From the NCBI RefSeq assembly GCF_003013715.1, contig NC_072815.1, positions 806,001-870,000 on the forward strand: DNA of 64,000 bases, written 5' to 3'. Made by a program: the position numbers and the translations under genes. The notes beneath the pieces were generated by a model, which was given only the letters and a program-made list of their open reading frames with translations, was not told the origin of the DNA and did no database searches. Every line of letters starts with the position of its first letter. Position 1 is the first letter of the stretch. This document shows, in pieces, positions 1-64,000 of this stretch. This DNA comes from Candidozyma auris (taxonomy: Eukaryota; Ascomycota; Pichiomycetes; Serinales; Metschnikowiaceae).

Positions 1-361
1 ACCTAATAACCAACTGTCAATTTTCTGCCGCCGCAAGGTTCGCTATTTTCTTTCATAAAATATTGTATTTGTTCGTGTTTCGTTTCTTGCACTGCCTCTG
101 AACTGCCCCCCTCATTGAAGCCCTGGCGTGTATTGCGATGTGGCTTCAACGATACTCGCTGGATATATGTAGTTTTAGTCGAAACACTTTACGTGCAATC
201 CGCTTATAGGGTTGATCTAAACTGTCCAGCTTTTGGGCAGACCCCTCCACATTTATTTAGCTTAACCTCATTGCAACTAGCCTGCGCCCTCTTGTCGTCT
301 GTAGATGAGTCACTTGGGCCCGTTACCTTTTATCTATCGAAATCACTCCATCTAGACTTCT
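1..361. other. Gene-free left edge, 3' flank of GUD1
   Basis: No convincing gene. The only long open frame lacks an ATG and has no family-like composition. It is read here as the 3' flank of guanine deaminase plus whatever intergenic DNA lies beyond the window. Confidence 0.5.
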
Positions 362-1774
362 CTATGTTTTGTCAACAACCAGTTTGCCGTTACACCACAC
401 CCTGACACAGTTTCTGTCGTCTCCAGTGAACACCCACTTGTAAAGCAAAGTAAGCAATTTCTTCTCCAACTGTGCGGTGCTTTCGTTTCCATGTGGCCGG
501 TGGATATCGAAAACATCCACGTTGGTGCCCTTCACATCTAAATCTATCAATTGTGCATCGAACTTCTTGCCGGGTTCGATGGTGCCCACAATATTGGACA
601 AATTGCAAGCTTTGGCTCCGCCTACAGTCGCCATGTAGAGAGCCTCTGCAATTCCAATCTTGGGGTCGTTCTCACTATCCATAGCCAAGTGGTGCGATAC
701 CATCACCAGCGATCTGGCCACTCCTAGAATTGATTGTTCAACCCCTCCTGCGAGATCCGTCCCGAGAGAAACGTTGAGGCCGTCCTCATATAGATACTTT
801 TTGACAGGAGCCTCTCCGCTGGTAATGAAGGAGTTTGAGCTGGGGCAGTGAGCCACCGAGGAGTTCTTGGCCTTAATGAGCATCTTCTCGTCTGCTTCCA
901 AGTGGACGCCGTGTGCTAATATAGTTTTTTCGTTCAAGAGTCCAAACTTGTCGTATACGCTGGTGTAGTTTGCACAGTCTGGGAAAAGCGACCTCACCCA
1001 GGCAATCTCGGCCTTATTCTCAGAAACATGCGTCTGAATGGGCAAATCGTACCTCTTTGCCAATTCCCCCAATTCCTCCATGAGCTCTCTCAGACACAGC
1101 GGCGCAAATCTGGGAGTGATTATAGGACAAATGAGTGTTCTATCGTACCCCTTCTGCTCCAAATGACGACAATGTTCGACCAAGTCTCTCATGTTCGAAA
1201 CATTCTCCTCCATTGACTCCTTGTAAGTAGGATACGAGTCGTTGCAGTCCATACACACCTTTCCCACAAACGCTCTCTGGCCCTTCTCGGCGACGATGTC
1301 TGCGAAGAGCTTAGTCGTCTCATTGTCTACCGTGGTGAAGTACGATGCACAGGTAGTTCCATTGGTTAAGGTGCGATGGACCACTTTGGTGTAGATTTCC
1401 TTGGCCAAGGCCATTCCCTCCTTGGAGCCATTGAGCCTCGACTCGAGCTCGAAAGTGTGGTTGTTGAGCCAGTCAAGCAAGGGGAGATCAGAACCAATAC
1501 CTATATTCGGGTACTGGGAAGCGTGAATATGGGTATCTATGAATCCAGGCACAAGAAACGAGGCTTTTCTATCGGAAGTCTCGATGACGGTGATTTCTCT
1601 GTCACTCACTTCATTATGAGATGTGACGAATTCTAATGCCAGCTGCAAATCTGGAGCCAGCTTGACGAACTCAATGGTTCCGTTAGCATCGACTCCAACG
1701 TACTGGTTTGTGAGGATCTCGATGTCCCCGAGCTTGGGTGTGTGGACGATGTTTCCGTGGTAAAGAGTGTACAT
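362..1774 (-). CDS. GUD1: Guanine deaminase
   Basis: A 470-residue amidohydrolase that converts guanine to xanthine and ammonia in purine salvage, expected in the cytosol. The metal-binding HxH lies at about residues 82-84 (PGFIDTHIHASQY), directly after the barrel-strand signature. Further ligand motifs follow in order: HVSEN near 250, an AHG near 290, and a GTDLAGG segment near 340 carrying the catalytic Asp. The C-terminal part has the composite beta-domain typical of the family (EPGKKFDAQLIDLD). Length matches yeast Gud1 (about 490). The start is the ATG at 1772-1774; nothing upstream extends the homology. The upstream region has an ATGGYTGCRAA element and a 23-bp tandem repeat. No oddities seen. 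Family assignment is firm; substrate specificity rests on overall similarity to Gud1. Confidence 0.9.
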   Translation of the reverse strand: MYTLYHGNIVHTPKLGDIEILTNQYVGVDANGTIEFVKLAPDLQLALEFVTSHNEVSDREITVIETSDRKASFLVPGFIDTHIHASQYPNIGIGSDLPLLDWLNNHTFELESRLNGSKEGMALAKEIYTKVVHRTLTNGTTCASYFTTVDNETTKLFADIVAEKGQRAFVGKVCMDCNDSYPTYKESMEENVSNMRDLVEHCRHLEQKGYDRTLICPIITPRFAPLCLRELMEELGELAKRYDLPIQTHVSENKAEIAWVRSLFPDCANYTSVYDKFGLLNEKTILAHGVHLEADEKMLIKAKNSSVAHCPSSNSFITSGEAPVKKYLYEDGLNVSLGTDLAGGVEQSILGVARSLVMVSHHLAMDSENDPKIGIAEALYMATVGGAKACNLSNIVGTIEPGKKFDAQLIDLDVKGTNVDVFDIHRPHGNESTAQLEKKLLTLLYKWVFTGDDRNCVRVWCNGKLVVDKT

Positions 1775-2183
1775 TTCAGGACAGAAACTGATTCTTTTTC
1801 GAAAATAGTGAAGTATGAAATGTATTTATCAAACTCTTCGACGGAAACTCACTGGTGCGAGCCTGCCGCGGGATTGCCTCGGAGAACGGAATTGAGACCG
1901 CTGCTAAAAGAAGCGGATATGGGGCTCCTGGAGGTAGTGATGCTTTTGGTGAAGCAGGATCCTCTTAGGGATTCTGTAAAGCTTGAGGAAAAGTAGTTTT
2001 TGTTGAAGGTTTTTGGTGGTACCATTCGGGTGAGATGGAGATGAGCGGCGGCGCATCACGATGGCGGGGAAAACTTGCCGAACTCAGACATGGCAAATGA
2101 ACATTAGATTTAGGGCATTTTAAGGGCAACTCTTGTAGACTTAAACTCCGCCATCTACACTCTTCATGATGGTGGAACCTGTT

Positions 2184-2252
2184 ATCGTCGTATCGCTCAC
2201 AATGGCATCGTCGTATCGCTCACAATGGCACCTTCGTAGCGCTCACAATGGC
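2184..2252. repeat. 23-bp tandem repeat, three copies
   Basis: Three adjacent 23-nt units (2184-2206, 2207-2229, 2230-2252), each ending in TCACAATGGC. The first two are identical and the third differs at a few positions. The last unit continues directly into TGCGAAA, so its end forms the recurrent word. Confidence 0.85.
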
Positions 2253-2258
2253 TGCGAA
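2248..2258 (+). promoter_or_regulatory. ATGGYTGCRAA element, GUD1 upstream
   Basis: ATGGCTGCGAA followed by AA, about 475 bp upstream of the GUD1 start and overlapping the end of the 23-bp repeat. The binding factor is unknown. Confidence 0.6.
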
Positions 2259-2917
2259 AAGTAGCATCTAACTCTGGAGTATCACAGATTATGACGTGGT
2301 TGTGAACTTATGGTAAACCTAAGAAAGCCATAGTTTTTGATTTTTCAATATGAACTCAATCAGTTACGATTTTTGCTGTGGTTTTCCCTGGAGTCCAGGA
2401 GAGTCCCTGTGTCAGCATTGTTCATTATATCCGTATGAATCGGGCCTGGTTTTGTAGTCTCGACTGGGGGACATTCACTTTGAGTACATCTGATTTTAGC
2501 TTTCTTGGAGTACACTGAGATATGGAGGGAAATTATCAAACTTGTATGTTGAGGTAGGTGATGCCTGGAGGTGTGCAAGCTAAGCCTAATGTGGCAGGTG
2601 GTACCCCATGAAGTCATCAAAGTGACCCATTTGGGGCATGATGAGAACGGTTTTGATGATTTACGATTTGTCTCAAATAGGATGGCAAATACCTCTTTGG
2701 CTCTTTGCAGCCAGATCAACAAAGCCACCTGTCAAACGTCATCTTCGTCAATCGATTACATACCGCCAAAAAGCGAAGTCATTGAAAGGCGGCGAGAACA
2801 CTGCTACCATCCTACACAGATCTACATATCTTTGCTGGGTATGCAAACTCAATTTGTTTTAAATCCTGATTTATAAAAGTTTAAATTGCCATTCGTCTGG
2901 CAGGTGAAGTGAAAGTC

Positions 2918-3571
2918 TTACAACAAGGCACCAACAACACCGGCGATTACAGCACCGAAGGAGGCTGCCATCATCTTGCCACCATCCTCAAACGAGCTCA
3001 CGCCAGCGGACGAAGAAGCAGCGGCAGAGGAGGAAGTGGCTAAAGTAGAAGATGGGTCAGCGGTGGTCTGGGCGCTGCTAGATGGAGCATCGGAAGAGAC
3101 GAACGAAGAAGCAGCAACGGAAGACTTAGCGGAAGAAGAAGCGGCCTCGGAAGAAGCGGCAGGGGAGGAAGAAGGAGCATCGGAGGTAGCAGCAGCGGAG
3201 GAGGATGGAGCATCGGAAGAGGTAGGATCAGCAGATGAGGAGGCAGCAGATGAGGAGGACGACGGAGAGTCGCTCTGGGAAGAGGAGGAGCTTGAGTCAG
3301 CACCAGAAACGTCGTGGCCTTGCTCCTTGCACGAAGCCGCAAAGGCCTTCTTAGCAGTGTCAGCGTCACCGTCAGGACACTGGCTGTCTAAGCACTTTTC
3401 AACCTCTTCACCAATGGAGGTACAGATACATTCCAAGTCAGCCAAGCTGCTACACTTGGAGTTTTTCTCCACCTGAGCAACACAGGCCAACAAACAAGCT
3501 GGGGGAGTAGCCAAAACCAGGGAGACGGAGGCAGCTAAAGCAGCGATGGTAGTTAATTTCAAGCCGTGCAT
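2918..3571 (-). CDS. SSR1: CFEM-type GPI-anchored cell wall protein
   Basis: A 217-residue secreted wall protein resembling yeast CCW14 and Candida SSR1. A signal peptide covers about residues 1-21 (hydrophobic, ending LATP). It is followed by PPACLLACVAQV, almost identical to Ccw14, and a compact domain with eight cysteines to about residue 85, the CFEM pattern. Residues 90-195 are a Ser/Ala-rich stalk expected to be heavily O-glycosylated. The tail (DGGKMM, then a hydrophobic run ending in GALL) is a plausible GPI-attachment signal. Ccw14 family members are inner-layer wall structural proteins; haem binding known for some CFEM proteins should not be assumed here. An acidic open frame opposite the stalk is a composition artefact. 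A TATA-like TATAATTA lies about 160 bp upstream. Start chosen at the ATG preceding the signal peptide. Confidence 0.88.
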   Translation of the reverse strand: MHGLKLTTIAALAASVSLVLATPPACLLACVAQVEKNSKCSSLADLECICTSIGEEVEKCLDSQCPDGDADTAKKAFAASCKEQGHDVSGADSSSSSSQSDSPSSSSSAASSSADPTSSDAPSSSAAATSDAPSSSPAASSEAASSSAKSSVAASSFVSSDAPSSSAQTTADPSSTLATSSSAAASSSAGVSSFEDGGKMMAASFGAVIAGVVGALL

Positions 3572-4044
3572 CTTTATTTGGTATCAAACGAAGGAAAAGG
3601 TGGTTGTATGCTTCGAAAAAAAAAAAGACTGATGTTTTGTATAGCCGAAAAGCCTGGCTAGAATCGTGAGGATTGTGATCGATGAATGTTTGGCCAGCTG
3701 TCTGCAGTATGGCCCTTCCAGACTGGGCTAATTATAGCCTAGAGCTTGGCTTTTTCCGCACCAAAGTAAACATGAAATCCATCACGTGGATCGCCTAACA
3801 ACATGCCCTACATACCGATCTATAGTAGAATCAAGCTTGTGCAGGACACCTTGATATCACCAGATTCTATAAGCTTTTGTCTTTAAACCATAAACACGCT
3901 ATTAGAAAAGCTATCTTGCGAAGGAGTCAGGAATAAAGATTGGCAGATAAAGTTTCCCTCACTTGTTTAAATCGTTGACTATGATTACGTGGGTAACCCA
4001 AAATATCAACCTATGGACTGGATTTGCAACCATTGGGGGTATAC
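3572..4044. other. SSR1 promoter and TAG1-like 3' flank
   Basis: No gene. It contains an A-tract close to the SSR1 start, a CACGTG E-box near 3785, a TATAATTA on the minus strand near 3730, and one recurrent word at 4023 close to the neighbouring stop codon. Confidence 0.5.
4023..4033 (-). promoter_or_regulatory. ATGGYTGCRAA element, far SSR1 upstream
   Basis: Plus strand reads TTTGCAACCAT, the reverse orientation. It sits 11 bp beyond the TAG1-like stop and about 450 bp from the SSR1 start. Confidence 0.55.
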
Positions 4045-6972
4045 TTATATCCTGACTTTTGCTGTCACTCCATCTATTTGTAGCAAAACCTGGCCAACAA
4101 ACTGATCAATCTTAATCAACATGTCAGACTTGACAGTAACTACCAATTCTCCGTTCAATGCTCGGCGTAAAATATCAGTACCCATTCCAGAACCAACCTT
4201 GTAAGGAATTCGCTTAGTTTTGTAGATCCCAGGCTCCACCTTCATCGTTTCAACATTGTCAGCATATGCAAGTAGCTCGCCTTCGTAAATTGCTTGACAC
4301 AGCAAGATCTTGACTTCAATTGCCTCATTGGCCACTGGATTGAAGACGAGAAGCTCCACCTCTGAAGCGAACACGTGAATGGTTGCTTCCAATAAAAAAG
4401 GACTACTCCTGGTGAGCTCTTGTTGTAATGCTTTAGAGCCATCTTCAGGATTTGGAAATGAAAGCCGGGGCAAATGCACCATTGGGACATGAATGTGTTT
4501 CATCAATTTGCCGAACACCGAGGAATCATTCGCAGATTCGCCTTGAGCACCGACAGTGATATTATCAGCACCGGAGAGAATAAGACTGGCAAACTTTTCG
4601 GCGGCATTTCTCATGTTGAACGTCGTACAATCAACCAAAATGGTACCCTCTACTTTGAATCTATCCTTCGTGCGAGGTATGTGCAACAGTTGAAATGTGC
4701 AATTTCCAATGAGGATGTCTTCAAAGAAGAAGGAAAAGACAAAAGCATCCTCGTCAAGATGCAAACTCATGGGAAGAGGGTTGTTTAAGCCCACTTGTAC
4801 TCCTAGTTGCATCCAGTTTTGGTCTGAATTTAGCAACGTGATATCCTCTATGCTGATATTCATCAGCAGCAAAAGATTGTCAAGGAAACCATCACTCTGG
4901 GAAATCAAGGTTTCTAGGCTTCCATCCGCGAACGAAATGTTATGTAATGACAAATCTTTGAGAGTGGTATTGAGAAGCGACAGCTCGACAGTGACCTCAG
5001 CAACATCAGCATCAATTAGAGGGCAATATCTGGAGACCTGACCATTGAGAAGGCGATCAATCCATTGACCCACGTAATCATGATCAGTGATGATATAATT
5101 CCATTTGTCAAAAACTCCAAGCACACTGGTTTCGTTTCCTTTTCTGCTGTCTAAAGTGAGGCTGCTGCTCTGTACTGTTGATGCTGATCCAACAGTCGAG
5201 TTACCGTTCTTTACATTCACTGAAGACGTCCAGTTTGAAAGACTTAAATCAAAATTACCCTTAATCGCAGGAATATAGAGCAAGGCATCCAACTCGCAGT
5301 TGCCTTCAATCATGAGATCTTTGGAGATTGCTCTTGGAACCTTCAAATCAAGAGAACGGATGGTATAATTTGAGATAAGCCCCCCTTTTAAAAAAACATT
5401 CAGAACGTCAACTGGCATGTTTAGGTTCACTTCGGTTTGCGTGAGAATTCTGTATAGCCACTTTGGTAAGCTGTGAGCAGTTTGTTTAGTCCTAGCCGCC
5501 AGCACAAATATATCGAGCGTGTTTTGGCTGGAGAGTTTCGAAAGAAACTTATTGAAGGGAGACTCCCCGTCCTCGCATTTCTCGAGTAGATACTCCGGTA
5601 CCTTTGGAATAGAGCCATGAACTTCGATACTAGACAATTTGTTCGGTTTGATCGAGAATGGAGAAGTATTCCATAAACCTAAATAAGCCGGCTTGCCATG
5701 GCAATCTGCGATAGACACATTCCACTGAGAGGCTTCTAATTCTAGTTTCATGGGCAAAACGTCAACGACTATCGTTGCATTGAGAGCGACGCAGTCATTA
5801 CTCAAATCAAGATCGATCATTTCCACCGTCATTGGAGTAGCCATGTTTTCAGGACTCACAATAGCAACTTCCCTGATGTTGATCACACCAGCATCAAAAT
5901 GTAGCCATTTTGCCATTACCTCAGATGCAAATTCAACCTCTAATGTGACTTGTAGAGGTTGTGAACGGTCATGTTTCATTAGATCTTGTAGTACTCCTTC
6001 TAAGGAATCTTGAACAAAGATGGCCTCACTGATGAAGTCGATGTCTGTTACGCGATGGTCAATTAGGTCCAACAGGATCTCTGGAAGAAAGATATCAACA
6101 ACGTGCGCTTTTCTCACTCCTTCACCGCTGAGGTATACTTTGGAAGGACCAGAGGGCACTACCGTCACACCTCCAATGAACAACGCAACAATTTTCATGA
6201 CCAGACCGTAGAGTTTGCTTGTGACATTTTCATAGTCAACCCCTGTAGCACCAATTACGTGAACAGAGATGCCATAGTCATTCATGCCTATGATCGAGAC
6301 ACTTTGCACTTCAGAGACGAAAGCCTGGTCCAAGAGCATGGGTAGATTTCGGGCAACTAAAAGTAGAAGAACTAAGATCACCACGACTATCAAAAAAACA
6401 AAGGAAGCACACCATGGAGCTGAGCAAATAGTTCGGGCAAACCAGGCCCTGAACCCTCTTTGTGGGGTAGACGCACGCAAGTGGCGATGGAGGCCCTCTT
6501 CTAGTGCAATATGGGACTCTGAGCCATCACCTTCGAGCAACGGGGTCAACTCATCTTGCAAGTCCTCATCCCTCACCACAGAATTGGCTCGAGCTTGTCG
6601 TGAAGCCGTTCCTGGGACAATGACCTCGCCCGCGATCTCATCGTCCGAAACATTTTGGGTTATTGCCTTTGGAGTAGACGTTGCCTTTATGGACAGAGCG
6701 TTGATGCCCTGGAAAGAAGTTGTGTCATGCCCAGCACTTGAGTCCGGCTCATTGCTCGGCTGTTGACTGTTCTTTGGTGATGGACTCTTCTTGGAAACCT
6801 TACGGCCCTTAACACTAGTCTTTGGACTCACGTCTGAAGAGCCGCCATTGCCTTGAGAGGGCGCATCATGTCTGGGAGGTTCATCAGAAGCGTCGGAGGT
6901 TTTTTTCCCAGTTGTGTCCTTCGAATGGTTTTTGGGTTGCGTCAGATTCCCTGTCTTGTCTGAGGAAGCCAT
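4045..6972 (-). CDS. TAG1-like vacuolar membrane protein
   Basis: A 975-residue single-pass membrane protein. The first 170 residues are polar, Ser/Lys-rich and probably cytosolic. A strong transmembrane segment lies at about 180-205 (FVFLIVVVILVLLLLVA). The remainder is a long lumenal region with many N-x-S/T sites and repeated beta-rich segments of the kind found in DUF3712/LEA-like proteins. The segments after the helix (QSVSIIGMNDYGISVHVIGATG and similar) recall S. cerevisiae YLR173W/Tag1, a vacuolar membrane protein that helps terminate autophagy. The protein is much longer than I remember Tag1 being (about 600), so lumenal repeats may have been added, or this is a paralogous family. Start is the ATG at 6970-6972, at the head of the Ser/Lys-rich tail. 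Architecture is clear; orthology and function are tentative. Confidence 0.6.
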   Translation of the reverse strand: MASSDKTGNLTQPKNHSKDTTGKKTSDASDEPPRHDAPSQGNGGSSDVSPKTSVKGRKVSKKSPSPKNSQQPSNEPDSSAGHDTTSFQGINALSIKATSTPKAITQNVSDDEIAGEVIVPGTASRQARANSVVRDEDLQDELTPLLEGDGSESHIALEEGLHRHLRASTPQRGFRAWFARTICSAPWCASFVFLIVVVILVLLLLVARNLPMLLDQAFVSEVQSVSIIGMNDYGISVHVIGATGVDYENVTSKLYGLVMKIVALFIGGVTVVPSGPSKVYLSGEGVRKAHVVDIFLPEILLDLIDHRVTDIDFISEAIFVQDSLEGVLQDLMKHDRSQPLQVTLEVEFASEVMAKWLHFDAGVINIREVAIVSPENMATPMTVEMIDLDLSNDCVALNATIVVDVLPMKLELEASQWNVSIADCHGKPAYLGLWNTSPFSIKPNKLSSIEVHGSIPKVPEYLLEKCEDGESPFNKFLSKLSSQNTLDIFVLAARTKQTAHSLPKWLYRILTQTEVNLNMPVDVLNVFLKGGLISNYTIRSLDLKVPRAISKDLMIEGNCELDALLYIPAIKGNFDLSLSNWTSSVNVKNGNSTVGSASTVQSSSLTLDSRKGNETSVLGVFDKWNYIITDHDYVGQWIDRLLNGQVSRYCPLIDADVAEVTVELSLLNTTLKDLSLHNISFADGSLETLISQSDGFLDNLLLLMNISIEDITLLNSDQNWMQLGVQVGLNNPLPMSLHLDEDAFVFSFFFEDILIGNCTFQLLHIPRTKDRFKVEGTILVDCTTFNMRNAAEKFASLILSGADNITVGAQGESANDSSVFGKLMKHIHVPMVHLPRLSFPNPEDGSKALQQELTRSSPFLLEATIHVFASEVELLVFNPVANEAIEVKILLCQAIYEGELLAYADNVETMKVEPGIYKTKRIPYKVGSGMGTDILRRALNGELVVTVKSDMLIKIDQFVGQVLLQIDGVTAKVRI

Positions 6973-8378
6973 GTCGAAATCAACGTCACTCCACGCGGTC
7001 CCGAAGAAAGCAAGTGTAAAGTGATAGTTGTGTGGTTTTACAGCTCAGCTTGTGTATAGACGAAGCTATTCTTTCGACAAGGATCCAGGTTCACTCGTGA
7101 TTAGTAAAGTTGAATTCGTGAAGTTAACAGTGTCTACCCCAGGAATGCGCGGGTGATGTGCCTATATCCCCTAAAGTGCCACTTGCACCAGGGTCTTCTA
7201 AGGCACTTGTCACAGACTGTTGACAACCATTTTGACTTGAGGATGTTTTCCAGACCTTACTGTACGGTGACTACAGGAATGCTGAGGGGTGATTCTTCCC
7301 TCCCGCTTAGAAGATAGGGTCTATAGGTGGCATTACACAACTAGAAACATTTGGCTGCGAAATGGGTCTGCTTAGTGGTTTGAGGCACCGAACACAACCA
7401 ATTTCCTAATTTCCAACAGATATGTAGTTGTTTTTTATTAGGCCCACTTATCACTTTCTAATTCATGTCAGAGGCTCTCCTTATGTTACAAATATACGTT
7501 GTCTTTGAAGGCTCCATTAGAACTTTACCTTTCTTTCTACATCGGTTCACGTAAACTTACAAGCAAAGCTACCAGTAAAAACCTCTAAATAAGGGAGGTT
7601 CTAGGGATAAGAGAATAGCTTCTAACGCAACAGTGGTATCGAATTAAGATTTGGAGAATATCAAAACTTTCTTCAAAGGAATTTTCTGCAGCTTCTTTTG
7701 TCCGTAGTCGTTTTACTTAAAGGACTCCACTGAGCCCATCGACCCATTTACGAAGTCTCCACTACCTTCTTCCAGCTTCGTTTATCCTCTAACGTTGATG
7801 AGCTTAATTGCTTCTTGGCATCCTCTTACCTTCTACGAGACCATCTCATCGAAGCTTATCTGTAGGCCATGACGAGTTCGAAGTAGGCCTGCCTCTTGTG
7901 CTTCATTGACTGTATGCTGGTTGCAATTGTGCAAGGCCTACAGGTTTTTTGCAACCATTTGAAAGATGCGAAATAAGTCCTGGTACCTAAGGATATATTA
8001 TAGTCATACAAACAAAGAACAATAAAAAGAAGCAGGTAGAGTCACGAATCGTTGCTCTTGAAGCAAGATAGCATGAATTAGAATAAAAAAAGATGTGGTC
8101 GATCGAGGGCAACGTGTGTGGAAGCAACAGGCCCGCTGCCGTAGCCCTGACAGCGTATGGTACAATAAGGTCTTGAAAGTTCTCTGTATCGGCGCTGGGG
8201 TTGTCAAGGCTCAAGACGTGACTGGCGAGATGGTTTTCATTATCTTTTTTTTTTTTTTTTTTTGTTTTTATTTTTGGCGCAATTTTTTTTTTTCAAGATT
8301 TTTTATTTTTTTTCTGATTTGTGATGGCACATCTCCCGTCACGCCCTGATCCTTGACAGGACCACCCCACGAAGCCAC
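6973..8378. other. Gene-free 1.4 kb, TAG1-like promoter and RBF1 3' flank
   Basis: No supported ORF. The left half should hold the TAG1-like promoter. Near 8245-8263 is a run of 19 T followed by further T-rich blocks to about 8315, some 65-135 nt past the RBF1-like stop codon. Recurrent words lie at 7948 (perfect) and 7351 (TTGGCTGCGAA, one mismatch). Confidence 0.5.
7948..7958 (-). promoter_or_regulatory. ATGGYTGCRAA element between TAG1-like and RBF1-like genes
   Basis: Plus strand reads TTTGCAACCAT after extra T residues. It is almost 1 kb upstream of the TAG1-like start and 420 bp beyond the RBF1-like stop. Confidence 0.55.
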
Positions 8379-9620
8379 TTAGTGCACATGACCATGGGCA
8401 TGATCATGTTGTTGAACACTGGGGTCCACATTTGGATCTACACTGTCAATGTTGGGGTCCACGGGTGGGTTCAGCAAGCTGTGGTTACCTGGGGCAGCTT
8501 CCATAGCAGCAATGACCGCCACATCCTGAACAGATGGGTGGTTGCCATCATCGTGATGGTGCTGGCCATGGTGAGCATGGTGCTGTTGCTGTTGAAGATG
8601 GTGAAGCTGCTGCTGCTGTTGCTGTTGAAGGTAGTGCTGCTGCTGGAGAAGCTGGTGGTCGTGAAGCAGAGCATCAGGGTAACCTGCCACGGCAGCCACA
8701 GCGGCAGCGGTACCGTTGGTAGTACGGTTCAACGGCTTTTCGACCAAAGTTCTGGTGTATTTAGCTCTCTTCTTTTTTCCGCCGCCACCTGTGGTGAAGT
8801 TTGGCTCAGGAGGATGATTGTGAGCTGGGTGAATCATTCTCAAAATCCACATTTCCAGGTCTTTCTTGTCGTCCTCCCCAGGGTAACCTTCAAATTCAGC
8901 CTCCTTCTTCATTTTCTTTGCCTTATCTTTGTCAGGAGGGTATAAGTTGGCAACCAATCTGTATCCACACTTGGATCTCTTAGTGTACGCAACTCTCTGT
9001 CTCTTGCTTGCATCTTTAACGGTAGTTCTGAAGGAACCAGAACGTTCACACTGGAAGTACACAGCCTTTGGCTTGGAAGAGTTGATGACAATTTTACACT
9101 GCTCCTCCTCGTTCAACACAGTCTTCACATACTTGACAAGTTCCTGCTTCGACGAGAAGGTCTTGATGATGTCACCTTCTCCGTGTCTTGACACGAGAAA
9201 CCCATTTCCTTCAAACTCTATCAGCGCCGTAGGAAACTGGTGCTGCTGCATGTGTTGCTGCTGTTGCAAATGGTGTTGAGGAATATGGTGCTGCTGCTGC
9301 AATGGGTGCATCTGGTGAAGCTGAGGGTGGTGCTGGTGATGCAATTGATGCTGGTGGTGCAATTGCTGCTGTTGCAACTGCTGCTGTTGTTGCAACTGAG
9401 CAGCCGCTGCTGCATTAAGACCCATGTAACGAGCTTCCTCGTCTGTATGAGCCATCACCGGGTTGGGAATTTCGTGACCCAACGCAATAGCGGCGGCGGT
9501 GGTGTGGTCCAACTGGGACGCGTGGTGAAGGTGCTGTTGTTGCAAATGCTGTTGCTGGTGAGGAGCTAAACCTTGACCGTGGCCAGTGGATCTTTCGTTG
9601 GAAGTAGAAGGACCCGACAT
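8379..9620 (-). CDS. RBF1: RBF1-like transcription factor, poly-Q/His
   Basis: A 413-residue protein with a compact basic/Cys-containing domain at about residues 128-265 (ALIEFEGNGFLVSRHGEGD to the HNHPPEPN histidines). This resembles FAR1/WRKY-GCM1-type DNA-binding folds: a CERSG segment, a CGYRLVANLY segment, then HPAHNHPP as probable zinc ligands. It is flanked by Gln/His tracts (about 40-125 and 310-375). The layout and the domain match my memory of Candida albicans Rbf1, the RPG-box-binding factor, which is nuclear and affects yeast-hypha growth. The start is placed at ATG 9618-9620 (MSGPSTSNE), because the upstream frame has no ATG start and encodes Lys/Asn runs from an A-rich leader typical of yeast 5' UTRs. 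The long 1.85 kb upstream region and two recurrent words suggest complex control. The family is a memory-based call; a DNA-binding role is well supported. Confidence 0.65.
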   Translation of the reverse strand: MSGPSTSNERSTGHGQGLAPHQQQHLQQQHLHHASQLDHTTAAAIALGHEIPNPVMAHTDEEARYMGLNAAAAAQLQQQQQLQQQQLHHQHQLHHQHHPQLHQMHPLQQQHHIPQHHLQQQQHMQQHQFPTALIEFEGNGFLVSRHGEGDIIKTFSSKQELVKYVKTVLNEEEQCKIVINSSKPKAVYFQCERSGSFRTTVKDASKRQRVAYTKRSKCGYRLVANLYPPDKDKAKKMKKEAEFEGYPGEDDKKDLEMWILRMIHPAHNHPPEPNFTTGGGGKKKRAKYTRTLVEKPLNRTTNGTAAAVAAVAGYPDALLHDHQLLQQQHYLQQQQQQQLHHLQQQQHHAHHGQHHHDDGNHPSVQDVAVIAAMEAAPGNHSLLNPPVDPNIDSVDPNVDPSVQQHDHAHGHVH

Positions 9621-10566
9621 ATTGGTTGTTTGTTTTTTTTTGTTTTTGTTTTTATGAGATTTTTTTTTTTTTATTCGTTTCTCACTTCCACGGGCAAATA
9701 CAACGAATGAGATTGCTATCAAAGTCTTTTGACTAAGGCGATAATGAAGTCGGACAAGAGTAAAAGATGGTTTCTCTGAACACTGGGGTGTGGATATAAT
9801 GAAATTCCTGCACACCTACCTAACACTGTTCTGGAGATTTAGGTCCTGGACATAAAAGTAGTTGTGGGAAGGAGGAAAATGTGTTGATGTTGCGAGGGTG
9901 GGAGGATACCAAGTCGTGCGTGACCCAGGGAAAATGGGTTGTGCACATTTCTCGCTAAGCTATCTCATTGGCCCGTGGATGCAGGCGTTCCGTGCCCAAC
10001 TTCCTTTAGTCGCCAACTCTGGGACCTCGCAGACGTATAATTGACATGAAAATGGCATCCTTGTAATCCAGGAATCAGCAGCTCTCTGATGAGCTTTCTG
10101 AAGATTTCTTAGCTCCTATGAAAGGATGTAAAAGTCATCATTTTTCTTGGTGTACTGGTGTCCCCTCCTGAGCTCTCACGGGAAGACGATATTTTCGAGT
10201 ATGAAAGATACTATTCCAGGGCGTAGATCCAGTACCAGGTCAATGGAAGCAAAAGTAGGCGACCAAAGTGAAGAGGTTTGAAACAAGAAGAGTGAGACTT
10301 GATTATAAGCATATATAGTACTTTTTTCTCTCATTTCCTGAGGCGGCCTTATAGATAGGATCCCTTCATCCAAGGTTCTGTGCCTTAGTCGCAGTATAGG
10401 TCGGAGTGTGCATTCCAAGTCATCCAACTCTGCCTTCTATCCCGGAGTGGGTAGACAAAATAATGTAGATCAGGGGTTAGCTGCTTGCTATTTTGAAGAG
10501 GAACTGTATGAAAATTTACAGAGTTCAGGCGTGTTGATACTCATCTTCTTGGCTAAGTTCATTTGG

Positions 10567-10577
10567 ATGGTTGCAAA
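10567..10577 (+). promoter_or_regulatory. ATGGYTGCRAA element, RBF1-RAV2 region
   Basis: ATGGTTGCAAA, mid-way in the divergent intergenic region, about 950 bp from the RBF1-like start. Confidence 0.6.
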
Positions 10578-11204
10578 GTTTGCTCTGAGGGACTTGATAG
10601 TACACATTGAAAGCTGCTAGCGTAGATTGACCGTTTTTATAAGTCTCTCGACCTTACAAATCAAATTTCTTATCGTAGGGCTTTGTGGCTTCTCTATTAG
10701 CTCATTCTAAGAGTTGTGTAAACAGCAGAATGTAGTTGTGATGGGAGGCTGTCCAGTGCTGTTGTCGAGCAATTCAGATATTAGAATGAAAAAGAGTTGT
10801 AGAGTTATTGAGCAAAGACTCCTTTCACGTTCTATGCCTATGATTAATTTACTGTCACACTTCTTTTTATCTTCTTCTTCTGACAAGCACGATTGTCGTT
10901 GAGATCAAAAATTCGGTGGACCTCAAGTGAACTCCAATTCCTTATTGAAGGTTGGATTTTCATCAGTCTTTAGAGGATTCTGATCTTTGAAAAAGCATTT
11001 TGATCCATTTACTGGGTGGACCTCATCGTTGGGATGCAGCGTTCCACGCTAGCAACGACTCTTTGTAAAATACACCTCAATTGGGACCTATTCCAGTAGA
11101 ACACTCTTTCACAAAATTGTTTATTGTCAGAGATACTAACTTTAGTATCTGCATCGCTTTTGGGTTATTTTGTGATTTTTATGAGCTATTGGTATATTTT
11201 CCAT

Positions 11205-11215
11205 TTTGCAACCAT
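11205..11215 (-). promoter_or_regulatory. ATGGYTGCRAA element, RAV2 promoter
   Basis: Plus strand TTTGCAACCAT, 260 bp upstream of the RAV2 start. Confidence 0.6.
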
Positions 11216-11475
11216 TACGCTCACACGCAAATAAACCAAGGAATTACAAGAGGCATTCGGGGAGCCTTCTTGATATTAGTTGCATACGTTAAAAAATTTC
11301 ATAGCATCGACAGCTTTTTGATTCCAACACACTTTCAAAAATCATCGAATCTCAAGCAACTATGTCCTCTTTCGTGATACCTTCAACTAGCTGCTAACTA
11401 CTGCACCTCGTTTCTCACATCACCAACTACGAAGCTTCTCCAGAATCTCAAAAAACTAGCTTGAAGCACCCATCA

Positions 11476-12513
11476 ATGGCTTCAGTAACCAAAGCTCAAT
11501 TTGAGCAGATCAAGAAAATTCAGCACCGAACCCGCGACAAAGAACTTCACTGGCTTGTGGAGCTGGTAGTCCAACCCGAACTCCCCCAGCTCGTGGAGGC
11601 CCTTCAGATCTGTTGCAACCTAATCTTGTACAATTCGCCTCAGAGCCCAGATAAAGAGAAACTCGTGGAAAAGGGTCCGGCAGTGACATTGCCGGTGTCG
11701 TCAGCCAAGCTGGAGGCCGTAAAAGGTATCTTAGTCAGGGACGGCGCCCACATTACCAAAATGAGCGTTGCAATCAAGGACAGACAATTCAACAGAGCCG
11801 TCAGCCACCTTAAGTTGAGTAAGCCGATATTACTTAAGCAAATTATGGCTGCTAAAAAGGCAATTGAACAGTCCATGGTGCTTCTAGTGCAAGCAGAATC
11901 TATTTTTGATGACACCCTGCTGGAGAAGTGCCAGGAGCAGCATCGGGTCAAACATGAGCTGCTTCTAGATTTGTTTGACGGACTTCTTAAAGAGCTACAG
12001 GTGGCTAAAAGGGCACTTCAGCTCCCCACAGATCCCCAGCTTGTGTTTCCCCTAAATATCACTCCTCCAGCCCACTTTGAGCCACCACTCAACCCACACA
12101 TCGCCTTGGACCTTTACATTTCACAGGCTGAAGTATGCCTTGATCTCAAAGACCTACACATTGTGACTGAGAAGCCGTGGTGTGAGATTGACCCGGATTC
12201 AGGGAAATCGTACGTGGACCAGGTGAGAGACCGTATGTCCGAGGGTAAGAGCGAGGCTACAGATCACCAAAGCAGGAATAAAGACAAGGAAGGTGTTTTA
12301 AGCAATGTCTTTGGCCACTTGCTGCTTCGACACAAGTACGAGGCCCAGGACTACATCACCAGGTGTATCACCTACAATAACCAGGTGGTGATTGTGGAAC
12401 ACAAGCTCGAGGTGTCATCGGCAGACCCTGTTTTGGTAAGTGCGTTTACCAAGCTCGACTCAGTGGAGTATATCGTATCCAGTTTCATGGATAATATCAA
12501 GAAGTTGATGTAG
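11476..12513 (+). CDS. RAV2: RAVE complex subunit 2 (Rogdi family)
   Basis: A 345-residue protein of the Rav2/Rogdi family, close to the 351 residues of S. cerevisiae Rav2. Rav2 works with Rav1 and Skp1 in RAVE, which reassembles V1 onto Vo of the vacuolar ATPase and binds subunit C. Family features: the N-terminal DKELHWLVE...QPELPQLVEAL helix pair (about 20-45), the alpha-helical bundle with QFNRAVSHLKLSKPILLKQI (about 95-115), and a C-terminal beta region ending VEYIVSSFMDNIKKL. Start is the ATG at 11476 (MASVTKAQFEQ); the frame before it begins with a TTG and adds nothing conserved. VMA5, encoding subunit C, is 36 kb away in the same window. The next gene, STE23, begins 150 bp downstream in tandem. 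Confidence 0.8.
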   Translation: MASVTKAQFEQIKKIQHRTRDKELHWLVELVVQPELPQLVEALQICCNLILYNSPQSPDKEKLVEKGPAVTLPVSSAKLEAVKGILVRDGAHITKMSVAIKDRQFNRAVSHLKLSKPILLKQIMAAKKAIEQSMVLLVQAESIFDDTLLEKCQEQHRVKHELLLDLFDGLLKELQVAKRALQLPTDPQLVFPLNITPPAHFEPPLNPHIALDLYISQAEVCLDLKDLHIVTEKPWCEIDPDSGKSYVDQVRDRMSEGKSEATDHQSRNKDKEGVLSNVFGHLLLRHKYEAQDYITRCITYNNQVVIVEHKLEVSSADPVLVSAFTKLDSVEYIVSSFMDNIKKLM

Positions 12514-12663
12514 GGGACGAAATTAAACCCCGGAGAAAAGTGTGGTTTTTGCAACCGGTATATGGTACCCCAGATTAGTAACGCAGTCGCATTTCCTCCA
12601 AGGTACTTTTTTTTTTCTCAGCATTTTGCGCCCACATAAATAGCCGAGTGAGCTATATATTTC

Positions 12664-15600
12664 ATGCTAAGGCGTTTGTTCGCAAATTCCTGGTCACCTT
12701 TCAAAATTCCCAGTTTGAACTTGTTTTCAAAACACAAGATATCCGCCATGAGATCAACATACACCATTTTGGCTGACGACTCCGCCATCGAAAAGCCATT
12801 GTTAGACGACCGCAGCTATAGATTCATCAAGCTTGACTCGAACGATTTGCATGTTTTGTTAATAAGCGACCCTACAACTGATAGATCAGCAGCATCCTTG
12901 GATGTTCATGTTGGTTCCTTCGCCGATAAGGAATATACCATCCCAGGTTTGGCCCACTTTTGTGAGCATCTTTTATTCATGGGTACGGGCAAGTACCCAG
13001 AGGAAAACGAGTACCTGAGCTACTTGTCGAAGCATTCTGGCCACTCAAATGCATACACTGCTGCTGAGCATACAAATTACTTCTTTGAGGTCAGCTCTGA
13101 TTACCTTGAAGGTGCCCTAGACAGGTTTGCACAGTTTTTTATCGACCCGTTGTTCAGCAAGAGTTGTAAGGACAGGGAAATTAGAGCGGTCGATTCAGAG
13201 AACAAGAAGAATTTGCAAAATGACATGTGGAGGTTCTATCAGCTTGATAAGCTGACTAGTAACCCAAAGCACCCATACAACGGCTTTTCCACTGGTAACT
13301 ACCATACGTTGCATGAGGAACCCGAAAGCAGAGGGCTCAATGTGCGTGATGTGCTACTTGAGTTTTATAAAGAGCATTACTCTTCGAATCTTATGAGTTT
13401 AGTTGTATTGGGTAAGGACTCCCTAGACGACCTCACTCTTTGGGCCATCACGAAGTTCTCCGATGTTGCCAACTCTAATCTTCCAAGACCATCATACCAT
13501 GGCGAGCTAATCTATGCCCCTGAGAATATGGGCAAACTTTTGAAGGCCAAACCTATCATGGATACAAACAAGTTAGAACTCACGTTTATGATTCCCGATG
13601 ACCAAGAGCACAACTGGGACAAAAGACCAGGTAGCTACTACTCCCATTTGATTGGCCATGAAAGTAAAGGCTCAATTCTTTATTACTTGCAAAAGAAGAA
13701 TTGGGTCAATGAACTCTCTGCGGGAAACATGAAAGTTTGTGATGGCTGCTCGTTGTTTTCAATGGAATTAGACTTGACTCCACTGGGTTTTGATCATTGG
13801 GAAGAGATTGTCGTCCATGTGTTTGAGTATTTGAAAATGCTTCAGTCGCAAGACCCTCCATACTGGTTATGGAAAGAGTTAAGCGATATGTCGAAGATAA
13901 ATTTCAGATTTAAGCAAAAGGAAAGAACTTCGAACACCGTATCGAAGCTCAGCAGCTCTCTATTCAAATTCAAGGAGGACTTCTACATCCCCCCTGAAAG
14001 GTTATTGAATTGCACCGTGTTGCGTGAGTTTGACCCGGAGGAGATAAAGAAGTACGGAGCACACTTGAATCCTTCCAGCTTGCGAATTTCTTTGTCTTCC
14101 CAAAGATTAAACAATCTACCAAACAAGGAAAGATGGTATGGTACTGAATACTCCTATGAGGAAATTCCCCCCAATCTCATGAATGCCATCCGAAATGCCT
14201 CTGTCAATGAGGAATTGCACCTCCCGGCGCCAAATAAGTTTATCCCCGAAGATTTTACTGTCAAGGGTGAAAAGCTTGAGAAGGCTTTGCCACATCCTTG
14301 GCTCATTACTGATACCCCGAAGTTTGAGATTTGGTATAAACAAGATGATCGATTCAGAATTCCAAAGGGCTCAATCAGCCTTGTTGTTCATACACCACCT
14401 CTTGCGGACTCCATCGAAACATCTGTGTTGGGTTTACTTCTTGGCGAATTAATGGATGATGAATTTAACGAAATGAATTATTTTGCGGATCTTGTTGGCT
14501 TGTCTTTCCATCTCCTGCAATTCAGAGATTCGTTTACCATCAAGGCTAGTGGGTACAATGACAAACTTCCAGCATTCCTTGACGAGGTTTTGAGAAAGTT
14601 CATAAACTTCACCCCAAAGCTGGACAGATTTGACTCAATCAAGTACAAAGTTGCGCAAGAGCTTAAAAACTCTGGTTACGATGTCCCCTATGCACAAATA
14701 GGCACCCACTTCTTGCAGCTTTTGAATGAAAAGACATATCCTGACCCTGAAAAGTTGAAGGTACTCGAAAAGGTGAAGTTTGAAGATGTGCTTCAATTCA
14801 CTGAGGAGAAGTTGTGGAGTAGAGGTGTATTTATCCAAGGTTTGATTCATGGCAATTTCGAGTACTCAACAGCTGCTAAGGTCAGTCAGTCTCTTCAAGA
14901 TGCCTTCAAAGATAGGCAAACAATTGCCCCTACAAAGGAAGAAGTTGATTCTATCGTTAAATTCCAGAGTGTTCACCTCGAGGTAGGGGAGAATGTAAGG
15001 TATGAGTTGCCATTGCAAGATCCTTCGAACGTCAACTCTTGTTTGGAATACTTTGTTCAGGTTGGCAAAGTTCAAAAGGAAAATTCTAGACTTAGGGTTC
15101 TCACGGATTTGTTGGCAACTATGCTTCACGAACCCTGTTTCAATCAGTTACGGACCAAGGAACAGCTTGGTTACGTTGTCTTTTCTGGCTACCGCCTGAG
15201 CCGCTCATATTTCGGTCTCAGAATACTTGTTCAATCGGAAAGACCTTGCGACTACCTCCAATACAGAGTTGAGAACTTTTTGAAGATGTTCAAGAGGAAA
15301 AAGCTCGGAAGCTCACTCACGGATGAGGTTTTCGCCAAATACAAGCAATCTTTGCGGAATATGAAATTGGCGAAATTGAAGAATCTCGGTGAGGAGACAT
15401 CTCTTTATTGGAATGCAATCAATAACGGATTTTATGATTTCGAACAGAAAGCCAATGATGTACAGATTTTGGAGAGTGTCACACCACAAGAGCTCGTGCA
15501 ATTCTTCAACGACTACTTTGATGTCGATGAAGCCACCAAGTCTGCACGCTTAACTGTGTGCTTGAATCTGAGGAAGAAGTCAGTGTTTGATGAGAAAAAG

Positions 15601-15933
15601 AATTTTATCACCGCTGTCCACAACTACATCTACGAGCACAACATACCATTATCTACGGAAGCTGTAGATAAGATTGTTGAGCAGAGGGGCCTTGATTTCA
15701 GCGCCGTTGCAAATATCATTTTCAACGCTGATATGAAAGAAAATCTTGACCAGCACGCATTTATTACCGAGATGGAGCAAAGAACCAAGTCACCTACACC
15801 TGCCTTGTATCCTAAGGGTAAGTTGGAAGAAAATACTTACAACTTCAAGGAGGCTCATCCTCGCGGAGGCGTCCCTAAACCAGTCAATCCCTTGAGTAAG
15901 TACTATTACCCTCACGAGGAGGCTCATCTTTAA
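12664..15933 (+). CDS. STE23: Insulin-degrading-enzyme family metalloprotease
   Basis: A 1089-residue M16A (inverzincin) protease related to S. cerevisiae Ste23/Axl1, which process the a-factor precursor, and to human IDE. The zinc site is HFCEH at residues 98-102, with the third ligand Glu near 179 in SENKKNLQND. Four M16 domains follow, including the C-terminal RTKEQLGYVVFSG segment (about 840) typical of IDE substrate binding. The first 28 residues are Arg/Lys-rich and hydrophobic without acidic residues, like a mitochondrial presequence, and a second ATG at 12748 starts MRSTYTILADD, where the conserved protein begins. Both starts could be used to make two locations, as in yeast Ste23 and human IDE. 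The C-terminal tail (about 1045-1089) is a Pro/Lys-rich extension. Confidence 0.93.
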   Translation: MLRRLFANSWSPFKIPSLNLFSKHKISAMRSTYTILADDSAIEKPLLDDRSYRFIKLDSNDLHVLLISDPTTDRSAASLDVHVGSFADKEYTIPGLAHFCEHLLFMGTGKYPEENEYLSYLSKHSGHSNAYTAAEHTNYFFEVSSDYLEGALDRFAQFFIDPLFSKSCKDREIRAVDSENKKNLQNDMWRFYQLDKLTSNPKHPYNGFSTGNYHTLHEEPESRGLNVRDVLLEFYKEHYSSNLMSLVVLGKDSLDDLTLWAITKFSDVANSNLPRPSYHGELIYAPENMGKLLKAKPIMDTNKLELTFMIPDDQEHNWDKRPGSYYSHLIGHESKGSILYYLQKKNWVNELSAGNMKVCDGCSLFSMELDLTPLGFDHWEEIVVHVFEYLKMLQSQDPPYWLWKELSDMSKINFRFKQKERTSNTVSKLSSSLFKFKEDFYIPPERLLNCTVLREFDPEEIKKYGAHLNPSSLRISLSSQRLNNLPNKERWYGTEYSYEEIPPNLMNAIRNASVNEELHLPAPNKFIPEDFTVKGEKLEKALPHPWLITDTPKFEIWYKQDDRFRIPKGSISLVVHTPPLADSIETSVLGLLLGELMDDEFNEMNYFADLVGLSFHLLQFRDSFTIKASGYNDKLPAFLDEVLRKFINFTPKLDRFDSIKYKVAQELKNSGYDVPYAQIGTHFLQLLNEKTYPDPEKLKVLEKVKFEDVLQFTEEKLWSRGVFIQGLIHGNFEYSTAAKVSQSLQDAFKDRQTIAPTKEEVDSIVKFQSVHLEVGENVRYELPLQDPSNVNSCLEYFVQVGKVQKENSRLRVLTDLLATMLHEPCFNQLRTKEQLGYVVFSGYRLSRSYFGLRILVQSERPCDYLQYRVENFLKMFKRKKLGSSLTDEVFAKYKQSLRNMKLAKLKNLGEETSLYWNAINNGFYDFEQKANDVQILESVTPQELVQFFNDYFDVDEATKSARLTVCLNLRKKSVFDEKKNFITAVHNYIYEHNIPLSTEAVDKIVEQRGLDFSAVANIIFNADMKENLDQHAFITEMEQRTKSPTPALYPKGKLEENTYNFKEAHPRGGVPKPVNPLSKYYYPHEEAHL

Positions 15934-16073
15934 TAGACCATAAAAACACGAAAGTCTTATCACGAATCCACGTTCAAAGTAGTAATCCGGGGTTGAGGTA
16001 CTGGTGCGAATGTGTTGATAGTTACCACCTATATCGCAACCGAGATCGAGTAGGGAAAATTAAAAGTTAAGTC

Positions 16074-17969
16074 ATGACCACACTCAGCCTAAATAAAGTC
16101 AATAAGACTTACTTTGACAAGCTTTTTGTGGCCAAAAACAACACGCAGTTGTCTGCGGCAATTCGGGCCAAAGTGCTTCTTGTGGACCAGCACACTATGC
16201 CTATCATTTCAATGAGCTACACCCAGTCGCAGCTACTTCAACAAGACGTGGTCCTTATCGAGATGATCGAGAACTTCCGTAATCTAAGTCCCATGAAACA
16301 CCTCAATTGTGTCATTTATGTCAAACCAACAAGAGAGCTGATGAGCAAGGTGTGTGAGGAGCTTCTGAACCCTCACTATAACCACTATCAAGTTTTTTTT
16401 AATAACTCGGTGAGCAAGAACGACATAGAGAAACTTGCAGAAGCAGATGAGCAGGAAGTGGTTAACCAGGTGATTGAGCTTTATCAGGACTACTCTGTCG
16501 CAAACGACAACTTGTATACATTGAGTATTTCGGAGTCGTCTCTGATCCCCAGACACACACAGACGATCCAAGAAGCAACCAGTTTAGTGAGTCTTCTTTT
16601 GTCCTTGAAGAAGTGTCCCATAGTTCGATACGAGACATCTTCCTTGGAGTCGAAACGTTTGGCATCTGAGATCTTGTACTATATCAACTCCAACCTGAAC
16701 AATAATTTGTTTGACGATCTTAATAAAACTAGCGATGTGCCACCTACATTGCTTATTCTAGACCGAAAGAGTGATCCTATTACCCCCTTGGTGTTACCGT
16801 GGACGTATCAGTCAATGATTCACGAGTTGATCGGAATCAATAGAAACATGGTGGACCTCAAAGACTCTTCAGAACAGCTCACGCTCTCGGAAACACAGGA
16901 TAAGTTCTTTCAGGAGACGATGTACATGAACTATGGTGACCTCACTGACAGATTTCAAAAATATGTTGATGAGTACAAGAAACAGACGAAACAGACGTCT
17001 ATTGAGAATTTGAAAACGCAAGACCTTTCGGAGTTCAAAAGAATTTTGACCAGATTTCCAGAGTTTAAAAAGCTCTCCAACAACATCCTCAAGCATTTAA
17101 ATATTATCTCGGAGATCGATAAACAGATCTCCGAGCAAAATTTGTGGGCTGTGGGAGAATTGCAACAGACCATTGCATGCGGCCTAGAAAACCACCAAAA
17201 TATCAAGACAAAGTTGATGGATTTGATTTCGGATCACACTGTGTCGACGCAAAACAAAGTCAAATTACTTATGCTCTACGTTGCTAAGTTCCCGAATCAT
17301 CAATCTGACTTGGGTGGGATGTTGGCAAAATTGAACGATCCAGTCACCACGAGTCCTCCACCAACTGTAACACAAACGCTATTGATCAAGCAATTCAGTC
17401 GATATTTTGGAAGCATTAAGAGGATGTCCTCGCAAGAAAGCACTGACAACAACAGCAATATTGGCCAAATATTCAACAAGAACCGTATCAAGATCCAGCA
17501 GCTTTTTAACCCTAACAATCAGAACTCACACCACAGCGTGCCCAAAACGGATAACATCTTCATGCAATACATCCCGAAACTCAATGATGTCTTGACCCAT
17601 ATAACGAGTCCCCCTTCGCAAAATAGACAAGGTCAGCAACCTCAGTCACAAGATCACATAGACTTGACTTCCGTGGTGCCGGATGTGGTAAGCAAGCAGT
17701 ATGGTGAAGTTACTGGTCAGGCTGCGCAAGAAGTAATCATTTACTTTAAAGGAGGTGCTACGTACGAGGAAGCTCGTTTAGTACACGAGCTTAGCCAAGT
17801 GAACAACCGAGTGAAGTATATTATTGGTGGTGACGGGATACTTAACAGTAGCCAATGGCTAGAAAAAATGAGTGATATCGTCAACGGGTACAATGAGCCT
17901 GCTGGAGGATCAGCAGCGGCGGGGGCGGCCCAACAGGATCGGAGAAGCCAGCTTCGTGAGATCTTATAA
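16074..17969 (+). CDS. VPS45: Sec1/Munc18 family protein Vps45
   Basis: A 631-residue SM protein. Vps45 binds the endosomal/TGN syntaxin Tlg2 and is needed for fusion of Golgi-derived vesicles with endosomes. Evidence: N-terminal LLVDQHTMPIISMSYTQSQLLQQDVVLIEMI (about 34-65, typical Vps45), LLILDRKSDPITPLVLPWTYQ near residue 226 (the SM signature) and EVIIYFKGGATYEEARLV near 550. The segment at about 460-540 is Gln/Ser/Asn-rich and explains most of the extra length over the 577 residues of S. cerevisiae Vps45. The end, rich in Gly/Ala and Arg, is also unusual. Start is the first ATG, fitting the family N terminus. It lies 140 bp after STE23 and converges on CTI6 with only 38 bp between stops. 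Confidence 0.92.
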   Translation: MTTLSLNKVNKTYFDKLFVAKNNTQLSAAIRAKVLLVDQHTMPIISMSYTQSQLLQQDVVLIEMIENFRNLSPMKHLNCVIYVKPTRELMSKVCEELLNPHYNHYQVFFNNSVSKNDIEKLAEADEQEVVNQVIELYQDYSVANDNLYTLSISESSLIPRHTQTIQEATSLVSLLLSLKKCPIVRYETSSLESKRLASEILYYINSNLNNNLFDDLNKTSDVPPTLLILDRKSDPITPLVLPWTYQSMIHELIGINRNMVDLKDSSEQLTLSETQDKFFQETMYMNYGDLTDRFQKYVDEYKKQTKQTSIENLKTQDLSEFKRILTRFPEFKKLSNNILKHLNIISEIDKQISEQNLWAVGELQQTIACGLENHQNIKTKLMDLISDHTVSTQNKVKLLMLYVAKFPNHQSDLGGMLAKLNDPVTTSPPPTVTQTLLIKQFSRYFGSIKRMSSQESTDNNSNIGQIFNKNRIKIQQLFNPNNQNSHHSVPKTDNIFMQYIPKLNDVLTHITSPPSQNRQGQQPQSQDHIDLTSVVPDVVSKQYGEVTGQAAQEVIIYFKGGATYEEARLVHELSQVNNRVKYIIGGDGILNSSQWLEKMSDIVNGYNEPAGGSAAAGAAQQDRRSQLREIL

Positions 17970-18007
17970 GGCTTTAATAGATGAAACAATAATCAAGTGA
18001 CGATTGT

Positions 18008-19102
18008 TCACGGGGCATACTTGCCAAACTTCTGTTCCCAAGATAGGATCTTCTCTGTTAGATTCTCCATTAGTTTTAGATCTTCATTGAAATGAGCAAC
18101 AATTGATGTGTTCTCTGCAGCGTCCACCAATTGACTCTGCTTCAAGTCTCTTTCTTCCTCCAACTCCATCTGCGTGCGCCCTAGCCATTCTAGTATGGCA
18201 CCTGTGCGTTTCCTCAACTCATATATCGTGCATTTCTCGTTCACAAACCGTGGCTTTGACAGCTGGCTCAAAAGTTCCTCCTTATTGATAGTGTTCTTGT
18301 CTGTCTTGGGCGTAGTGGAACCTCTGGGCTTTGCTGAGGTGGGTCTGCTCCTCGACTTGGGCCTCAGCAGCCTCGTGCGTGCTTCCTTCTGGCCACTTCC
18401 ACCACCCTCGCCGTCTTCATCCGCGTTGGACTCGTCCACGTCGTTCTCTGATGTCTCTGAGTGCGACCGCTTCTCTCCACCAGTATGTTCCAGCTCAATC
18501 TGTCTTTTCCTTTCGTTCTTCCCCGAGGCCTTGGCGCTCTCACGCAATGCCTTCTGGAGTTGTTCATCAAATGCATCGTTATTGTGGCGTCTATCCTTTC
18601 TTGACTGGCGATCGTTCTCCCTCAACGCCTCGGGCGTGCGCTCGTTCGGGCTCCGCCTTGTTCGCAGTCTCGTGGCTGCCCGCTTCTCGCTCTTCATGCT
18701 CTCTTCCTCCATTAGCCGCGGTCTGCTGTCATTTGCTGGCTTATAGAGTGTTCTTCTGGGCTGCTTCAGCGTGGTGGTGATGAACATGTGGAGCTCTGGC
18801 TTGCACTCTTCACACCAGTACTTATCGGGCACGTCCTCATTGACAAAAAGTCCAACGCAGTAGCCGTGTTGCCACACCAGACACTTGTCACACTGGATGA
18901 AAAGCCCCAGGTCAACTTTGATCCGGTACTCTTGTTGCAAAAGCAGTTGCACCAGCGCGTCGATGGAGGAGAGCTCGTCGTGGCCGCATACACAGCGGGT
19001 GATTTCGTCGGCATCGTCGAATTCCTGCTCTGGATCTTCTGCGTCGCTGGCTCTGGCCTTGCCGTCGTTGAGGGCTTTCGAGCGGCCCAGACGGCGGGAC
19101 AT
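18008..19102 (-). CDS. CTI6: PHD-finger protein, Rpd3L subunit Cti6
   Basis: A 364-residue nuclear protein with one PHD finger at about residues 36-100: CVCG, then a spaced CDKC, H in WQHGYC and WCEEC give the C4HC3 zinc pattern. The spacing and the [18 protein letters not shown] core fit Cti6, a subunit of the Rpd3L histone deacetylase complex that binds methylated H3K4 and recruits the complex. The rest is highly charged (Arg/Glu/Ser) with predicted coiled-coil character near the C terminus ([20 protein letters not shown]). S. cerevisiae Cti6 is longer (506). The ATG at 19102 gives [11 protein letters not shown]; no upstream in-frame extension is needed. Open frames on the opposite strand are shadows of its charged repeats. 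Confidence 0.82.
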
Positions 19103-19304
19103 GGATGCGGTTGGTGGTTTAAGAGAATATATGGAGAAGACGTGAGTTCGAGGTCGATGTATGAAGCACCGATGTGCCGGGGCGTGCGAAGCTCATATCG
19201 CCTGGCACTTCGAAGAGAGCGATGAGCGGAGCCTTTAGGCCTAGAATGCGACTACTCCACTGGTCGTTGAATACATTACATTACTCATTCATTTAATCTA
19301 TATG

Positions 19305-20969
19305 CTAATTCCCCACAACAAGTGTGCCATTTCGATCGTACATGCCCCGGTTCCGGATGTACGGATCGAGTTCGATGTAATTATCCGAGAGCATGTAGTC
19401 AAGTAAGATCTTGTCTCTCAAGTACCTGGAACTCACTTCTGGGTTGGTACTCTCGCACCACTTCTTCGTCAAATCGAAAAAGCGCATGAACAAGTCGTCG
19501 CGCTGTTCCCGAAGGCGCTTATACCTGAGGTCTTTTCTCTTTGGCGGCTTCACGTCTTCCGGCTGCGGTTCGGGATACGACACCTCGTCGGTGTCGTCAC
19601 CGCCCAAGTAGGACGGTATGTGCTCTGGGTCGATGAGTTCCACCAACTCGTCGTAGCCTTTGGTGAAATGTATTTTCGATACGACGACAGGATCAAGCCA
19701 ATTTTTGATCACATTCCAAACGGTGGAGAAAATCCATGGTGCATTATGTACAATGATGAACCCTAGACTCTCTGGGTAGTGAGCCTCAAACATGAAAGCC
19801 AAAAACTTGATGGGTGCATTATCTGCATTCTTCAAAGAGAATCCCGTCAAGTCAAAAATGATGGTGAAGGCGTCAACGGAATCGTAGATTTCTCGAGAGA
19901 AAAGCCGACACCATTCGATCATCACGGTAGCAAAACGCTCTGTTTCATGCAACGGGGAATCGTGTGCAAAGTGCTTGCGGGACTGAAACATGAACAAGGG
20001 ATTCCCATATCTGTCGTGCCCACGAATGAAAGATTTACCTGTAGTCAAATTCTTTATAAAGCCCTTATTTTCTCCATTGTAGAACGACGGCCCGTCTGAT
20101 TCTCGCACCCACTGCTCAGCAGGGTATTCTGTCATTTTCCACACCATGGACTTAGCAAGCATGTTGATTGTGTCTTCAACATTAAGTTTGCGGGCTCGGC
20201 AATAACGAAGAACCAAATTATCTAGAAGACCGTTTTTCACCGAATTTACAATCCCAGCATGCACGGTCTTCGCCTTGCTTTTGTTGCCCACAGTATGTAC
20301 GCTTACACTCGACTTGACTGACTTGAGCGAAAAGCTCTTCTTTTGACGCAAAGAATTTTGTAGCAGCTGCACTGGATGGGAATTGGCTGTATGGAAGCTT
20401 TCTGACGAGCTCATCGACTCCTTCTCTAACGTAGAATCGTCCGAGTAGTTGTATTCCTCGAGTGGTTCCTTCTTCTCATTGTACGCTAGCTGGTGAATGT
20501 TGCAATACACATGCCTTGTATGATCACAAGGTTTCGTCACTGGACTATATTCTTCGCGGTAGCCATTTGTCAAGGCGTTTCTTCGCTGCGTCAGCACCTT
20601 CTTTGGTGCCAGTGCTTTCCCTGGGAAGATAGTCCACTTGGACTTGTTCTGCTTCTTCTTCACACTCGCGGATGACTTGACCGTGGACTGCGCAGTCAAC
20701 GCTGTAGATGGCGTTGAGAGCATCGAGCCACCAGCCGATGAAACACTTGTCGCCGAGGATATCTGCATCTTTTCATTTTCCTCCACGATCGACAGGGCCA
20801 CAAACAGCTCTGGCAACGAGATATCATCATTTGTTAAAGAGATGTCGTAGCCCCACAGCTTCAATAGAGTCGCCCAGCACTGTTTTAGCGCTATTTCTTG
20901 CTTGGGATCGAGACTTTGAATCCTTCCCGGGCGGTACTTGATCTCCGACGGGTATACTGACGGATACAT
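19305..20969 (-). CDS. CSR1: CRAL-TRIO phosphatidylinositol transfer protein Csr1
   Basis: A 554-residue Sec14-like protein. Csr1/Sfh2 exchanges phosphatidylinositol and other lipids between membranes. The N terminus has DPKQEIALKQCWATLLKLWG, matching the Csr1 N terminus. A low-complexity linker (about 70-230) is longer than in S. cerevisiae (408 residues total). The CRAL-TRIO-N and lipid-binding domains occupy about 245-470, with AHYPESLGFIIVHNAPWIFS and NWLDPVVVSKIHFTKGYDEL almost superposable on Csr1. The C terminus (ELDPYIRNRGMYDRNGTLVV) is diagnostic. Start chosen at ATG 20967-20969 (MYPSVYPSE); the frame upstream of it is basic and hydrophobic, without similarity, though a second upstream start cannot be excluded. 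It lies 202 bp beyond the CTI6 start, same strand. Confidence 0.9.
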   Translation of the reverse strand: MYPSVYPSEIKYRPGRIQSLDPKQEIALKQCWATLLKLWGYDISLTNDDISLPELFVALSIVEENEKMQISSATSVSSAGGSMLSTPSTALTAQSTVKSSASVKKKQNKSKWTIFPGKALAPKKVLTQRRNALTNGYREEYSPVTKPCDHTRHVYCNIHQLAYNEKKEPLEEYNYSDDSTLEKESMSSSESFHTANSHPVQLLQNSLRQKKSFSLKSVKSSVSVHTVGNKSKAKTVHAGIVNSVKNGLLDNLVLRYCRARKLNVEDTINMLAKSMVWKMTEYPAEQWVRESDGPSFYNGENKGFIKNLTTGKSFIRGHDRYGNPLFMFQSRKHFAHDSPLHETERFATVMIEWCRLFSREIYDSVDAFTIIFDLTGFSLKNADNAPIKFLAFMFEAHYPESLGFIIVHNAPWIFSTVWNVIKNWLDPVVVSKIHFTKGYDELVELIDPEHIPSYLGGDDTDEVSYPEPQPEDVKPPKRKDLRYKRLREQRDDLFMRFFDLTKKWCESTNPEVSSRYLRDKILLDYMLSDNYIELDPYIRNRGMYDRNGTLVVGN

Positions 20970-21702
20970 TTTGGGTAGTTTGAGGTGTGAGCGGGATGGG
21001 AATGTGATATAGGTCTTCAGAATTAGACGCACTTATGCGCAGGACAAAACCCGACAGACTTAAACGGTCGGAAACCTAGAAGGAGGCTTTGGCTTGCGCC
21101 ACCTAAATAATATCCGAAGAGCAAAAGAGCACACGAACAGCGTTAAGGTGCACATCTTTATCCTTCGTGGTTTCTTCACATGAAAAGGTCTCATTTGGCC
21201 AGCTGCTCAGCTGACTTTTTGATCCGCGGTGCTGGTGCCTTGCATTGCTGCCAGCGCGGCTCAAAAGAATGAGACCGACGAATTGTTCCGCCTATTTAGG
21301 AAATATTGCTTGTGAATGTTCTAGACAATGAAGCTTTCCTTTCATCGCTCGAATGACTCTGGAAGCTTTGTTCTTTCGAGCGATGCTGTCTATGGATATC
21401 TTCTTATCGACAACTTGATTCTGGACATATCGTTGCTGCGCTTTCGCTTATGCTGCTGTCAAACGTCACCTTCGCTCACTCGAAAAATAAAAAAGCAACG
21501 CATTCGCAGCCATTTGGCTAGTCCCATGCTGCGACATAACTCCCACCCACCAACCCCACACTTGTCGCCACCACCACTCTTATTCCGCTTCCGATATCGT
21601 TTTTTGCCATTCTCTTGTAGACACGTGTTATCAGTCCGACACAGCATCCTGCCGTGAAACCGTTTTCGCGGAACCCAAGCCCTCTTACTATTGAAGTTGC
21701 TC
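20970..21702. other. Intergenic region between CSR1 and NUP1
   Basis: A 733-bp stretch upstream of CSR1 and downstream of NUP1. No supported gene. It contains one recurrent word near the NUP1 side. Confidence 0.45.
21503..21513 (-). promoter_or_regulatory. ATGGYTGCRAA element, CSR1-NUP1 gap
   Basis: Plus strand TTCGCAGCCAT. It is 190 bp beyond the NUP1 stop and about 535 bp upstream of CSR1. Confidence 0.55.
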
Positions 21703-24700
21703 TTATCTTCTTCTTGGACGGCGCATCTGAGCGATACGACGGCCCTGAACTGCCATAGGAGGGGTGAACAGCTGACCGGCTCCGAAAGCGCCAGGGGCGC
21801 CAGGGGCGCCAGGGGCACCAGTTCCAAACACCGGTGGGGTATTTTCTCTACTGCCCGTTCCGAGGCTGCCTGGGGCACTATTGAATTGAGCAGCTCCGGC
21901 TCCGAAACCTTGTTGAGGCTGATTCGTATTACCTCCGAAAATCGACGCTGGATTTGCCACGGCCCCGCCTGGTTGACCGGGCATTGTAGCAGCTCCTGGT
22001 GTAGAACCTCTGGAACCAAAAACACTGGAAGTATTCGCCTGACCAAACGGACTTTGAGTAGGTTGAGGTGCGGCCATGTTCGATCCAAAGTTGAATGCTG
22101 GAGCCGCTGGGGCGTTTGGATTGGGCCCGCCGAAAACTCCCGTAGTGCCTCCGAAGACTGGCTGTTGCGTAGCTCCAAAATTAAATGGTGATGCCGTGTT
22201 AGAAGGGCCACCGAACGCTGTGGCCGGCTTGGGAGCCGGCGTGTTAGAGTCACTACTAGCACCAAATATCAGCGCTGGGTCCACCGTAGCAGCCTGACCA
22301 AACGAGAATGCAGGTTTTTGTTCAGATGCATTTCCAGTGCCGGCCTGGTTGGGGATCAGAGGCGTTTCGGGTTTGCCAAATGAAAATGTGGATGCAGATG
22401 TGTTTTTCGGGTCGCCACCGAATGCCGGTGTTTGCATGGAAGGCATCTGAGTGTTGCCAAAGTTAAACGTGGGCTTTGCGCCAGCTTGACCGAACTGGAA
22501 TGGTTTTGGCGTGGTTTCCTTGGATGACACTGAGAAGGCAGGCGTAGTTTCCTTTCCCGACATTGATAAGGGCTTCGAGTCCCCCAATGGCTCTTTGGAG
22601 GAAGAAGCACCGAAATTGAAAGATGGTGACACAGACTTCGTGCCACCAAAATTGAACTTTGGGGCGTCATTTGACTCTTTTGGCTCCTCCGATTTAGGCT
22701 TATCGAATGAGAACTTTGGGGTTGTGCTAGAAGCCTTGAAGTCAAACTTAGGCGTATCTTTTTTCTCACCACCAAAAAGATTTGGTTTTTCGGAATTCTT
22801 ATTTGGTGTAAATGAAAAGGAAGGTGTAGCATTCTCCACCTTTTCCAGTGCATTATCAGACGTGCCGTCTCTCTTCGTGTCTGAGGACTCATTGGGAGTT
22901 GATGCTTTGGATTCCGTAGAGCCAAAGTTGAAAGCTGGAGCGACTTTCTTTTCAGAAGAGCCGCCAAAGCTGAACAGTGGGGTGGCTTTCTTTTCCTCTG
23001 AAGAATCGCCAAATGCAAATGCTGGAGTCACGTCCTTCTTTTCAGCAGTTCCACCAAAGCTGAACATAGGGGTGGTTTCCTTCTTCTCAGACGAGCCAAA
23101 TGAAAATGCTGGAGTCGTGCCCTTCTTTTCAGCAGTTCCACCAAAGCTAAACAGTGGGGCGGTTTCCTTTTTCTCTGCTTGGCCCCCAAAGGAAAATGCC
23201 GGGGTCGTGTCCTTCTTCTCTGAGGAGCCACTGAATGAAACTGCCGGTTTCGAACCATCCTTCTCAGTGCTTTTGCCAAAGCTGAACGCAGTTGCGGCTT
23301 CCTTTTTACTATCTGAGTCTTCAGTGGATGGCGTTTGCTCCGTAGGTACATCCGGATTAGATTGTTTGGGGGGACCAAAATGTGACTTAGAACCATCTTT
23401 TTCATCTTCACCCTCGGAAGATCTGGCCACAGTGGTGGGGGACTTGAACGAGCTCAGTTTGGCATTAGATCCAAATGAAAACTTAGGGGTATCGGCGCCC
23501 TTGTCTGATGACTTCTGCTCATCTTCATCGCGCAACCTCTTAGAGCCACCGAATAGCGGTCCGGAACTAGAACCGCCAAACGAGAATTTGGGGGGTTCCT
23601 CACCGTTATTCTCATCCTTTTTGTCATCCTCTTTGCTGTCAAGCTTCGTCTGAGACTCACCAAACGAGAACGCTGGTTTAGACGGTACGACCGATTTGTC
23701 ATCCGAGGTACCTGATTTCGAGAGGTTGAAGCTGAGCGGCTGAGTCTCGGATTTACCAAACAGAAATGCAGGCTTCTTTTCTTCAGCTTTTTCATCATTA
23801 TTCTTAGAAGCAGAAGGGTTGAACATAAAAGGAGGCTTCTTTGCTTCTGATGCATCATAGTCAATGACTCTTTTTCGCTTAGATTCTGATTCGCCTGAAG
23901 ATGTCGGAAGACCGAAAAGAGCACGCTTCCCTTCTTCCTCAGCATTTCCTGAATCAGCTTCGTTTGCTTTCTCGACACGTTTGTCATCTTCTTTCCGAGT
24001 CTGCAAAATAGATCCAAGCTTGTCCTTATTTATTTCAAGGTTGAACCCACTGCTGGGTCCAATGGATGACTCCTTGGGAGCCTTGCTCCTTGTTTCCTTC
24101 ATTTTGATTATGCTTTCGGTCTTGTCCAAGTAATCTTGATCCAAAACAGGCTTCTCATCCTTCCCATTCTTCAATATGCTATCTAGACCTGTGCGATGGT
24201 GTTTTTCCAAGCCAATCTTTGGAGATGTCTCCTGATCTGGAAATAGCGAAACAGGCTTATCTTGCTTAGGCTTGGAAAATTGAGGTTTTTGAATTTCGCC
24301 TAGATATCCATTCAAGTCAGCACCGGCAGCCGTCAGAGCTTTTGCAGTTTTCTTAGGAGCCTGTGGTTCATAGTAAAATTCACCAGAAAAAAATCCACGT
24401 GTTTTTCGCTGCCGGCGCTGTTTCTTAGCATTTGCCATTTTATTGCGTAGACTGTTGAAACTCATAGTACGCTCAAGGGTATCCACGTTTTGAGTCTGGG
24501 TAGTAGTGTCTACCTTAGTTCCACCAACCGACACGCTTCTTGTCTCATCTGGGTTCACCATGTATTTTAAACGGCTCTGTAAATATTCTGACATTTCTAC
24601 GGACCGCTTGAGCTGCAACAAATGATACCTTTCGTTTGGGTCCAAGTTGATGAATGGAGGTCTAATCAAATTACCCTCTTCGTCTTGGTACATGGGAGCA

Positions 24701-25263
24701 AACTCTGGTTGTGCCACCAAAGCGCCTCCATTGGGCTCATCCTCCATCTCGTCAGAGTTGTTGTAATCCAAATCCCGCTCCATCGTCGGTAGCAAACTCT
24801 TTCTGGGAATGCTATTCAAATTTGGAGATAAGTCCTTGAGAAATGCAGATTCGTCGTCACCATTAGCCACATAGTCTGGCACATTGGGAGGCAAAATAGA
24901 CTCTCGTCTCTCATGCTCACTGGCCACGTTGAAAACATCATTTTGCGTCTGTAAAGTCTGAGTAAGCCCCAGGTAGCCTTTCACGCAAGGAAGCTGCGTA
25001 GACATTCTAGGGACGGCCTCGTTAGCCGCTTTCAAAGATTCATGCACTGACAGTCTTCTTTTTTTCGAGACAAAATCAGTGGGAAGCAGTTCGGGTGCAT
25101 CATCGGCCTCATTGGCGAAAATGGGTTCGTTTGATTGCGATGATTCTTGTTTGGAAAACAAGCGGGAGGCTAAAGACGTGACGACGCCCAAAAACCTCCG
25201 CTTTTTCGATACAGGCGCTCCAGACAGATCTTGAACTGTCTGGGGGCTGACGGAACGCTTCAT
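21703..25263 (-). CDS. NUP1: FG-repeat nucleoporin Nup1
   Basis: A 1186-residue nuclear-basket nucleoporin. Nup1 binds the Kap95-Kap60 importin at the nuclear side of the pore. The N terminus (KKRRFLGVVTSLASRLFSKQ at about 19-38) fits the basic, amphipathic membrane-binding helix of Nup1. An acidic/charged region to about 440 precedes about 40 FSFG/FxF/FG repeats between about 440 and 1150, with Lys/Glu/Thr spacers, then an FG-rich Pro/Ala/Gly region. The C terminus GRRIAQMRRPRRR parallels the Arg-rich ending of S. cerevisiae Nup1. Length is close to the 1076 of yeast Nup1. Start is the ATG at 25261-25263; codons before it lack an ATG. An alternative would be Nup2, but no Ran-binding domain is present. 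Confidence 0.85.
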   Translation of the reverse strand: MKRSVSPQTVQDLSGAPVSKKRRFLGVVTSLASRLFSKQESSQSNEPIFANEADDAPELLPTDFVSKKRRLSVHESLKAANEAVPRMSTQLPCVKGYLGLTQTLQTQNDVFNVASEHERRESILPPNVPDYVANGDDESAFLKDLSPNLNSIPRKSLLPTMERDLDYNNSDEMEDEPNGGALVAQPEFAPMYQDEEGNLIRPPFINLDPNERYHLLQLKRSVEMSEYLQSRLKYMVNPDETRSVSVGGTKVDTTTQTQNVDTLERTMSFNSLRNKMANAKKQRRQRKTRGFFSGEFYYEPQAPKKTAKALTAAGADLNGYLGEIQKPQFSKPKQDKPVSLFPDQETSPKIGLEKHHRTGLDSILKNGKDEKPVLDQDYLDKTESIIKMKETRSKAPKESSIGPSSGFNLEINKDKLGSILQTRKEDDKRVEKANEADSGNAEEEGKRALFGLPTSSGESESKRKRVIDYDASEAKKPPFMFNPSASKNNDEKAEEKKPAFLFGKSETQPLSFNLSKSGTSDDKSVVPSKPAFSFGESQTKLDSKEDDKKDENNGEEPPKFSFGGSSSGPLFGGSKRLRDEDEQKSSDKGADTPKFSFGSNAKLSSFKSPTTVARSSEGEDEKDGSKSHFGPPKQSNPDVPTEQTPSTEDSDSKKEAATAFSFGKSTEKDGSKPAVSFSGSSEKKDTTPAFSFGGQAEKKETAPLFSFGGTAEKKGTTPAFSFGSSEKKETTPMFSFGGTAEKKDVTPAFAFGDSSEEKKATPLFSFGGSSEKKVAPAFNFGSTESKASTPNESSDTKRDGTSDNALEKVENATPSFSFTPNKNSEKPNLFGGEKKDTPKFDFKASSTTPKFSFDKPKSEEPKESNDAPKFNFGGTKSVSPSFNFGASSSKEPLGDSKPLSMSGKETTPAFSVSSKETTPKPFQFGQAGAKPTFNFGNTQMPSMQTPAFGGDPKNTSASTFSFGKPETPLIPNQAGTGNASEQKPAFSFGQAATVDPALIFGASSDSNTPAPKPATAFGGPSNTASPFNFGATQQPVFGGTTGVFGGPNPNAPAAPAFNFGSNMAAPQPTQSPFGQANTSSVFGSRGSTPGAATMPGQPGGAVANPASIFGGNTNQPQQGFGAGAAQFNSAPGSLGTGSRENTPPVFGTGAPGAPGAPGAFGAGQLFTPPMAVQGRRIAQMRRPRRR
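22918..23290 (-). repeat. FSFG repeat array within NUP1
   Basis: Coding tandem array with a unit of about 14-17 residues, pattern xFSFGG-(S/T)xEKK-(E/D/G)(T/V)(T/A)P, about eight copies. The DNA repeats are imperfect. Arrays like this recombine easily, so copy number may vary between strains. Confidence 0.75.
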
Positions 25264-25455
25264 TTGGAGCAATTGAAGGGTCGAAGTTTAGTGGGTTAAG
25301 ATGGTATATATAATAGTGCTTTAAGAAATTGGTGATGTGGTGATGACACCCGTGCACCCACTACATAAGCCGACTACAGCAAACCAAGTAGTGGGTCTAA
25401 CTTCAAATAGTCGTGAATATTATGAATCTATTAATTGTCGTAGTCTTCGTTTGGA

Positions 25456-28400
25456 CTATTGCCGCGAGATGGCCGAATCAGCGTTTGAGCGGATCGACCC
25501 TTGGTACCTGATAGAGTGGCTCGAAGATGCGTGCGCAGTAGATGCACTGTCGACTTCCCCATCAGTGTTCAAGTTGAGCATGGTACCCGAGCCTGTGAAT
25601 ATGTCATCGTCTGCGTTGTCGTAGTAGGATTGTGCTGGATTCTTGAGGCCTGTGATTGGGTCGTTCTTGGCTACTTCATCGATCTCCTTGATGAGTTTGA
25701 TCATGGAGTTCTCACCAAAGTTGATACCATACAGCACTTTGATGGGAATAATGCCTTGGACCCAAGCGTCCACGATCCTAGCTCGCTGTTTGGTGGCGAG
25801 CCTTGATATAGGAAACTCTCCCCTTTTTATGAACGCAACAATGTCGATGATTATGTGGTGCTTGCTGAATACCGTGTTGACAATTAGAGGTACCAACGCT
25901 GCTAGGTTTTTCGTCTTTTTGGACTCACACACAGCGATGGTGAAATCGGAGGCCTTGAAAACACACGAGCCATTTGTATAAATATCTGGATGACAAGATT
26001 CTATCGTCGCTTCAATGTCGATCGGAAAATGATGCAAGCCCATCACCTCAAATGTATCGGAAATCTTGCCCAAAACGAATAAAGGTTGGAATGAAGACGT
26101 CTCCTCTTTTGCGTTCCCGTTGTGCGAGTTTTTGGAAATATTTATATGATGAAGGAACCCTAAATCACCGGTTCTGAGATACGTCATGTCAGGGTTACCA
26201 TCAACGATCTTTCCCAAGAATTGGCGAGAGGTGAACTGATCAATTGGGCCCCTAGGACCATTCGTGAACGACGTAACATTTGCCTCTGAGCAAACCCAAA
26301 TTTCACCAAACTCCCCTTCCTTGCACAATTTGCAAGTCTCTGGATTGACAATCGCAACCTCGGTGCAGACGGGAACAACACCCGAATCCTGAATTCTAAG
26401 TGCATTGGGAAATTCAAGTTGATTCACAATCGATACGTAACCTTGCCTCAAAGCAACAGGATCAAGGTAAAGATCAACTGGTGCCACCGTCATGTAGCAC
26501 CGAGTTGAGATTATTGGATTGAAGCAGTGGGTGTAGACCGCAGATGCAGCTGCAGCACTGAGTTTGATAGGCTGGAATACCTTTGCAATTTTCTTGAGTA
26601 AGTCAATTTCAACTCGATTCTCCGTGCTTATCATCATGTTTTTCAAATATGAAAGATTGAAACCCTTTGGAGTAAACCTAGTCACCGCGTACTTGAGCAT
26701 TTGCTCCGTGACAAAGACATCTTTGACCTTATACTTCGCTAAAGACAAAAAGAAAGCCAAAGGGTTTTCAGCGAAATTAACGGGCGAGCTTAAGTACGTG
26801 GTTGTGCCCAAGAATACACCTAAAAGACACGCCTGGACGAAGCCAATGCCAGCCGAATGCCTCACACACCCCACGATAGACGATTTTGAACTGAGATTGC
26901 AGGTTTCTTTGAACACTTTGCAAATGCTGACAATGTTCTTGTGACTGAGGCAGGCGCCAACTCTATAATGATCCGAGGTAAAGTGCAACCAAACTAGACT
27001 AGTGGTCGTTTCGTCTCTGAACCTTGAGTCTGATTGATATTTAGCAATCTTGGCATTAAGAGATGCTGTGTTGGAAACCTTATTGATCTTGCTTGTGCTC
27101 TTAATCTTTAAAGCTCGTTGTCTTCTGTGGTTCATCTTTTTGAGAGCATCAGCCACAGGTCCATTCTTCATATACTTCTCGACATCTTCATTAACAAAGA
27201 CTTCCTGAATGTCGAAGTCCTTTACAACTCCTACAAAGGCGGGGAAGTCCTCACCAATTCTGTTTGAGTCAAAGGGAAGCATTGGTATCGGGATGATACC
27301 GAGCATGAAACAGGCATAAACAGCAACAATGAAGTCTTCAGAGAGCGAGTACATCAATATGACATACTCGCCACTCCTTAAACTTGTTTTGGTCATTATG
27401 TGGTTACACATAGCATAGACACGAAGCTCAAATTTTTTCCAAGTCAACGGTTTCAGACTGCTTTTGCCACTGGGATCAATGTTCTGAAATGCAATGCTGT
27501 CTCCAGAGTGAGCGACACGAAACTTCAATATATCCACAATGGACTTAAAGTCGGTGAGTGGAGCACCTGTCTTGTCATCGACAGACTTTTCTCTGTAGTC
27601 TATGGAGGTGATTTGAGGCATGAAGTTTGATAAGGAGGCGCTTCGGAGTTCAGATGCGTAAGGTGACCATATTCCTCCCAAAACATCTTCACCATGAGGT
27701 AACATACTTATCGACTGGCGAACAAAGAATTTAACAAACTCAGCTCGCAAAGTTCCCTCAAAAAACCGCTTCTTACACAACATGTTGGCAATTTCTAAAC
27801 CACCACTTCTCATGATTTTTGGAAGAGTGTCACAGTCGACAACTACCACACAGTATAGGCGAAGAAAGTGATGTTTGTTGAGAGTATCGAAACATTTTTG
27901 AGCAATGGCATTCAATACCGGCTCGTTCAACGGGGCTGCAGCATAATCAATCTTATCTCTCTTCGTTCCCGAGGTTGAAGACAGGTCGGAGTCATCAATA
28001 ATTCTTCGTATCACCTCGGCTTCCACAATTGCCACCGGCAAGTATTCGTTCCCTATGAACACGTCGAAAATGGTGCAGTCGTAAACCTCTCTAACTTCAC
28101 TGGCTAAAGTGGCGAGTAAATGAGAAACATAGTGGTAGCGGGTTCCATTGTCGACATGAAGTTCTTTTTTAAGTCTCTTATGAATCTTTTGGTCAATCCA
28201 GCTGACCCTCTGTCTAATCCTATCCTCATAGAGCCCCAAAACGTAGACCTTTCCGGCATGGGTAAAACCCAAGAGACCAGTTCGAAGAAATTCTTGCTCC
28301 ATCGTTCCATCTGCATTTCGACATTTGGCATGAAAAATCTGCCTTGATTCTCTTTTAAGGCCATAAAATCCTCCCGACAAACAAGGACTGTCAACCCATA

Positions 28401-30042
28401 TTTCACCAAGTTCCCCTTTTTCGACCACGGACGACGTCTCTGGATTTACCACCGCTAAAGTCGCATCCGGTAACGGATAACCAAAAGCATCTACCCTCAA
28501 TGAGTCACTAGAGCGCTCCTCCATCTCAGATACATCAGTCTCAAGTATTTTTACAGTGTTTCGTAAGAGAGCTTCTTTTTCTATCATGACAGAAGAAATC
28601 TCGTCCGTAGTCTTGAAATTAGGTCCGAGACCCAATTTTTCTCCTCCACCGACCCAATCACGCATGGATATCACCATACCACCGTATTCACTAAGAGTGA
28701 GCATCGGTATGATAGCATTGCGAGGTTGCTGACACCCTAATGGTTTGAGATAACGCTCGGCGAGTACTTCTAATAGCTCTCCATCAACAGAAAGTGCATT
28801 AATGAGAACCCATTTGATTGTGGAAAAATCAACACGCTGAGTTTTAGAAAAATAACGAGTGGTGTTGGGCGACAGTTGGTAGTCATAGGTGACTCTCTTG
28901 AGCCCCAAAAAGTCTGCAAGTAAGAGGTTCGCCCGTGTTTTAGAGATTATATGGGCGTAGAGGCCTTGCACTTCCATGACCTTGGGTGGCGCCCAAACAA
29001 GCATGTTGCCAGAGTACACTGTGAACATGATACCCACAATGAGGCCAATGGAGATTCGGAGATCAACCGTGGCCAAAAAAGTTCTTTTCCCTCTTCGTGG
29101 AGAGCTGAGCGGTTGTTTGAGCGAGTAACCAGAGTCCGGTAAACTCAGTAAGGACATATCTAGGCAGTTCATCTGATGAAGAATATTGCAGTGACTGATC
29201 TCGATGCCTCTTAACTCACCCACGGGAGATCTTGAAAACTCCAAGTAGGCCAGTTCGTTTTTCCCAGCCAAGTGTTCATCTTTCTTAGCTGATTTACCAA
29301 ACACATTCTCGATATCGGAACGTTTTGCAGAGCCCAACTCAGTGGTACGCAACCTAATTACCTTGGGCGGCCATGTGATTTTTTGATTTGTAGCCGAGAT
29401 TCTTTCGATTTCTTTCAGCACAGACTCAGACATGAGGACAAACGAGGTCGACGTCAACGTTATGATCTCAAACATCTCTTGGAGCGAAACATCCTGGTGG
29501 ATAGGAATTGCTGAGACTCGAGCCATAAAACAGCCATAAAGTGCCACTGCAAACTCACAAACCTCTCCGTCTTTGTATAAAAGCACAGCGTTGTCGTTGG
29601 GTTTTAGCTGGTGCCTGTGTTTGAGGTCAGAGGCCACTTTGGTAGCCTTCAAGTAAAGCTTTTCCCAGGAAATTGACAGCTGCTCCTTCCCTTTCGAGTC
29701 AAGAACCTGAAATGCTAGATCCTGTTTATACAACGACGCTCTTTCTTTCAATATTTTCGCCAACGACTGCTTGATAAAACTGTCACTGTCGGCCCGCTTA
29801 CGAGGCATCAACACTTTTTCAAGCAGCTCCGCATCCAACGGCCTTGCATTCTGCTGCTTCTGGTGGAGCTTGTTCACCTGCTTCATAATCTCCTCTCTCC
29901 GGTTAATGTATGTCCATTGGTCAATGGTTTTGTTCACATAGAAGTCTTCTTCTAGCTTCTGAAGAAGCATCATCATATCTAGCGGAAGGTCCCTCAGGCC
30001 CATAAACTGGGGCCCGCTTGGCACCCTCTCGTGGTCTTCCAT
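25456..30042 (-). CDS. CMR2: DIP2-like FAAL-fold protein
   Basis: A 1528-residue protein related to S. cerevisiae Cmr2/YOR093C and animal DIP2. It has an N-terminal DMAP1-binding-like helical part (about 1-110, DLPLDMMMLLQKLEEDF) and two AMP-binding (acyl-adenylate) modules at about 115-700 and 855-1440. The first has LAYLEFSRSPVGELRGIEISHCNI and the second LVWLHFTSDHYRVGACLSHKNI. These replace the glycine-rich P-loop of active ligases, a known trait of the group. Yeast Dip2 controls a subset of diacylglycerols and localises to mitochondria and vacuoles. The C-terminal 60 residues are Ser/Asn-rich. ATG at 30040-30042 (MEDHERVP) is taken as start; it fits the family N terminus. Tandem with NUP1, 192 bp apart. 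Confidence 0.85.
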   Translation of the reverse strand: MEDHERVPSGPQFMGLRDLPLDMMMLLQKLEEDFYVNKTIDQWTYINRREEIMKQVNKLHQKQQNARPLDAELLEKVLMPRKRADSDSFIKQSLAKILKERASLYKQDLAFQVLDSKGKEQLSISWEKLYLKATKVASDLKHRHQLKPNDNAVLLYKDGEVCEFAVALYGCFMARVSAIPIHQDVSLQEMFEIITLTSTSFVLMSESVLKEIERISATNQKITWPPKVIRLRTTELGSAKRSDIENVFGKSAKKDEHLAGKNELAYLEFSRSPVGELRGIEISHCNILHQMNCLDMSLLSLPDSGYSLKQPLSSPRRGKRTFLATVDLRISIGLIVGIMFTVYSGNMLVWAPPKVMEVQGLYAHIISKTRANLLLADFLGLKRVTYDYQLSPNTTRYFSKTQRVDFSTIKWVLINALSVDGELLEVLAERYLKPLGCQQPRNAIIPMLTLSEYGGMVISMRDWVGGGEKLGLGPNFKTTDEISSVMIEKEALLRNTVKILETDVSEMEERSSDSLRVDAFGYPLPDATLAVVNPETSSVVEKGELGEIWVDSPCLSGGFYGLKRESRQIFHAKCRNADGTMEQEFLRTGLLGFTHAGKVYVLGLYEDRIRQRVSWIDQKIHKRLKKELHVDNGTRYHYVSHLLATLASEVREVYDCTIFDVFIGNEYLPVAIVEAEVIRRIIDDSDLSSTSGTKRDKIDYAAAPLNEPVLNAIAQKCFDTLNKHHFLRLYCVVVVDCDTLPKIMRSGGLEIANMLCKKRFFEGTLRAEFVKFFVRQSISMLPHGEDVLGGIWSPYASELRSASLSNFMPQITSIDYREKSVDDKTGAPLTDFKSIVDILKFRVAHSGDSIAFQNIDPSGKSSLKPLTWKKFELRVYAMCNHIMTKTSLRSGEYVILMYSLSEDFIVAVYACFMLGIIPIPMLPFDSNRIGEDFPAFVGVVKDFDIQEVFVNEDVEKYMKNGPVADALKKMNHRRQRALKIKSTSKINKVSNTASLNAKIAKYQSDSRFRDETTTSLVWLHFTSDHYRVGACLSHKNIVSICKVFKETCNLSSKSSIVGCVRHSAGIGFVQACLLGVFLGTTTYLSSPVNFAENPLAFFLSLAKYKVKDVFVTEQMLKYAVTRFTPKGFNLSYLKNMMISTENRVEIDLLKKIAKVFQPIKLSAAAASAVYTHCFNPIISTRCYMTVAPVDLYLDPVALRQGYVSIVNQLEFPNALRIQDSGVVPVCTEVAIVNPETCKLCKEGEFGEIWVCSEANVTSFTNGPRGPIDQFTSRQFLGKIVDGNPDMTYLRTGDLGFLHHINISKNSHNGNAKEETSSFQPLFVLGKISDTFEVMGLHHFPIDIEATIESCHPDIYTNGSCVFKASDFTIAVCESKKTKNLAALVPLIVNTVFSKHHIIIDIVAFIKRGEFPISRLATKQRARIVDAWVQGIIPIKVLYGINFGENSMIKLIKEIDEVAKNDPITGLKNPAQSYYDNADDDIFTGSGTMLNLNTDGEVDSASTAHASSSHSIRYQGSIRSNADSAISRQ

Positions 30043-30634
30043 GGCTAACAACTATACGCCAGAGAAAATGCGCCACTTTTTTTACCAGTAAAGTATGGTA
30101 CCTTTTCTAAGGTGTAGCTGCTTCGGAAGGTACAGTGATTTTCAACTTCGCGATATAACAATATAGCTACTGTAGAGGGGCCACGGTTGGAACGCTCACC
30201 TACTCTGAAAAATGTTGAACTGGGAGGACCGAAGGAAAGGTCACTATCAATTTGTAAAAGTTGACTAAAACTTTGAAACCTCATGTATCTCTTATGTTGA
30301 GAATGCCTGCTAGAATGTACTCATTATCACATACAGATAAAATCTTCGAGAGAAACTCTCAAGACTTCTTTGTCCTCTTGCTCATCTTATCTCGTCGCCA
30401 AATGTCTTCGTCGGCGAATCCATTCACTATACCATCTCTATTCTTTCCCATTTCACTTCCTGTCGCAAGTCTTTCATTATCTACACTTTCACCAACCTAG
30501 ACGTACATTCGTAAACTACACCATCAAAATCCAGCTTCTCTTTTCAAAAGTCTCAAACTCTTAAATGCTTGTGGCAAGGGTCCACATAAAAAATCAAATT
30601 CTCTTTTGGCTCCCACGGAAGAGCCGTGTTCGAC
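30043..30634. other. Intergenic region upstream of CMR2
   Basis: About 590 bp, promoter of CMR2 and 3' flank of the INO4-like gene. No gene, tRNA or recurrent word was seen. Confidence 0.5.
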
Positions 30635-31054
30635 TCACTTGTGAGCAATGCCGGGACCCTTGTATATTAGTTCATCGGGAACTGGGATCCCTTTCATCCG
30701 ACACAACTCCACCAACTGCTTGTTTTCGTCCTTCAACTGGTCAATGTAGTCTGCAGACTTAGTTAAGATGCTAAGCTCCGAACGGTTCTCCTGCTCTGTC
30801 AACGTCGGCGTGAGAGACACAATTCGGTCAAACTCGGCACGAATATTCTCTCGCCTTTTCTGCTCAGAGGCTATGTGATGCGCCTAATTGTTGTTAGTAC
30901 AGAAAGATGAGTGTGCTGAGATGCCATGAGAAGTCCATTTTGTGGGGTAAAGGCGGACTGGTCAACATACCTTCTTCTGCTCTTCTGTTAAATTGGAGGA
31001 CTTCTTTCTCTCGACCTCATCTGAGGACGGTTCCTTTTTAATTGGGTTTTCCAT
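30635..31054 (-). CDS. INO4: bHLH transcription factor, INO4-like, one intron
   Basis: Two exons: 31054-30971 (28 codons, MENPIKKEPSSDEVERKK) and 30883-30635, giving about 110 residues. The intron (30884-30970, 87 nt) has donor GTATGT, branch TACTAAC (30893-30899) and acceptor TTAG, and joins in phase 0. Exon 2 begins AHHIASEQKRRENIRAEFDR, the basic region with E and RR at the DNA-contact positions, then helix 1, a loop (TPTLTEQENRSEL) and helix 2 (ILTKSADYIDQLKDENKQL). The pattern fits Ino4, which pairs with Ino2 to activate phospholipid genes through the inositol-sensitive element; in Candida, Ino4 also contributes to ribosomal and other programmes. The reading frame of exon 2 alone has no true start, so the splice is essential. 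Cbf1 is a less likely alternative because the C-terminal leucine repeat is short. Confidence 0.78.
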
Positions 31055-31262
31055 ATTAAAAAACGTGTTTCTGGGAGTTGGCTACTTTCCGGTCTATATC
31101 TAAGTTCTTGTTTCAAAGTGCTGCCCCGTGCTTGTTTGGTTAAGACACGACCATCAAAAAATGTCGTAGGAACAAGCCAAAAAAGTCGAAAATATCATTC
31201 AAGGGGCCGGAGTATGAATTGAAATAATAAAACATTGCTTAGGCAGTTTTAACAAAAAGAAG

Positions 31263-31346
31263 TCTCCCGGGGGTGAGTCGAACACCCGATCTCAAGATTA
31301 CAATCACATTACAGTCTCGCGCCTTAGCCAGCTTGGCCACCGAGAG
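31263..31346 (-). tRNA. tRNA-Tyr (GUA) with intron
   Basis: Cloverleaf on the minus strand: acceptor CTCTCGG pairs with CCGGGAG plus A, D-arm GCC/GGC, T-arm GGGTG-TTCGACT-CACCC. The anticodon loop reads CTGTAA with GTA, interrupted after the A next to the anticodon by a 10-nt intron (TGTGATTGTA). The sequence closely matches yeast tRNA-Tyr, which also has an intron here. It is 209 bp upstream of the INO4-like start. Confidence 0.93.
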
Positions 31347-31508
31347 GATTTCTGACGAAAGAATGGTGTGAAATAATTATATCATAATTCTTAAAGTTCC
31401 AAGCTTTGAGCTGTTGAAGTCAAAATAAGTCTTCTCTTTTATTTATCACGTCTTACAGCTTGCTCAAAAGATTTAAAGCTCCAAAAGAATTTTAGCGACG
31501 TCTACAGT

Positions 31509-31625
31509 ATGCAACGAAGGTTTGTCGAAACACACCGTTCTTATGAGGATCAGGATATCAGCGATGAAGACGACTTCGTCGATTATAATAAGGTTGAAAT
31601 GAACAGACTACAAATGTTTACATAA
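31509..31625 (+). CDS. Small acidic ORF, doubtful
   Basis: A 38-residue open frame from ATG to TAA, with an acidic middle (DISDEDDFVD). No family recognised and no splice donor that would extend it. It begins about 160 bp from tRNA-Tyr. It could be a small gene, the remnant of a larger one, or chance. Confidence 0.15.
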   Translation: MQRRFVETHRSYEDQDISDEDDFVDYNKVEMNRLQMFT

Positions 31626-31987
31626 TTATAGAGAGTTTGAACTTCTCTTCGTACAGAGGGACTCTCGTGCAGAAATAAGAGAGTACTTGTATTGGTTTTT
31701 TTGTTTGTTCTTTTAGAATATAAGCATTTACTCGTAAAAAGAGAAAGCACATCAAGTTTATAGCTCACTCTAAGTACACAACTGTTTGGATATCAGCCCT
31801 GAAACAAGGAACATATAGAGTACTAAATGGCAAGTGATTGCGAAGACTAAGTAAAATGAATGTCACAGAATATAATCGACGTCTAAATTGTAAGCTTCTA
31901 AATAAAAGCATCATAAACTGATGGTCACCGTCGAACTAAGGATTGTCTTTTCAATCGAGACCCAAGCGAACGAGACAACTCTACTGA

Positions 31988-31998
31988 ATGGCTGCAAA
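31988..31998 (+). promoter_or_regulatory. ATGGYTGCRAA element, right of tRNA-Tyr
   Basis: ATGGCTGCAAA with further A residues. It is 580 bp past the secreted-protein stop and not obviously in a promoter unless an unseen transcript starts here. Confidence 0.5.
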
Positions 31999-32568
31999 AA
32001 GCGCCCGATTACAAACTGGTCTGAACCGACAACGTAAGTGTTCTCCAAAAAATAATTTCACCAATTTTTTTCAAGAGTACCGTCACAAATATCAGAAAGT
32101 TTGAAGTCTCTGTAAGCTTCCCTCGAGAAGATTGCATCACAAAACTTACTTGGGACATTTCCGTATACGTCACCTTTTTCTTGACCAGCAAGCAAAAGAG
32201 TCGAAGAAACAAGATGAGCTCTGCCTTTGCCTTTCTAGAGTCCTCGAAACAGCCTTGAGATGAAATTCCCTGTATCCGTATCTCGTATACTTCTTGGGCC
32301 ACTTGGACACCAATGAGACATCGCACAAGTGAATTCTTCTAGTGACGTGGGAGAAGGGATAGAGTTTCAACATTGGAGAGTGCATTTCGTTACATAGCAG
32401 AGTGATAGGTGCAAAACAGAAAAGGTGATCAGCTGACATCTGACGGGCGTGTTGGCGAACTTGAAGAGTGGGCATTTCTGGTACAAAAAAGAGTAGTGAG
32501 AATTGGTACGAAGAGTCGTCGCAGGGAGGTCCATTAGAGGTGCTAAATCCCTGAATTCTGAATCATCT

Positions 32569-33294
32569 TCACTCTTCACATCTCAACTTTTGCGGATCGG
32601 TAACGCAGGCGGTGGAAGAGCTCTGCCAGTAGGAGATACTTTTTCCCTCCACAGGCTCCCATTCATTGACTCTCAAGAGTCGGAGCGGACGCTTCCACCA
32701 ACTCTCAATCTCGAACCTCCTCTGCTTGACATTGTTCACAACAACTCGATGCTCTCGTTGAAACATCTGCAACACATCTCCCGGCTTGACGTCGCAAGTG
32801 AACTTTGAGCCAAGGACATGGCCTGAGCTGATTCTTGGGTCCATAGCGAAGCCCATACCGAACAAGGAGAAGGTGATGGATGGGCCAAAGCTGTTCAGTG
32901 TTTTAACTTCCAACAGCCGACTAACACTTGTTGTTGTATTGCAGCGTGTGTTGTCGATGCAGCCACTTAGAGGCAGCCACGAGCTCTCAATCGATATGAA
33001 CTGGCTATTCTTGAAACTGGTTTGAACAAACCTATTTTGTCCCGTAAGATAACTCGCAAAGCCTATTTCATACTTGAGTGACTCTTCCAAGTTATTCAGG
33101 GAGAACAACTCAAGCAAGTATTCCGAAACGATTATGGAATTGTCCTCTTTTACTCTCACCACTCCATGCTCAAGCATTGAGTTTGTGATATCATCGAAGG
33201 CGTCTACTTCTGGGGCTGTCAGAATCTTCTGTGTAAAAATATCATGGATGCTTGAAGCAGAAACGCTAGCCAACAATACTAGAAAAAGAAGCAT
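32569..33294 (-). CDS. Unknown secreted protein
   Basis: A 241-residue protein with a clear signal peptide (MLLFLVLLASVSASS, cleavage near 14-16) and no GPI signal or second membrane segment. The mature part has five cysteines: two in SGCIDNTRC, one in SKFTCDVKPGD, two at the end (ACVTDPQKLRC). It is beta-like, with a TFSLFGMGFAMDP...GSKFTCDVKPGDVLQMF stretch. That pattern, a serine/glycine strand ladder followed by a Cys and PGDVLQ, recalls uncharacterised yeast secreted proteins I cannot name. Function unknown. Its start is an ATG and its promoter is the following 249 bp. Cell-wall, adhesion or host-facing roles are possible but not shown. Confidence 0.72.
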   Translation of the reverse strand: MLLFLVLLASVSASSIHDIFTQKILTAPEVDAFDDITNSMLEHGVVRVKEDNSIIVSEYLLELFSLNNLEESLKYEIGFASYLTGQNRFVQTSFKNSQFISIESSWLPLSGCIDNTRCNTTTSVSRLLEVKTLNSFGPSITFSLFGMGFAMDPRISSGHVLGSKFTCDVKPGDVLQMFQREHRVVVNNVKQRRFEIESWWKRPLRLLRVNEWEPVEGKSISYWQSSSTACVTDPQKLRCEE

Positions 33295-33543
33295 CTTTTG
33301 TTGATTGATGAAGTTTTGCCCTCAAATTTATGCCAACCACATCGTTTCAAAACTTACCCTACTAGGTGAGATAGCGTAAAGTGTAGAGTGTGGACATACC
33401 GAATCTGGAAGCTCCAGGGATTGCGTTGTCAAGTTTCCTCACCATTATATCTACGTTTTTTCTCTTTGGAAACTGCAACAAGAGCGACAAATCATAATTT
33501 TATTAATTGAGCTTAAATAGCATCTAAACACGAAGCAGGTAAC

Positions 33544-34602
33544 CTACTCATTGGCAATCTTGGTGATAAGTTTGCCCTGAGGTTTGTCAGTGAATAGTCT
33601 GTGCCAAGTCAGCGGAACCCCCTTCAACGGGATTTCATCCTTAGATAAATCAATCAACGCAACACCTTCGGTCGCCTTGAGTTTACCTTCCTTGATGGCC
33701 TTGATCAACTCCCCGATCGCATAGGGAAATTTGTCCTTGAAATCTATCACGATAAATCCTTCGATGGTCAATCTGTTAGAAGTGATCTGACCCCAGGTTT
33801 TTACAGTGGCCAACGAGCGATCATTGTAGCCAGAGATAGCACCGCACGCAATCACACGTCCAAATCTTACAACATGCTTGAGTGCCCAGCTGAGAATCTC
33901 ACCTCCAACATTGTCAAAATACACATCGACAGTCTCGAACTCCTTCTCGAGCTCCTCCTTCCACGAAGGGTTCTTATAGTTCACGCATTTGTCTGCACCG
34001 ATCAGCTCGACCCAACGGCACTTCTCGTCGCTGCCTGCAATGCCGTACACTTTGCTGGCACCAAAAACGTGCTTGGCCAATTGCACAGCAGTAGAGCCTG
34101 TAGCACCACTAGCAGCAGAAATCAAGATGGATTGACCTTTCTTCAACTTGCCCACCTCTGTCAAACCGAAGTAAGCAGTCAAGCCAATGCTGCCTAACGT
34201 TGCAAGATACGTAGGCAAGGGGAGCCCAGCAGCAGGGTCAATTTTCAAGCTGACAGCCAGCTCAGGTACCACGTACTCATCAGCCCAGCCAAACTGCCCC
34301 AGCACATAATCACCCACTTTATAATTCGACAGCTTGGATTCCAAGACCTTTCCGATTCCGCGAGCAGCCACAGTTTCACCCTTCTCTATGGGCTTGAAGT
34401 AAGCTCTGGAAGCATCCTGGTTGGCCGCTATCCATGTTCTCTGAGTCGGGTCGTTCGACAAGTAGATGATCTTGACACGAATGTCACCATCTTTCAAAGC
34501 TGGAAGAGGGTTGTCTGTGAGCTTGAAGGTAGAGTCGCTCTGACCCCAGTTTAGGTTGACTTCTTTAGTAGGAGGTGTTTCCACAGCAATTCTCGAAGAC
34601 AT
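33544..34602 (-). CDS. NADP-dependent MDR-family oxidoreductase
   Basis: A 352-residue medium-chain dehydrogenase/reductase of the zinc-less leukotriene-B4 dehydrogenase / prostaglandin reductase type, similar to yeast YML131W. It begins with the fold's WGQSDSTFKL and PLPALKDGDIRVKI, includes SNDPTQRTWI (typical of this subfamily), and the Rossmann motif ILISAASGATGSTAVQLAKHVFGASKVYGI at about 165-195, then FDNVGGEILSWALKH. No catalytic zinc cysteines. Such enzymes reduce alpha,beta-unsaturated carbonyls, in a detoxification role. ATG at 34600-34602 is chosen as the start; the open frame upstream lacks an ATG and has no similarity. Cytosolic. Promoter of 1.18 kb shared with the divergent MRP2. 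Confidence 0.82.
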   Translation of the reverse strand: MSSRIAVETPPTKEVNLNWGQSDSTFKLTDNPLPALKDGDIRVKIIYLSNDPTQRTWIAANQDASRAYFKPIEKGETVAARGIGKVLESKLSNYKVGDYVLGQFGWADEYVVPELAVSLKIDPAAGLPLPTYLATLGSIGLTAYFGLTEVGKLKKGQSILISAASGATGSTAVQLAKHVFGASKVYGIAGSDEKCRWVELIGADKCVNYKNPSWKEELEKEFETVDVYFDNVGGEILSWALKHVVRFGRVIACGAISGYNDRSLATVKTWGQITSNRLTIEGFIVIDFKDKFPYAIGELIKAIKEGKLKATEGVALIDLSKDEIPLKGVPLTWHRLFTDKPQGKLITKIANE

Positions 34603-35780
34603 GTTGGTTTTGGTTACAAGATCTCGGACAATTGAGCTTATATATGGTGAATGCAGTGAAAACAAATGATGTTTTTCACACCCAATACTCCGAACTTTCC
34701 CGTCTTCCTGATGCCAGGGGCTTGCAGGCATGGTTGCGAAATCTACTATGCATACTCCAGAGATGATGAATTACGAAGGTAGCTCGACACTACACTGAAT
34801 GGTGTAGAAGCTGCTCATGATACGCCAAATGATGCTTCCACACTACCAAAATAGACGGTCCGAAACTCAATTGGCTATTCTTTAGCCAAGGAGGTGGGGT
34901 TCATTGGAAGAGCCCTAATTGTGGCTTCTTCCGAGATAAAGCACGGAGAATAAGTTAGTGGCAAACAATTTCACGCTAAGGGCCGTGAGAATTCCAAAGC
35001 CTTGACTTAGAAGCCTTGCGTGGACGCTAGGTACGTACGGTGAGGGACAGTTTCGGAAAAATGACGGGAAGTTCGAGAAGTGATCAAATTTGGAAGGAAG
35101 CGTAAAAAGTGTTATTTGTTTGCGTCATTGTGTCCAACTGGCTAATATTGTATTCTTTTTCCTCTTTTTACCTCCAATTGTAGGCTGTGTATTCGTATCG
35201 GTTGGGCTCAGTGCACATTTCGCAGCTATGTAGGGTATGAAGTCTTTTGGATGATGTGCTCCAAAGAGTCAACAAGAGTAGCATAGAAGATATAAGCCAC
35301 CAATGTTTGCACCATTGATGACTATGAGACCATCCAAAGCAGTCGCTGTTCTAGTCCATTGACGCATGAAAACTCGGATGAAGATTGGCAACCCCTGCAG
35401 CGCACGCATTTCGTAACTGTAACGGTTTGAGCGAAAAGTTCTGATCAGTCAGTATAGTATTCTCCGATTAGCTTCGCTAATTCGTAGGCATTCGCAGCTG
35501 TGTGTAACTCATGATCGAGTCGTTGTCGATATTAGTCTATCGATCGCAGCGAAAACATCTCTCCTACATTTCTGCCAACAAATCGAAGTCTGAGCTGGTG
35601 TCTTAACAATTACATCCTTAGAGACTCGAAAGGCATCATGACCTATAAAATTTTAAGAATCATTGCTTAGTTCTCTGTGATAATGTCTGTATTTCACAAG
35701 TAGGTGGAACCCTCGGAGTGCATACACGTGCAACATATAGAAAAAATTATCACCACAGTAGTTCAACAATCAAAGGAAAC
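34603..35780. other. Divergent oxidoreductase / MRP2 intergenic region
   Basis: About 1.2 kb, no gene. One perfect recurrent word (34730) and one imperfect (35219, TTCGCAGCTAT). No tRNA or TATA of note. Confidence 0.45.
34730..34740 (+). promoter_or_regulatory. ATGGYTGCRAA element, oxidoreductase promoter
   Basis: ATGGTTGCGAA, 128 bp upstream of the oxidoreductase start. It is one of the closest to a start codon. Confidence 0.6.
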
Positions 35781-36128
35781 ATGGTGTTCAGGTTCCCTGT
35801 GAAGTTTGAAATCCCCAAGCATGTTTACGTAAATGGAAGGGTGCTCAAAGATGCTTTCAAGAGAACCCAGGTGGCAGAATACGAGGTGACAAGAAATGCC
35901 CTCAGGTACATTGCCAGAAACACCACGCTCCCGCCAAAAGCCCGTTTAGAGGCCCAGTTGCAGCTTGCTTCGATGCCCAAGTACACAGCACCCACACAGG
36001 TCAAAGACCGTTGTATCGCTTCAGGAAATTCCAAATGGGTGATCAGCGACTTCAAATTGAACAGAACCGAGTTCAGAAACAGAGCCAGAAGGGGCCAGAT
36101 CCCTGGAGTGGCCATTGGATCTTGGTAA
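35781..36128 (+). CDS. MRP2: Mitochondrial ribosomal protein uS14m
   Basis: A 115-residue small-subunit protein of the mitochondrial ribosome. Yeast Mrp2 has the same length. Conserved parts: N-terminal MVFRFPVKFEIPKHV, then RYIARNTTLPPKARLEAQLQLASMP (uS14 core), VKDRCIASGNSKWVISDFKLNRTEFR (the RNA-binding motif around CxxSG) and a Gly-Trp-rich end (RGQIPGVAIGSW). Start at ATG 35781; the frame upstream begins without an ATG. MRP2 has no cleavable presequence, as in yeast. The 2.1 kb that follows is empty. Confidence 0.93.
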   Translation: MVFRFPVKFEIPKHVYVNGRVLKDAFKRTQVAEYEVTRNALRYIARNTTLPPKARLEAQLQLASMPKYTAPTQVKDRCIASGNSKWVISDFKLNRTEFRNRARRGQIPGVAIGSW

Positions 36129-36315
36129 ACGAGAGGTGATGATTTGACAATTGTACATAGTAATAGAACGGACAGGGAAATCGATGTAGATGAGCGAGTG
36201 GAGGGAGAGGTTCTTGGTGATATTCCAGAGGGAATGTGAGTTTGACGCTTAGAGATGATGCTGATGAAGAAAATGCGATTATGAGACGTACTCGAGAAGG
36301 GTCAAGAAGCAGTGA

Positions 36316-36345
36316 GCCCAAGTTAGCAGGGCCCAAGTTAGCAGG
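36316..36345. repeat. 15-bp direct repeat
   Basis: Two adjacent copies of GCCCAAGTTAGCAGG (36316-36330 and 36331-36345). Confidence 0.85.
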
Positions 36346-37473
36346 CCCCAGCATGGGCATGCTAAGTAACCGAAAGAAACGAACTCTCTATATTCCTACA
36401 GTATCCAGATCACAAAGTCAAACATCCATGTACTGGGCAAATCTAAATGTGAAACATTTAAAATGCCAAGCTGGGCCTAAGACATTCGATCTGGGAAAGG
36501 GTTGTCAGCCTCTTGGCTTCAGGGAGCCTACTAAAGAACCGTGAACCCTACGAAGGCTCTTTGAACCCTTAAACGTCTCCCTAAAAGTATAAGTAAAATC
36601 CGATCTTTCTGTGACTACTCCATGTATTTCCCTCTAGGTATTACCAATCCACCATAGCAAGAGCCAGTGTATAACTTCCGAGTGCTCCGAGACTCTCGAC
36701 TCTCGACTCTTACCCATGGACTCTGTCCCCTTGAGAATCTCACAAACTTCATCATGACCGACCGTCCCTGATAAGTACACAGATCAAAACAAATAAACTT
36801 TAACATTCCATTACATCATCCTACGTGAAGGTTACCAGTGCCAGACTAGTGGAGAATTTCGCAGCCAGTAGCCAAGGCCCTTTGTGGGAATTTCGCAGCA
36901 GCCCGAGCGCCATGGCCAGCAGCGGCACCAGCGTCCCAACCCTAAATTATCTAATTCAACACCACAACACCCCCAGATCAGATAACTACGCAGGCCTTGC
37001 ACCCTTCCTCCCTCCAGCCATTTTTCCAGGTTGCAATTTGCAATCTTAACCTCCCACTCTAGCACCTCTTTCAGCCCGGTTGGACCCAACATTGGCTGTG
37101 GGGCCTCCATGACGCAGAGTGGTCGCCCGCGGTGTGGAGAGCGGTACGGCAAAAAGTAGGTGCGCGGAAACGGTGGGAGGGTGGGTGACCGCAACGCTGC
37201 ACCAGCGACAAAACCCACCCACCACTAGAGGTGTAGAAGCTCATAGAACAGTGACTGTGCAATTGAGCAGCAGCGATCACAGCAAGCAAGCCCAAGGGAA
37301 AGGCAATGGCCCACTAAAAGTAAATAAGAAAGTCTGCAGGAGTTAATGTTGGACGCCGTAGTAGCACCCTGTTTGCAGCCAAGGTACACTTCTCACTGGC
37401 GAGTGCCGCGATTACTCTGGCTGTCTGCGGTTGGACAGCTCCAGGACGATAGGGGCTGCCTTGAAAGAAAAAA

Positions 37474-37501
37474 CGAGAAGCGAGAAGCGAGAAGCGAGAA
37501 T
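37474..37501. repeat. 7-bp tandem repeat CGAGAAG
   Basis: Four tandem units of CGAGAAG, the last ending T instead of G. Probable slippage microsatellite. Confidence 0.85.
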
Positions 37502-38225
37502 CTCACCCTCCAACGGCGGGACCCGCCGGAAGTATAATTCCCGTGGGACGTGGGTACGTTTCTAATTCACTCCTTCAACAAGCTCCAAGGCTTTTCTAAA
37601 TTTTCTGTCCCCTTCGCTAATCGTCTGGCGTTGGCGGGTCTTATCATGAGCACCTCGTCTATCTGGATTATCGCACTGGCCCACTTATCGTCACTGGCCC
37701 CGTGGCCGCGCTGAGAGCCACACCCAACCGAAACGTAGCATCTCTACGCTGACTACTTTGTCTACACTGACAACAATAACTACCTTCACTACGCTGACTT
37801 CGTTTCGATGGCACCTGGCCATGACAAAATGCAACGTCATGGGGAACTAAAATGGAGACCCAACTTCTTGTTTTTCCTCTGGGGGGGTCCCCTCGCACCT
37901 GGGGGGGCCTCTTGCATCCATTTTTCCCGCGCCGTGAGTGGCCCCATCGCTAATTTTCCCTCCATGCAGCCATTGTGCGCCCCAGGGCCTCACTCTCGGC
38001 TCCTCTGGCGCCCATCTCGCTCGGCTCATATAACTCGCCGACCGCCCTGCTTTGTTTCCCCTACACCTCAACAACACTCAAGTAAACCCATTCACATCCA
38101 TCAGCGTTTCGTGCTTGATCCTTCTATTCTTATTTTTTAAATCTTATCGTCCATATTCCTTCAAATTCGTCTTTGCTAGCACCGCCTAGCCCATGCTACA
38201 TACTTAAAATCTCCATCGTCCACCT

Positions 38226-39929
38226 ATGCTCGTTCACAGAAAACAACAGGGCCCCAAGCTCGATAAGCCCAACCGCTTCAACTTGGGCGGCCTCATCAAG
38301 AGGAAAATCTCGTGGAAGCGCTCCATAGACGGTTCCATGGGCTCGCTCGACTCTTTTGCTCCTCCCCAGCACAAACTACCGGACCAGCAACCGCTGCCCG
38401 CCACCCACAACCACTACTATACGGTTGATTGCCATCACGACGCCTCCCTGGCGCCTCATTACTCACTCACGGCTGCTAACGGCCACTATACCCATCTTTC
38501 TCCTGCTCACGACACCTACTGCTCCACAGCAGAGTGCATCTCGTTGCAAAACAGTGACATCACCTCTCACCACGGTGATGACGATGATGACGGCAAGATA
38601 GACGAGTTCGACAGCCTTTGCAAAGTCGACGATTTCAACAACTTGGCTGAGCCTTTGGTCGATGAGCTGCCGTCTTTTGACCCCAAGAATGAGGAAAATA
38701 TCTCAGAGTACAAGATAGGCGGCTACTGTCCCATCAAGATTGGTGACCACTTCTGCTCAGATAAGTGCCGCTACAAGGTGCTTCGAAAGCTTGGCTGGGG
38801 CCACTTTTCCACAGTTTGGCTTGCCATCAGCCTGGAGGGGTCGTATGTTGCTTTGAAAGTGGTGAAGTCAGGTAAGAACTACTCCGAAGCTGCCATAGAC
38901 GAAATCAAGATTCTCAAGACGCTTCAGAAGGGAAAAACGTCTTCTGTTGACAGCGTCGTCTCCTTGCTAGACTCCTTTGAGGTGACCACGCCGCTGGGCA
39001 CTCACGTTGCAATGGTGTTTGAACTCATGGGCGAAAACATGTTGCATCTAATCTACAAAAAGAAAGCTGAACGCTACTCCTTAAAGATGATTCAGCAGCC
39101 CTTGCCTCCGGCAGTTGTCCCATTGCACATGGCTAAACTGATCATTCTTCAGCTTCTCCAGTCGGTGGACTACATGCATCGCAACGGTGTAATTCACACC
39201 GATATCAAGCCGGAGAATGTGCTCATGACTTACGAGGGTCTGATCCCAGACTCTGTTCGTGCTGCGAAGCCAACTCCTACCTTCCGCATTCTTCCATCGA
39301 GACCTTTGGCGATGTCCTTGGAGGAGATGTGCTCTTGCCCAATGAGAGTCAAAATTGCCGACTTGGGCAATGCCACCTACTCAAAGAACCATTTTTCTGA
39401 CTACATCCAAACTCGTCAGTATCGCTCGCCTGAAATATTGCTAAAGCACAAGACTTGGGGTGCTTCTGCTGACGTGTGGCTGATTGGCTGCTTGATCTTT
39501 GAGCTCATCACCGGTGATTTCCTCTTCGATCCTCATGACGGCGCGACTTTCACTAAGGATGAAGACCATATGGCTCAGATCATCGAGCTCCTCGGAGAAT
39601 TCCCTTCAGTGAAGTATTTGAGCAACTGCCTGAGGGCCACTGAGTTGTTTTCTACACCTACCACCTTGAGAAACATTCGCTCCCTCAAGTACTGGAGTTT
39701 GGAGGACGTCTTGATAGAGAAGTATAAGTTTTCTCCTGACGACGAGAACGTCATCTTGATAGGTGACTTGATTCGCAAATGCTTGAAGTACGATCTCGAT
39801 GATCGTTACGACTGTGCTTCTCTCATGAAGCACCCTTGGTTTTCGTCCAATCCGCAATGGGACGAGGCGGCTTTGAGAGCTTTGCCTAATAATAATACCG
39901 AGATTCCCGGCTTCACTCACGAGGAGTAG
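38226..39929 (+). CDS. SKY1: SR-protein kinase
   Basis: A 567-residue SRPK-family serine kinase resembling yeast Sky1, which phosphorylates the RS-type shuttling factor Npl3 and affects mRNA export and ion/polyamine homeostasis. The first 160 residues are low complexity. The catalytic domain starts EYKIGGYCPIKIGDHF (SRPK hallmark) and RKLGWGHFSTVWLA (residues 188-200). Catalytic Lys is near 211 (VALKVV), HTDIKPEN holds Asp326 in the HRD position, and ADLG (Asp379) stands in for the DFG. A spacer of about 40 residues lies between them, shorter than the 742-residue yeast protein. The domain ends DRYDCASLMKHPWF. The first in-frame ATG is used. The gene converges on CWC27, 134 bp apart. Confidence 0.87.
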   Translation: MLVHRKQQGPKLDKPNRFNLGGLIKRKISWKRSIDGSMGSLDSFAPPQHKLPDQQPLPATHNHYYTVDCHHDASLAPHYSLTAANGHYTHLSPAHDTYCSTAECISLQNSDITSHHGDDDDDGKIDEFDSLCKVDDFNNLAEPLVDELPSFDPKNEENISEYKIGGYCPIKIGDHFCSDKCRYKVLRKLGWGHFSTVWLAISLEGSYVALKVVKSGKNYSEAAIDEIKILKTLQKGKTSSVDSVVSLLDSFEVTTPLGTHVAMVFELMGENMLHLIYKKKAERYSLKMIQQPLPPAVVPLHMAKLIILQLLQSVDYMHRNGVIHTDIKPENVLMTYEGLIPDSVRAAKPTPTFRILPSRPLAMSLEEMCSCPMRVKIADLGNATYSKNHFSDYIQTRQYRSPEILLKHKTWGASADVWLIGCLIFELITGDFLFDPHDGATFTKDEDHMAQIIELLGEFPSVKYLSNCLRATELFSTPTTLRNIRSLKYWSLEDVLIEKYKFSPDDENVILIGDLIRKCLKYDLDDRYDCASLMKHPWFSSNPQWDEAALRALPNNNTEIPGFTHEE

Positions 39930-40063
39930 GCGGTTAAATTCGTGCATAAAATACCGTTTTCGAACGGTCATTCTTCAATTCTATTTGGGTGTGTTGTTTA
40001 CTTATTTGGGTTTTATAAACGGATATACATTTTCATGAGGTATTTTGTAGTTTTGATTCGAGA

Positions 40064-41032
40064 TTAGGAACACACGTATTGATGCTTACATAGCTGTTCA
40101 TACTCCACTGTGTCCTCGGGAAGATCTAGGTCCGAGTCGTATGGAGGATCGATAGTTGGATCCCTTTCGAGATTTTGTGGTAGTTTCTCTGATTCCTTCC
40201 TCTTCGTGATAACGTCAGCACTCATAATCTCCAGGCGAGTAGTTCCCAGCTGCTGTATCTCCAGGCTGCTGGCTGCCAGGTCCTTAATTTTCCCTTTTTG
40301 ATTAACGACATGTAGATCCTTATGTAGCTCAGCTTTGTTCTCATCTATCTTCTTGTCAGCTTTGTGAGCTGTATTTTTCTCAGCATGATCACTATCAGCT
40401 TTTGCCAACTTTTTATCACCTAGCATCTCGTGAGCAGAACGCATTCTGAACTCACCTTCACCATCTTCACCTTCTTCCTCATCATAAGCCAACTTGATTG
40501 CCTTCCTCTTCTTCTTCTTTGGCTCTTCTGCCTTTATTTCCTCCACCGATGCCTCAAGATCAGTGAAGAACTTCTTGGTGACCCTAGTTTCCTTAATGAA
40601 AACTGGATGTACGGGAGTTTCTCCGTCCTCTTTCAAATCGTTCTGTGACATTTTGATCACATTATATATCGAGTCTCCTACCACCCTGCCTATCATCACA
40701 TAGTGATTATTGAGCTCTGGTGCCTCTTTGGTAGTGATGAAGAAGCCATCTACCGAAGCGTATTTGTCGTCAGCCGAATTAACCAAACCTACACACCCTT
40801 TTATGCTGAACTTTAGCCTCGAGTGGAATTTCTTTTTATATGCTGTGCCTGAACCTGTGGCTCCCGTTTGCACCAAGTTCGGAAGGACCTTATCAAACGA
40901 GATATCCTTATACTTGTTATCTAGGCAATTCTGAAGAAATGGCCTCGCAAACTCGGGTAGCTCTTTGACAAAGAGCTCTATGTGGATTTCTCCTTTTGTC
41001 GTTTGCACGATCACCTCTGCCGTTGGGTCCAT
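40064..41032 (-). CDS. CWC27: Cyclophilin-like spliceosome factor Cwc27
   Basis: A 322-residue protein: cyclophilin domain at about 5-160, then a Lys/Glu-rich tail. Cwc27 is associated with the activated (Bact) spliceosome and pairs with Cwc22. The start TTKGEIHIELFVKELPEFARPFLQNC is typical of Cwc27. The segment SFDKVLPNLVQTGA replaces the catalytic FHR of CypA with FDK, so prolyl isomerase activity is probably weak or absent, as in human CWC27. The second key block, GFFITTKEAPELNNHYVMIGRVVGDS, also lacks CypA's Trp121. The tail has KKKKRKAIKLAYDEEEG, as expected for the family. Start is the ATG at 41030-41032. Confidence 0.88.
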   Translation of the reverse strand: MDPTAEVIVQTTKGEIHIELFVKELPEFARPFLQNCLDNKYKDISFDKVLPNLVQTGATGSGTAYKKKFHSRLKFSIKGCVGLVNSADDKYASVDGFFITTKEAPELNNHYVMIGRVVGDSIYNVIKMSQNDLKEDGETPVHPVFIKETRVTKKFFTDLEASVEEIKAEEPKKKKRKAIKLAYDEEEGEDGEGEFRMRSAHEMLGDKKLAKADSDHAEKNTAHKADKKIDENKAELHKDLHVVNQKGKIKDLAASSLEIQQLGTTRLEIMSADVITKRKESEKLPQNLERDPTIDPPYDSDLDLPEDTVEYEQLCKHQYVCS

Positions 41033-41507
41033 CGCTGAACTGGAAAATATGGGATGGTGTGGTAGTTGTGGGGAAAATTTCGCAGCTTGTATATGTTGCT
41101 AGAAAGGCTCCTAAAGAAGGTGTACGAATTCGACAGACCTTGAAACAAGGAAACCGTAAATGTTGCCTTTGTCAAAATACTCAGAAATACTTACTGCAGA
41201 GCAAATTGTCATTTTAGTACGCTTTTCGCAAGTGGTTTATGGTTGCAAATTGCTGAGTGGTGTGTGCATACATACCAAGTAACTAGGGACATTTAAAGCA
41301 TACCACATCTTTCACTTTTGTGAGTTCTTAGTGAATCCCATGAAATATTCCCTTGAATATATCCTGATTCTCTTCTTTCCTTGACTCAGTTTATACAGCT
41401 ACTAGTTGGCTTCGCCGTGTCCACACCCGTGCACCACCGCATACCATAACACCAAGTTTTCACCACCTCATAGTACTAAAGCCAACTTACAGCTTGACCA
41501 AATCACC
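41033..41507. other. Divergent CWC27 / APL4 intergenic region
   Basis: 475 bp. Contains one perfect recurrent word and a weaker one at 41079 (TTCGCAGCTTG). No TATA close to either start. Confidence 0.5.
41239..41249 (+). promoter_or_regulatory. ATGGYTGCRAA element, CWC27/APL4
   Basis: ATGGTTGCAAA, 207 bp from CWC27 and 269 bp from APL4, near the middle of this divergent promoter. Confidence 0.6.
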
Positions 41508-43970
41508 ATGGGTTCGTTGAAGCTGTTCATTAAGTCGGTCCGCAAGGCCAAAACAATAGCGGACGAACGTACCGTTGTGCGTAAAGAATCAGCCAGCATT
41601 AGAACATCTTTTCGAGACCCAAACTTGGATCAGACAACGAGACGAATAAACATTTCCAAGTTGCTTTATTTATACATTTTGGGCGAAAAGACCCATTTTG
41701 GTCAAGTGGAATGCCTCAAGTTGTTGGCTTCGCCGCGTTTTGCTGATAAAAGACAAGGTTATTTGGCGGTGATGCTTCTATTGGATGAGAACCAGGAAGT
41801 CTTGACTCTCTTGACAAACTCCTTGGACAATGATATGCAACACCCAAATACTTTCATAAATGGATTGGCGCTTACGTGTTTGGGGAACGTGGCGTCACCA
41901 GAGTTGGCCAGAGACTTGTATAACGATGTGGAGAAGATTATCAAAACGACGAATTCGGCATACTTGAAGAAGAAAGCTTGTATGGTCGCTGCCAAATTGA
42001 TCAGTAAAGAGCCTGACTTGGGTGAGGTGTTCATGCCAATTGTACAGCAATTGCTGAACGATAAGCTGTCGCAATTTTTGCTTGGAGTTTGTCGTATGAT
42101 ACAAGAGGTATACATCCACTGCCCTGATCAAAGACAAGTGGTACTCAAGTTGGTGCCTCGCTTGATTGCCCAATTGAAGAGAATCATCACCGCAGGCTTT
42201 ATGCCTGATTATGATGTTTCTGGTGTAACGGATCCATTCTTGCAAGTCACCATACTACAAACTCTTAGAGCGTTGGCCACTGACGATGCATGTCTGCCTG
42301 ATTACTTGGAGCAAATGAATGACATATTGACTCAGGTGGCCCTGAACGTCGGCTCGGGCAAAAATGCCTCTCACGCAATTTTGTACGAGTGTATCAAGAC
42401 GATATTCGCCATCAAGTCAGATCAATCTCTAAGAGTCCTTGGTATCAACTTGCTTGGCCAGTTTTTGCAACACAAGGATAATAATGCTCGTTACGTGGCT
42501 CTTGAAATGTTCCTAACAGTTATAGACTATGAGCCATTGGCAGTACAAAGACACAGAGCGACAATTGTCGGCTGTCTCCTGGATGGTGATATCTCGATTC
42601 GTCGTAGAGCTTTGGAGCTTGCATTTGCTATTCTTGACGAACAAAACATTCGTGTATTGATTCGAGAGATCTTGACCTTTTTGGAACATTGCACAGATAA
42701 TGAGTTGAAGCCCTATATTACCTCGCAGATCACTATCGCCTCATCGAGATACGCTCCAAACGAGAAATGGTACTATGACACCTTAATTCGAATGCTCAAG
42801 ATGTCTGGTAATTACATTACTTCCGATATCCTTTCCAATATATTAGCGATCATGATGAGATGCGGATCGGGGGAGTTAAGAAAGCATGTCGTCTCCCGTC
42901 TTTTTCTGGCTGCCGTTGAGGACCCGCTGCAATACAGTTTAGCCATAGTTGCTGTTTGGTGTTTGGGTGAGTTTGCAGATTCCATTCTTGGCACGGATGT
43001 TGAAGTCAATGGAAAGCAAATTGTAGCTTCAGAGCTGGCAATCTTGAATCTTATTGATGGCTACATCAACAATTCGAATTTCACTGAGGCAGAGACAACT
43101 CAACTTGTTGTTTATATCCTAACGGCAGTGATAAAACTTTCAGTGAGATTCCATGATGCTCAATCGCTTGAGCAGTTGAGACTTATACTCAACTCACGAA
43201 CTTATGATACCAATCTTGAAATACAAACTCGTGCCGTGGAATATCAGCAAATATTTGGTCAAAGCCCAAAATTGAAGCAAGGCCTTTTGGCACACATGCC
43301 TGCTCCGTCAATCAAGGATAGACAATCGTTGAGTTTGCATGGTGGAAGCATCCTGACGAAGGTTCCTAAGACACTTGCACTGGGTGCCTCATCTGAAAAG
43401 ACTGCAGACCTCTTAGACCTATTAGATGACGTGCCGGCAGGATCCTCGGAACAAAAACTGCAACCCATCGCCGAGAGTGACCTTTTGCTGGATATCTTCG
43501 GTTCTACACCTTCATCGCAGCCCACCAAAACTTCCGCATCCAATGGTCTTCTCGACTTGTACGATACGGCATCCACACAACCAGCGAACACCAACATTAC
43601 AAAACCAACTACCCGTACCTCATCTGCAACAGAAGTAGAAGCGTTCAACGATGGGCATTTGAGGATTGCGTTTGACAAGCAGTCCTTCCAAGAAGGGCAA
43701 GCAAACATCGATGCAATTATCACATCATCCAGTCCTAACAAAGTTGATCAAGTTCAATTGCTATTTGCTGTGCCCAAGTCACAGAAATTAAACATCACTA
43801 CCACAGCAGGAAGTGACTCTCTAGTCACGAGCAACGTCATTCGCCAGGCATTACGAATCACCGGAAAGGCAGGGTCCAAGGTGAAGTTGAGAGTGAAAGT
43901 GAAGTACAGACTTGATGGCACTCCTAGAGAGGATCAGTTTGACTTTGCAGGTTTTACAGGCACGTTGTAG
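41508..43970 (+). CDS. APL4: Gamma-adaptin of AP-1
   Basis: An 820-residue large subunit of the AP-1 clathrin adaptor at the trans-Golgi/endosome. The trunk (about 1-585) begins MGSLK-CTG-FIKSVRKAKTIADERTVV. The CTG at 41523-41525 aligns with Ser in S. cerevisiae Apl4 (MGSSLRSFIKDVRGAKT), so codon 6 is Ser. Further family blocks: INISKLLYLYILGEKTHFGQVE, LGINLLGQFLQHKDNNARYVALE and the HEAT array. A Ser/Pro/Thr hinge (about 600-700) holds LLDLLDD and LLDIF motifs of the clathrin/accessory-binding type, and a gamma-ear follows to the end (RKVK region to FTGTL). The ATG at 41508 gives the conserved N terminus; the upstream frame lacks a credible start. Confidence 0.94.
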   Translation: MGSLKLFIKSVRKAKTIADERTVVRKESASIRTSFRDPNLDQTTRRINISKLLYLYILGEKTHFGQVECLKLLASPRFADKRQGYLAVMLLLDENQEVLTLLTNSLDNDMQHPNTFINGLALTCLGNVASPELARDLYNDVEKIIKTTNSAYLKKKACMVAAKLISKEPDLGEVFMPIVQQLLNDKLSQFLLGVCRMIQEVYIHCPDQRQVVLKLVPRLIAQLKRIITAGFMPDYDVSGVTDPFLQVTILQTLRALATDDACLPDYLEQMNDILTQVALNVGSGKNASHAILYECIKTIFAIKSDQSLRVLGINLLGQFLQHKDNNARYVALEMFLTVIDYEPLAVQRHRATIVGCLLDGDISIRRRALELAFAILDEQNIRVLIREILTFLEHCTDNELKPYITSQITIASSRYAPNEKWYYDTLIRMLKMSGNYITSDILSNILAIMMRCGSGELRKHVVSRLFLAAVEDPLQYSLAIVAVWCLGEFADSILGTDVEVNGKQIVASELAILNLIDGYINNSNFTEAETTQLVVYILTAVIKLSVRFHDAQSLEQLRLILNSRTYDTNLEIQTRAVEYQQIFGQSPKLKQGLLAHMPAPSIKDRQSLSLHGGSILTKVPKTLALGASSEKTADLLDLLDDVPAGSSEQKLQPIAESDLLLDIFGSTPSSQPTKTSASNGLLDLYDTASTQPANTNITKPTTRTSSATEVEAFNDGHLRIAFDKQSFQEGQANIDAIITSSSPNKVDQVQLLFAVPKSQKLNITTTAGSDSLVTSNVIRQALRITGKAGSKVKLRVKVKYRLDGTPREDQFDFAGFTGTL

Positions 43971-44065
43971 ACGTACATACAATAATAAAAAGCATATATT
44001 TGGAGAGTACACTTGTTGTGGACTAGACCCATTCATATAGCTATATAGTGGACTTGTGTAAAAGC

Positions 44066-44648
44066 TTACAAGCCAACGGAGGTGGAGACACCCTCAGCAG
44101 CGTCATTGACAGAGGACTTGACGCCGCCCAGCTTGACAATGTATGCCTTGGAAAATGGTCTGATGACATTGGCGTAGATGATTCTGGCACCACCAAAAGC
44201 AGGAACGCCGATGTAGATCAAAAAGATGGTCTTGAGGAAGAAGTAGAAAGGAACCCAGTACAAGATGGCTCTGGACCAGAACTCAATGACATTGAGGAAA
44301 GCAAACACCACCCAGTAGGTCAACAATTGGGTGTCGTCGTCCTTACTCCTGGTCTCCAAGGCGATCAAGGAGAAGTAACCAGGAATGACAAAACCGGCTA
44401 CATTTGACAACAATTGTCCAATACCAGCGATGTTCAAGAAGATGATCACGATGTAGACGACACCGAAGCCCAAAACAGCGTAAGATCTGGGCAAGCCAGT
44501 TTGCTGTTCGAACATTTGCAATGGCTGGATGCCAGAGGTTGCCTAAAGTTAGCGAAATTGAAAATAGGAAAAAAAAAATCGAATTTGCGGTTTCACATAC
44601 CTTGTCGATCTGAGTTAAAAAGCCCTTGACCTGTTCTGGAGCTGACAT
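44066..44648 (-). CDS. YOP1: Reticulon-like ER-shaping protein, one intron
   Basis: Exons 44648-44601 (16 codons, MSAPEQVKGFLTQIDK) and 44542-44066, making 174 residues (S. cerevisiae Yop1 180). The intron (44543-44600, 58 nt) has donor GTATGT, branch-like CGCTAAC (44548-44554), acceptor TTAG, phase 0. Yop1/DP1 proteins form hairpins that curve ER tubules. Evidence: two long hydrophobic hairpins (AVLGFGVVYIVIIFLNIAG and VIPGYFSLIALE, then WVVFAFLNVIEFWSR and YFFLKTIFLIYIGVP), and an amphipathic end. Convergent with APL4, 95 bp away. The intron joining after residue 16 gives ATSGIQPLQMFEQQTGLPRS, as in other fungi. Confidence 0.92.
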
Positions 44649-45280
44649 GATTTGATAAAGAAATGTGTTGGAGAAGGGTAACCAGCGTTGCTAATCGTGG
44701 GAAATGTTGCCGAGGCTATGCAGGTACGCTGTCACATGACATAATCTGGCCTCACACGAGGCCAATCGTAGAAGCAATATAAAGGAGATGGATAAATATT
44801 CGAATAATCTCAAAAAGTTTTCAATAAGTAGGAGGATTCATCATTCTCCAGATTGCAACTAGGTAAATGTGTTGACACAGGGAAATACTCTAGGGGAGGA
44901 GAGCCATTGTGCAGGCGTGGACTTTTGCCGACAAAACCTCAATGTGAAATGTATAGAAGGGGTGGAATAGGAGAGGTGTCGATGGTCAAATGTTGACAAA
45001 GGAGATATTGCAAGAATTGAGAATTTCTTGATATCTCATCTCAAGATCTTAACTTTCTTTGAGTTATTGTAAATTGGGTTGCATTCGGGAAGGCAAGATA
45101 GGCAGTGGGGCAGACGCATTAGGGTATTTTTGCAACCATTAAAGCCAAAGCGACCGTACTGGACTGCCACAACGCGTCAGCCTGAACATTCACCTCAATA
45201 ATCCTTTTTTCTTTGTCTATTGGTACTCCCTATTTACCACATCCTGTCATGCCATAACGCTAGAATTGTGAGAAGCCAAA
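44649..45280. other. YOP1 promoter and RRP14 3' flank
   Basis: About 630 bp with no gene; holds one recurrent word at 45129. Confidence 0.45.
45129..45139 (-). promoter_or_regulatory. ATGGYTGCRAA element, YOP1-RRP14 gap
   Basis: Plus strand TTTGCAACCAT, 480 bp upstream of YOP1 and 150 bp downstream of the RRP14 stop. Orientation and place do not favour either gene. Confidence 0.55.
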
Positions 45281-46574
45281 TCACTTTTTACCTCTGGATT
45301 TAGCACTTCCTTCAAATCCGGGCCGCTTCTTGCCGTCTTTGGCCTTGCCTCCCTTCCTCACCACGCCAGAAAACTTCTTCAATCTAGGCTGGTTCTTTCC
45401 CTTCTTGCCCTTGTTCTCTTTACGTGCTTTCAAGTTGGCCTCTCTTCTCTTGGCTCTGGCTGCAATGGTGTCTTTCACTACCTGCTTTCTATCCTTCCAC
45501 TCCGTCTCGGACCTGAGCTTTTGTTTCTCCTTCCTCTTCAAAGCTTTCTTCAAAAGCTTCTCGTCATCTTTGACCTTAATGCCCTCAGCCTGCGACAAAA
45601 GGCTCTTCCACTGGTCTGCCTCTTTAGACGATGCCTGCTCCTCAGGAGACAACTGGGACAATTTGCGCTTCTTGTTCTCGAGTTTCACCAAGTGGGCCTT
45701 GATGTCATTGTTGGCTGGACCCTTTTTCTTCTTTTGAGCCACACCGTTTCTGAGCTTCGCAAGATCGGAAGTTACTCGCGTTCCATCCTGGAATTCAATA
45801 TTGCCGAAAAGGACATCTTCATTCTCATCATCAGACCTGTCTTCTCCTTCAGACTTGTCGTCTTCACTTTCGCCAGCTTCCTCGGCTTCTTCTTCCTCTC
45901 TCTTTCTCTTAAGCTTCTCTTGCCTCTTCAACTCCTGCTTCTTCTTTCTTTCTGCTAGAATCTGTTCCCTACTTTTGACGGGGGTGTTTTTCGTGCCTGG
46001 AGCTTTCCTCTTTTCCCTCATCATTTGTATTTTGCTGGCAAGCCTTTCCTTGAGTTCAAGCCTGCGCTTTTCCCTCTCTAGTTTCTCTTCCTCGGTTAGC
46101 TCCTTCTTGGGCTTCAGCTTTTGTTGTAGTTTCTGTGACTTCTTCTTCTCCTCCTCCTCCTTGACTTCCCTTTCATCACCTTCATCATCAAATATGAGAT
46201 CACCGCCATTCAAAAGAAGCTCTTCATTACTTTTTTCAGCAGGGGAAGGCTCACTCGGAAGGTTGACTTTCTTAGCGTTCTTCGCCTTCATCTCCATAAC
46301 ATCTCTGGCCGTAGCGCCGCCGTTGTTATACGTATCTGCCAGAGCAGCATTATCAGGGTCCAATTTAGCCCTTTTATCTTGCGCAGCGTCTTTCTTGCTC
46401 TTCTTCTTCTGCTGCCACTGATCCTGAGTGGCATCATCGTAGTAGTACTTGGCGGGTATCAAGGATAGTAACCCGTCAAACGCCGTAGAATGTGTTTTCA
46501 AGCGTTCCTATTGGTTAGTAAGGAGAATATCACGAGCTTCAATTCAGTCAACGTACCTCTAATGAGTTCGTCAT
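45281..46574 (-). CDS. RRP14: SURF6-family ribosome biogenesis factor, one intron
   Basis: Exon 1 is 46574-46557 (MTNSLE), intron 46508-46556 (49 nt, donor GTACGT, branch TACTAAC, acceptor ATAG, phase 0), exon 2 46507-45281; total 414 residues. The joined N terminus reads MTNSLEERLKTHSTAFDGLLSLIPAKYYYDD, matching yeast Rrp14, which acts in 60S and 40S assembly in the nucleolus. The protein is extremely Lys/Glu-rich and probably coiled-coil throughout. The conserved SURF6 region lies in the C-terminal half: FGNIEFQDGTRV and KVKDDEKLLKKALKRKEKQKLRSETEWKDRKQ. Basic Gly/Lys tail. The exon-1 start is needed; exon 2 alone has no equivalent ATG. Frames opposite are composition shadows. Confidence 0.9.
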
Positions 46575-46824
46575 GGTCGCTTATTGAATTATCCCTATTT
46601 GACTATCACGAAAAACTTGTTAGGCATCGCAGAGGCACTAGCGAATGCAGGACCTGCTTATAGTAGTAGTACTAGCGTCGTACTAATGGATTGTGAAAAT
46701 ATGGGAAAAGATAAATTGAGTATCGGTGAATATACTCATATCAAGAGATATTGTTTAAGCTTAATCAAATATTCCCTTGATGAAAGATTTCTGATTCATG
46801 GTGCGATAGAGGTGCGTGGCTGGA

Positions 46825-46835
46825 ATGGCTGCAAA
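46825..46835 (+). promoter_or_regulatory. ATGGYTGCRAA element, RRP14 side
   Basis: ATGGCTGCAAA, 251 bp upstream of the RRP14 start. Confidence 0.6.
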
Positions 46836-47701
46836 ATAGTCCGGAATTTATGGACTGAGGTATGATCTGAAATGATATTCGGACTTTTATAGTTGGAGGC
46901 CTGAAAACATATGGGTAGCGGTAAGGGTGCATTTAATCATCTTCTCTGGGAGGTTTGTTTGAAATTTCATGTTTTGTTGAATTTTGACATCTACTTAAAT
47001 TCTCTTCCATCTATCATCATGCCGTTTTGCAGTAATTCTGCGAACTAGTCAAGCCATGTTCGAAAATAATGGAACAGAGAAACAGTAATGAAATCTGTCA
47101 ATAAAGAGTAAAATTTAACATTTTCTATAGATTCCTAAATTAATCTACGAAATGAGTGTTTACCAACATGTATCCCTGAGGGCGCCGGCCGCAAAACAGT
47201 GATTGACTTAACTTCGAACTTGCTTCCATACCCTTGATTTCTGTCGTTATTTGCATGTAGGTCAAAATAAATATACTTAGGCCAGAATTCCCACATACAT
47301 CACACCTGTAGCATACCATTTCAATTTATTTTACAAGGATGACCCGTTGCCTCCATTCAAACCTAAATCATGCCTTTTTGGAATTTTACAGACAAATAAC
47401 GCTAGATTGGGAATTAAGCAGTGATTAATAGAAAGTTGTTATCCGCTTGATTGAGAGTGAATGCATCAGGTAGGCGTTTCTTTCGATTTCAGTTGATCTT
47501 TGTGACCATTCAGCCTTTCAAAATGGTACCCTCATTTTCTTAATCTCAAGCACCGCAGGATAATAAGAAAATCTGACTACTACTCCAGTAGTTACACACA
47601 TAAATATCCTTAAAGTCATTATACGACCATTTACCAATGCTACACGTGGAATTTGCCGTGTTCGTGAGAACCAACCTCATGTTTAGACAACTTGCAAAAT
47701 T

Positions 47702-47712
47702 ATGGCTGCGAA
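47702..47712 (+). promoter_or_regulatory. ATGGYTGCRAA element, VMA5 side
   Basis: ATGGCTGCGAA, 270 bp upstream of the VMA5 start and oriented towards it. Confidence 0.6.
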
Positions 47713-47973
47713 ATGTACTTAGAGTTCACAGTACCCGGGCCACACTAGTATTTTTGGAAAGTAACGCAGAGAAGCTATCACTAACAATCCGGCTTAAAAT
47801 ACTTCATCCTACAACCTTCAACTTAGAGCCGTTTATCAGGTCTTTCATCCAGAAATTCAATGTCTCTTCTTGATTACTGGCGGTAGGCACCCGTGCACCA
47901 GAACCTTGATAATACAAGTAACACCTCTATTGGGCTTAGTTAGTATCCAATTCGATTTCTCCTCCGCTCCGCA

Positions 47974-49104
47974 ATGGACTCAAACCCACATTACCTCCTT
48001 GTGTCATTGCCCCAGTCTGCAAACTCCCGCTCGACTTTGGAGAAGCAGCCTGGCGGGGGCCCTCAGGTGCTCTCTGATTTCAAGTTGCCTGACTTCCAAA
48101 TTAAAACTTTGGACCAGTTGGTTCAGATCTCTGAGGAGTTGGCCAAGATTGACGGCACTTTAGGTGCAGCGGTTGCGAAAGTGGTTGACGTGCTTGCAAA
48201 CGTGGATCCTAATAGACTGTTTGCAGAAACAAGACAGGTGAACAAGAGACCAGTGACAAATTACGTGGAGTCGTTTTCGTGGAACACATCCAAGTATAGA
48301 TTGGATAAGTCGATAAAGGAGCTTGTGGACCTTATCTCACAGGAAGCCTTGCTGTTGGATAACGATGTCAGACAAGCATACCAGCAATATCAGACTGCCA
48401 AATCGAACTTTGCTGCCGCTGATAGGAAACGTAACGGTGATTTGTCGATTCGCTCCTTGCACGACATCGTCAAGCCTGAGCAGTTTGTTTTGGACCTGGA
48501 GTACTTGACGACTGTTGTTGTTGCCGTACCCAAATCACTCGTAAGTGATTTCAAGAAGACATATGAGAAGTTGACCGAGTTCGTCATCCCTAGAAGTGCT
48601 CAGAATATCGCTGAGGACTCGGAGTACACATTGTTTACTGTGACATTGTTTAAGAAGTACCAAAATGACTTTATCAACGCTGCAAGAGAGCAAAAATGGC
48701 ACCCAAGAACCGATTTCGTCTACTCAGAAGAGAACTTGAACGAATTGAGAAAAGAGTTTGACTTGACAAGAGCCACTGAGGCCAAGTCCAAGAACGATGT
48801 GATCAGATTGGCCAAGACCGCCTACTCAGAGGTATTCTCTCTGTGGTTTCACATCAAGGCGATCCGCATATACGTTGAGAGTGTGTTGAGGTACGGGTTG
48901 CCTCCGCAGTTTGACTCCTTCTCCATCAGATTCGTGGGCAACAACCCAGAGCAGCAGTTGCAGAAAGCAAAGAAGGAATTGATAAGCAAGTTTGGATACT
49001 TGGGAGGTGACGGGTTCTCTGAATCCAACAACTTGCATGAGTACGCATCATTGGTAGACTCTGACTACGAGCCCTTTGTCTTATATTCAGTTGAGATTGT
49101 ATAG
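47974..49104 (+). CDS. VMA5: V-ATPase subunit C
   Basis: A 376-residue V1-sector stalk subunit (yeast Vma5 392) that links V1 to Vo and is released when the pump disassembles. Family blocks: N-terminal HYLLVSLPQSA, DKSIKELVDLISQE, then ADRKRNGDLSIRSLHDIVKPE (about 150-170, nearly identical across fungi), TTVVVAVPKSLVSDFKKTYE, LAKTAYSEVFSLWFHIKAIRIYVESVLRYGLPP (about 285-315) and LHEYASLVDSDYEPFVLYSVEIV at the end. Peripheral to the vacuolar/endosomal membrane. Start is the first ATG, matching family length. The tRNA-Cys gene follows at 100 bp. Confidence 0.96.
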   Translation: MDSNPHYLLVSLPQSANSRSTLEKQPGGGPQVLSDFKLPDFQIKTLDQLVQISEELAKIDGTLGAAVAKVVDVLANVDPNRLFAETRQVNKRPVTNYVESFSWNTSKYRLDKSIKELVDLISQEALLLDNDVRQAYQQYQTAKSNFAAADRKRNGDLSIRSLHDIVKPEQFVLDLEYLTTVVVAVPKSLVSDFKKTYEKLTEFVIPRSAQNIAEDSEYTLFTVTLFKKYQNDFINAAREQKWHPRTDFVYSEENLNELRKEFDLTRATEAKSKNDVIRLAKTAYSEVFSLWFHIKAIRIYVESVLRYGLPPQFDSFSIRFVGNNPEQQLQKAKKELISKFGYLGGDGFSESNNLHEYASLVDSDYEPFVLYSVEIV

Positions 49105-49203
49105 TGTTAGAATGAACGGATAATGATGCAACGAGGTAGAATTATGTTGATGAGGCTGAATTGATGTATAGACTATCCCAAAATTTAAATTGGGAAAAAA
49201 AGA

Positions 49204-49275
49204 AGCTCGCACTCAGGTTCGAACTAAGGACCAACAGATTTGCAATCTGCTGCGCTACCACTGCGCCATACGAGC
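49204..49275 (-). tRNA. tRNA-Cys (GCA)
   Basis: 72-nt cloverleaf on the minus strand. Acceptor GCTCGTA pairs with TGCGAGC, followed by U; anticodon loop ATTGCAAAT contains GCA, T-arm CTTAG-TTCGAAC-CTGAG. Nearly identical to yeast tRNA-Cys and intronless. An A/T-rich stretch at 49387-49440 lies upstream. Confidence 0.96.
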
Positions 49276-49880
49276 ATGTACGGAGGCTTTGCTCACTACA
49301 AAAAACATAAAGCATATGACAGAAAATGCCTGCATATAAATAAACTCGCGCTCGCTCAAAGTTCATTAGTACCCTTTGCAATCAAAAAAAAATGCAAATA
49401 AAGGACGTATTCATCTAAAAAAAAGAAAATAAAAAGTTGCAAATAATGAGCCTTTCATTCCGGAGATTGAGGTTACTGATAAGGTGATACCAGTCACCAC
49501 TGGATTAGCTTGAAGTCTAAACCATGATCTTGATCTCAGTGGTTTGCGATACTCGTGAGAAAATGGCTGCGAAAAATATAGGTTACCAGCGGCACCTATT
49601 ATCGACCCCCCCCCCTCTTTCAAGCTCCAGGCTGATTCCACCAGGAGAGCTCTTGGAATGCTTTTGTAGTGTCATTAACAAAATCATCCCGATTTGTCGT
49701 TTTGTGCTCCCACTTTGTGAACTCTTGAGGTTCTTCCGTTTTTGCGCTGCAATGTGGCTTAACTACCACGACCAGCCAGCAACCAGCACTGTTGCAATTT
49801 GCTAAAACATAAAGTAGAACTTTCGCCATCTATAATTTTCGCTCTCTCGATCCTCCCAATAGACATTCCCTTCGCTAAGC
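49276..49880. other. Aspartyl protease upstream region
   Basis: About 600 bp with A-tracts, a C-run at 49607-49615, one recurrent word at 49563. No gene. Confidence 0.5.
49563..49573 (+). promoter_or_regulatory. ATGGYTGCRAA element, aspartyl protease promoter
   Basis: ATGGCTGCGAA plus AA, 318 bp upstream of the protease start. Confidence 0.6.
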
Positions 49881-51026
49881 ATGCTCCTTTTGCTTCCAAT
49901 TCTCGCTATTGCCACGGCGTTGCCGTTTGCAGCCATACAGCAGACTCCACACCCATTACCTCTTGAGTTCAGTATATCGAGAAGTTTTGACACAGATTCT
50001 CCATTTTGGAACCTCGAATTTTTCAAGAAACTCAGTCTGAAACTTCTTTCCAAAAGGTATCAGTCTGCGCTGCTTTCCAACCATAACAACGTTAACTACT
50101 GGCTTGACATCTTCTTGGGTCCTGGAAACCAAAAAATTACAGTATCCTTGGACACGGGCCTGTCAGATCTTTGGGTGTATGGACCCAACGTGTCAAGCTC
50201 CTCTGGTGGCACATTTGATCCAGAAGCCGCTGGAAGCACTCCCCTCAATGAGTCCTTCAGCATCTCGTACTTAGACGGAACAGGTGCACAGGGCGATTTC
50301 TACAAGGACGATTTTTCCTTGCTGGCTCTGAAGGGCCTTTTAAAAGATTTCCAATTTGCCGTCGTAGACCAGGCAAAATTCAATGGCCCTGGTATTCTCG
50401 GAGTATCGAGCAGAGAAGTGGAAACGACTGCAAACAAGTACAACAACTTGCCCTTCGCTTTGCAAAAGGCCGGAATCACAGAAAGAGCAAGCTACTCTCT
50501 ATACTTGGGATCTCTGGCCGGCAGTAAGGGCACCATCATCTTTGGCGGTATTGATAAGAATAAGTATGAGGGAGAATTGGTGAAATACAATATTCCAGGA
50601 AACGACGCAGCCCTAGCTCTCAATGTGGTCTCTTCTTCAATCTCAGGCAATGTCTATAATCAGACAACGAAGTATCTTTTGGATTCAGGAACGTCATGGA
50701 ATTTGTGGCCCGAGGAATTATTTCAGTACACCGTTCAGGCCTTGAATGCTACTGAAGAAAACGGTTTGTACATCGTCGAGTGCAATCAGCCCACCGACAA
50801 ATTCTTGGAGTTTAACTTCGGACAAAACGACGTGAAAGTCTCTTACAAGAATCTTCTTGTTGAGTGGAATGGTAAATGCTTGCTCGGAGCCCAACCAGGA
50901 CAGAACACCTTCATTCTTGGAGATGTTTTCTTACGTAGTGCGTACGTCTACTACGACCTAAGCAACAGAACAATTTCTGTAGCTCAGTTCAAAGACTCAT
51001 CTACCTCAGACATTATATCGTTTTGA
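49881..51026 (+). CDS. Secreted aspartyl protease (pepsin family)
   Basis: A 381-residue A1-family protease. Signal peptide at about 1-14; a propeptide ends at Lys58-Arg59 (a Kex2-type site). The first catalytic motif is Asp91-Thr-Gly-x-Ser-Asp-Leu-Trp, where residue 94 is encoded by CTG at 50160-50162. Read as Ser it gives the expected DTGSSDLWV. The second catalytic Asp is 268 (LDSGTS). Two cysteines near residues 300-335 (ECNQP and GKCLLG) form the usual C-lobe disulphide, and IFGGIDKNKYEGEL is characteristic of fungal members. No GPI signal, so probably secreted like Candida SAPs, although a yapsin-like relationship is possible. It cleaves external proteins at acidic pH. Family members are linked to nutrient acquisition and, in pathogens, to virulence; no such role can be claimed from the sequence. 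Confidence 0.88.
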   Translation: MLLLLPILAIATALPFAAIQQTPHPLPLEFSISRSFDTDSPFWNLEFFKKLSLKLLSKRYQSALLSNHNNVNYWLDIFLGPGNQKITVSLDTGLSDLWVYGPNVSSSSGGTFDPEAAGSTPLNESFSISYLDGTGAQGDFYKDDFSLLALKGLLKDFQFAVVDQAKFNGPGILGVSSREVETTANKYNNLPFALQKAGITERASYSLYLGSLAGSKGTIIFGGIDKNKYEGELVKYNIPGNDAALALNVVSSSISGNVYNQTTKYLLDSGTSWNLWPEELFQYTVQALNATEENGLYIVECNQPTDKFLEFNFGQNDVKVSYKNLLVEWNGKCLLGAQPGQNTFILGDVFLRSAYVYYDLSNRTISVAQFKDSSTSDIISF

Positions 51027-51196
51027 AGTTTGTGATACAAGTGGGTGATCTAAGCCTTTAAAGTTTCACTGAAACCTAGTTATCCCATTATTCACAAGAT
51101 AATCCTCGATAAGTTGCTGTCAGTTTCGGGAAGACATGGTCGAATTTGCCGGGTCTCATTAAAGTAGCTTTTACCTATACAAGTAATAATCAATAC

Positions 51197-51746
51197 TTAC
51201 GTTTGATAGTTCAGCATCAAAAGTACGAGTTCTTGATATTCATTAGTGTCTGGCAGATTTACCACTAATTGAATAGAAGGTAATCGTACTTTGTCCAGTT
51301 TTGGCCAATTTGCCTCTTCAGGCTTCCATGATCCAGTTATTGCTGCTAGTCTAGATAAGCTTTCATTGTTGAGTATTATCAGCTTTTCAAGTTCTTTATC
51401 CCGTGCGATTATAAGCATACTGTTTCCGATTTGCTCCTCTATCATGGGCATCGTGACTTCACTCAACCGACAATACTATGCTTGCAAAATAGCTTCATGT
51501 AGGGTTAAGACCCCGATTGAAAACTAACTTAAATGCCAAAAAAAGGTTACTGACCGCAATGGCCTCCTTTATCCAAAAAAGAGCTGTTATGGGCTTTCCG
51601 GCAACCGTAGGTAGAAGCGACGCAATGAAGAGGCTTTCACATGAGTAGTCTCCTGAATTGAGCCTGAGGTGGAAGTCCAAAGTGATAGTAATTATACCAC
51701 GGACCGATTTAAATAAGCTGAACTTTACCTGGCGTCTGTTACACTG
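51197..51746 (-). CDS. Unresolved small spliced gene
   Basis: Two exon-like open frames. The downstream one (51475-51197) reads VTMPMIEEQIGNSMLIIARDKELEKLIILN to the stop and looks coding. The upstream one, open from 51746 to 51555, reads IITITLDFHLRLNSGDYSCESLFIASLLPTVAGKP. A 79-nt intron at 51476-51554 (GTCAGT...CATAG) would join them in phase 0. The donor is non-standard and the branch point (CTTAAC) is weak. No ATG is found in the upstream frame, so a further 5' exon or a degraded start is implied. The beta-strand/helix pattern brings small proteasome chaperones (PAC3/PAC4 type) to mind, but that is a guess. It could also be a decaying gene. Confidence 0.35.
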
Positions 51747-52008
51747 CTAGTTGTTCGTCCCTTTTCATCACCGCAGCAATGAGACACATAATTACTCACA
51801 CCAAGCCAATTATGAGAACAGAGGTCGATTTAAAATTTCGGTTTTATTTAAATTTGAAGCTACGGTAAACGAAATTTTTCTCAATCCTGCCCATGATCAG
51901 TAGCTACTGAACTTTCTTACCTCTTTCCTCCAGACCCTACGAGCCTCCTACACATAAAGCGCTTTCGCCAGTATCAAGGCAACACCTTCTTCACTAACCT
52001 CTTGTGGC

Positions 52009-53805
52009 ATGTCTGACGAAGACGATTTTTTATCGGAAGAGAGTTATGAATTTGAGTTTGAGGACGACGATGACGACGACGTCATCCACAGTGAGCCTCC
52101 AGATCAGGACTCTGCTGAGAACAAATACTACTACGCGAAATCCCTCAAGGAAGACTCCTTGGACACTGCCAGCGACCAATTAAAGGCATTGGTGGAGAAC
52201 GCAGACCCGGAAAACGATGTGGAGTGGATTTTCAAAGCACACAAGCAAACAGCAAAGTTGGCGTTTCAACAAGGCAAGTACGAAGACGTACTCGAGCAAA
52301 TAGGATACTTGATTCGGATCCTACCGAAGCTCAATGGCAATTATGCCGAGGAGTCGATCTCGAAGATTCTTCACAGATACTCCTCCTGCAACGATCAGCA
52401 GTTTGTGCTCAGGATGTACGATGTCATTGTCTCGCACTTGCAAGATTCAATGGCCCTGGGTGTGTCTGGCCAGAGATTATGGATTAGAATCAACATGAAT
52501 CGCTTGAGGAACTTTTTAGAAAATGGGCCTCTAGATGAGTGCTCTCAGCTTATAGACGCCATTAACTCGAAACTAGAGTCCATGTCTGAACTGACCCAGA
52601 ACTCGTATGTCTTGGATATCATTGCTGCGGAGATCGAATACACCTTCAAGACGGACATGAACTTGCTGCGACTAAGCTACTTGCACAGGAAGGCTTCAAA
52701 AGTTTCTTCTGCCATAACTCACCCTCGTGTTATGGGCGTTATTCGAGAATGTAGCGCCACGATCCACTTTTACCGTAAGAACTTCGAGACCGCTCGAGTA
52801 GAATTCTACGAGTGTTTCAAAAATTACGATGAGGCTGGATCGAGCTCGAAGAAGAAAGTTTTGAAATATCTCAGCCTTTGTCTGTTGCTCACAGAGAACG
52901 AAGTGAATCCGTTCGAATCACAGGAAACACAGTCGTACGCTTCTCTTCCAGAGTACAAAAATCTCATCAAATTGGTGAGCTACTGTGAGAATCTCGATCT
53001 AAAGGGCTTTCTTTCTACGTTGGATACTATGAGAGCAACAGAAGACCCGCTCTTTAATGATAGCATCTTCAAAAGTGCTTCAGAACACATATTGCATAAT
53101 ATCAAAGTAAGGCTCTTACTTAATCTTCTCAAAGCATATAAAACCATTCGTTTTGATCTGGTGATAAGAAAACTTCAGCTTCCAGACGAGGCACACCTAG
53201 AGGACCTACTCATCAAAATGGCTAACTCAGGTTCTTGCTCCACCATTAAGGTGGACTTCAGCAATAAATTCATCGAATCAGAGGAGAGACCCATTGATTT
53301 GATTCCAAGTACCTTGGAAGTGTCTGATGTACAGAATAATTTGCATATTCTTTCGTCAATTGGGTTTGAGGGCTTTTGGCCCAGCGATTCTACAGATGCC
53401 ACCAATGCTATGGATGTTGACCACTTCCCTCATCAGGAAGAGTTTGTAACTGCTGTGAGCGTCAAGCGTGAGCTGTCTGTGATAAGCTCTGTCATATTTC
53501 CCAAAAAGTTTGATCCTAGATTTCCGACGAAAACCTGGTTCCCTGAAGTTGTGGAAGAATGGTTCGGCTACATAAAAAATTCATTCCCTACACCAGTCCA
53601 AACCAGCATCACACAGAAGGAAAAAGTTCAATCAGAGCAACAGGAGGACGCCGCAAACATTACACAATCGAGAGAGCCTGAACGGGTCAGACAGAATACT
53701 CCTGGGGTATCAGGCGGCTACACGAATGAGGAAGAGAATTCTGTGGACAAGTTGAATACGTTGCAAAGGTGGGCCAAAAGAATTGAGCGGGGGTTGAAGC
53801 AGTGA
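52009..53805 (+). CDS. CSN2: COP9 signalosome subunit 2
   Basis: A 598-residue PCI-domain protein closely matching CSN2, which with CSN5 removes Nedd8/Rub1 from cullins. The acidic N terminus MSDEDDFLSEESYEFEFEDD and YYYAKSLKEDSLDTASDQLKAL mirror human CSN2 ([21 protein letters not shown]). YLHRKASKVSSAITHPRVMGVIRECSATIHFYRKNFETARVEFYECFKNYDEAGS (about 225-280) is almost superposable. The PCI/winged-helix region is at about 360-440. The C-terminal 150 residues are a lineage extension, beyond the usual 440, rich in Ser/Gln/Glu, and carry WFPEVVEEWFGYIKNSFP. Start fits the acidic family N terminus. Nuclear. S. cerevisiae has a much diverged signalosome, so this more complete form marks a difference. 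Confidence 0.92.
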   Translation: MSDEDDFLSEESYEFEFEDDDDDDVIHSEPPDQDSAENKYYYAKSLKEDSLDTASDQLKALVENADPENDVEWIFKAHKQTAKLAFQQGKYEDVLEQIGYLIRILPKLNGNYAEESISKILHRYSSCNDQQFVLRMYDVIVSHLQDSMALGVSGQRLWIRINMNRLRNFLENGPLDECSQLIDAINSKLESMSELTQNSYVLDIIAAEIEYTFKTDMNLLRLSYLHRKASKVSSAITHPRVMGVIRECSATIHFYRKNFETARVEFYECFKNYDEAGSSSKKKVLKYLSLCLLLTENEVNPFESQETQSYASLPEYKNLIKLVSYCENLDLKGFLSTLDTMRATEDPLFNDSIFKSASEHILHNIKVRLLLNLLKAYKTIRFDLVIRKLQLPDEAHLEDLLIKMANSGSCSTIKVDFSNKFIESEERPIDLIPSTLEVSDVQNNLHILSSIGFEGFWPSDSTDATNAMDVDHFPHQEEFVTAVSVKRELSVISSVIFPKKFDPRFPTKTWFPEVVEEWFGYIKNSFPTPVQTSITQKEKVQSEQQEDAANITQSREPERVRQNTPGVSGGYTNEEENSVDKLNTLQRWAKRIERGLKQ

Positions 53806-53848
53806 TTTTTACGGCAAAGTACAAAGTTGGGTCCCGACGGTGGTGGTT

Positions 53849-53859
53849 ATGGCTGCGAA
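53849..53859 (+). promoter_or_regulatory. ATGGYTGCRAA element, after CSN2
   Basis: ATGGCTGCGAA, only 44 bp past the CSN2 stop and about 990 bp upstream of the permease. Confidence 0.55.
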
Positions 53860-54773
53860 ATTGCAAGACGACTACCTCAGCTGAATGATAACGCCATTGC
53901 TCGGATACTCCCAAAAACACCAGATAAAGGGAGCCCCGGAAGCCAAAAGCAGCTCATATCATCAGAACAAACAAATGAAACAATCATCGGCATGGACTTT
54001 GAAGTCCATGAGCGTCAAAATGAGGAGCTTGTCAAAAGATGCCCTAGGCGAGACTGCCATTGATACTGCAGATTTGGGAGGTTCTCGATGAGCGCGCCGG
54101 AAAAAGATTTCCTTCGTGCCACCGTTTCCTACTCACCTTCTTTCCAGGACTATTGTCAAAGGTACGTTTACGAAATTCGTGGAAAAATGATTATTCAAAT
54201 TTGCGTTATCGTCATGATGCTGGCAGCCACGGCTAGCCTTCAAAGGAAATCAACCAACACCCCTATGAGAGCCACGAACAAAAATTACAAAATCTTCAAC
54301 GTTATACTAACCCACAAGCGAGGTCTCAGACGACCACAAGACGGGCCTGGCTGCAAAATGAAACAAAGGCATTTTTTGTAAGGCAATTTTCCTCCCCTCC
54401 CTCAGACAAAAGCCAGATTGGGTCCCAAGGCGCCATATTGTGAAGGAATTCTGGCGCGGAAACCTCATTTCATCTCTTTAGCCCTGGGAGGGGTGCATAA
54501 AACGGCTGACAATTATAGGGCACTAACCTGGCGGCTTCGTATTTTAGCCCCCCACAGCTGGCCCCCGCTCCAAGAAATCTTGAAAGCGGGTGGTAATTTC
54601 CTAGGAATGTGCTTTTGGGTGGGCGCCGCTGGCCCTCGTGCGGCAATTGAGACTCTCTCAGTGGAACAGTGTGGAGGAAGCCTAGTGTGTGGGAGACTGT
54701 CAATGGGGGTTGTTGTACCTTAACCCCAGATTTTACGTTTGGCAGGCGTGCAGGAGATATCGAGCGAGTCTCT

Positions 54774-54779
54774 TATAAA
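54774..54779 (+). promoter_or_regulatory. TATA box of permease
   Basis: TATAAA within CTTATAAAGG, 74 bp upstream of the permease ATG; a close but acceptable distance for a strongly regulated gene. Confidence 0.55.
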
Positions 54780-54847
54780 GGTGGAAGTGCCGCCAAGAGA
54801 GAGGCATTTTCTTGTACAAGCATCTTATCAGACTTCAACTTCTGAGA

Positions 54848-54858
54848 ATGGCTGCAAA
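54848..54858 (+). promoter_or_regulatory. ATGGYTGCRAA match at permease start codon
   Basis: ATGGCTGCAAA coincides with the first codons (Met-Ala-Ala). Probably coding coincidence, since ATG-GCT-GCA is a good start context. Confidence 0.25.
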
Positions 54859-56611
54859 CCCTGAAAGAGATGGGAGTTCTCTGTTTGAGAAGAATAACGT
54901 GGATGTAGTGGCACTGCCCTATGCGGCTAGTGCAGTGTCGGAGGAATCCACCACCGAGAAAAGGGATCTCTTCACTCGGTTCGTTGACAGCTTCCGCCGT
55001 TTTGATGAATCTGAATTGGATTTGGACCCCAATTTGTCTGAAATCGAGAAGGCCGCCATCATCACCGCCCAGTCGCCTTTGTCGAGATCGCTTAAATCTC
55101 GTCATTTGCAAATGATCGCTATTGGTGGTGCCATTGGTACTGGCTTGTTCATTGGGTCCGGAAAAGTGCTAGCCAACGGTGGTCCTGCGTCGGTGTTGAT
55201 AGCCTACGCTTTGATCGGTGTGATGATTTTTTGTATGGTGCATGCCTTGGGAGAGTTGGCCATTTGCTTCCCGGTATCGGGTGCGTTTGTCACCTACAAT
55301 GTTCGTTTTGTCGACCCATCTTGGGGTTTCGCCATGGCTTGGAACTATGCCATGCAATGGTTGGTAATTCTTCCCTTGGAATTGGTGGCTGCCGCTATCA
55401 CGATTCAATATTGGGACGAGAAAACAAATCCAGCTGCGTATTGTGCGGCTTTCTACTTTTTGATTATCATGATCAATTTATTCGGAGTGAAGGGTTACGG
55501 TGAAGCAGAGTTCATTTTCTCTTTCCTCAAGATTTTGGCGGTGATTGGGTTTATCATTCTTGGTATTGTGTTGGTGTGCGGTGGCGGCCCAAGAGGTGGC
55601 TACATTGGCGGAAAGTACTGGGGAAACCCTGGTGCCTTCAACAATGGCTTCAAGGGTCTCTGTGCTGTTTTTGTTACTGCAGCTTTTGCTTTCTTGGGTA
55701 CTGAGTTGGCCGGTTTGGCTGCTGCGGAAACTAAAAACCCAAGGAAATCGCTTCCTAGAGCCACAAAACAAGTGTTTTGGAGAATCACCTTATTCTACAT
55801 AGTCTCCCTTGTTGTCGTTGGCCTCTTGGTGCCCTACAACAATGAGGACTTGAAAAAGTCCGATGGTACCGCCAGATACTCTCCGTTCGTCATTGCCATC
55901 AGAGCAGCTGGTATTGGTGGTTTGCCTTCCGTCATGAACGCCGTCATCATTATCGCCGTCTTGTCTGTTGGTAACTCTTCTGTGTTTGGCTCCTCCAGAA
56001 CTTTGTGTGCCTTGGCCGCAGCTGGCATGGCGCCAAAGATTTTCGGTTACATAGACAGGAAGGGAAGACCAATTTTCGGAATTGCATTGCTGGCAGTGTT
56101 CGGGTTGCTTTGTTTCATATCAGCCTCTGAAAAGCAAGGTGAGGCTTTTGACTGGATGTTGGCCCTTTCTGCTTTATCAGCTGTTTTTACTTGGGCATCC
56201 ATCTGTCTCTATCACCTTCGTTTCAGATATGCCTTGAGGTACCAAGGCAGAGGAACGGAAGAGTTGGCTTTCACATCTATGGGTGGAGTGCCCGGTTCTG
56301 TGTTTGGATTGACATTGAACATCTTGGTGCTCGTTGCACAGTTTTGGATTGCCCTTTTCCCACTTGGTGAGAAGCCCTCGGTGGAAGCTTTCTTCAAGGC
56401 GTACATATCGTTCCCAATCATCATTGTCTTTTACGTGTTCCACAAGTTTTGGAAGAGAAACTGGAGATTGTACATCCCCATCGAGGAGATTGACATCGAT
56501 ACGGGGCGCAGAGAGATGGACTTGGAACAGTTGAAACAGGAAATTGCCGAAGAGAAGGCGGTGCTTGCGTCCAAACCTCTCTACTACAGATTGTATAGCA
56601 TTTTCTGCTGA
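54848..56611 (+). CDS. General amino-acid permease, GAP family
   Basis: A 587-residue APC-superfamily amino-acid/H+ symporter of the yeast AAT (GAP1) type. Cytosolic N tail of about 90 residues ends SRSLKSRHLQMIAIGGAIGTGLFIGSG (TM1 signature with the GxGLF substrate site). Twelve hydrophobic segments follow, including AFAFLGTELAGLAAAETKNPRKSLPRA (TM6-7 loop) and GNSSVFGSSRTLCALAAAGMAPKIF (TM8). The C tail ends YRLYSIFC; a terminal Cys is common in this family and is palmitoylated in Candida and yeast permeases. GAP and AGP members have broad specificity; without a tree, GAP1 versus GAP2-6 cannot be decided. The TATA box and a GATA-type site are consistent with nitrogen control. The start ATG itself (ATGGCTGCAAA) matches the recurrent word. 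Confidence 0.9.
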   Translation: MAANPERDGSSLFEKNNVDVVALPYAASAVSEESTTEKRDLFTRFVDSFRRFDESELDLDPNLSEIEKAAIITAQSPLSRSLKSRHLQMIAIGGAIGTGLFIGSGKVLANGGPASVLIAYALIGVMIFCMVHALGELAICFPVSGAFVTYNVRFVDPSWGFAMAWNYAMQWLVILPLELVAAAITIQYWDEKTNPAAYCAAFYFLIIMINLFGVKGYGEAEFIFSFLKILAVIGFIILGIVLVCGGGPRGGYIGGKYWGNPGAFNNGFKGLCAVFVTAAFAFLGTELAGLAAAETKNPRKSLPRATKQVFWRITLFYIVSLVVVGLLVPYNNEDLKKSDGTARYSPFVIAIRAAGIGGLPSVMNAVIIIAVLSVGNSSVFGSSRTLCALAAAGMAPKIFGYIDRKGRPIFGIALLAVFGLLCFISASEKQGEAFDWMLALSALSAVFTWASICLYHLRFRYALRYQGRGTEELAFTSMGGVPGSVFGLTLNILVLVAQFWIALFPLGEKPSVEAFFKAYISFPIIIVFYVFHKFWKRNWRLYIPIEEIDIDTGRREMDLEQLKQEIAEEKAVLASKPLYYRLYSIFC

Positions 56612-56763
56612 AGTAGCAGATTCAATTCTCTGGCACCTGGTTGTGCTGATGTATTCGATACACTTTTACGACAAGATATGTTAAAAAAATGTAACAAAGT
56701 AGGAAGAAGTGGCGCTAACATCTTGCGTTTAATTATGGAGGTGCTTGCAAAAAATGCAAAAAA

Positions 56764-56837
56764 TGATTCCGCCCAGGATCGAACTGGGGACGTTCTGCGT
56801 GTTAAGCAGATGCCATAACCAACTAGACCACGGAACC
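56764..56837 (-). tRNA. tRNA-Val (AAC)
   Basis: 74-nt cloverleaf: acceptor GGTTCCG with CGGAATC plus A, anticodon loop TTAACAC with AAC, T-arm CCCAG-TTCGATC-CTGGG. Closely matches yeast tRNA-Val(AAC). No intron. It is 152 bp downstream of the permease stop. Confidence 0.96.
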
Positions 56838-57704
56838 GTTATTGTAATGAGAAAAGGGACTACCAAGATGAGAAGTACAAATGGTAGACACATCTTCGGT
56901 CAAAAAATTTTCTTAAAAATACCATGTAGTAAGAGTTGTACTCATCTATGAACTTAGAGCAGTTAAATGTCATTCAAGCGGTTTCAGCCCTATAAAAGGA
57001 CTTTAAGCAGCCACTTCAAATAAGTGGTCAAAATATTCACAATTATTGGCCAATGCAGCAGAACCGAAGAGGTTTTTATTGGAATTGAATTTTGTAGCAT
57101 CAAAAGGGGTTCTCAAAGCTCGAAATGTCCTTTTGCAGCCATTCTATTCTTCCAGTTTATTGTTGTATGAAGTAGACTCAGACAATCCTTAAGAGGTTTT
57201 TACTTAACGAGCATCAAAATGTTCAATAAAAATAAAATAACAAAGAAGATAAAAGTAAAAAAAAAGAAATCTGGAGTTGCAGAAGCCTTTCTCGTGATGT
57301 TAACAGATAGTGTTCTGTATTCCTCGACCAGACCACAGTTGCAACGATGCACACACATGACCCATCGAAAAATTATGCCTTTTTTTAAGCGTTATATTTG
57401 GATGCCACGAGTCTAGACGCTGAGTGATGGTGGTGTCCAAATTGTTGTTGCACCCTCCTCCCCAGGCTGTACTGAGATCCATCATGGAAAAGTGTCTTTA
57501 TAGACACAGACAATAACAGGGCTCAATTTCACAGATGCATAATTTCATTAACACCAGCAAGGCCAAAATCTCCTTCCTGATAATGCCAGCTCCTTACGCT
57601 GGTGTCTGGTGCCTGAAGATGCCCATTTTGCAGCCGTTTCCTGAAGACTCCTTCATTTCCCCCAGGCGCGATTTCTCCTCCAACAACCGCCACCTCCTCC
57701 TCAC
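56838..57704. other. MGT1 upstream region
   Basis: About 870 bp, A/T-rich around 57219-57260. One perfect recurrent word (57132) and one imperfect (57627, TTTGCAGCCGT, 68 bp before the ATG). No supported gene. Confidence 0.5.
57132..57142 (-). promoter_or_regulatory. ATGGYTGCRAA element, MGT1 upstream
   Basis: Plus strand TTTGCAGCCAT, 560 bp upstream of MGT1. Confidence 0.55.
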
Positions 57705-58304
57705 ATGAACTCTCGACTTTTCTACGTCCATGTGCCGCTGCCCCTAGGCAGTGCTCTCGTAGTTTTCGACACAGAAGGCACCGCTGACAAGAAAGGCACT
57801 GTTGTGTATGTTGCAATTGGCGAGTGGCACAGTCTTGTGGCGACGATGAAGCGAGATTTCCACAAGTTGGGTGTTTGCCCCAGGGCAAAAAAGCTGGCAG
57901 GAAATCGGGCGCGGGCGAGCGCCGTCGCTGACATTGCCGCTTTCCTCGCCTCCCCAACTGAAGCACACAGACAAGAAATCAGCCACAAATATTTGTTTGG
58001 AACAAAACTTCAGCAGCGGGTTTGGCGCGAGATTGAAGCGATTCCGCCGGGAAAAAGCGTCACTTACACGCAATTGGCAGCGAGAGTTGGCTTGGGGCCT
58101 CTGCTGGCGCGAGTGGTTGCAAATGCGGTTGGCGCGAACAGACTAGCGGTGGTGGTTCCGTGCCATCGCGTGAAGCGCAGCGATGGAGGCGATGGAGGGT
58201 TCAGGTGGGGCCTCCAGATCAGGAGGCTGTTGATCGAGAGAGAGAAGGTGCTTTTGAGGGAAGGGGAAACGGAGAAAACGAAGGTGGAAGGTGAGAAAAC
58301 GTAG
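57705..58304 (+). CDS. MGT1: O6-alkylguanine-DNA alkyltransferase
   Basis: A 199-residue suicide DNA-repair enzyme (yeast Mgt1 188). The acceptor Cys153 is in VVPCHRVKRSD, followed by GGFRWGLQIRRLLIERE, the guanine-pocket helix. The ATG at 57705 is first in frame. Codons 133-134 are CTG CTG (58101-58106); read as Ser-Ser they give GPSSARVVANAVGANRLAVV, which fits the family's conserved SARAVG-A-xxN helix, while Leu-Leu does not. The N-terminal half is diverged. The C-terminal tail (about 180-199) is Lys/Glu-rich and poorly conserved. Acts in the nucleus, repairing O6-methylguanine. Confidence 0.9.
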   Translation: MNSRLFYVHVPLPLGSALVVFDTEGTADKKGTVVYVAIGEWHSLVATMKRDFHKLGVCPRAKKLAGNRARASAVADIAAFLASPTEAHRQEISHKYLFGTKLQQRVWREIEAIPPGKSVTYTQLAARVGLGPLLARVVANAVGANRLAVVVPCHRVKRSDGGDGGFRWGLQIRRLLIEREKVLLREGETEKTKVEGEKT

Positions 58305-58658
58305 GTGGAAATGGATGGGCTCGATAGGGGACGGCTGGCACTGGCTAAGGTGGAAGTTGCGGCACCGTTTTAGGTTGCACTCCTATTACTGAGCAGAAAG
58401 TGCAAGAATGAGTAGGGCAGCAGCGACGGTACTTAAAGTCAGCCCTGGGAGGTGATTCTGCTCTGGGTTCATTTTTTTTGCTTCTCCTGCTTGCCTCTCT
58501 TGCTTGTTTCTACTGCTTGCCGCTACTGCTTTCTTCCACTGCCTACGGACTTTTTCGCAGCCATTGGTGATGCTGCCCTACGGCGCTTGCCAGCGCTACT
58601 TACAATACTGTGGAAGCAGATTTTATTAGCGTTCGAATTCCAGCACTATATGCTTCTT
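58305..58658. other. Convergent gap after MGT1
   Basis: 354 bp between two converging genes, with one perfect recurrent word, which is unusual because no promoter is expected here. Confidence 0.45.
58554..58564 (-). promoter_or_regulatory. ATGGYTGCRAA element in convergent gap
   Basis: Plus strand TTCGCAGCCAT preceded by several T. It is 94 bp from the end of the broken regulator-like gene and 250 bp beyond MGT1. Confidence 0.5.
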
Positions 58659-60041
58659 TCAATAACTATAATGGCCGTATTGCCTCTCTGAGTACCGGTC
58701 CTCAGGGTACATGAGCACATCCTGGGCCTCGATTCGTGCCTGTTGGAGCTTCGCCTGGGCGCTGGCCTGCTGGGCTTGGAGATGGGTCTGGTTGAAGTGA
58801 ACGGTGCTCTCAAAGACCAATGGCTGGTGTTGCTGGTGCTGATAGTGCAGATAGTGTTGTTGGGGTTGATAAAGCTGAGGATACTGGTGATGCTGATGAT
58901 GGAGATGCTGGTGGTGCAGACGTGACAGTCCTTCTTGGTGCTGGTATTGCTCTTGGAACTGCCGAGGTGGCCTATAATCTGGGTCCTCTTGCGAGCTTCG
59001 ACTCAGGCCGTCTGGACTAGTCTCCTCCCTGGTGGAGTCTTCGTCGCTAGCCCTCCTGGGCTTTTTCCGGTTGGGGCCTCTGTTCCAGGCCTTTCTGAGT
59101 CTAAAGTTGATGCGCCCGAAACAAGATTCTTTGGGGACGTTGTCGATGTAGCCAAAGAACTTGTAGTATGGCGGCTTGCTATCTGAGTAAGTAGCATGGA
59201 TCAGGTTTGGCTTCCAGCCGCCACCAATGGCAGGAAAGCTGCGGGTTCTCTCAAACTCATCGTCGTCATCGTGCTGCCGTTTCTTTGTTTTGGGAAATCT
59301 GTAGCCGGCATAGCGTCTGTTATACTCGTCTTGCAACTTGAACTCGAGCTCTACAGAACGCACTACTTCACGATGGGTCTTGCGGCCAACTCCCGGCTTG
59401 ACATAATTGCTCAAGTCGAGGTGGCCTTGAATTCTAGGCTGGTCGTTCCAAATATCGTTCATTGTTTTGTAGACGAAAAATGTGCCTGGCGATTGGTCCT
59501 TTGAGGTCGTTCTGGCGGTCTGCCGAGCAACACGATGTCTGAGAGCAGAAGCAGAAAGATGAAGCGCCGAGCCGAGAGATGTGGAGGGTGGGCGGCCCCG
59601 GCGTGGGAGGTGGTACTCCAACATGTGGGGGGATTGATTGCTGCCAAGCAGAGGGGACTGAACCAGCAAGTCTGTAAGAGGACGAGCATGGTGCCCGTGG
59701 AGATAGTTTTCGTCGAAGTTGCCAAACTCTGGGAGTGTGAAGGGAACTTGCTGGTGCAGCGAGTGAGATGAGGCAATTGGGTCATCTTAGACAGCCGTAG
59801 TAGTGGCAACAAGTGCTAGAGATGGATTAGAGGCCGTCTCGGAGGCTGCAACCGCAGCGGTTTCTGAGGGAAGATTATCGTCGTCAGAGGCGTCTAGCGA
59901 GGGATCCGGAGGCGGCGTGAGTGAAGCGAGCAACGACTGGGGTCTGGGCACCGAAGGGTCGGACAAGAGGGTGTTGTCGTCGTCGGTAACGTCGGCGAAG
60001 CGACTGAGTTCCCACTCGTGAGGTTCAGACATAGCAGCCAT
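58659..60041 (-). pseudogene. Regulator-like gene interrupted by in-frame TAA
   Basis: Two open frames in the same reading phase are separated by one TAA at 59787-59789. The first part (ATG at 60041 or 60032) gives about 84 residues: MAAMSEPHEWELSRFADVTDDD and an acidic Ser/Pro stretch. Directly after the stop the frame continues DDPIASSHS with coding-like composition (VPFTLPEFGNFDENYLHG), and stays open for 375 residues to 58659. That part has no ATG until 59624. The middle, FVYKTMNDIWNDQ...RKTHREVVRSVELEFKLQDEYNRRYAGYRFPKTKKR, vaguely resembles an HMG box (final helix ending in Tyr-x-x-Tyr and basic residues). A Gln/His-rich C-terminal domain follows. No canonical intron donor (GTATGT, GTACGT, GTAAGT) is visible before the stop. 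Explanations: true nonsense mutation, sequencing error, or readthrough. Function unknown. Confidence 0.55.
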
Positions 60042-60563
60042 TATCAGGGATGAGCGAAAATGGAGAGAAGCAATATTTGAAGCTTTATGAGAGGCTAATG
60101 TGGCCATTATAACGATAGGCCAGTGGCACTTTTGGAGTGGCACTTTTGGAGTGGCGATGAAATGGGAAAGAGTAAGGAAGGAGCAGCAGAAGCAGTAACA
60201 GCAAAAGGAGGCAGTTTTACAGCAAAAGGCGAGATGCCACAGAGAGGGTAACAATTGAGCTATATGTGAAGTTGCGGAGGCAAAAGCAAAGTGGAAGGAG
60301 AAAGACGAAGTAGGTGGTGCTAGGCTGGGTAGGTTTGTGATTCTCGCGAGAGCACTTATACCAGCAAACAGCAGGCGCTCAACAAAGGCAATGGATAGAA
60401 CCATCTACTTGATGAGGTCTACAAGTGTTCGATCTAGCAATCTTTGAGGGTTTTCACAGCGAATTATTCTATGTACTGCCTAGCATCAGTCGGTACTGCT
60501 TCAAATGAGAGCTCGATCGTGGTGATATTGTGGCCGTCGTCAGCACTGTTCTCGTAGTATCCT
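60042..60563. other. Upstream of broken regulator-like gene
   Basis: About 520 bp between two minus-strand genes, with a short 14-bp tandem repeat and no recurrent word. Open frame here lacks an ATG that would extend the regulator. Confidence 0.45.
60122..60149. repeat. 14-bp tandem repeat
   Basis: Two tandem copies of AGTGGCACTTTTGG and the start of a third (AGTGGC). Confidence 0.85.
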
Positions 60564-60968
60564 TCAACCTGAGGCTTTTGCAAAACGTGCTCTCACATGG
60601 CCAGGCACCGCCAACACCGGTGACTCGTACTTTGCAAGAAACTCCTCTAAGCTCTCGCTGTCCATCTCTCTGACGAGCTGGCGCTCGATGTCCCGGTTAG
60701 CATTCACCTTATTCTTCAAAATCGGCTGGGGCAACGTAGCACACTGGCGACGACGCCACCACCGCAAGCGATGTTTTGGGCCTTTTGGCAAAGGATAGCT
60801 CGGTTCCTCTGGAATGTTGTCAACAGCTGGGTCGATGCAAAGAGGCAGGTCGACAAAGCCCACGAGCAGGACTTTGTTGTAGCACGGCGCAGAGGGGGCA
60901 GAGTCGAGCTTGGAGAAGTTGTTGAGGTGGCACTCGACCCAAACTTCCCAGGAAAGTAGGCCTGTCAT
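60564..60968 (-). CDS. Hypothetical protein
   Basis: A 134-residue protein from ATG 60966-60968. It begins MTGLLSWEVWVECHLNNFSKLD and includes KHRLRWWRRRQ, a basic tryptophan cluster at about 70-80, and a C-terminal helix with MDSESLEEFLAKYESPVLAVPG. No membrane segment or signal peptide. The mix of residues looks coding, and the frame is open upstream with hydrophobic residues but no ATG, so the start is reasonable. No family recognised. The partner gene on the same strand is the broken regulator-like gene. Confidence 0.5.
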   Translation of the reverse strand: MTGLLSWEVWVECHLNNFSKLDSAPSAPCYNKVLLVGFVDLPLCIDPAVDNIPEEPSYPLPKGPKHRLRWWRRRQCATLPQPILKNKVNANRDIERQLVREMDSESLEEFLAKYESPVLAVPGHVRARFAKASG

Positions 60969-61040
60969 AGCAGACGCTGGTGGAAAGAAATTGAATGGGA
61001 GGAGGGAAAGGAAAGAGAGAAAGAGAGGTGGGCCAGAGAA

Positions 61041-61051
61041 ATGGTTGCAAA
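61041..61051 (+). promoter_or_regulatory. ATGGYTGCRAA element, hypothetical gene promoter
   Basis: ATGGTTGCAAA, only 73 bp upstream of the hypothetical-protein start (60968). Confidence 0.6.
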
Positions 61052-62191
61052 TTCTGGCATACAGTTGCGGCACGATGCATGGGAGACTTTGTCACAGACA
61101 AGGTATATGGGAAGAAATGAATGAATCATCGGTTTGGTAGAAGAAAAAGTGATTTCCAGCATCTAGAGGGAAACGTAAGGTCTGAGGTCGAGAAAGGTTT
61201 GGTCGAATTGAGGGTGTTTGTCGATTTTGTGAAGTCTACCTTCACTGCGACTCACCAGAGTCGATGAGATGGAAGGATGACACGATATCTCAGCGGTACT
61301 GCTTTCAGCTGAGTAAATGTCGAATTAGAGGGTTGCCGATACCAAGTCTTGATTGACTCTGTGTTATCAGTGCTATGGTGGTTTGTAACTCCGAGAGCGC
61401 AAACCGTCAAGGAAACGCAAATGAGGCATCAGGCAGCAAGCAGCTAAGAGAGCCAAACAAGCCCATCCAACAAAGCAGGTTCAAATGGAGGGAACTTGAA
61501 ATATCATTTAGGTGCTGATTCTACCGTTGAAAGCTCAATTTCTCCGGCTGTCCCCTCTTTGTCGAACAGTGTCAGGAAATCTGCGCCAGACGTTGCCAGA
61601 GAATGCACAGCGGCTTTCTTCCCTAGGAGAAAGGACCGTCAAGGAAGCCATAGAAGTGATTCATGTTCCGCAAAATGATACCTCCTTGACGAGTCCTTGG
61701 ACGTTGGCTGCCAGCGTTATTGTGTCACTTTTGCAAATGCATGCCACTCCTTGTATCCTGTTCAACAGACCCTTACTTATACAATCCTAAAAGCATGTGC
61801 TGGAAGCGTGTAGCTTTACTTTGGTTACAAAGACTATTTGTCATTTTCGACTTGGACTCCAGTCGATATATGCCACCGATTTTGCAGCCAACTGGCGGTG
61901 GTGATTTAACAGCGTCGTCAAAATTCTCTTGATTCCACACCCTACTAAGTATTTCTACAGAGTCAGCCATAATTTACATCCTCATAGTCACATAACAATG
62001 ACAATATCCAACAATGACACAGTTACCAATCATTCACTAGCTTGCCTGGTCTATTTTTCTCTACTCCCTCTCACAGTATCACCTTCAGCGCTCTCAGGCA
62101 GGAGCCTATGCCCATCTACACTAACATTCACTATTTCATGGCAACGATCCCAATTAGATATATTCCAGGAGTTCGCACGCATGAAGATGGA

Positions 62192-62247
62192 TATTGCCAG
62201 CAATGTATCGCCAGCAATTTATCGCCAGCAACGTATCGTCGACAGTG
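62192..62247. repeat. 14-bp minisatellite, four units
   Basis: Four head-to-tail units of TATCGCCAGCAAYG type (62192, 62206, 62220, 62234). The first has T for C at position 4 and the fourth is diverged. Ends abut TTTCGCCAGG, a degenerate fifth. Confidence 0.85.
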
Positions 62248-62664
62248 TTTCGCCAGGTCCACTATCAAGAGCCTGAGGCGGTTCGCAGCAGGCTGACTGT
62301 GCCTCACCAAAGGCATCTAGGCCTCACAAAAGTAAGATTGCAATTCCATTTTTTTTTATTCTTCTTCTGGTTTGTTTTCTTTTTTGCTCTGCAACCCTGA
62401 ATCACATCTTGGTATCTACAATGGCTAAGGCGGTGGGCTGGCGCAGACAATAGTCTTGGCTTCCTTGTGCGAGCTAGAACGCCCTTGATGAAACAAGACA
62501 GAATGGAAGAGGCACAAAAAGCAGAAGAATGGAGGCCAAAAAGTAGACAAAAAAAAAGGATATTGATAGAGGCAAACAACGGAAATGGAAAGGTTAAGAA
62601 GGCTGGTTTTTTTTTGTTTTGATAAGTGGCAAATTTGCTTTTTCTTTCTTCCAGGTGTAAACGG

Positions 62665-62675
62665 TTTGCAGCCAT
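62665..62675 (-). promoter_or_regulatory. ATGGYTGCRAA element, edge-gene upstream
   Basis: Plus strand TTTGCAGCCAT, about 770 bp upstream of the edge gene. Confidence 0.55.
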
Positions 62676-63262
62676 TTGCGCTGCCTTGCGCTGGGCGGAG
62701 TGAGCGGATCAAGTGGGGGCCAGAAAAAAAAGATTCATGGATCTCTACAGGCACGAAGCAAACGGACAAATAGACAAGCCCAACGGCCTGGTTCCATAAA
62801 TAGCAACAAAAACGAAACAAAAAAAAATACAAATCAAAAAAAATAAAAAATAACCTGCTTCTCACTTGATGCCGGAAAAACCTCCTCCCTTTCCTTTCCC
62901 CATTTTGTGCTCCCTCGTCCATTATTACTCTCAATCGTCTCCTCTGCGGTGTGAATTCCTTTTTCGCAACCAACCTGTTTTTTTCACCTTTGCGATTCTG
63001 CCTGCCCCAAAGCCCCCTCTGATCGGAAAAACCAGACACCTCCCATCACGACTCACCAAAAGGTTTAAACTTCGGAAGCGATAAATAAACCTTCTTTTCT
63101 TCTTCAATTTTCAGCGTCCTCTTTGATCGCCGTCTCATCCCCTTCCTTCTGTTTCTTGCTGGGGACTCCCTGGGAGTGTGCCTTTGCGGCTCTGCTCCCA
63201 GGCCGCCTTTCTGCGCCAATCTAGCAGATGCCACTCTGGGCTCGGCTGCTCGGCTGCCTGCC

Positions 63263-63270
63263 TATATAAA
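63263..63270 (+). promoter_or_regulatory. TATA box of the edge gene
   Basis: TATATAAA within CCTATATAAACTTCC, 169 bp upstream of the ATG at 63439. Distance is typical for yeast with a 50-100 nt leader. Confidence 0.6.
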
Positions 63271-63438
63271 CTTCCGACCGCGTTCTCTTACAACAGCACT
63301 ATCTCAACTTTGCATTCATTTCACCACACAATCTTGTTTTTGGCTTTTCTTTTTGTTGCTTAGAATTTGACTTAGCCTTTGCCTCTGGCCTTTCTTCACC
63401 AGTTCCTTTCAATCTCCAAACCCTTATCTTCACTTCCA

Positions 63439-64000
63439 TGGTGTCGGACGTGCTCCCGCTGAGCGACCGCAGGAGCCCTTTCTACGTGAACACTCCATCG
63501 TTCGACGCTAAACCTGTGGATCACTTGGTGTCGTACTTCAAGTTATGGAAACACTTCATTGCCGCGTTGATTGCCTACTTGAAGGATTTGTTGATGGCCA
63601 AGGAGTTTGAGCTGAACTTGAACTTGCAGCTCGTGGGCTCGGTCCAGTTTCCGGGCTTCAGAGATTTGGCGTTCAAAACGCTTTCAGCCGTCCAGCAGGC
63701 CCAGACACTGCCTCTGTCGCCCCTGGGGCTGCTGTCGCTGAAGGAGTTGGGCAAGGCGCTGAATGCCAGCTCCACAAACTTGGCGGCCGCCAGACCAGGG
63801 TTGCCGAAACAGAAGTCGCAGTCTTCCATCTTCAAGAACCAGAGCTTTGCCCATAGGAAGCTGCCTTCGGCGTCGAGCTTGAACTCGGAACTGCTATCTG
63901 GCAACGGGAAGCCCCTGAAGAATGGGAAAACTGATCACGCCTCAAGCCCTTTGCACCACACATCGACGCTGGGCTCGCTCTCCTCCTCCATTTCTGCTGC
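63439..64000 (+). CDS. Partial gene, helical N terminus with Ser-rich linker
   Basis: First 187 codons; the gene continues past the window. Residues 1-95 are folded: FYVNTPSFDAKPVDHLVSYFKLWKHFIAALIAYLKDLLMAKEFE and then SVQFPGFRDLAFKTLSAV, an amphipathic helical layout that could be BAR-like (Slm or Rgc-type membrane proteins), but no homolog is recalled with certainty. From about residue 95 the chain is Ser/Asn/Lys-rich and full of CTG codons: 13 in 187. Leu in the helix is written TTG, TTA, CTT or CTC. Read as Ser the CTGs make a phospho-type linker (TSPSSPSGSSSS), while read as Leu they produce implausible hydrophobic runs. Start is the first ATG with a TATA box upstream. Confidence 0.7.

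Follow-up and report, generated by a model that had tools for sequence, protein, structure and literature searches.

ATGGYTGCRAA, an abundant intergenic word of Candidozyma auris, is predicted to be a general regulatory factor site

The sites of the yeast general regulatory factors Reb1, Abf1, Rap1 and Cbf1, together with the CACGAC element of Candida albicans, are specific intergenic words located at genes of unrelated function, as described in PMC2897762, where the repertoires of such factors are also described as differing between yeast lineages. Studies of gene control in Candidozyma auris often begin from the motifs of Saccharomyces and C. albicans, and the genome of this species carries a different word. 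In 64,000 nucleotides of contig NC_072815.1 (positions 806,001 to 870,000; hereafter the window), an earlier note had picked out the 11-mer ATGGYTGCRAA, in either orientation, and suggested that a general regulatory factor recognizes it. Like the sites named above, the word is common to genes of unrelated function, as that note held, whereas its sequence is none of the Reb1, Abf1, Rap1, Cbf1 or CACGAC sites.

Each of the 18 positions originally listed is an exact match on one strand, although the list was incomplete: two further copies, at 49926 (-) and 54848 (+), bring the count over both strands to 20. Dinucleotide shuffles of the window (n = 100) contained 0.25 exact copies on average and 2 at most, and 34 copies with up to one mismatch were found against 5.9 expected (14 with exactly one mismatch), confirming the word's abundance in the window. 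Across the genome, 1396 exact copies (713 + 683) were counted against 11 (7 + 4) for the reversed word, and the nine-base core GGYTGCRAA occurs 3482 times against 298 for its reversal, an excess over background of approximately 3200 sites. The genome mean predicts about 7 exact copies per 64-kb window, compared with the actual 20, and a 200-kb piece outside the window (C1:300001-500000) holds 9.

Most of the exact copies in the window lie upstream of genes. Spelled ATGGCTGCGAA, the word occurs at 2248..2258 (+), 479 bp upstream of an amidohydrolase gene (362-1774, -); at 21503..21513 (-), 539 bp upstream of a CRAL-TRIO gene; at 47702..47712 (+), 267 bp upstream of a V-ATPase C gene; at 49563..49573 (+), 313 bp upstream of an aspartyl protease gene; at 53849..53859 (+), 994 bp upstream of a permease gene; and at 58554..58564 (-), between two convergent genes and thus without a promoter position. 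The spelling ATGGTTGCAAA is found at 4023..4033 (-), 457 bp upstream of a CFEM gene; 7948..7958 (-), 981 bp upstream of the gene at 4045-6972 (-); 10567..10577 (+), in the divergent gap between RBF1 (-952) and a Rogdi-family gene (-904); 11205..11215 (-), 266 bp upstream of that Rogdi-family gene; 41239..41249 (+), in the divergent gap between cyclophilin (-212) and adaptin (-264) genes; 45129..45139 (-), 619 bp upstream of a TB2/DP1 gene; and 61041..61051 (+), 78 bp upstream of the ORF at 60564-60968 (-). Copies reading ATGGCTGCAAA are located at 31988..31998 (+), in the long intergenic stretch 30042-32569; 46825..46835 (+), 533 bp upstream of a SURF6 gene; 49926..49936 (-), within the aspartyl protease ORF approximately 45 bp past its first ATG; 54848..54858 (+), where the word forms the first codons (first ATG) of an amino acid permease ORF, which may be coincidence; 57132..57142 (-), 568 bp upstream of an alkyltransferase gene; and 62665..62675 (-), 768 bp upstream of the ORF at 63438. 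The single copy reading ATGGTTGCGAA (34730..34740, +) would lie about 130 bp upstream of an ADH-family gene if translation starts at the second Met (Met44). One-mismatch copies with an intact core are present at 2704..2714 (-, first base C), 7351..7361 (+), 36858..36868 (-), 37372..37382 (-), 54347..54357 (+), 57627..57637 (-, second base C), 58113..58123 (+, within the alkyltransferase ORF), 61881..61891 (-) and 62963..62973 (-). The description of the original 18 copies as non-coding holds for 16, which lie outside ORFs of at least 100 codons (the one at 34730 shares two bases with the start of the longest ORF there), while those at 21503 and 62665 fall within short, probably spurious ORFs.

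Core density in the window is 8.3 times higher in intergenic than in ORF DNA. The same preference is seen in C1:300001-500000, the only other long piece examined and one that is independent of the window, which entered neither the ratio nor the k-mer ranking computed there: 20 cores per 49 kb of intergenic DNA compare with 14 per 151 kb of ORFs (4.4 times, p 2e-5), and the exact word is 3.9-fold denser between ORFs (5 vs 4 sites, p 0.045). The claim that most upstream regions carry the word applies to the window, where 17 of 27 genes have an exact copy in their upstream 1.5 kb and 20 of 32 ORFs have the core upstream, but not to the C1 piece, where even the core is upstream of only 23 of 98 ORFs. 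Distances to starts, given earlier as about 70 to 1000 bp, ranged in the window from 78 to 1410 bp; site density is flat with distance and no sharply preferred distance emerges. Both orientations are used, as had been stated, with a weak trend for TTYGCARCC to lie on the coding strand (33 of 51 gene-site pairs within 700 bp; two-sided p 0.049). Convergent gaps, of which there is little DNA, are not measurably poorer in the word (5.4 kb hold a single exact site; under a stricter gene definition there are two in 5.7 kb).

Alignment of the sites yields a non-palindromic motif of about 13 bp, A-ATGGYTGCRAA-A-W, and beyond approximately 14 bp the flanks of the 58 sites compared are random. The reported covariation of Y and R is borne out by the genome counts of the exact word—246 T/A, 574 C/G, 50 T/G and, by subtraction from 1396, 526 C/A—with an odds ratio of 5.4 (Fisher, p 2e-29). 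Runs of A or T are not enriched around the sites. In a post hoc comparison, GC content 50-150 bp from sites was 0.400 against 0.437 (sd 0.010).

The word is distinct from several known motifs; the note had not recognized it as a Reb1 or Rpn4 site, the comparison with the Reb1, Abf1 and PACE/Rpn4 sites gives no match, and the telomere repeat at the contig ends differs from it as well. Over 264 kb (70 kb intergenic and 194 kb in ORFs), the Reb1/Nsi1 site TTACCCG, absent from the word, occurs twice in intergenic DNA and is not enriched; the Abf1 site RTCRY-N5-ACG, also absent from the word, occurs 12 times between ORFs against 21 for its reversal. Rap1 was set aside as the telomere repeat at contig ends, which matches that known for C. 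auris, does not contain the word, and Rpn4/PACE as the main binder because GGYGGCRAAA is at background genome-wide (108 vs 103 reversed). Motifs counted in the 264 kb included those of Reb1, Abf1, Tbf1, CACGAC, Rsc3, PAC, RRPE and Mbp1; clearly richer between ORFs, besides the word, are A-runs, CGCGCG (12 intergenic, 0 in ORFs), CACGTG (30 and 20) and AAAATTTT (16 and 10), and in C1:300001-500000 the Cbf1-type CACGTGAC ranks above every 8-mer of the word. A literature search with spelled-out and degenerate forms gave no title on such a motif among the matches listed (titles only).

From its sequence properties, the word is probably recognized in C. auris by a general regulatory factor, whichever protein that may be. 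We favor this reading because of the genome-wide excess, the intergenic preference (seen also in the C1 piece), the use of both orientations, the random flanks, the unrelated functions of the genes concerned and the lack of a match to the Reb1, Abf1 and PACE/Rpn4 sites or the telomere repeat, although the sites keep no sharp distance to starts and most genes of the C1 piece are without the word. One abundant sequence-specific protein would bind the ~13-bp motif and act, in either orientation, at genes of unrelated function; its binding would probably keep promoters open for other regulators. If this reading holds, the word would go some way to explaining how promoters are built in a major pathogen and would offer a clean case of one general regulatory factor replacing others.

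Readings without such a factor account for parts of these data. A replication origin mark or another non-transcriptional element (a boundary, or a site for the cohesin loader) would agree with sites that are mostly intergenic, on both strands, without a sharp position relative to starts and, at 58554, in a convergent gap, and directional head-to-tail clusters are present; approximately 3200 excess core sites are nonetheless many for the origins of a 12-Mb yeast genome, and the coding-strand trend, if weak, links the word to genes, so that we regard this reading as quite unlikely. A view of the copies as remnants of a mobile or tandem repeat, with no binding function, might be suggested by some perfect tandem arrays (at C3:1751056 and at C7:589214, with five copies apiece), but it is very nearly negligible given that no shared flanking sequence was found in 58 sites, that the coupled variation of Y and R is specific, that close pairs in the same orientation amount to just 58 for 3482 cores and that close opposite-orientation copies are few. 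The spacing of the same-orientation pairs peaks at 10-12 bp and none of the 58 shows a period of 20-23 (second neighbours in arrays may be left out of this count); the pairs therefore look abutting rather than helically phased, and part of them may stem from tandem duplication.

Among readings that retain a binder but assign it to an established protein, Rpn4, or a C2H2 zinc-finger protein closely related to it, would make the word a variant of the proteasome-type element that serves a broader regulon, as GGYTGCRAA is one column off PACE (GGTGGCAAA and like; eight of nine core positions agree with GGYGGCRAA). Rpn4 of C. auris is described as binding GGTGGCAAA and GGCGGCAAA (PMC10746192), and its specificity is reported to vary among yeasts (PMC526180), both of which speak for this option. 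With neighbouring genes ignored, the 1.2 kb upstream of the 14 genes of the 20S proteasome contain the exact word in 4 cases and the core in 8; once upstream regions are cut at neighbouring genes, however, the core is found at 6 of the 14, compared with 43 of 130 other genes. PACE has G at core column 4 where the word has T, and G is rare there in intergenic DNA (4 vs 45 with T); moreover, the word also lies at genes unconnected with the proteasome. The genome has 78 C2H2 domain matches, and 39 stretches were inspected, 34 with a finger pattern and 5 without; none of the 34 has helices obviously spelling GGY-TGC-RAA when the code is applied by eye (the ten-finger-match gene at C2:597361-598245 and a second C6 copy being left out). 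We consider an Rpn4-type binder very unlikely. Simply unlikely is an established factor of shifted specificity, namely Rap1, Reb1/Nsi1, Tbf1 or the Aft orthologue. The Rap1 site ATGGGTGY resembles ATGGYTGC, but the presumed target of Rap1, the telomere repeat, lacks the word. Nsi1 could have moved, since TTACCCG is not enriched in intergenic DNA, but Myb domains rarely shift specificity so far; in addition, the Nsi1 site of C. albicans is given as TTACCCGG (PMC7565893), which also speaks against such a shift.

Within the reading of the word as a general regulatory factor site, the leading candidate binder is tentatively Rbf1, a CTG-clade factor of 413 aa encoded in the window (RBF1, 8379..9620, -) whose homologues in several CTG-clade yeasts are named Rbf1 or RPG-box-binding factor; it was met incidentally as a window gene and was not chosen through unbiased screening of the full set of transcription factors. 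Its conserved DNA-binding domain stretch (residues 140-275; 8796..9203, -) is predicted to adopt an Aft2-like fold, shared with DNA-bound Aft2, WRKY and GCM. Because the full-length model is poor (pLDDT 48.8), the domain was modelled by itself, with middling confidence (pLDDT 72.8). Cys191, Cys218, His267 and His269 are invariant in 14 sequences, in a conserved Cys + HxH zinc-ligand pattern, and presumably bind zinc. The Pfam AFT match (E 0.019) falls below its cut-off; a search of solved structures by Rbf1 sequence gave no DNA-binding relative among the best matches, which look polyglutamine-driven (P0048 none), and profile scans of genome and viral contigs with the Rbf1 alignment gave no relative. 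Were Rbf1 its binder, the word would be expected to reappear throughout the CTG clade.

More tentative still is the proposal that Rbf1, as an Aft-like WRKY-GCM1 protein, could be the dominant general regulatory factor of C. auris, acting through ~3000 TTYGCARCC sites in the role filled in Saccharomyces by Reb1 and Abf1, with its own promoter among those it controls. A general regulatory factor with this class of fold is not known to us. The RPG box reads ACACCCATACATTT and agrees with the word at six of seven positions (CACCCAT against CARCCAT), but RPG-type words are, unlike the word, not enriched in the 264 kb (CACCCAT 12 vs 10 reversed, ACACCCA 7 vs 8). It is the site described for Rbf1 of C. 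albicans (PMC3904162). In the iron-response site of Aft1 and Aft2, given as ANTGCACCC or BRCACCCB (PMC4161868), GCA.CC stands in the same register as in the reversed word TTYGCARCC, a likeness that by our estimate perhaps one factor in twenty would show by chance; relative to that site, the C. auris word has one column changed from C to R, and its sites number in the thousands and accompany functionally unrelated genes.

The 11-mer ATGGYTGCRAA (TTYGCARCCAT on the reverse strand) occurs exactly 20 times in the window, 11 times on the plus strand and nine times on the minus strand, versus a mean of 0.25 per dinucleotide shuffle (100 shuffles), and 34 copies with at most one mismatch are found where 5.9 are expected. 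An earlier note had listed 18 copies in either orientation and in excess of chance; both points hold, and all 18 copies are real. The two absent from its list lie at 49926, in an aspartyl protease ORF, and at 54848, on the first ATG of a permease ORF. Across the genome (12,249,773 bases, seven contigs), in which the window occupies C4:806001-870000, the exact word was counted 1396 times (713 + 683) versus 11 for the same letters written backwards, the word with at most one mismatch 4233 times versus 567, and the 9-base core GGYTGCRAA 3482 times versus 298, an excess of approximately 3200. Word-rich and word-poor stretches alternate along contig C1: for 149 places of the two variants fully listed there, the variance of counts per 100 kb is 2.2 times the mean.

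The motif itself was examined at 58 exact sites drawn from the window, a 200 kb piece of contig C1 (C1:300001-500000) that the earlier note had not covered, and additional fetched loci, a number of which had been selected for carrying the word. An A stands just before the 11-mer at 42 of these sites and just after it at 42, followed by a weak A/T preference, and no information was found outside the 11-mer beyond those bases. Because the flanks are otherwise random, the word is not a dispersed repeat. The core columns tolerate little substitution (45 consensus intergenic cores vs 0–10 per substituted base). The co-variation of Y and R described in the earlier note is evident genome-wide, with 574 C/G, 526 C/A (by subtraction), 246 T/A and, rarest, 50 T/G copies (odds ratio 5.4).

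The reported preference for non-coding DNA was recovered in both regions when genes were taken as ORFs of at least 100 codons. In the window, the intergenic DNA (21 kb) holds 16 exact words and the ORFs (43 kb) hold four (8.0-fold), with 25 and six for the core (8.3-fold); in the C1 piece, the exact word gives five in 49 kb and four in 151 kb (3.9-fold, p 0.045), and the core 20 and 14 (4.4-fold, p 2e-5). The reversed core gives 0 and 1 in the window and 0 and 3 in the C1 piece. With genes of at least 150 codons, the combined exact count is 23 intergenic versus six genic, and several of the copies in ORFs are either no more than approximately 100 bp from the first ATG or in ORFs that are short and doubtful. 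The intergenic DNA of the two regions together amounts to 70 kb; among 9-mers that occur there at least eight times, those of the word top the ranking, poly(A) alone excepted (GCTGCGAAA, 15 vs 0.74; GGCTGCAAA, 15 vs 0.83; GGTTGCAAA, 14 vs 0.96). When the C1 piece is ranked by itself, GGCTGCAAA remains the top 9-mer once A-tracts are set aside (7 vs 0.56), and among 8-mers the Cbf1-type CACGTGAC ranks first after A-tracts, ahead of those of the word; over the 264 kb read, this Cbf1-like sequence is the next clear intergenic 8-mer motif (10 vs 1.3 expected). Two window stretches, 34740-38226 (approximately 3.5 kb) and 30042-32569 (approximately 2.5 kb), lack an ORF of 120 codons and hold one exact and three one-mismatch words; they are possibly non-coding transcripts or intron-rich genes.

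The claim that most upstream regions carry a copy stands for the window, where 20 of 32 ORFs have a core within 1.5 kb upstream, but not for the C1 piece (23 of 98; 43 of 130 combined). No sharply preferred distance to the start was seen, the density being roughly flat from 0 to approximately 1000 bp upstream. Convergent gaps hold one exact site in 5.4 kb (two in 5.7 kb with stricter genes), and over this 5.4–5.7 kb no difference from promoter-containing gaps could be distinguished. The coding strand carries TTYGCARCC in 33 of 51 gene-site pairs less than 700 bp from the start (p 0.049), a set that includes the 14 proteasome genes and counts divergent gaps for both genes. In a 20-site sample (every tenth entry of two listings), 10 sites had one detectable, unambiguous neighbouring start, and eight of these showed the same orientation, as read by eye; the preference is a weak, post hoc trend.

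Cores also stand close together, with 58 same-orientation pairs 0–25 bp apart, 32 of them with a 10–12 bp period, and two and four places in the two opposite-orientation arrangements. Arithmetic from core counts under an even spread gives approximately 13 same-orientation pairs and six of each opposite kind, values too low for all three kinds since cores crowd into intergenic DNA. Nine of the 21 period-11 pairs, as read from the listing, combine two different variants; thus, not all of these pairs are fresh duplications. The core also forms five-copy tandem arrays at C3:1751056-1751104 and C7:589214-589266 (10 and 11 bp periods).

Our leading reading is a site for a general regulatory factor. 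An abundant factor would bind single or tandem copies and keep the site free of nucleosomes, and the open site would let gene-specific regulators act, which could explain why genes of unrelated function share the word. In a post hoc look at the 45 intergenic core sites in the 264 kb, GC is raised to 0.466 within 50 bp and lowered to 0.400 at 50–150 bp, against a null of 0.437 (sd 0.010), a profile that open promoters might produce. A candidate binder is Rbf1, encoded in the window (RBF1, 8379-9620, minus strand), with a DNA-binding domain predicted to be Aft2-like and 88% identity to Rbf1 of Candidozyma haemuli var. vulneris; an exact word at 10567 lies in RBF1's own upstream region. Elsewhere, two two-finger C2H2 genes (C6:242419-242577 and C6:388210-388368) have identical scores and equal frame lengths (296 aa) and look like a duplication on one chromosome; the one read has Nrg1-like helices.

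Several contigs end, past the telomere repeats, in a common GCAATACGTA...GAACGAAG-like stretch, which we take to resemble leftover nanopore adapter and which is probably an assembly artefact. The telomere repeat at most contig ends lacks the word, which speaks against Rap1. It is that published for Candida auris, which likewise has seven chromosomes (PMC11465752); with the Rbf1 identity given above, this points to C. auris or a very close sister as the source. Reb1 and Abf1 words show no enrichment in the 264 kb, and the PACE-type element of Rpn4, GGYGGCRAAA, is at background (108 vs 103), and the fourth column of the word's own core is T, not G. The earlier note likewise did not recognise the word as a Reb1, Rap1 or Rpn4 site. 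Of the 14 proteasome genes, four have the exact word and eight the core within 1.2 kb upstream, neighbours ignored; with the upstream stretch cut at the neighbour, six have the core, and these genes carry the word not much more often than others. A literature search with spelled-out and degenerate forms returned no title on a fungal promoter motif among the matches listed. The available portion of a comparative nucleosome study (PMC2897762), in whose main text neither pieces of the word nor the name Rbf1 occur, treats Cbf1, Reb1, Abf1 and CACGAC.
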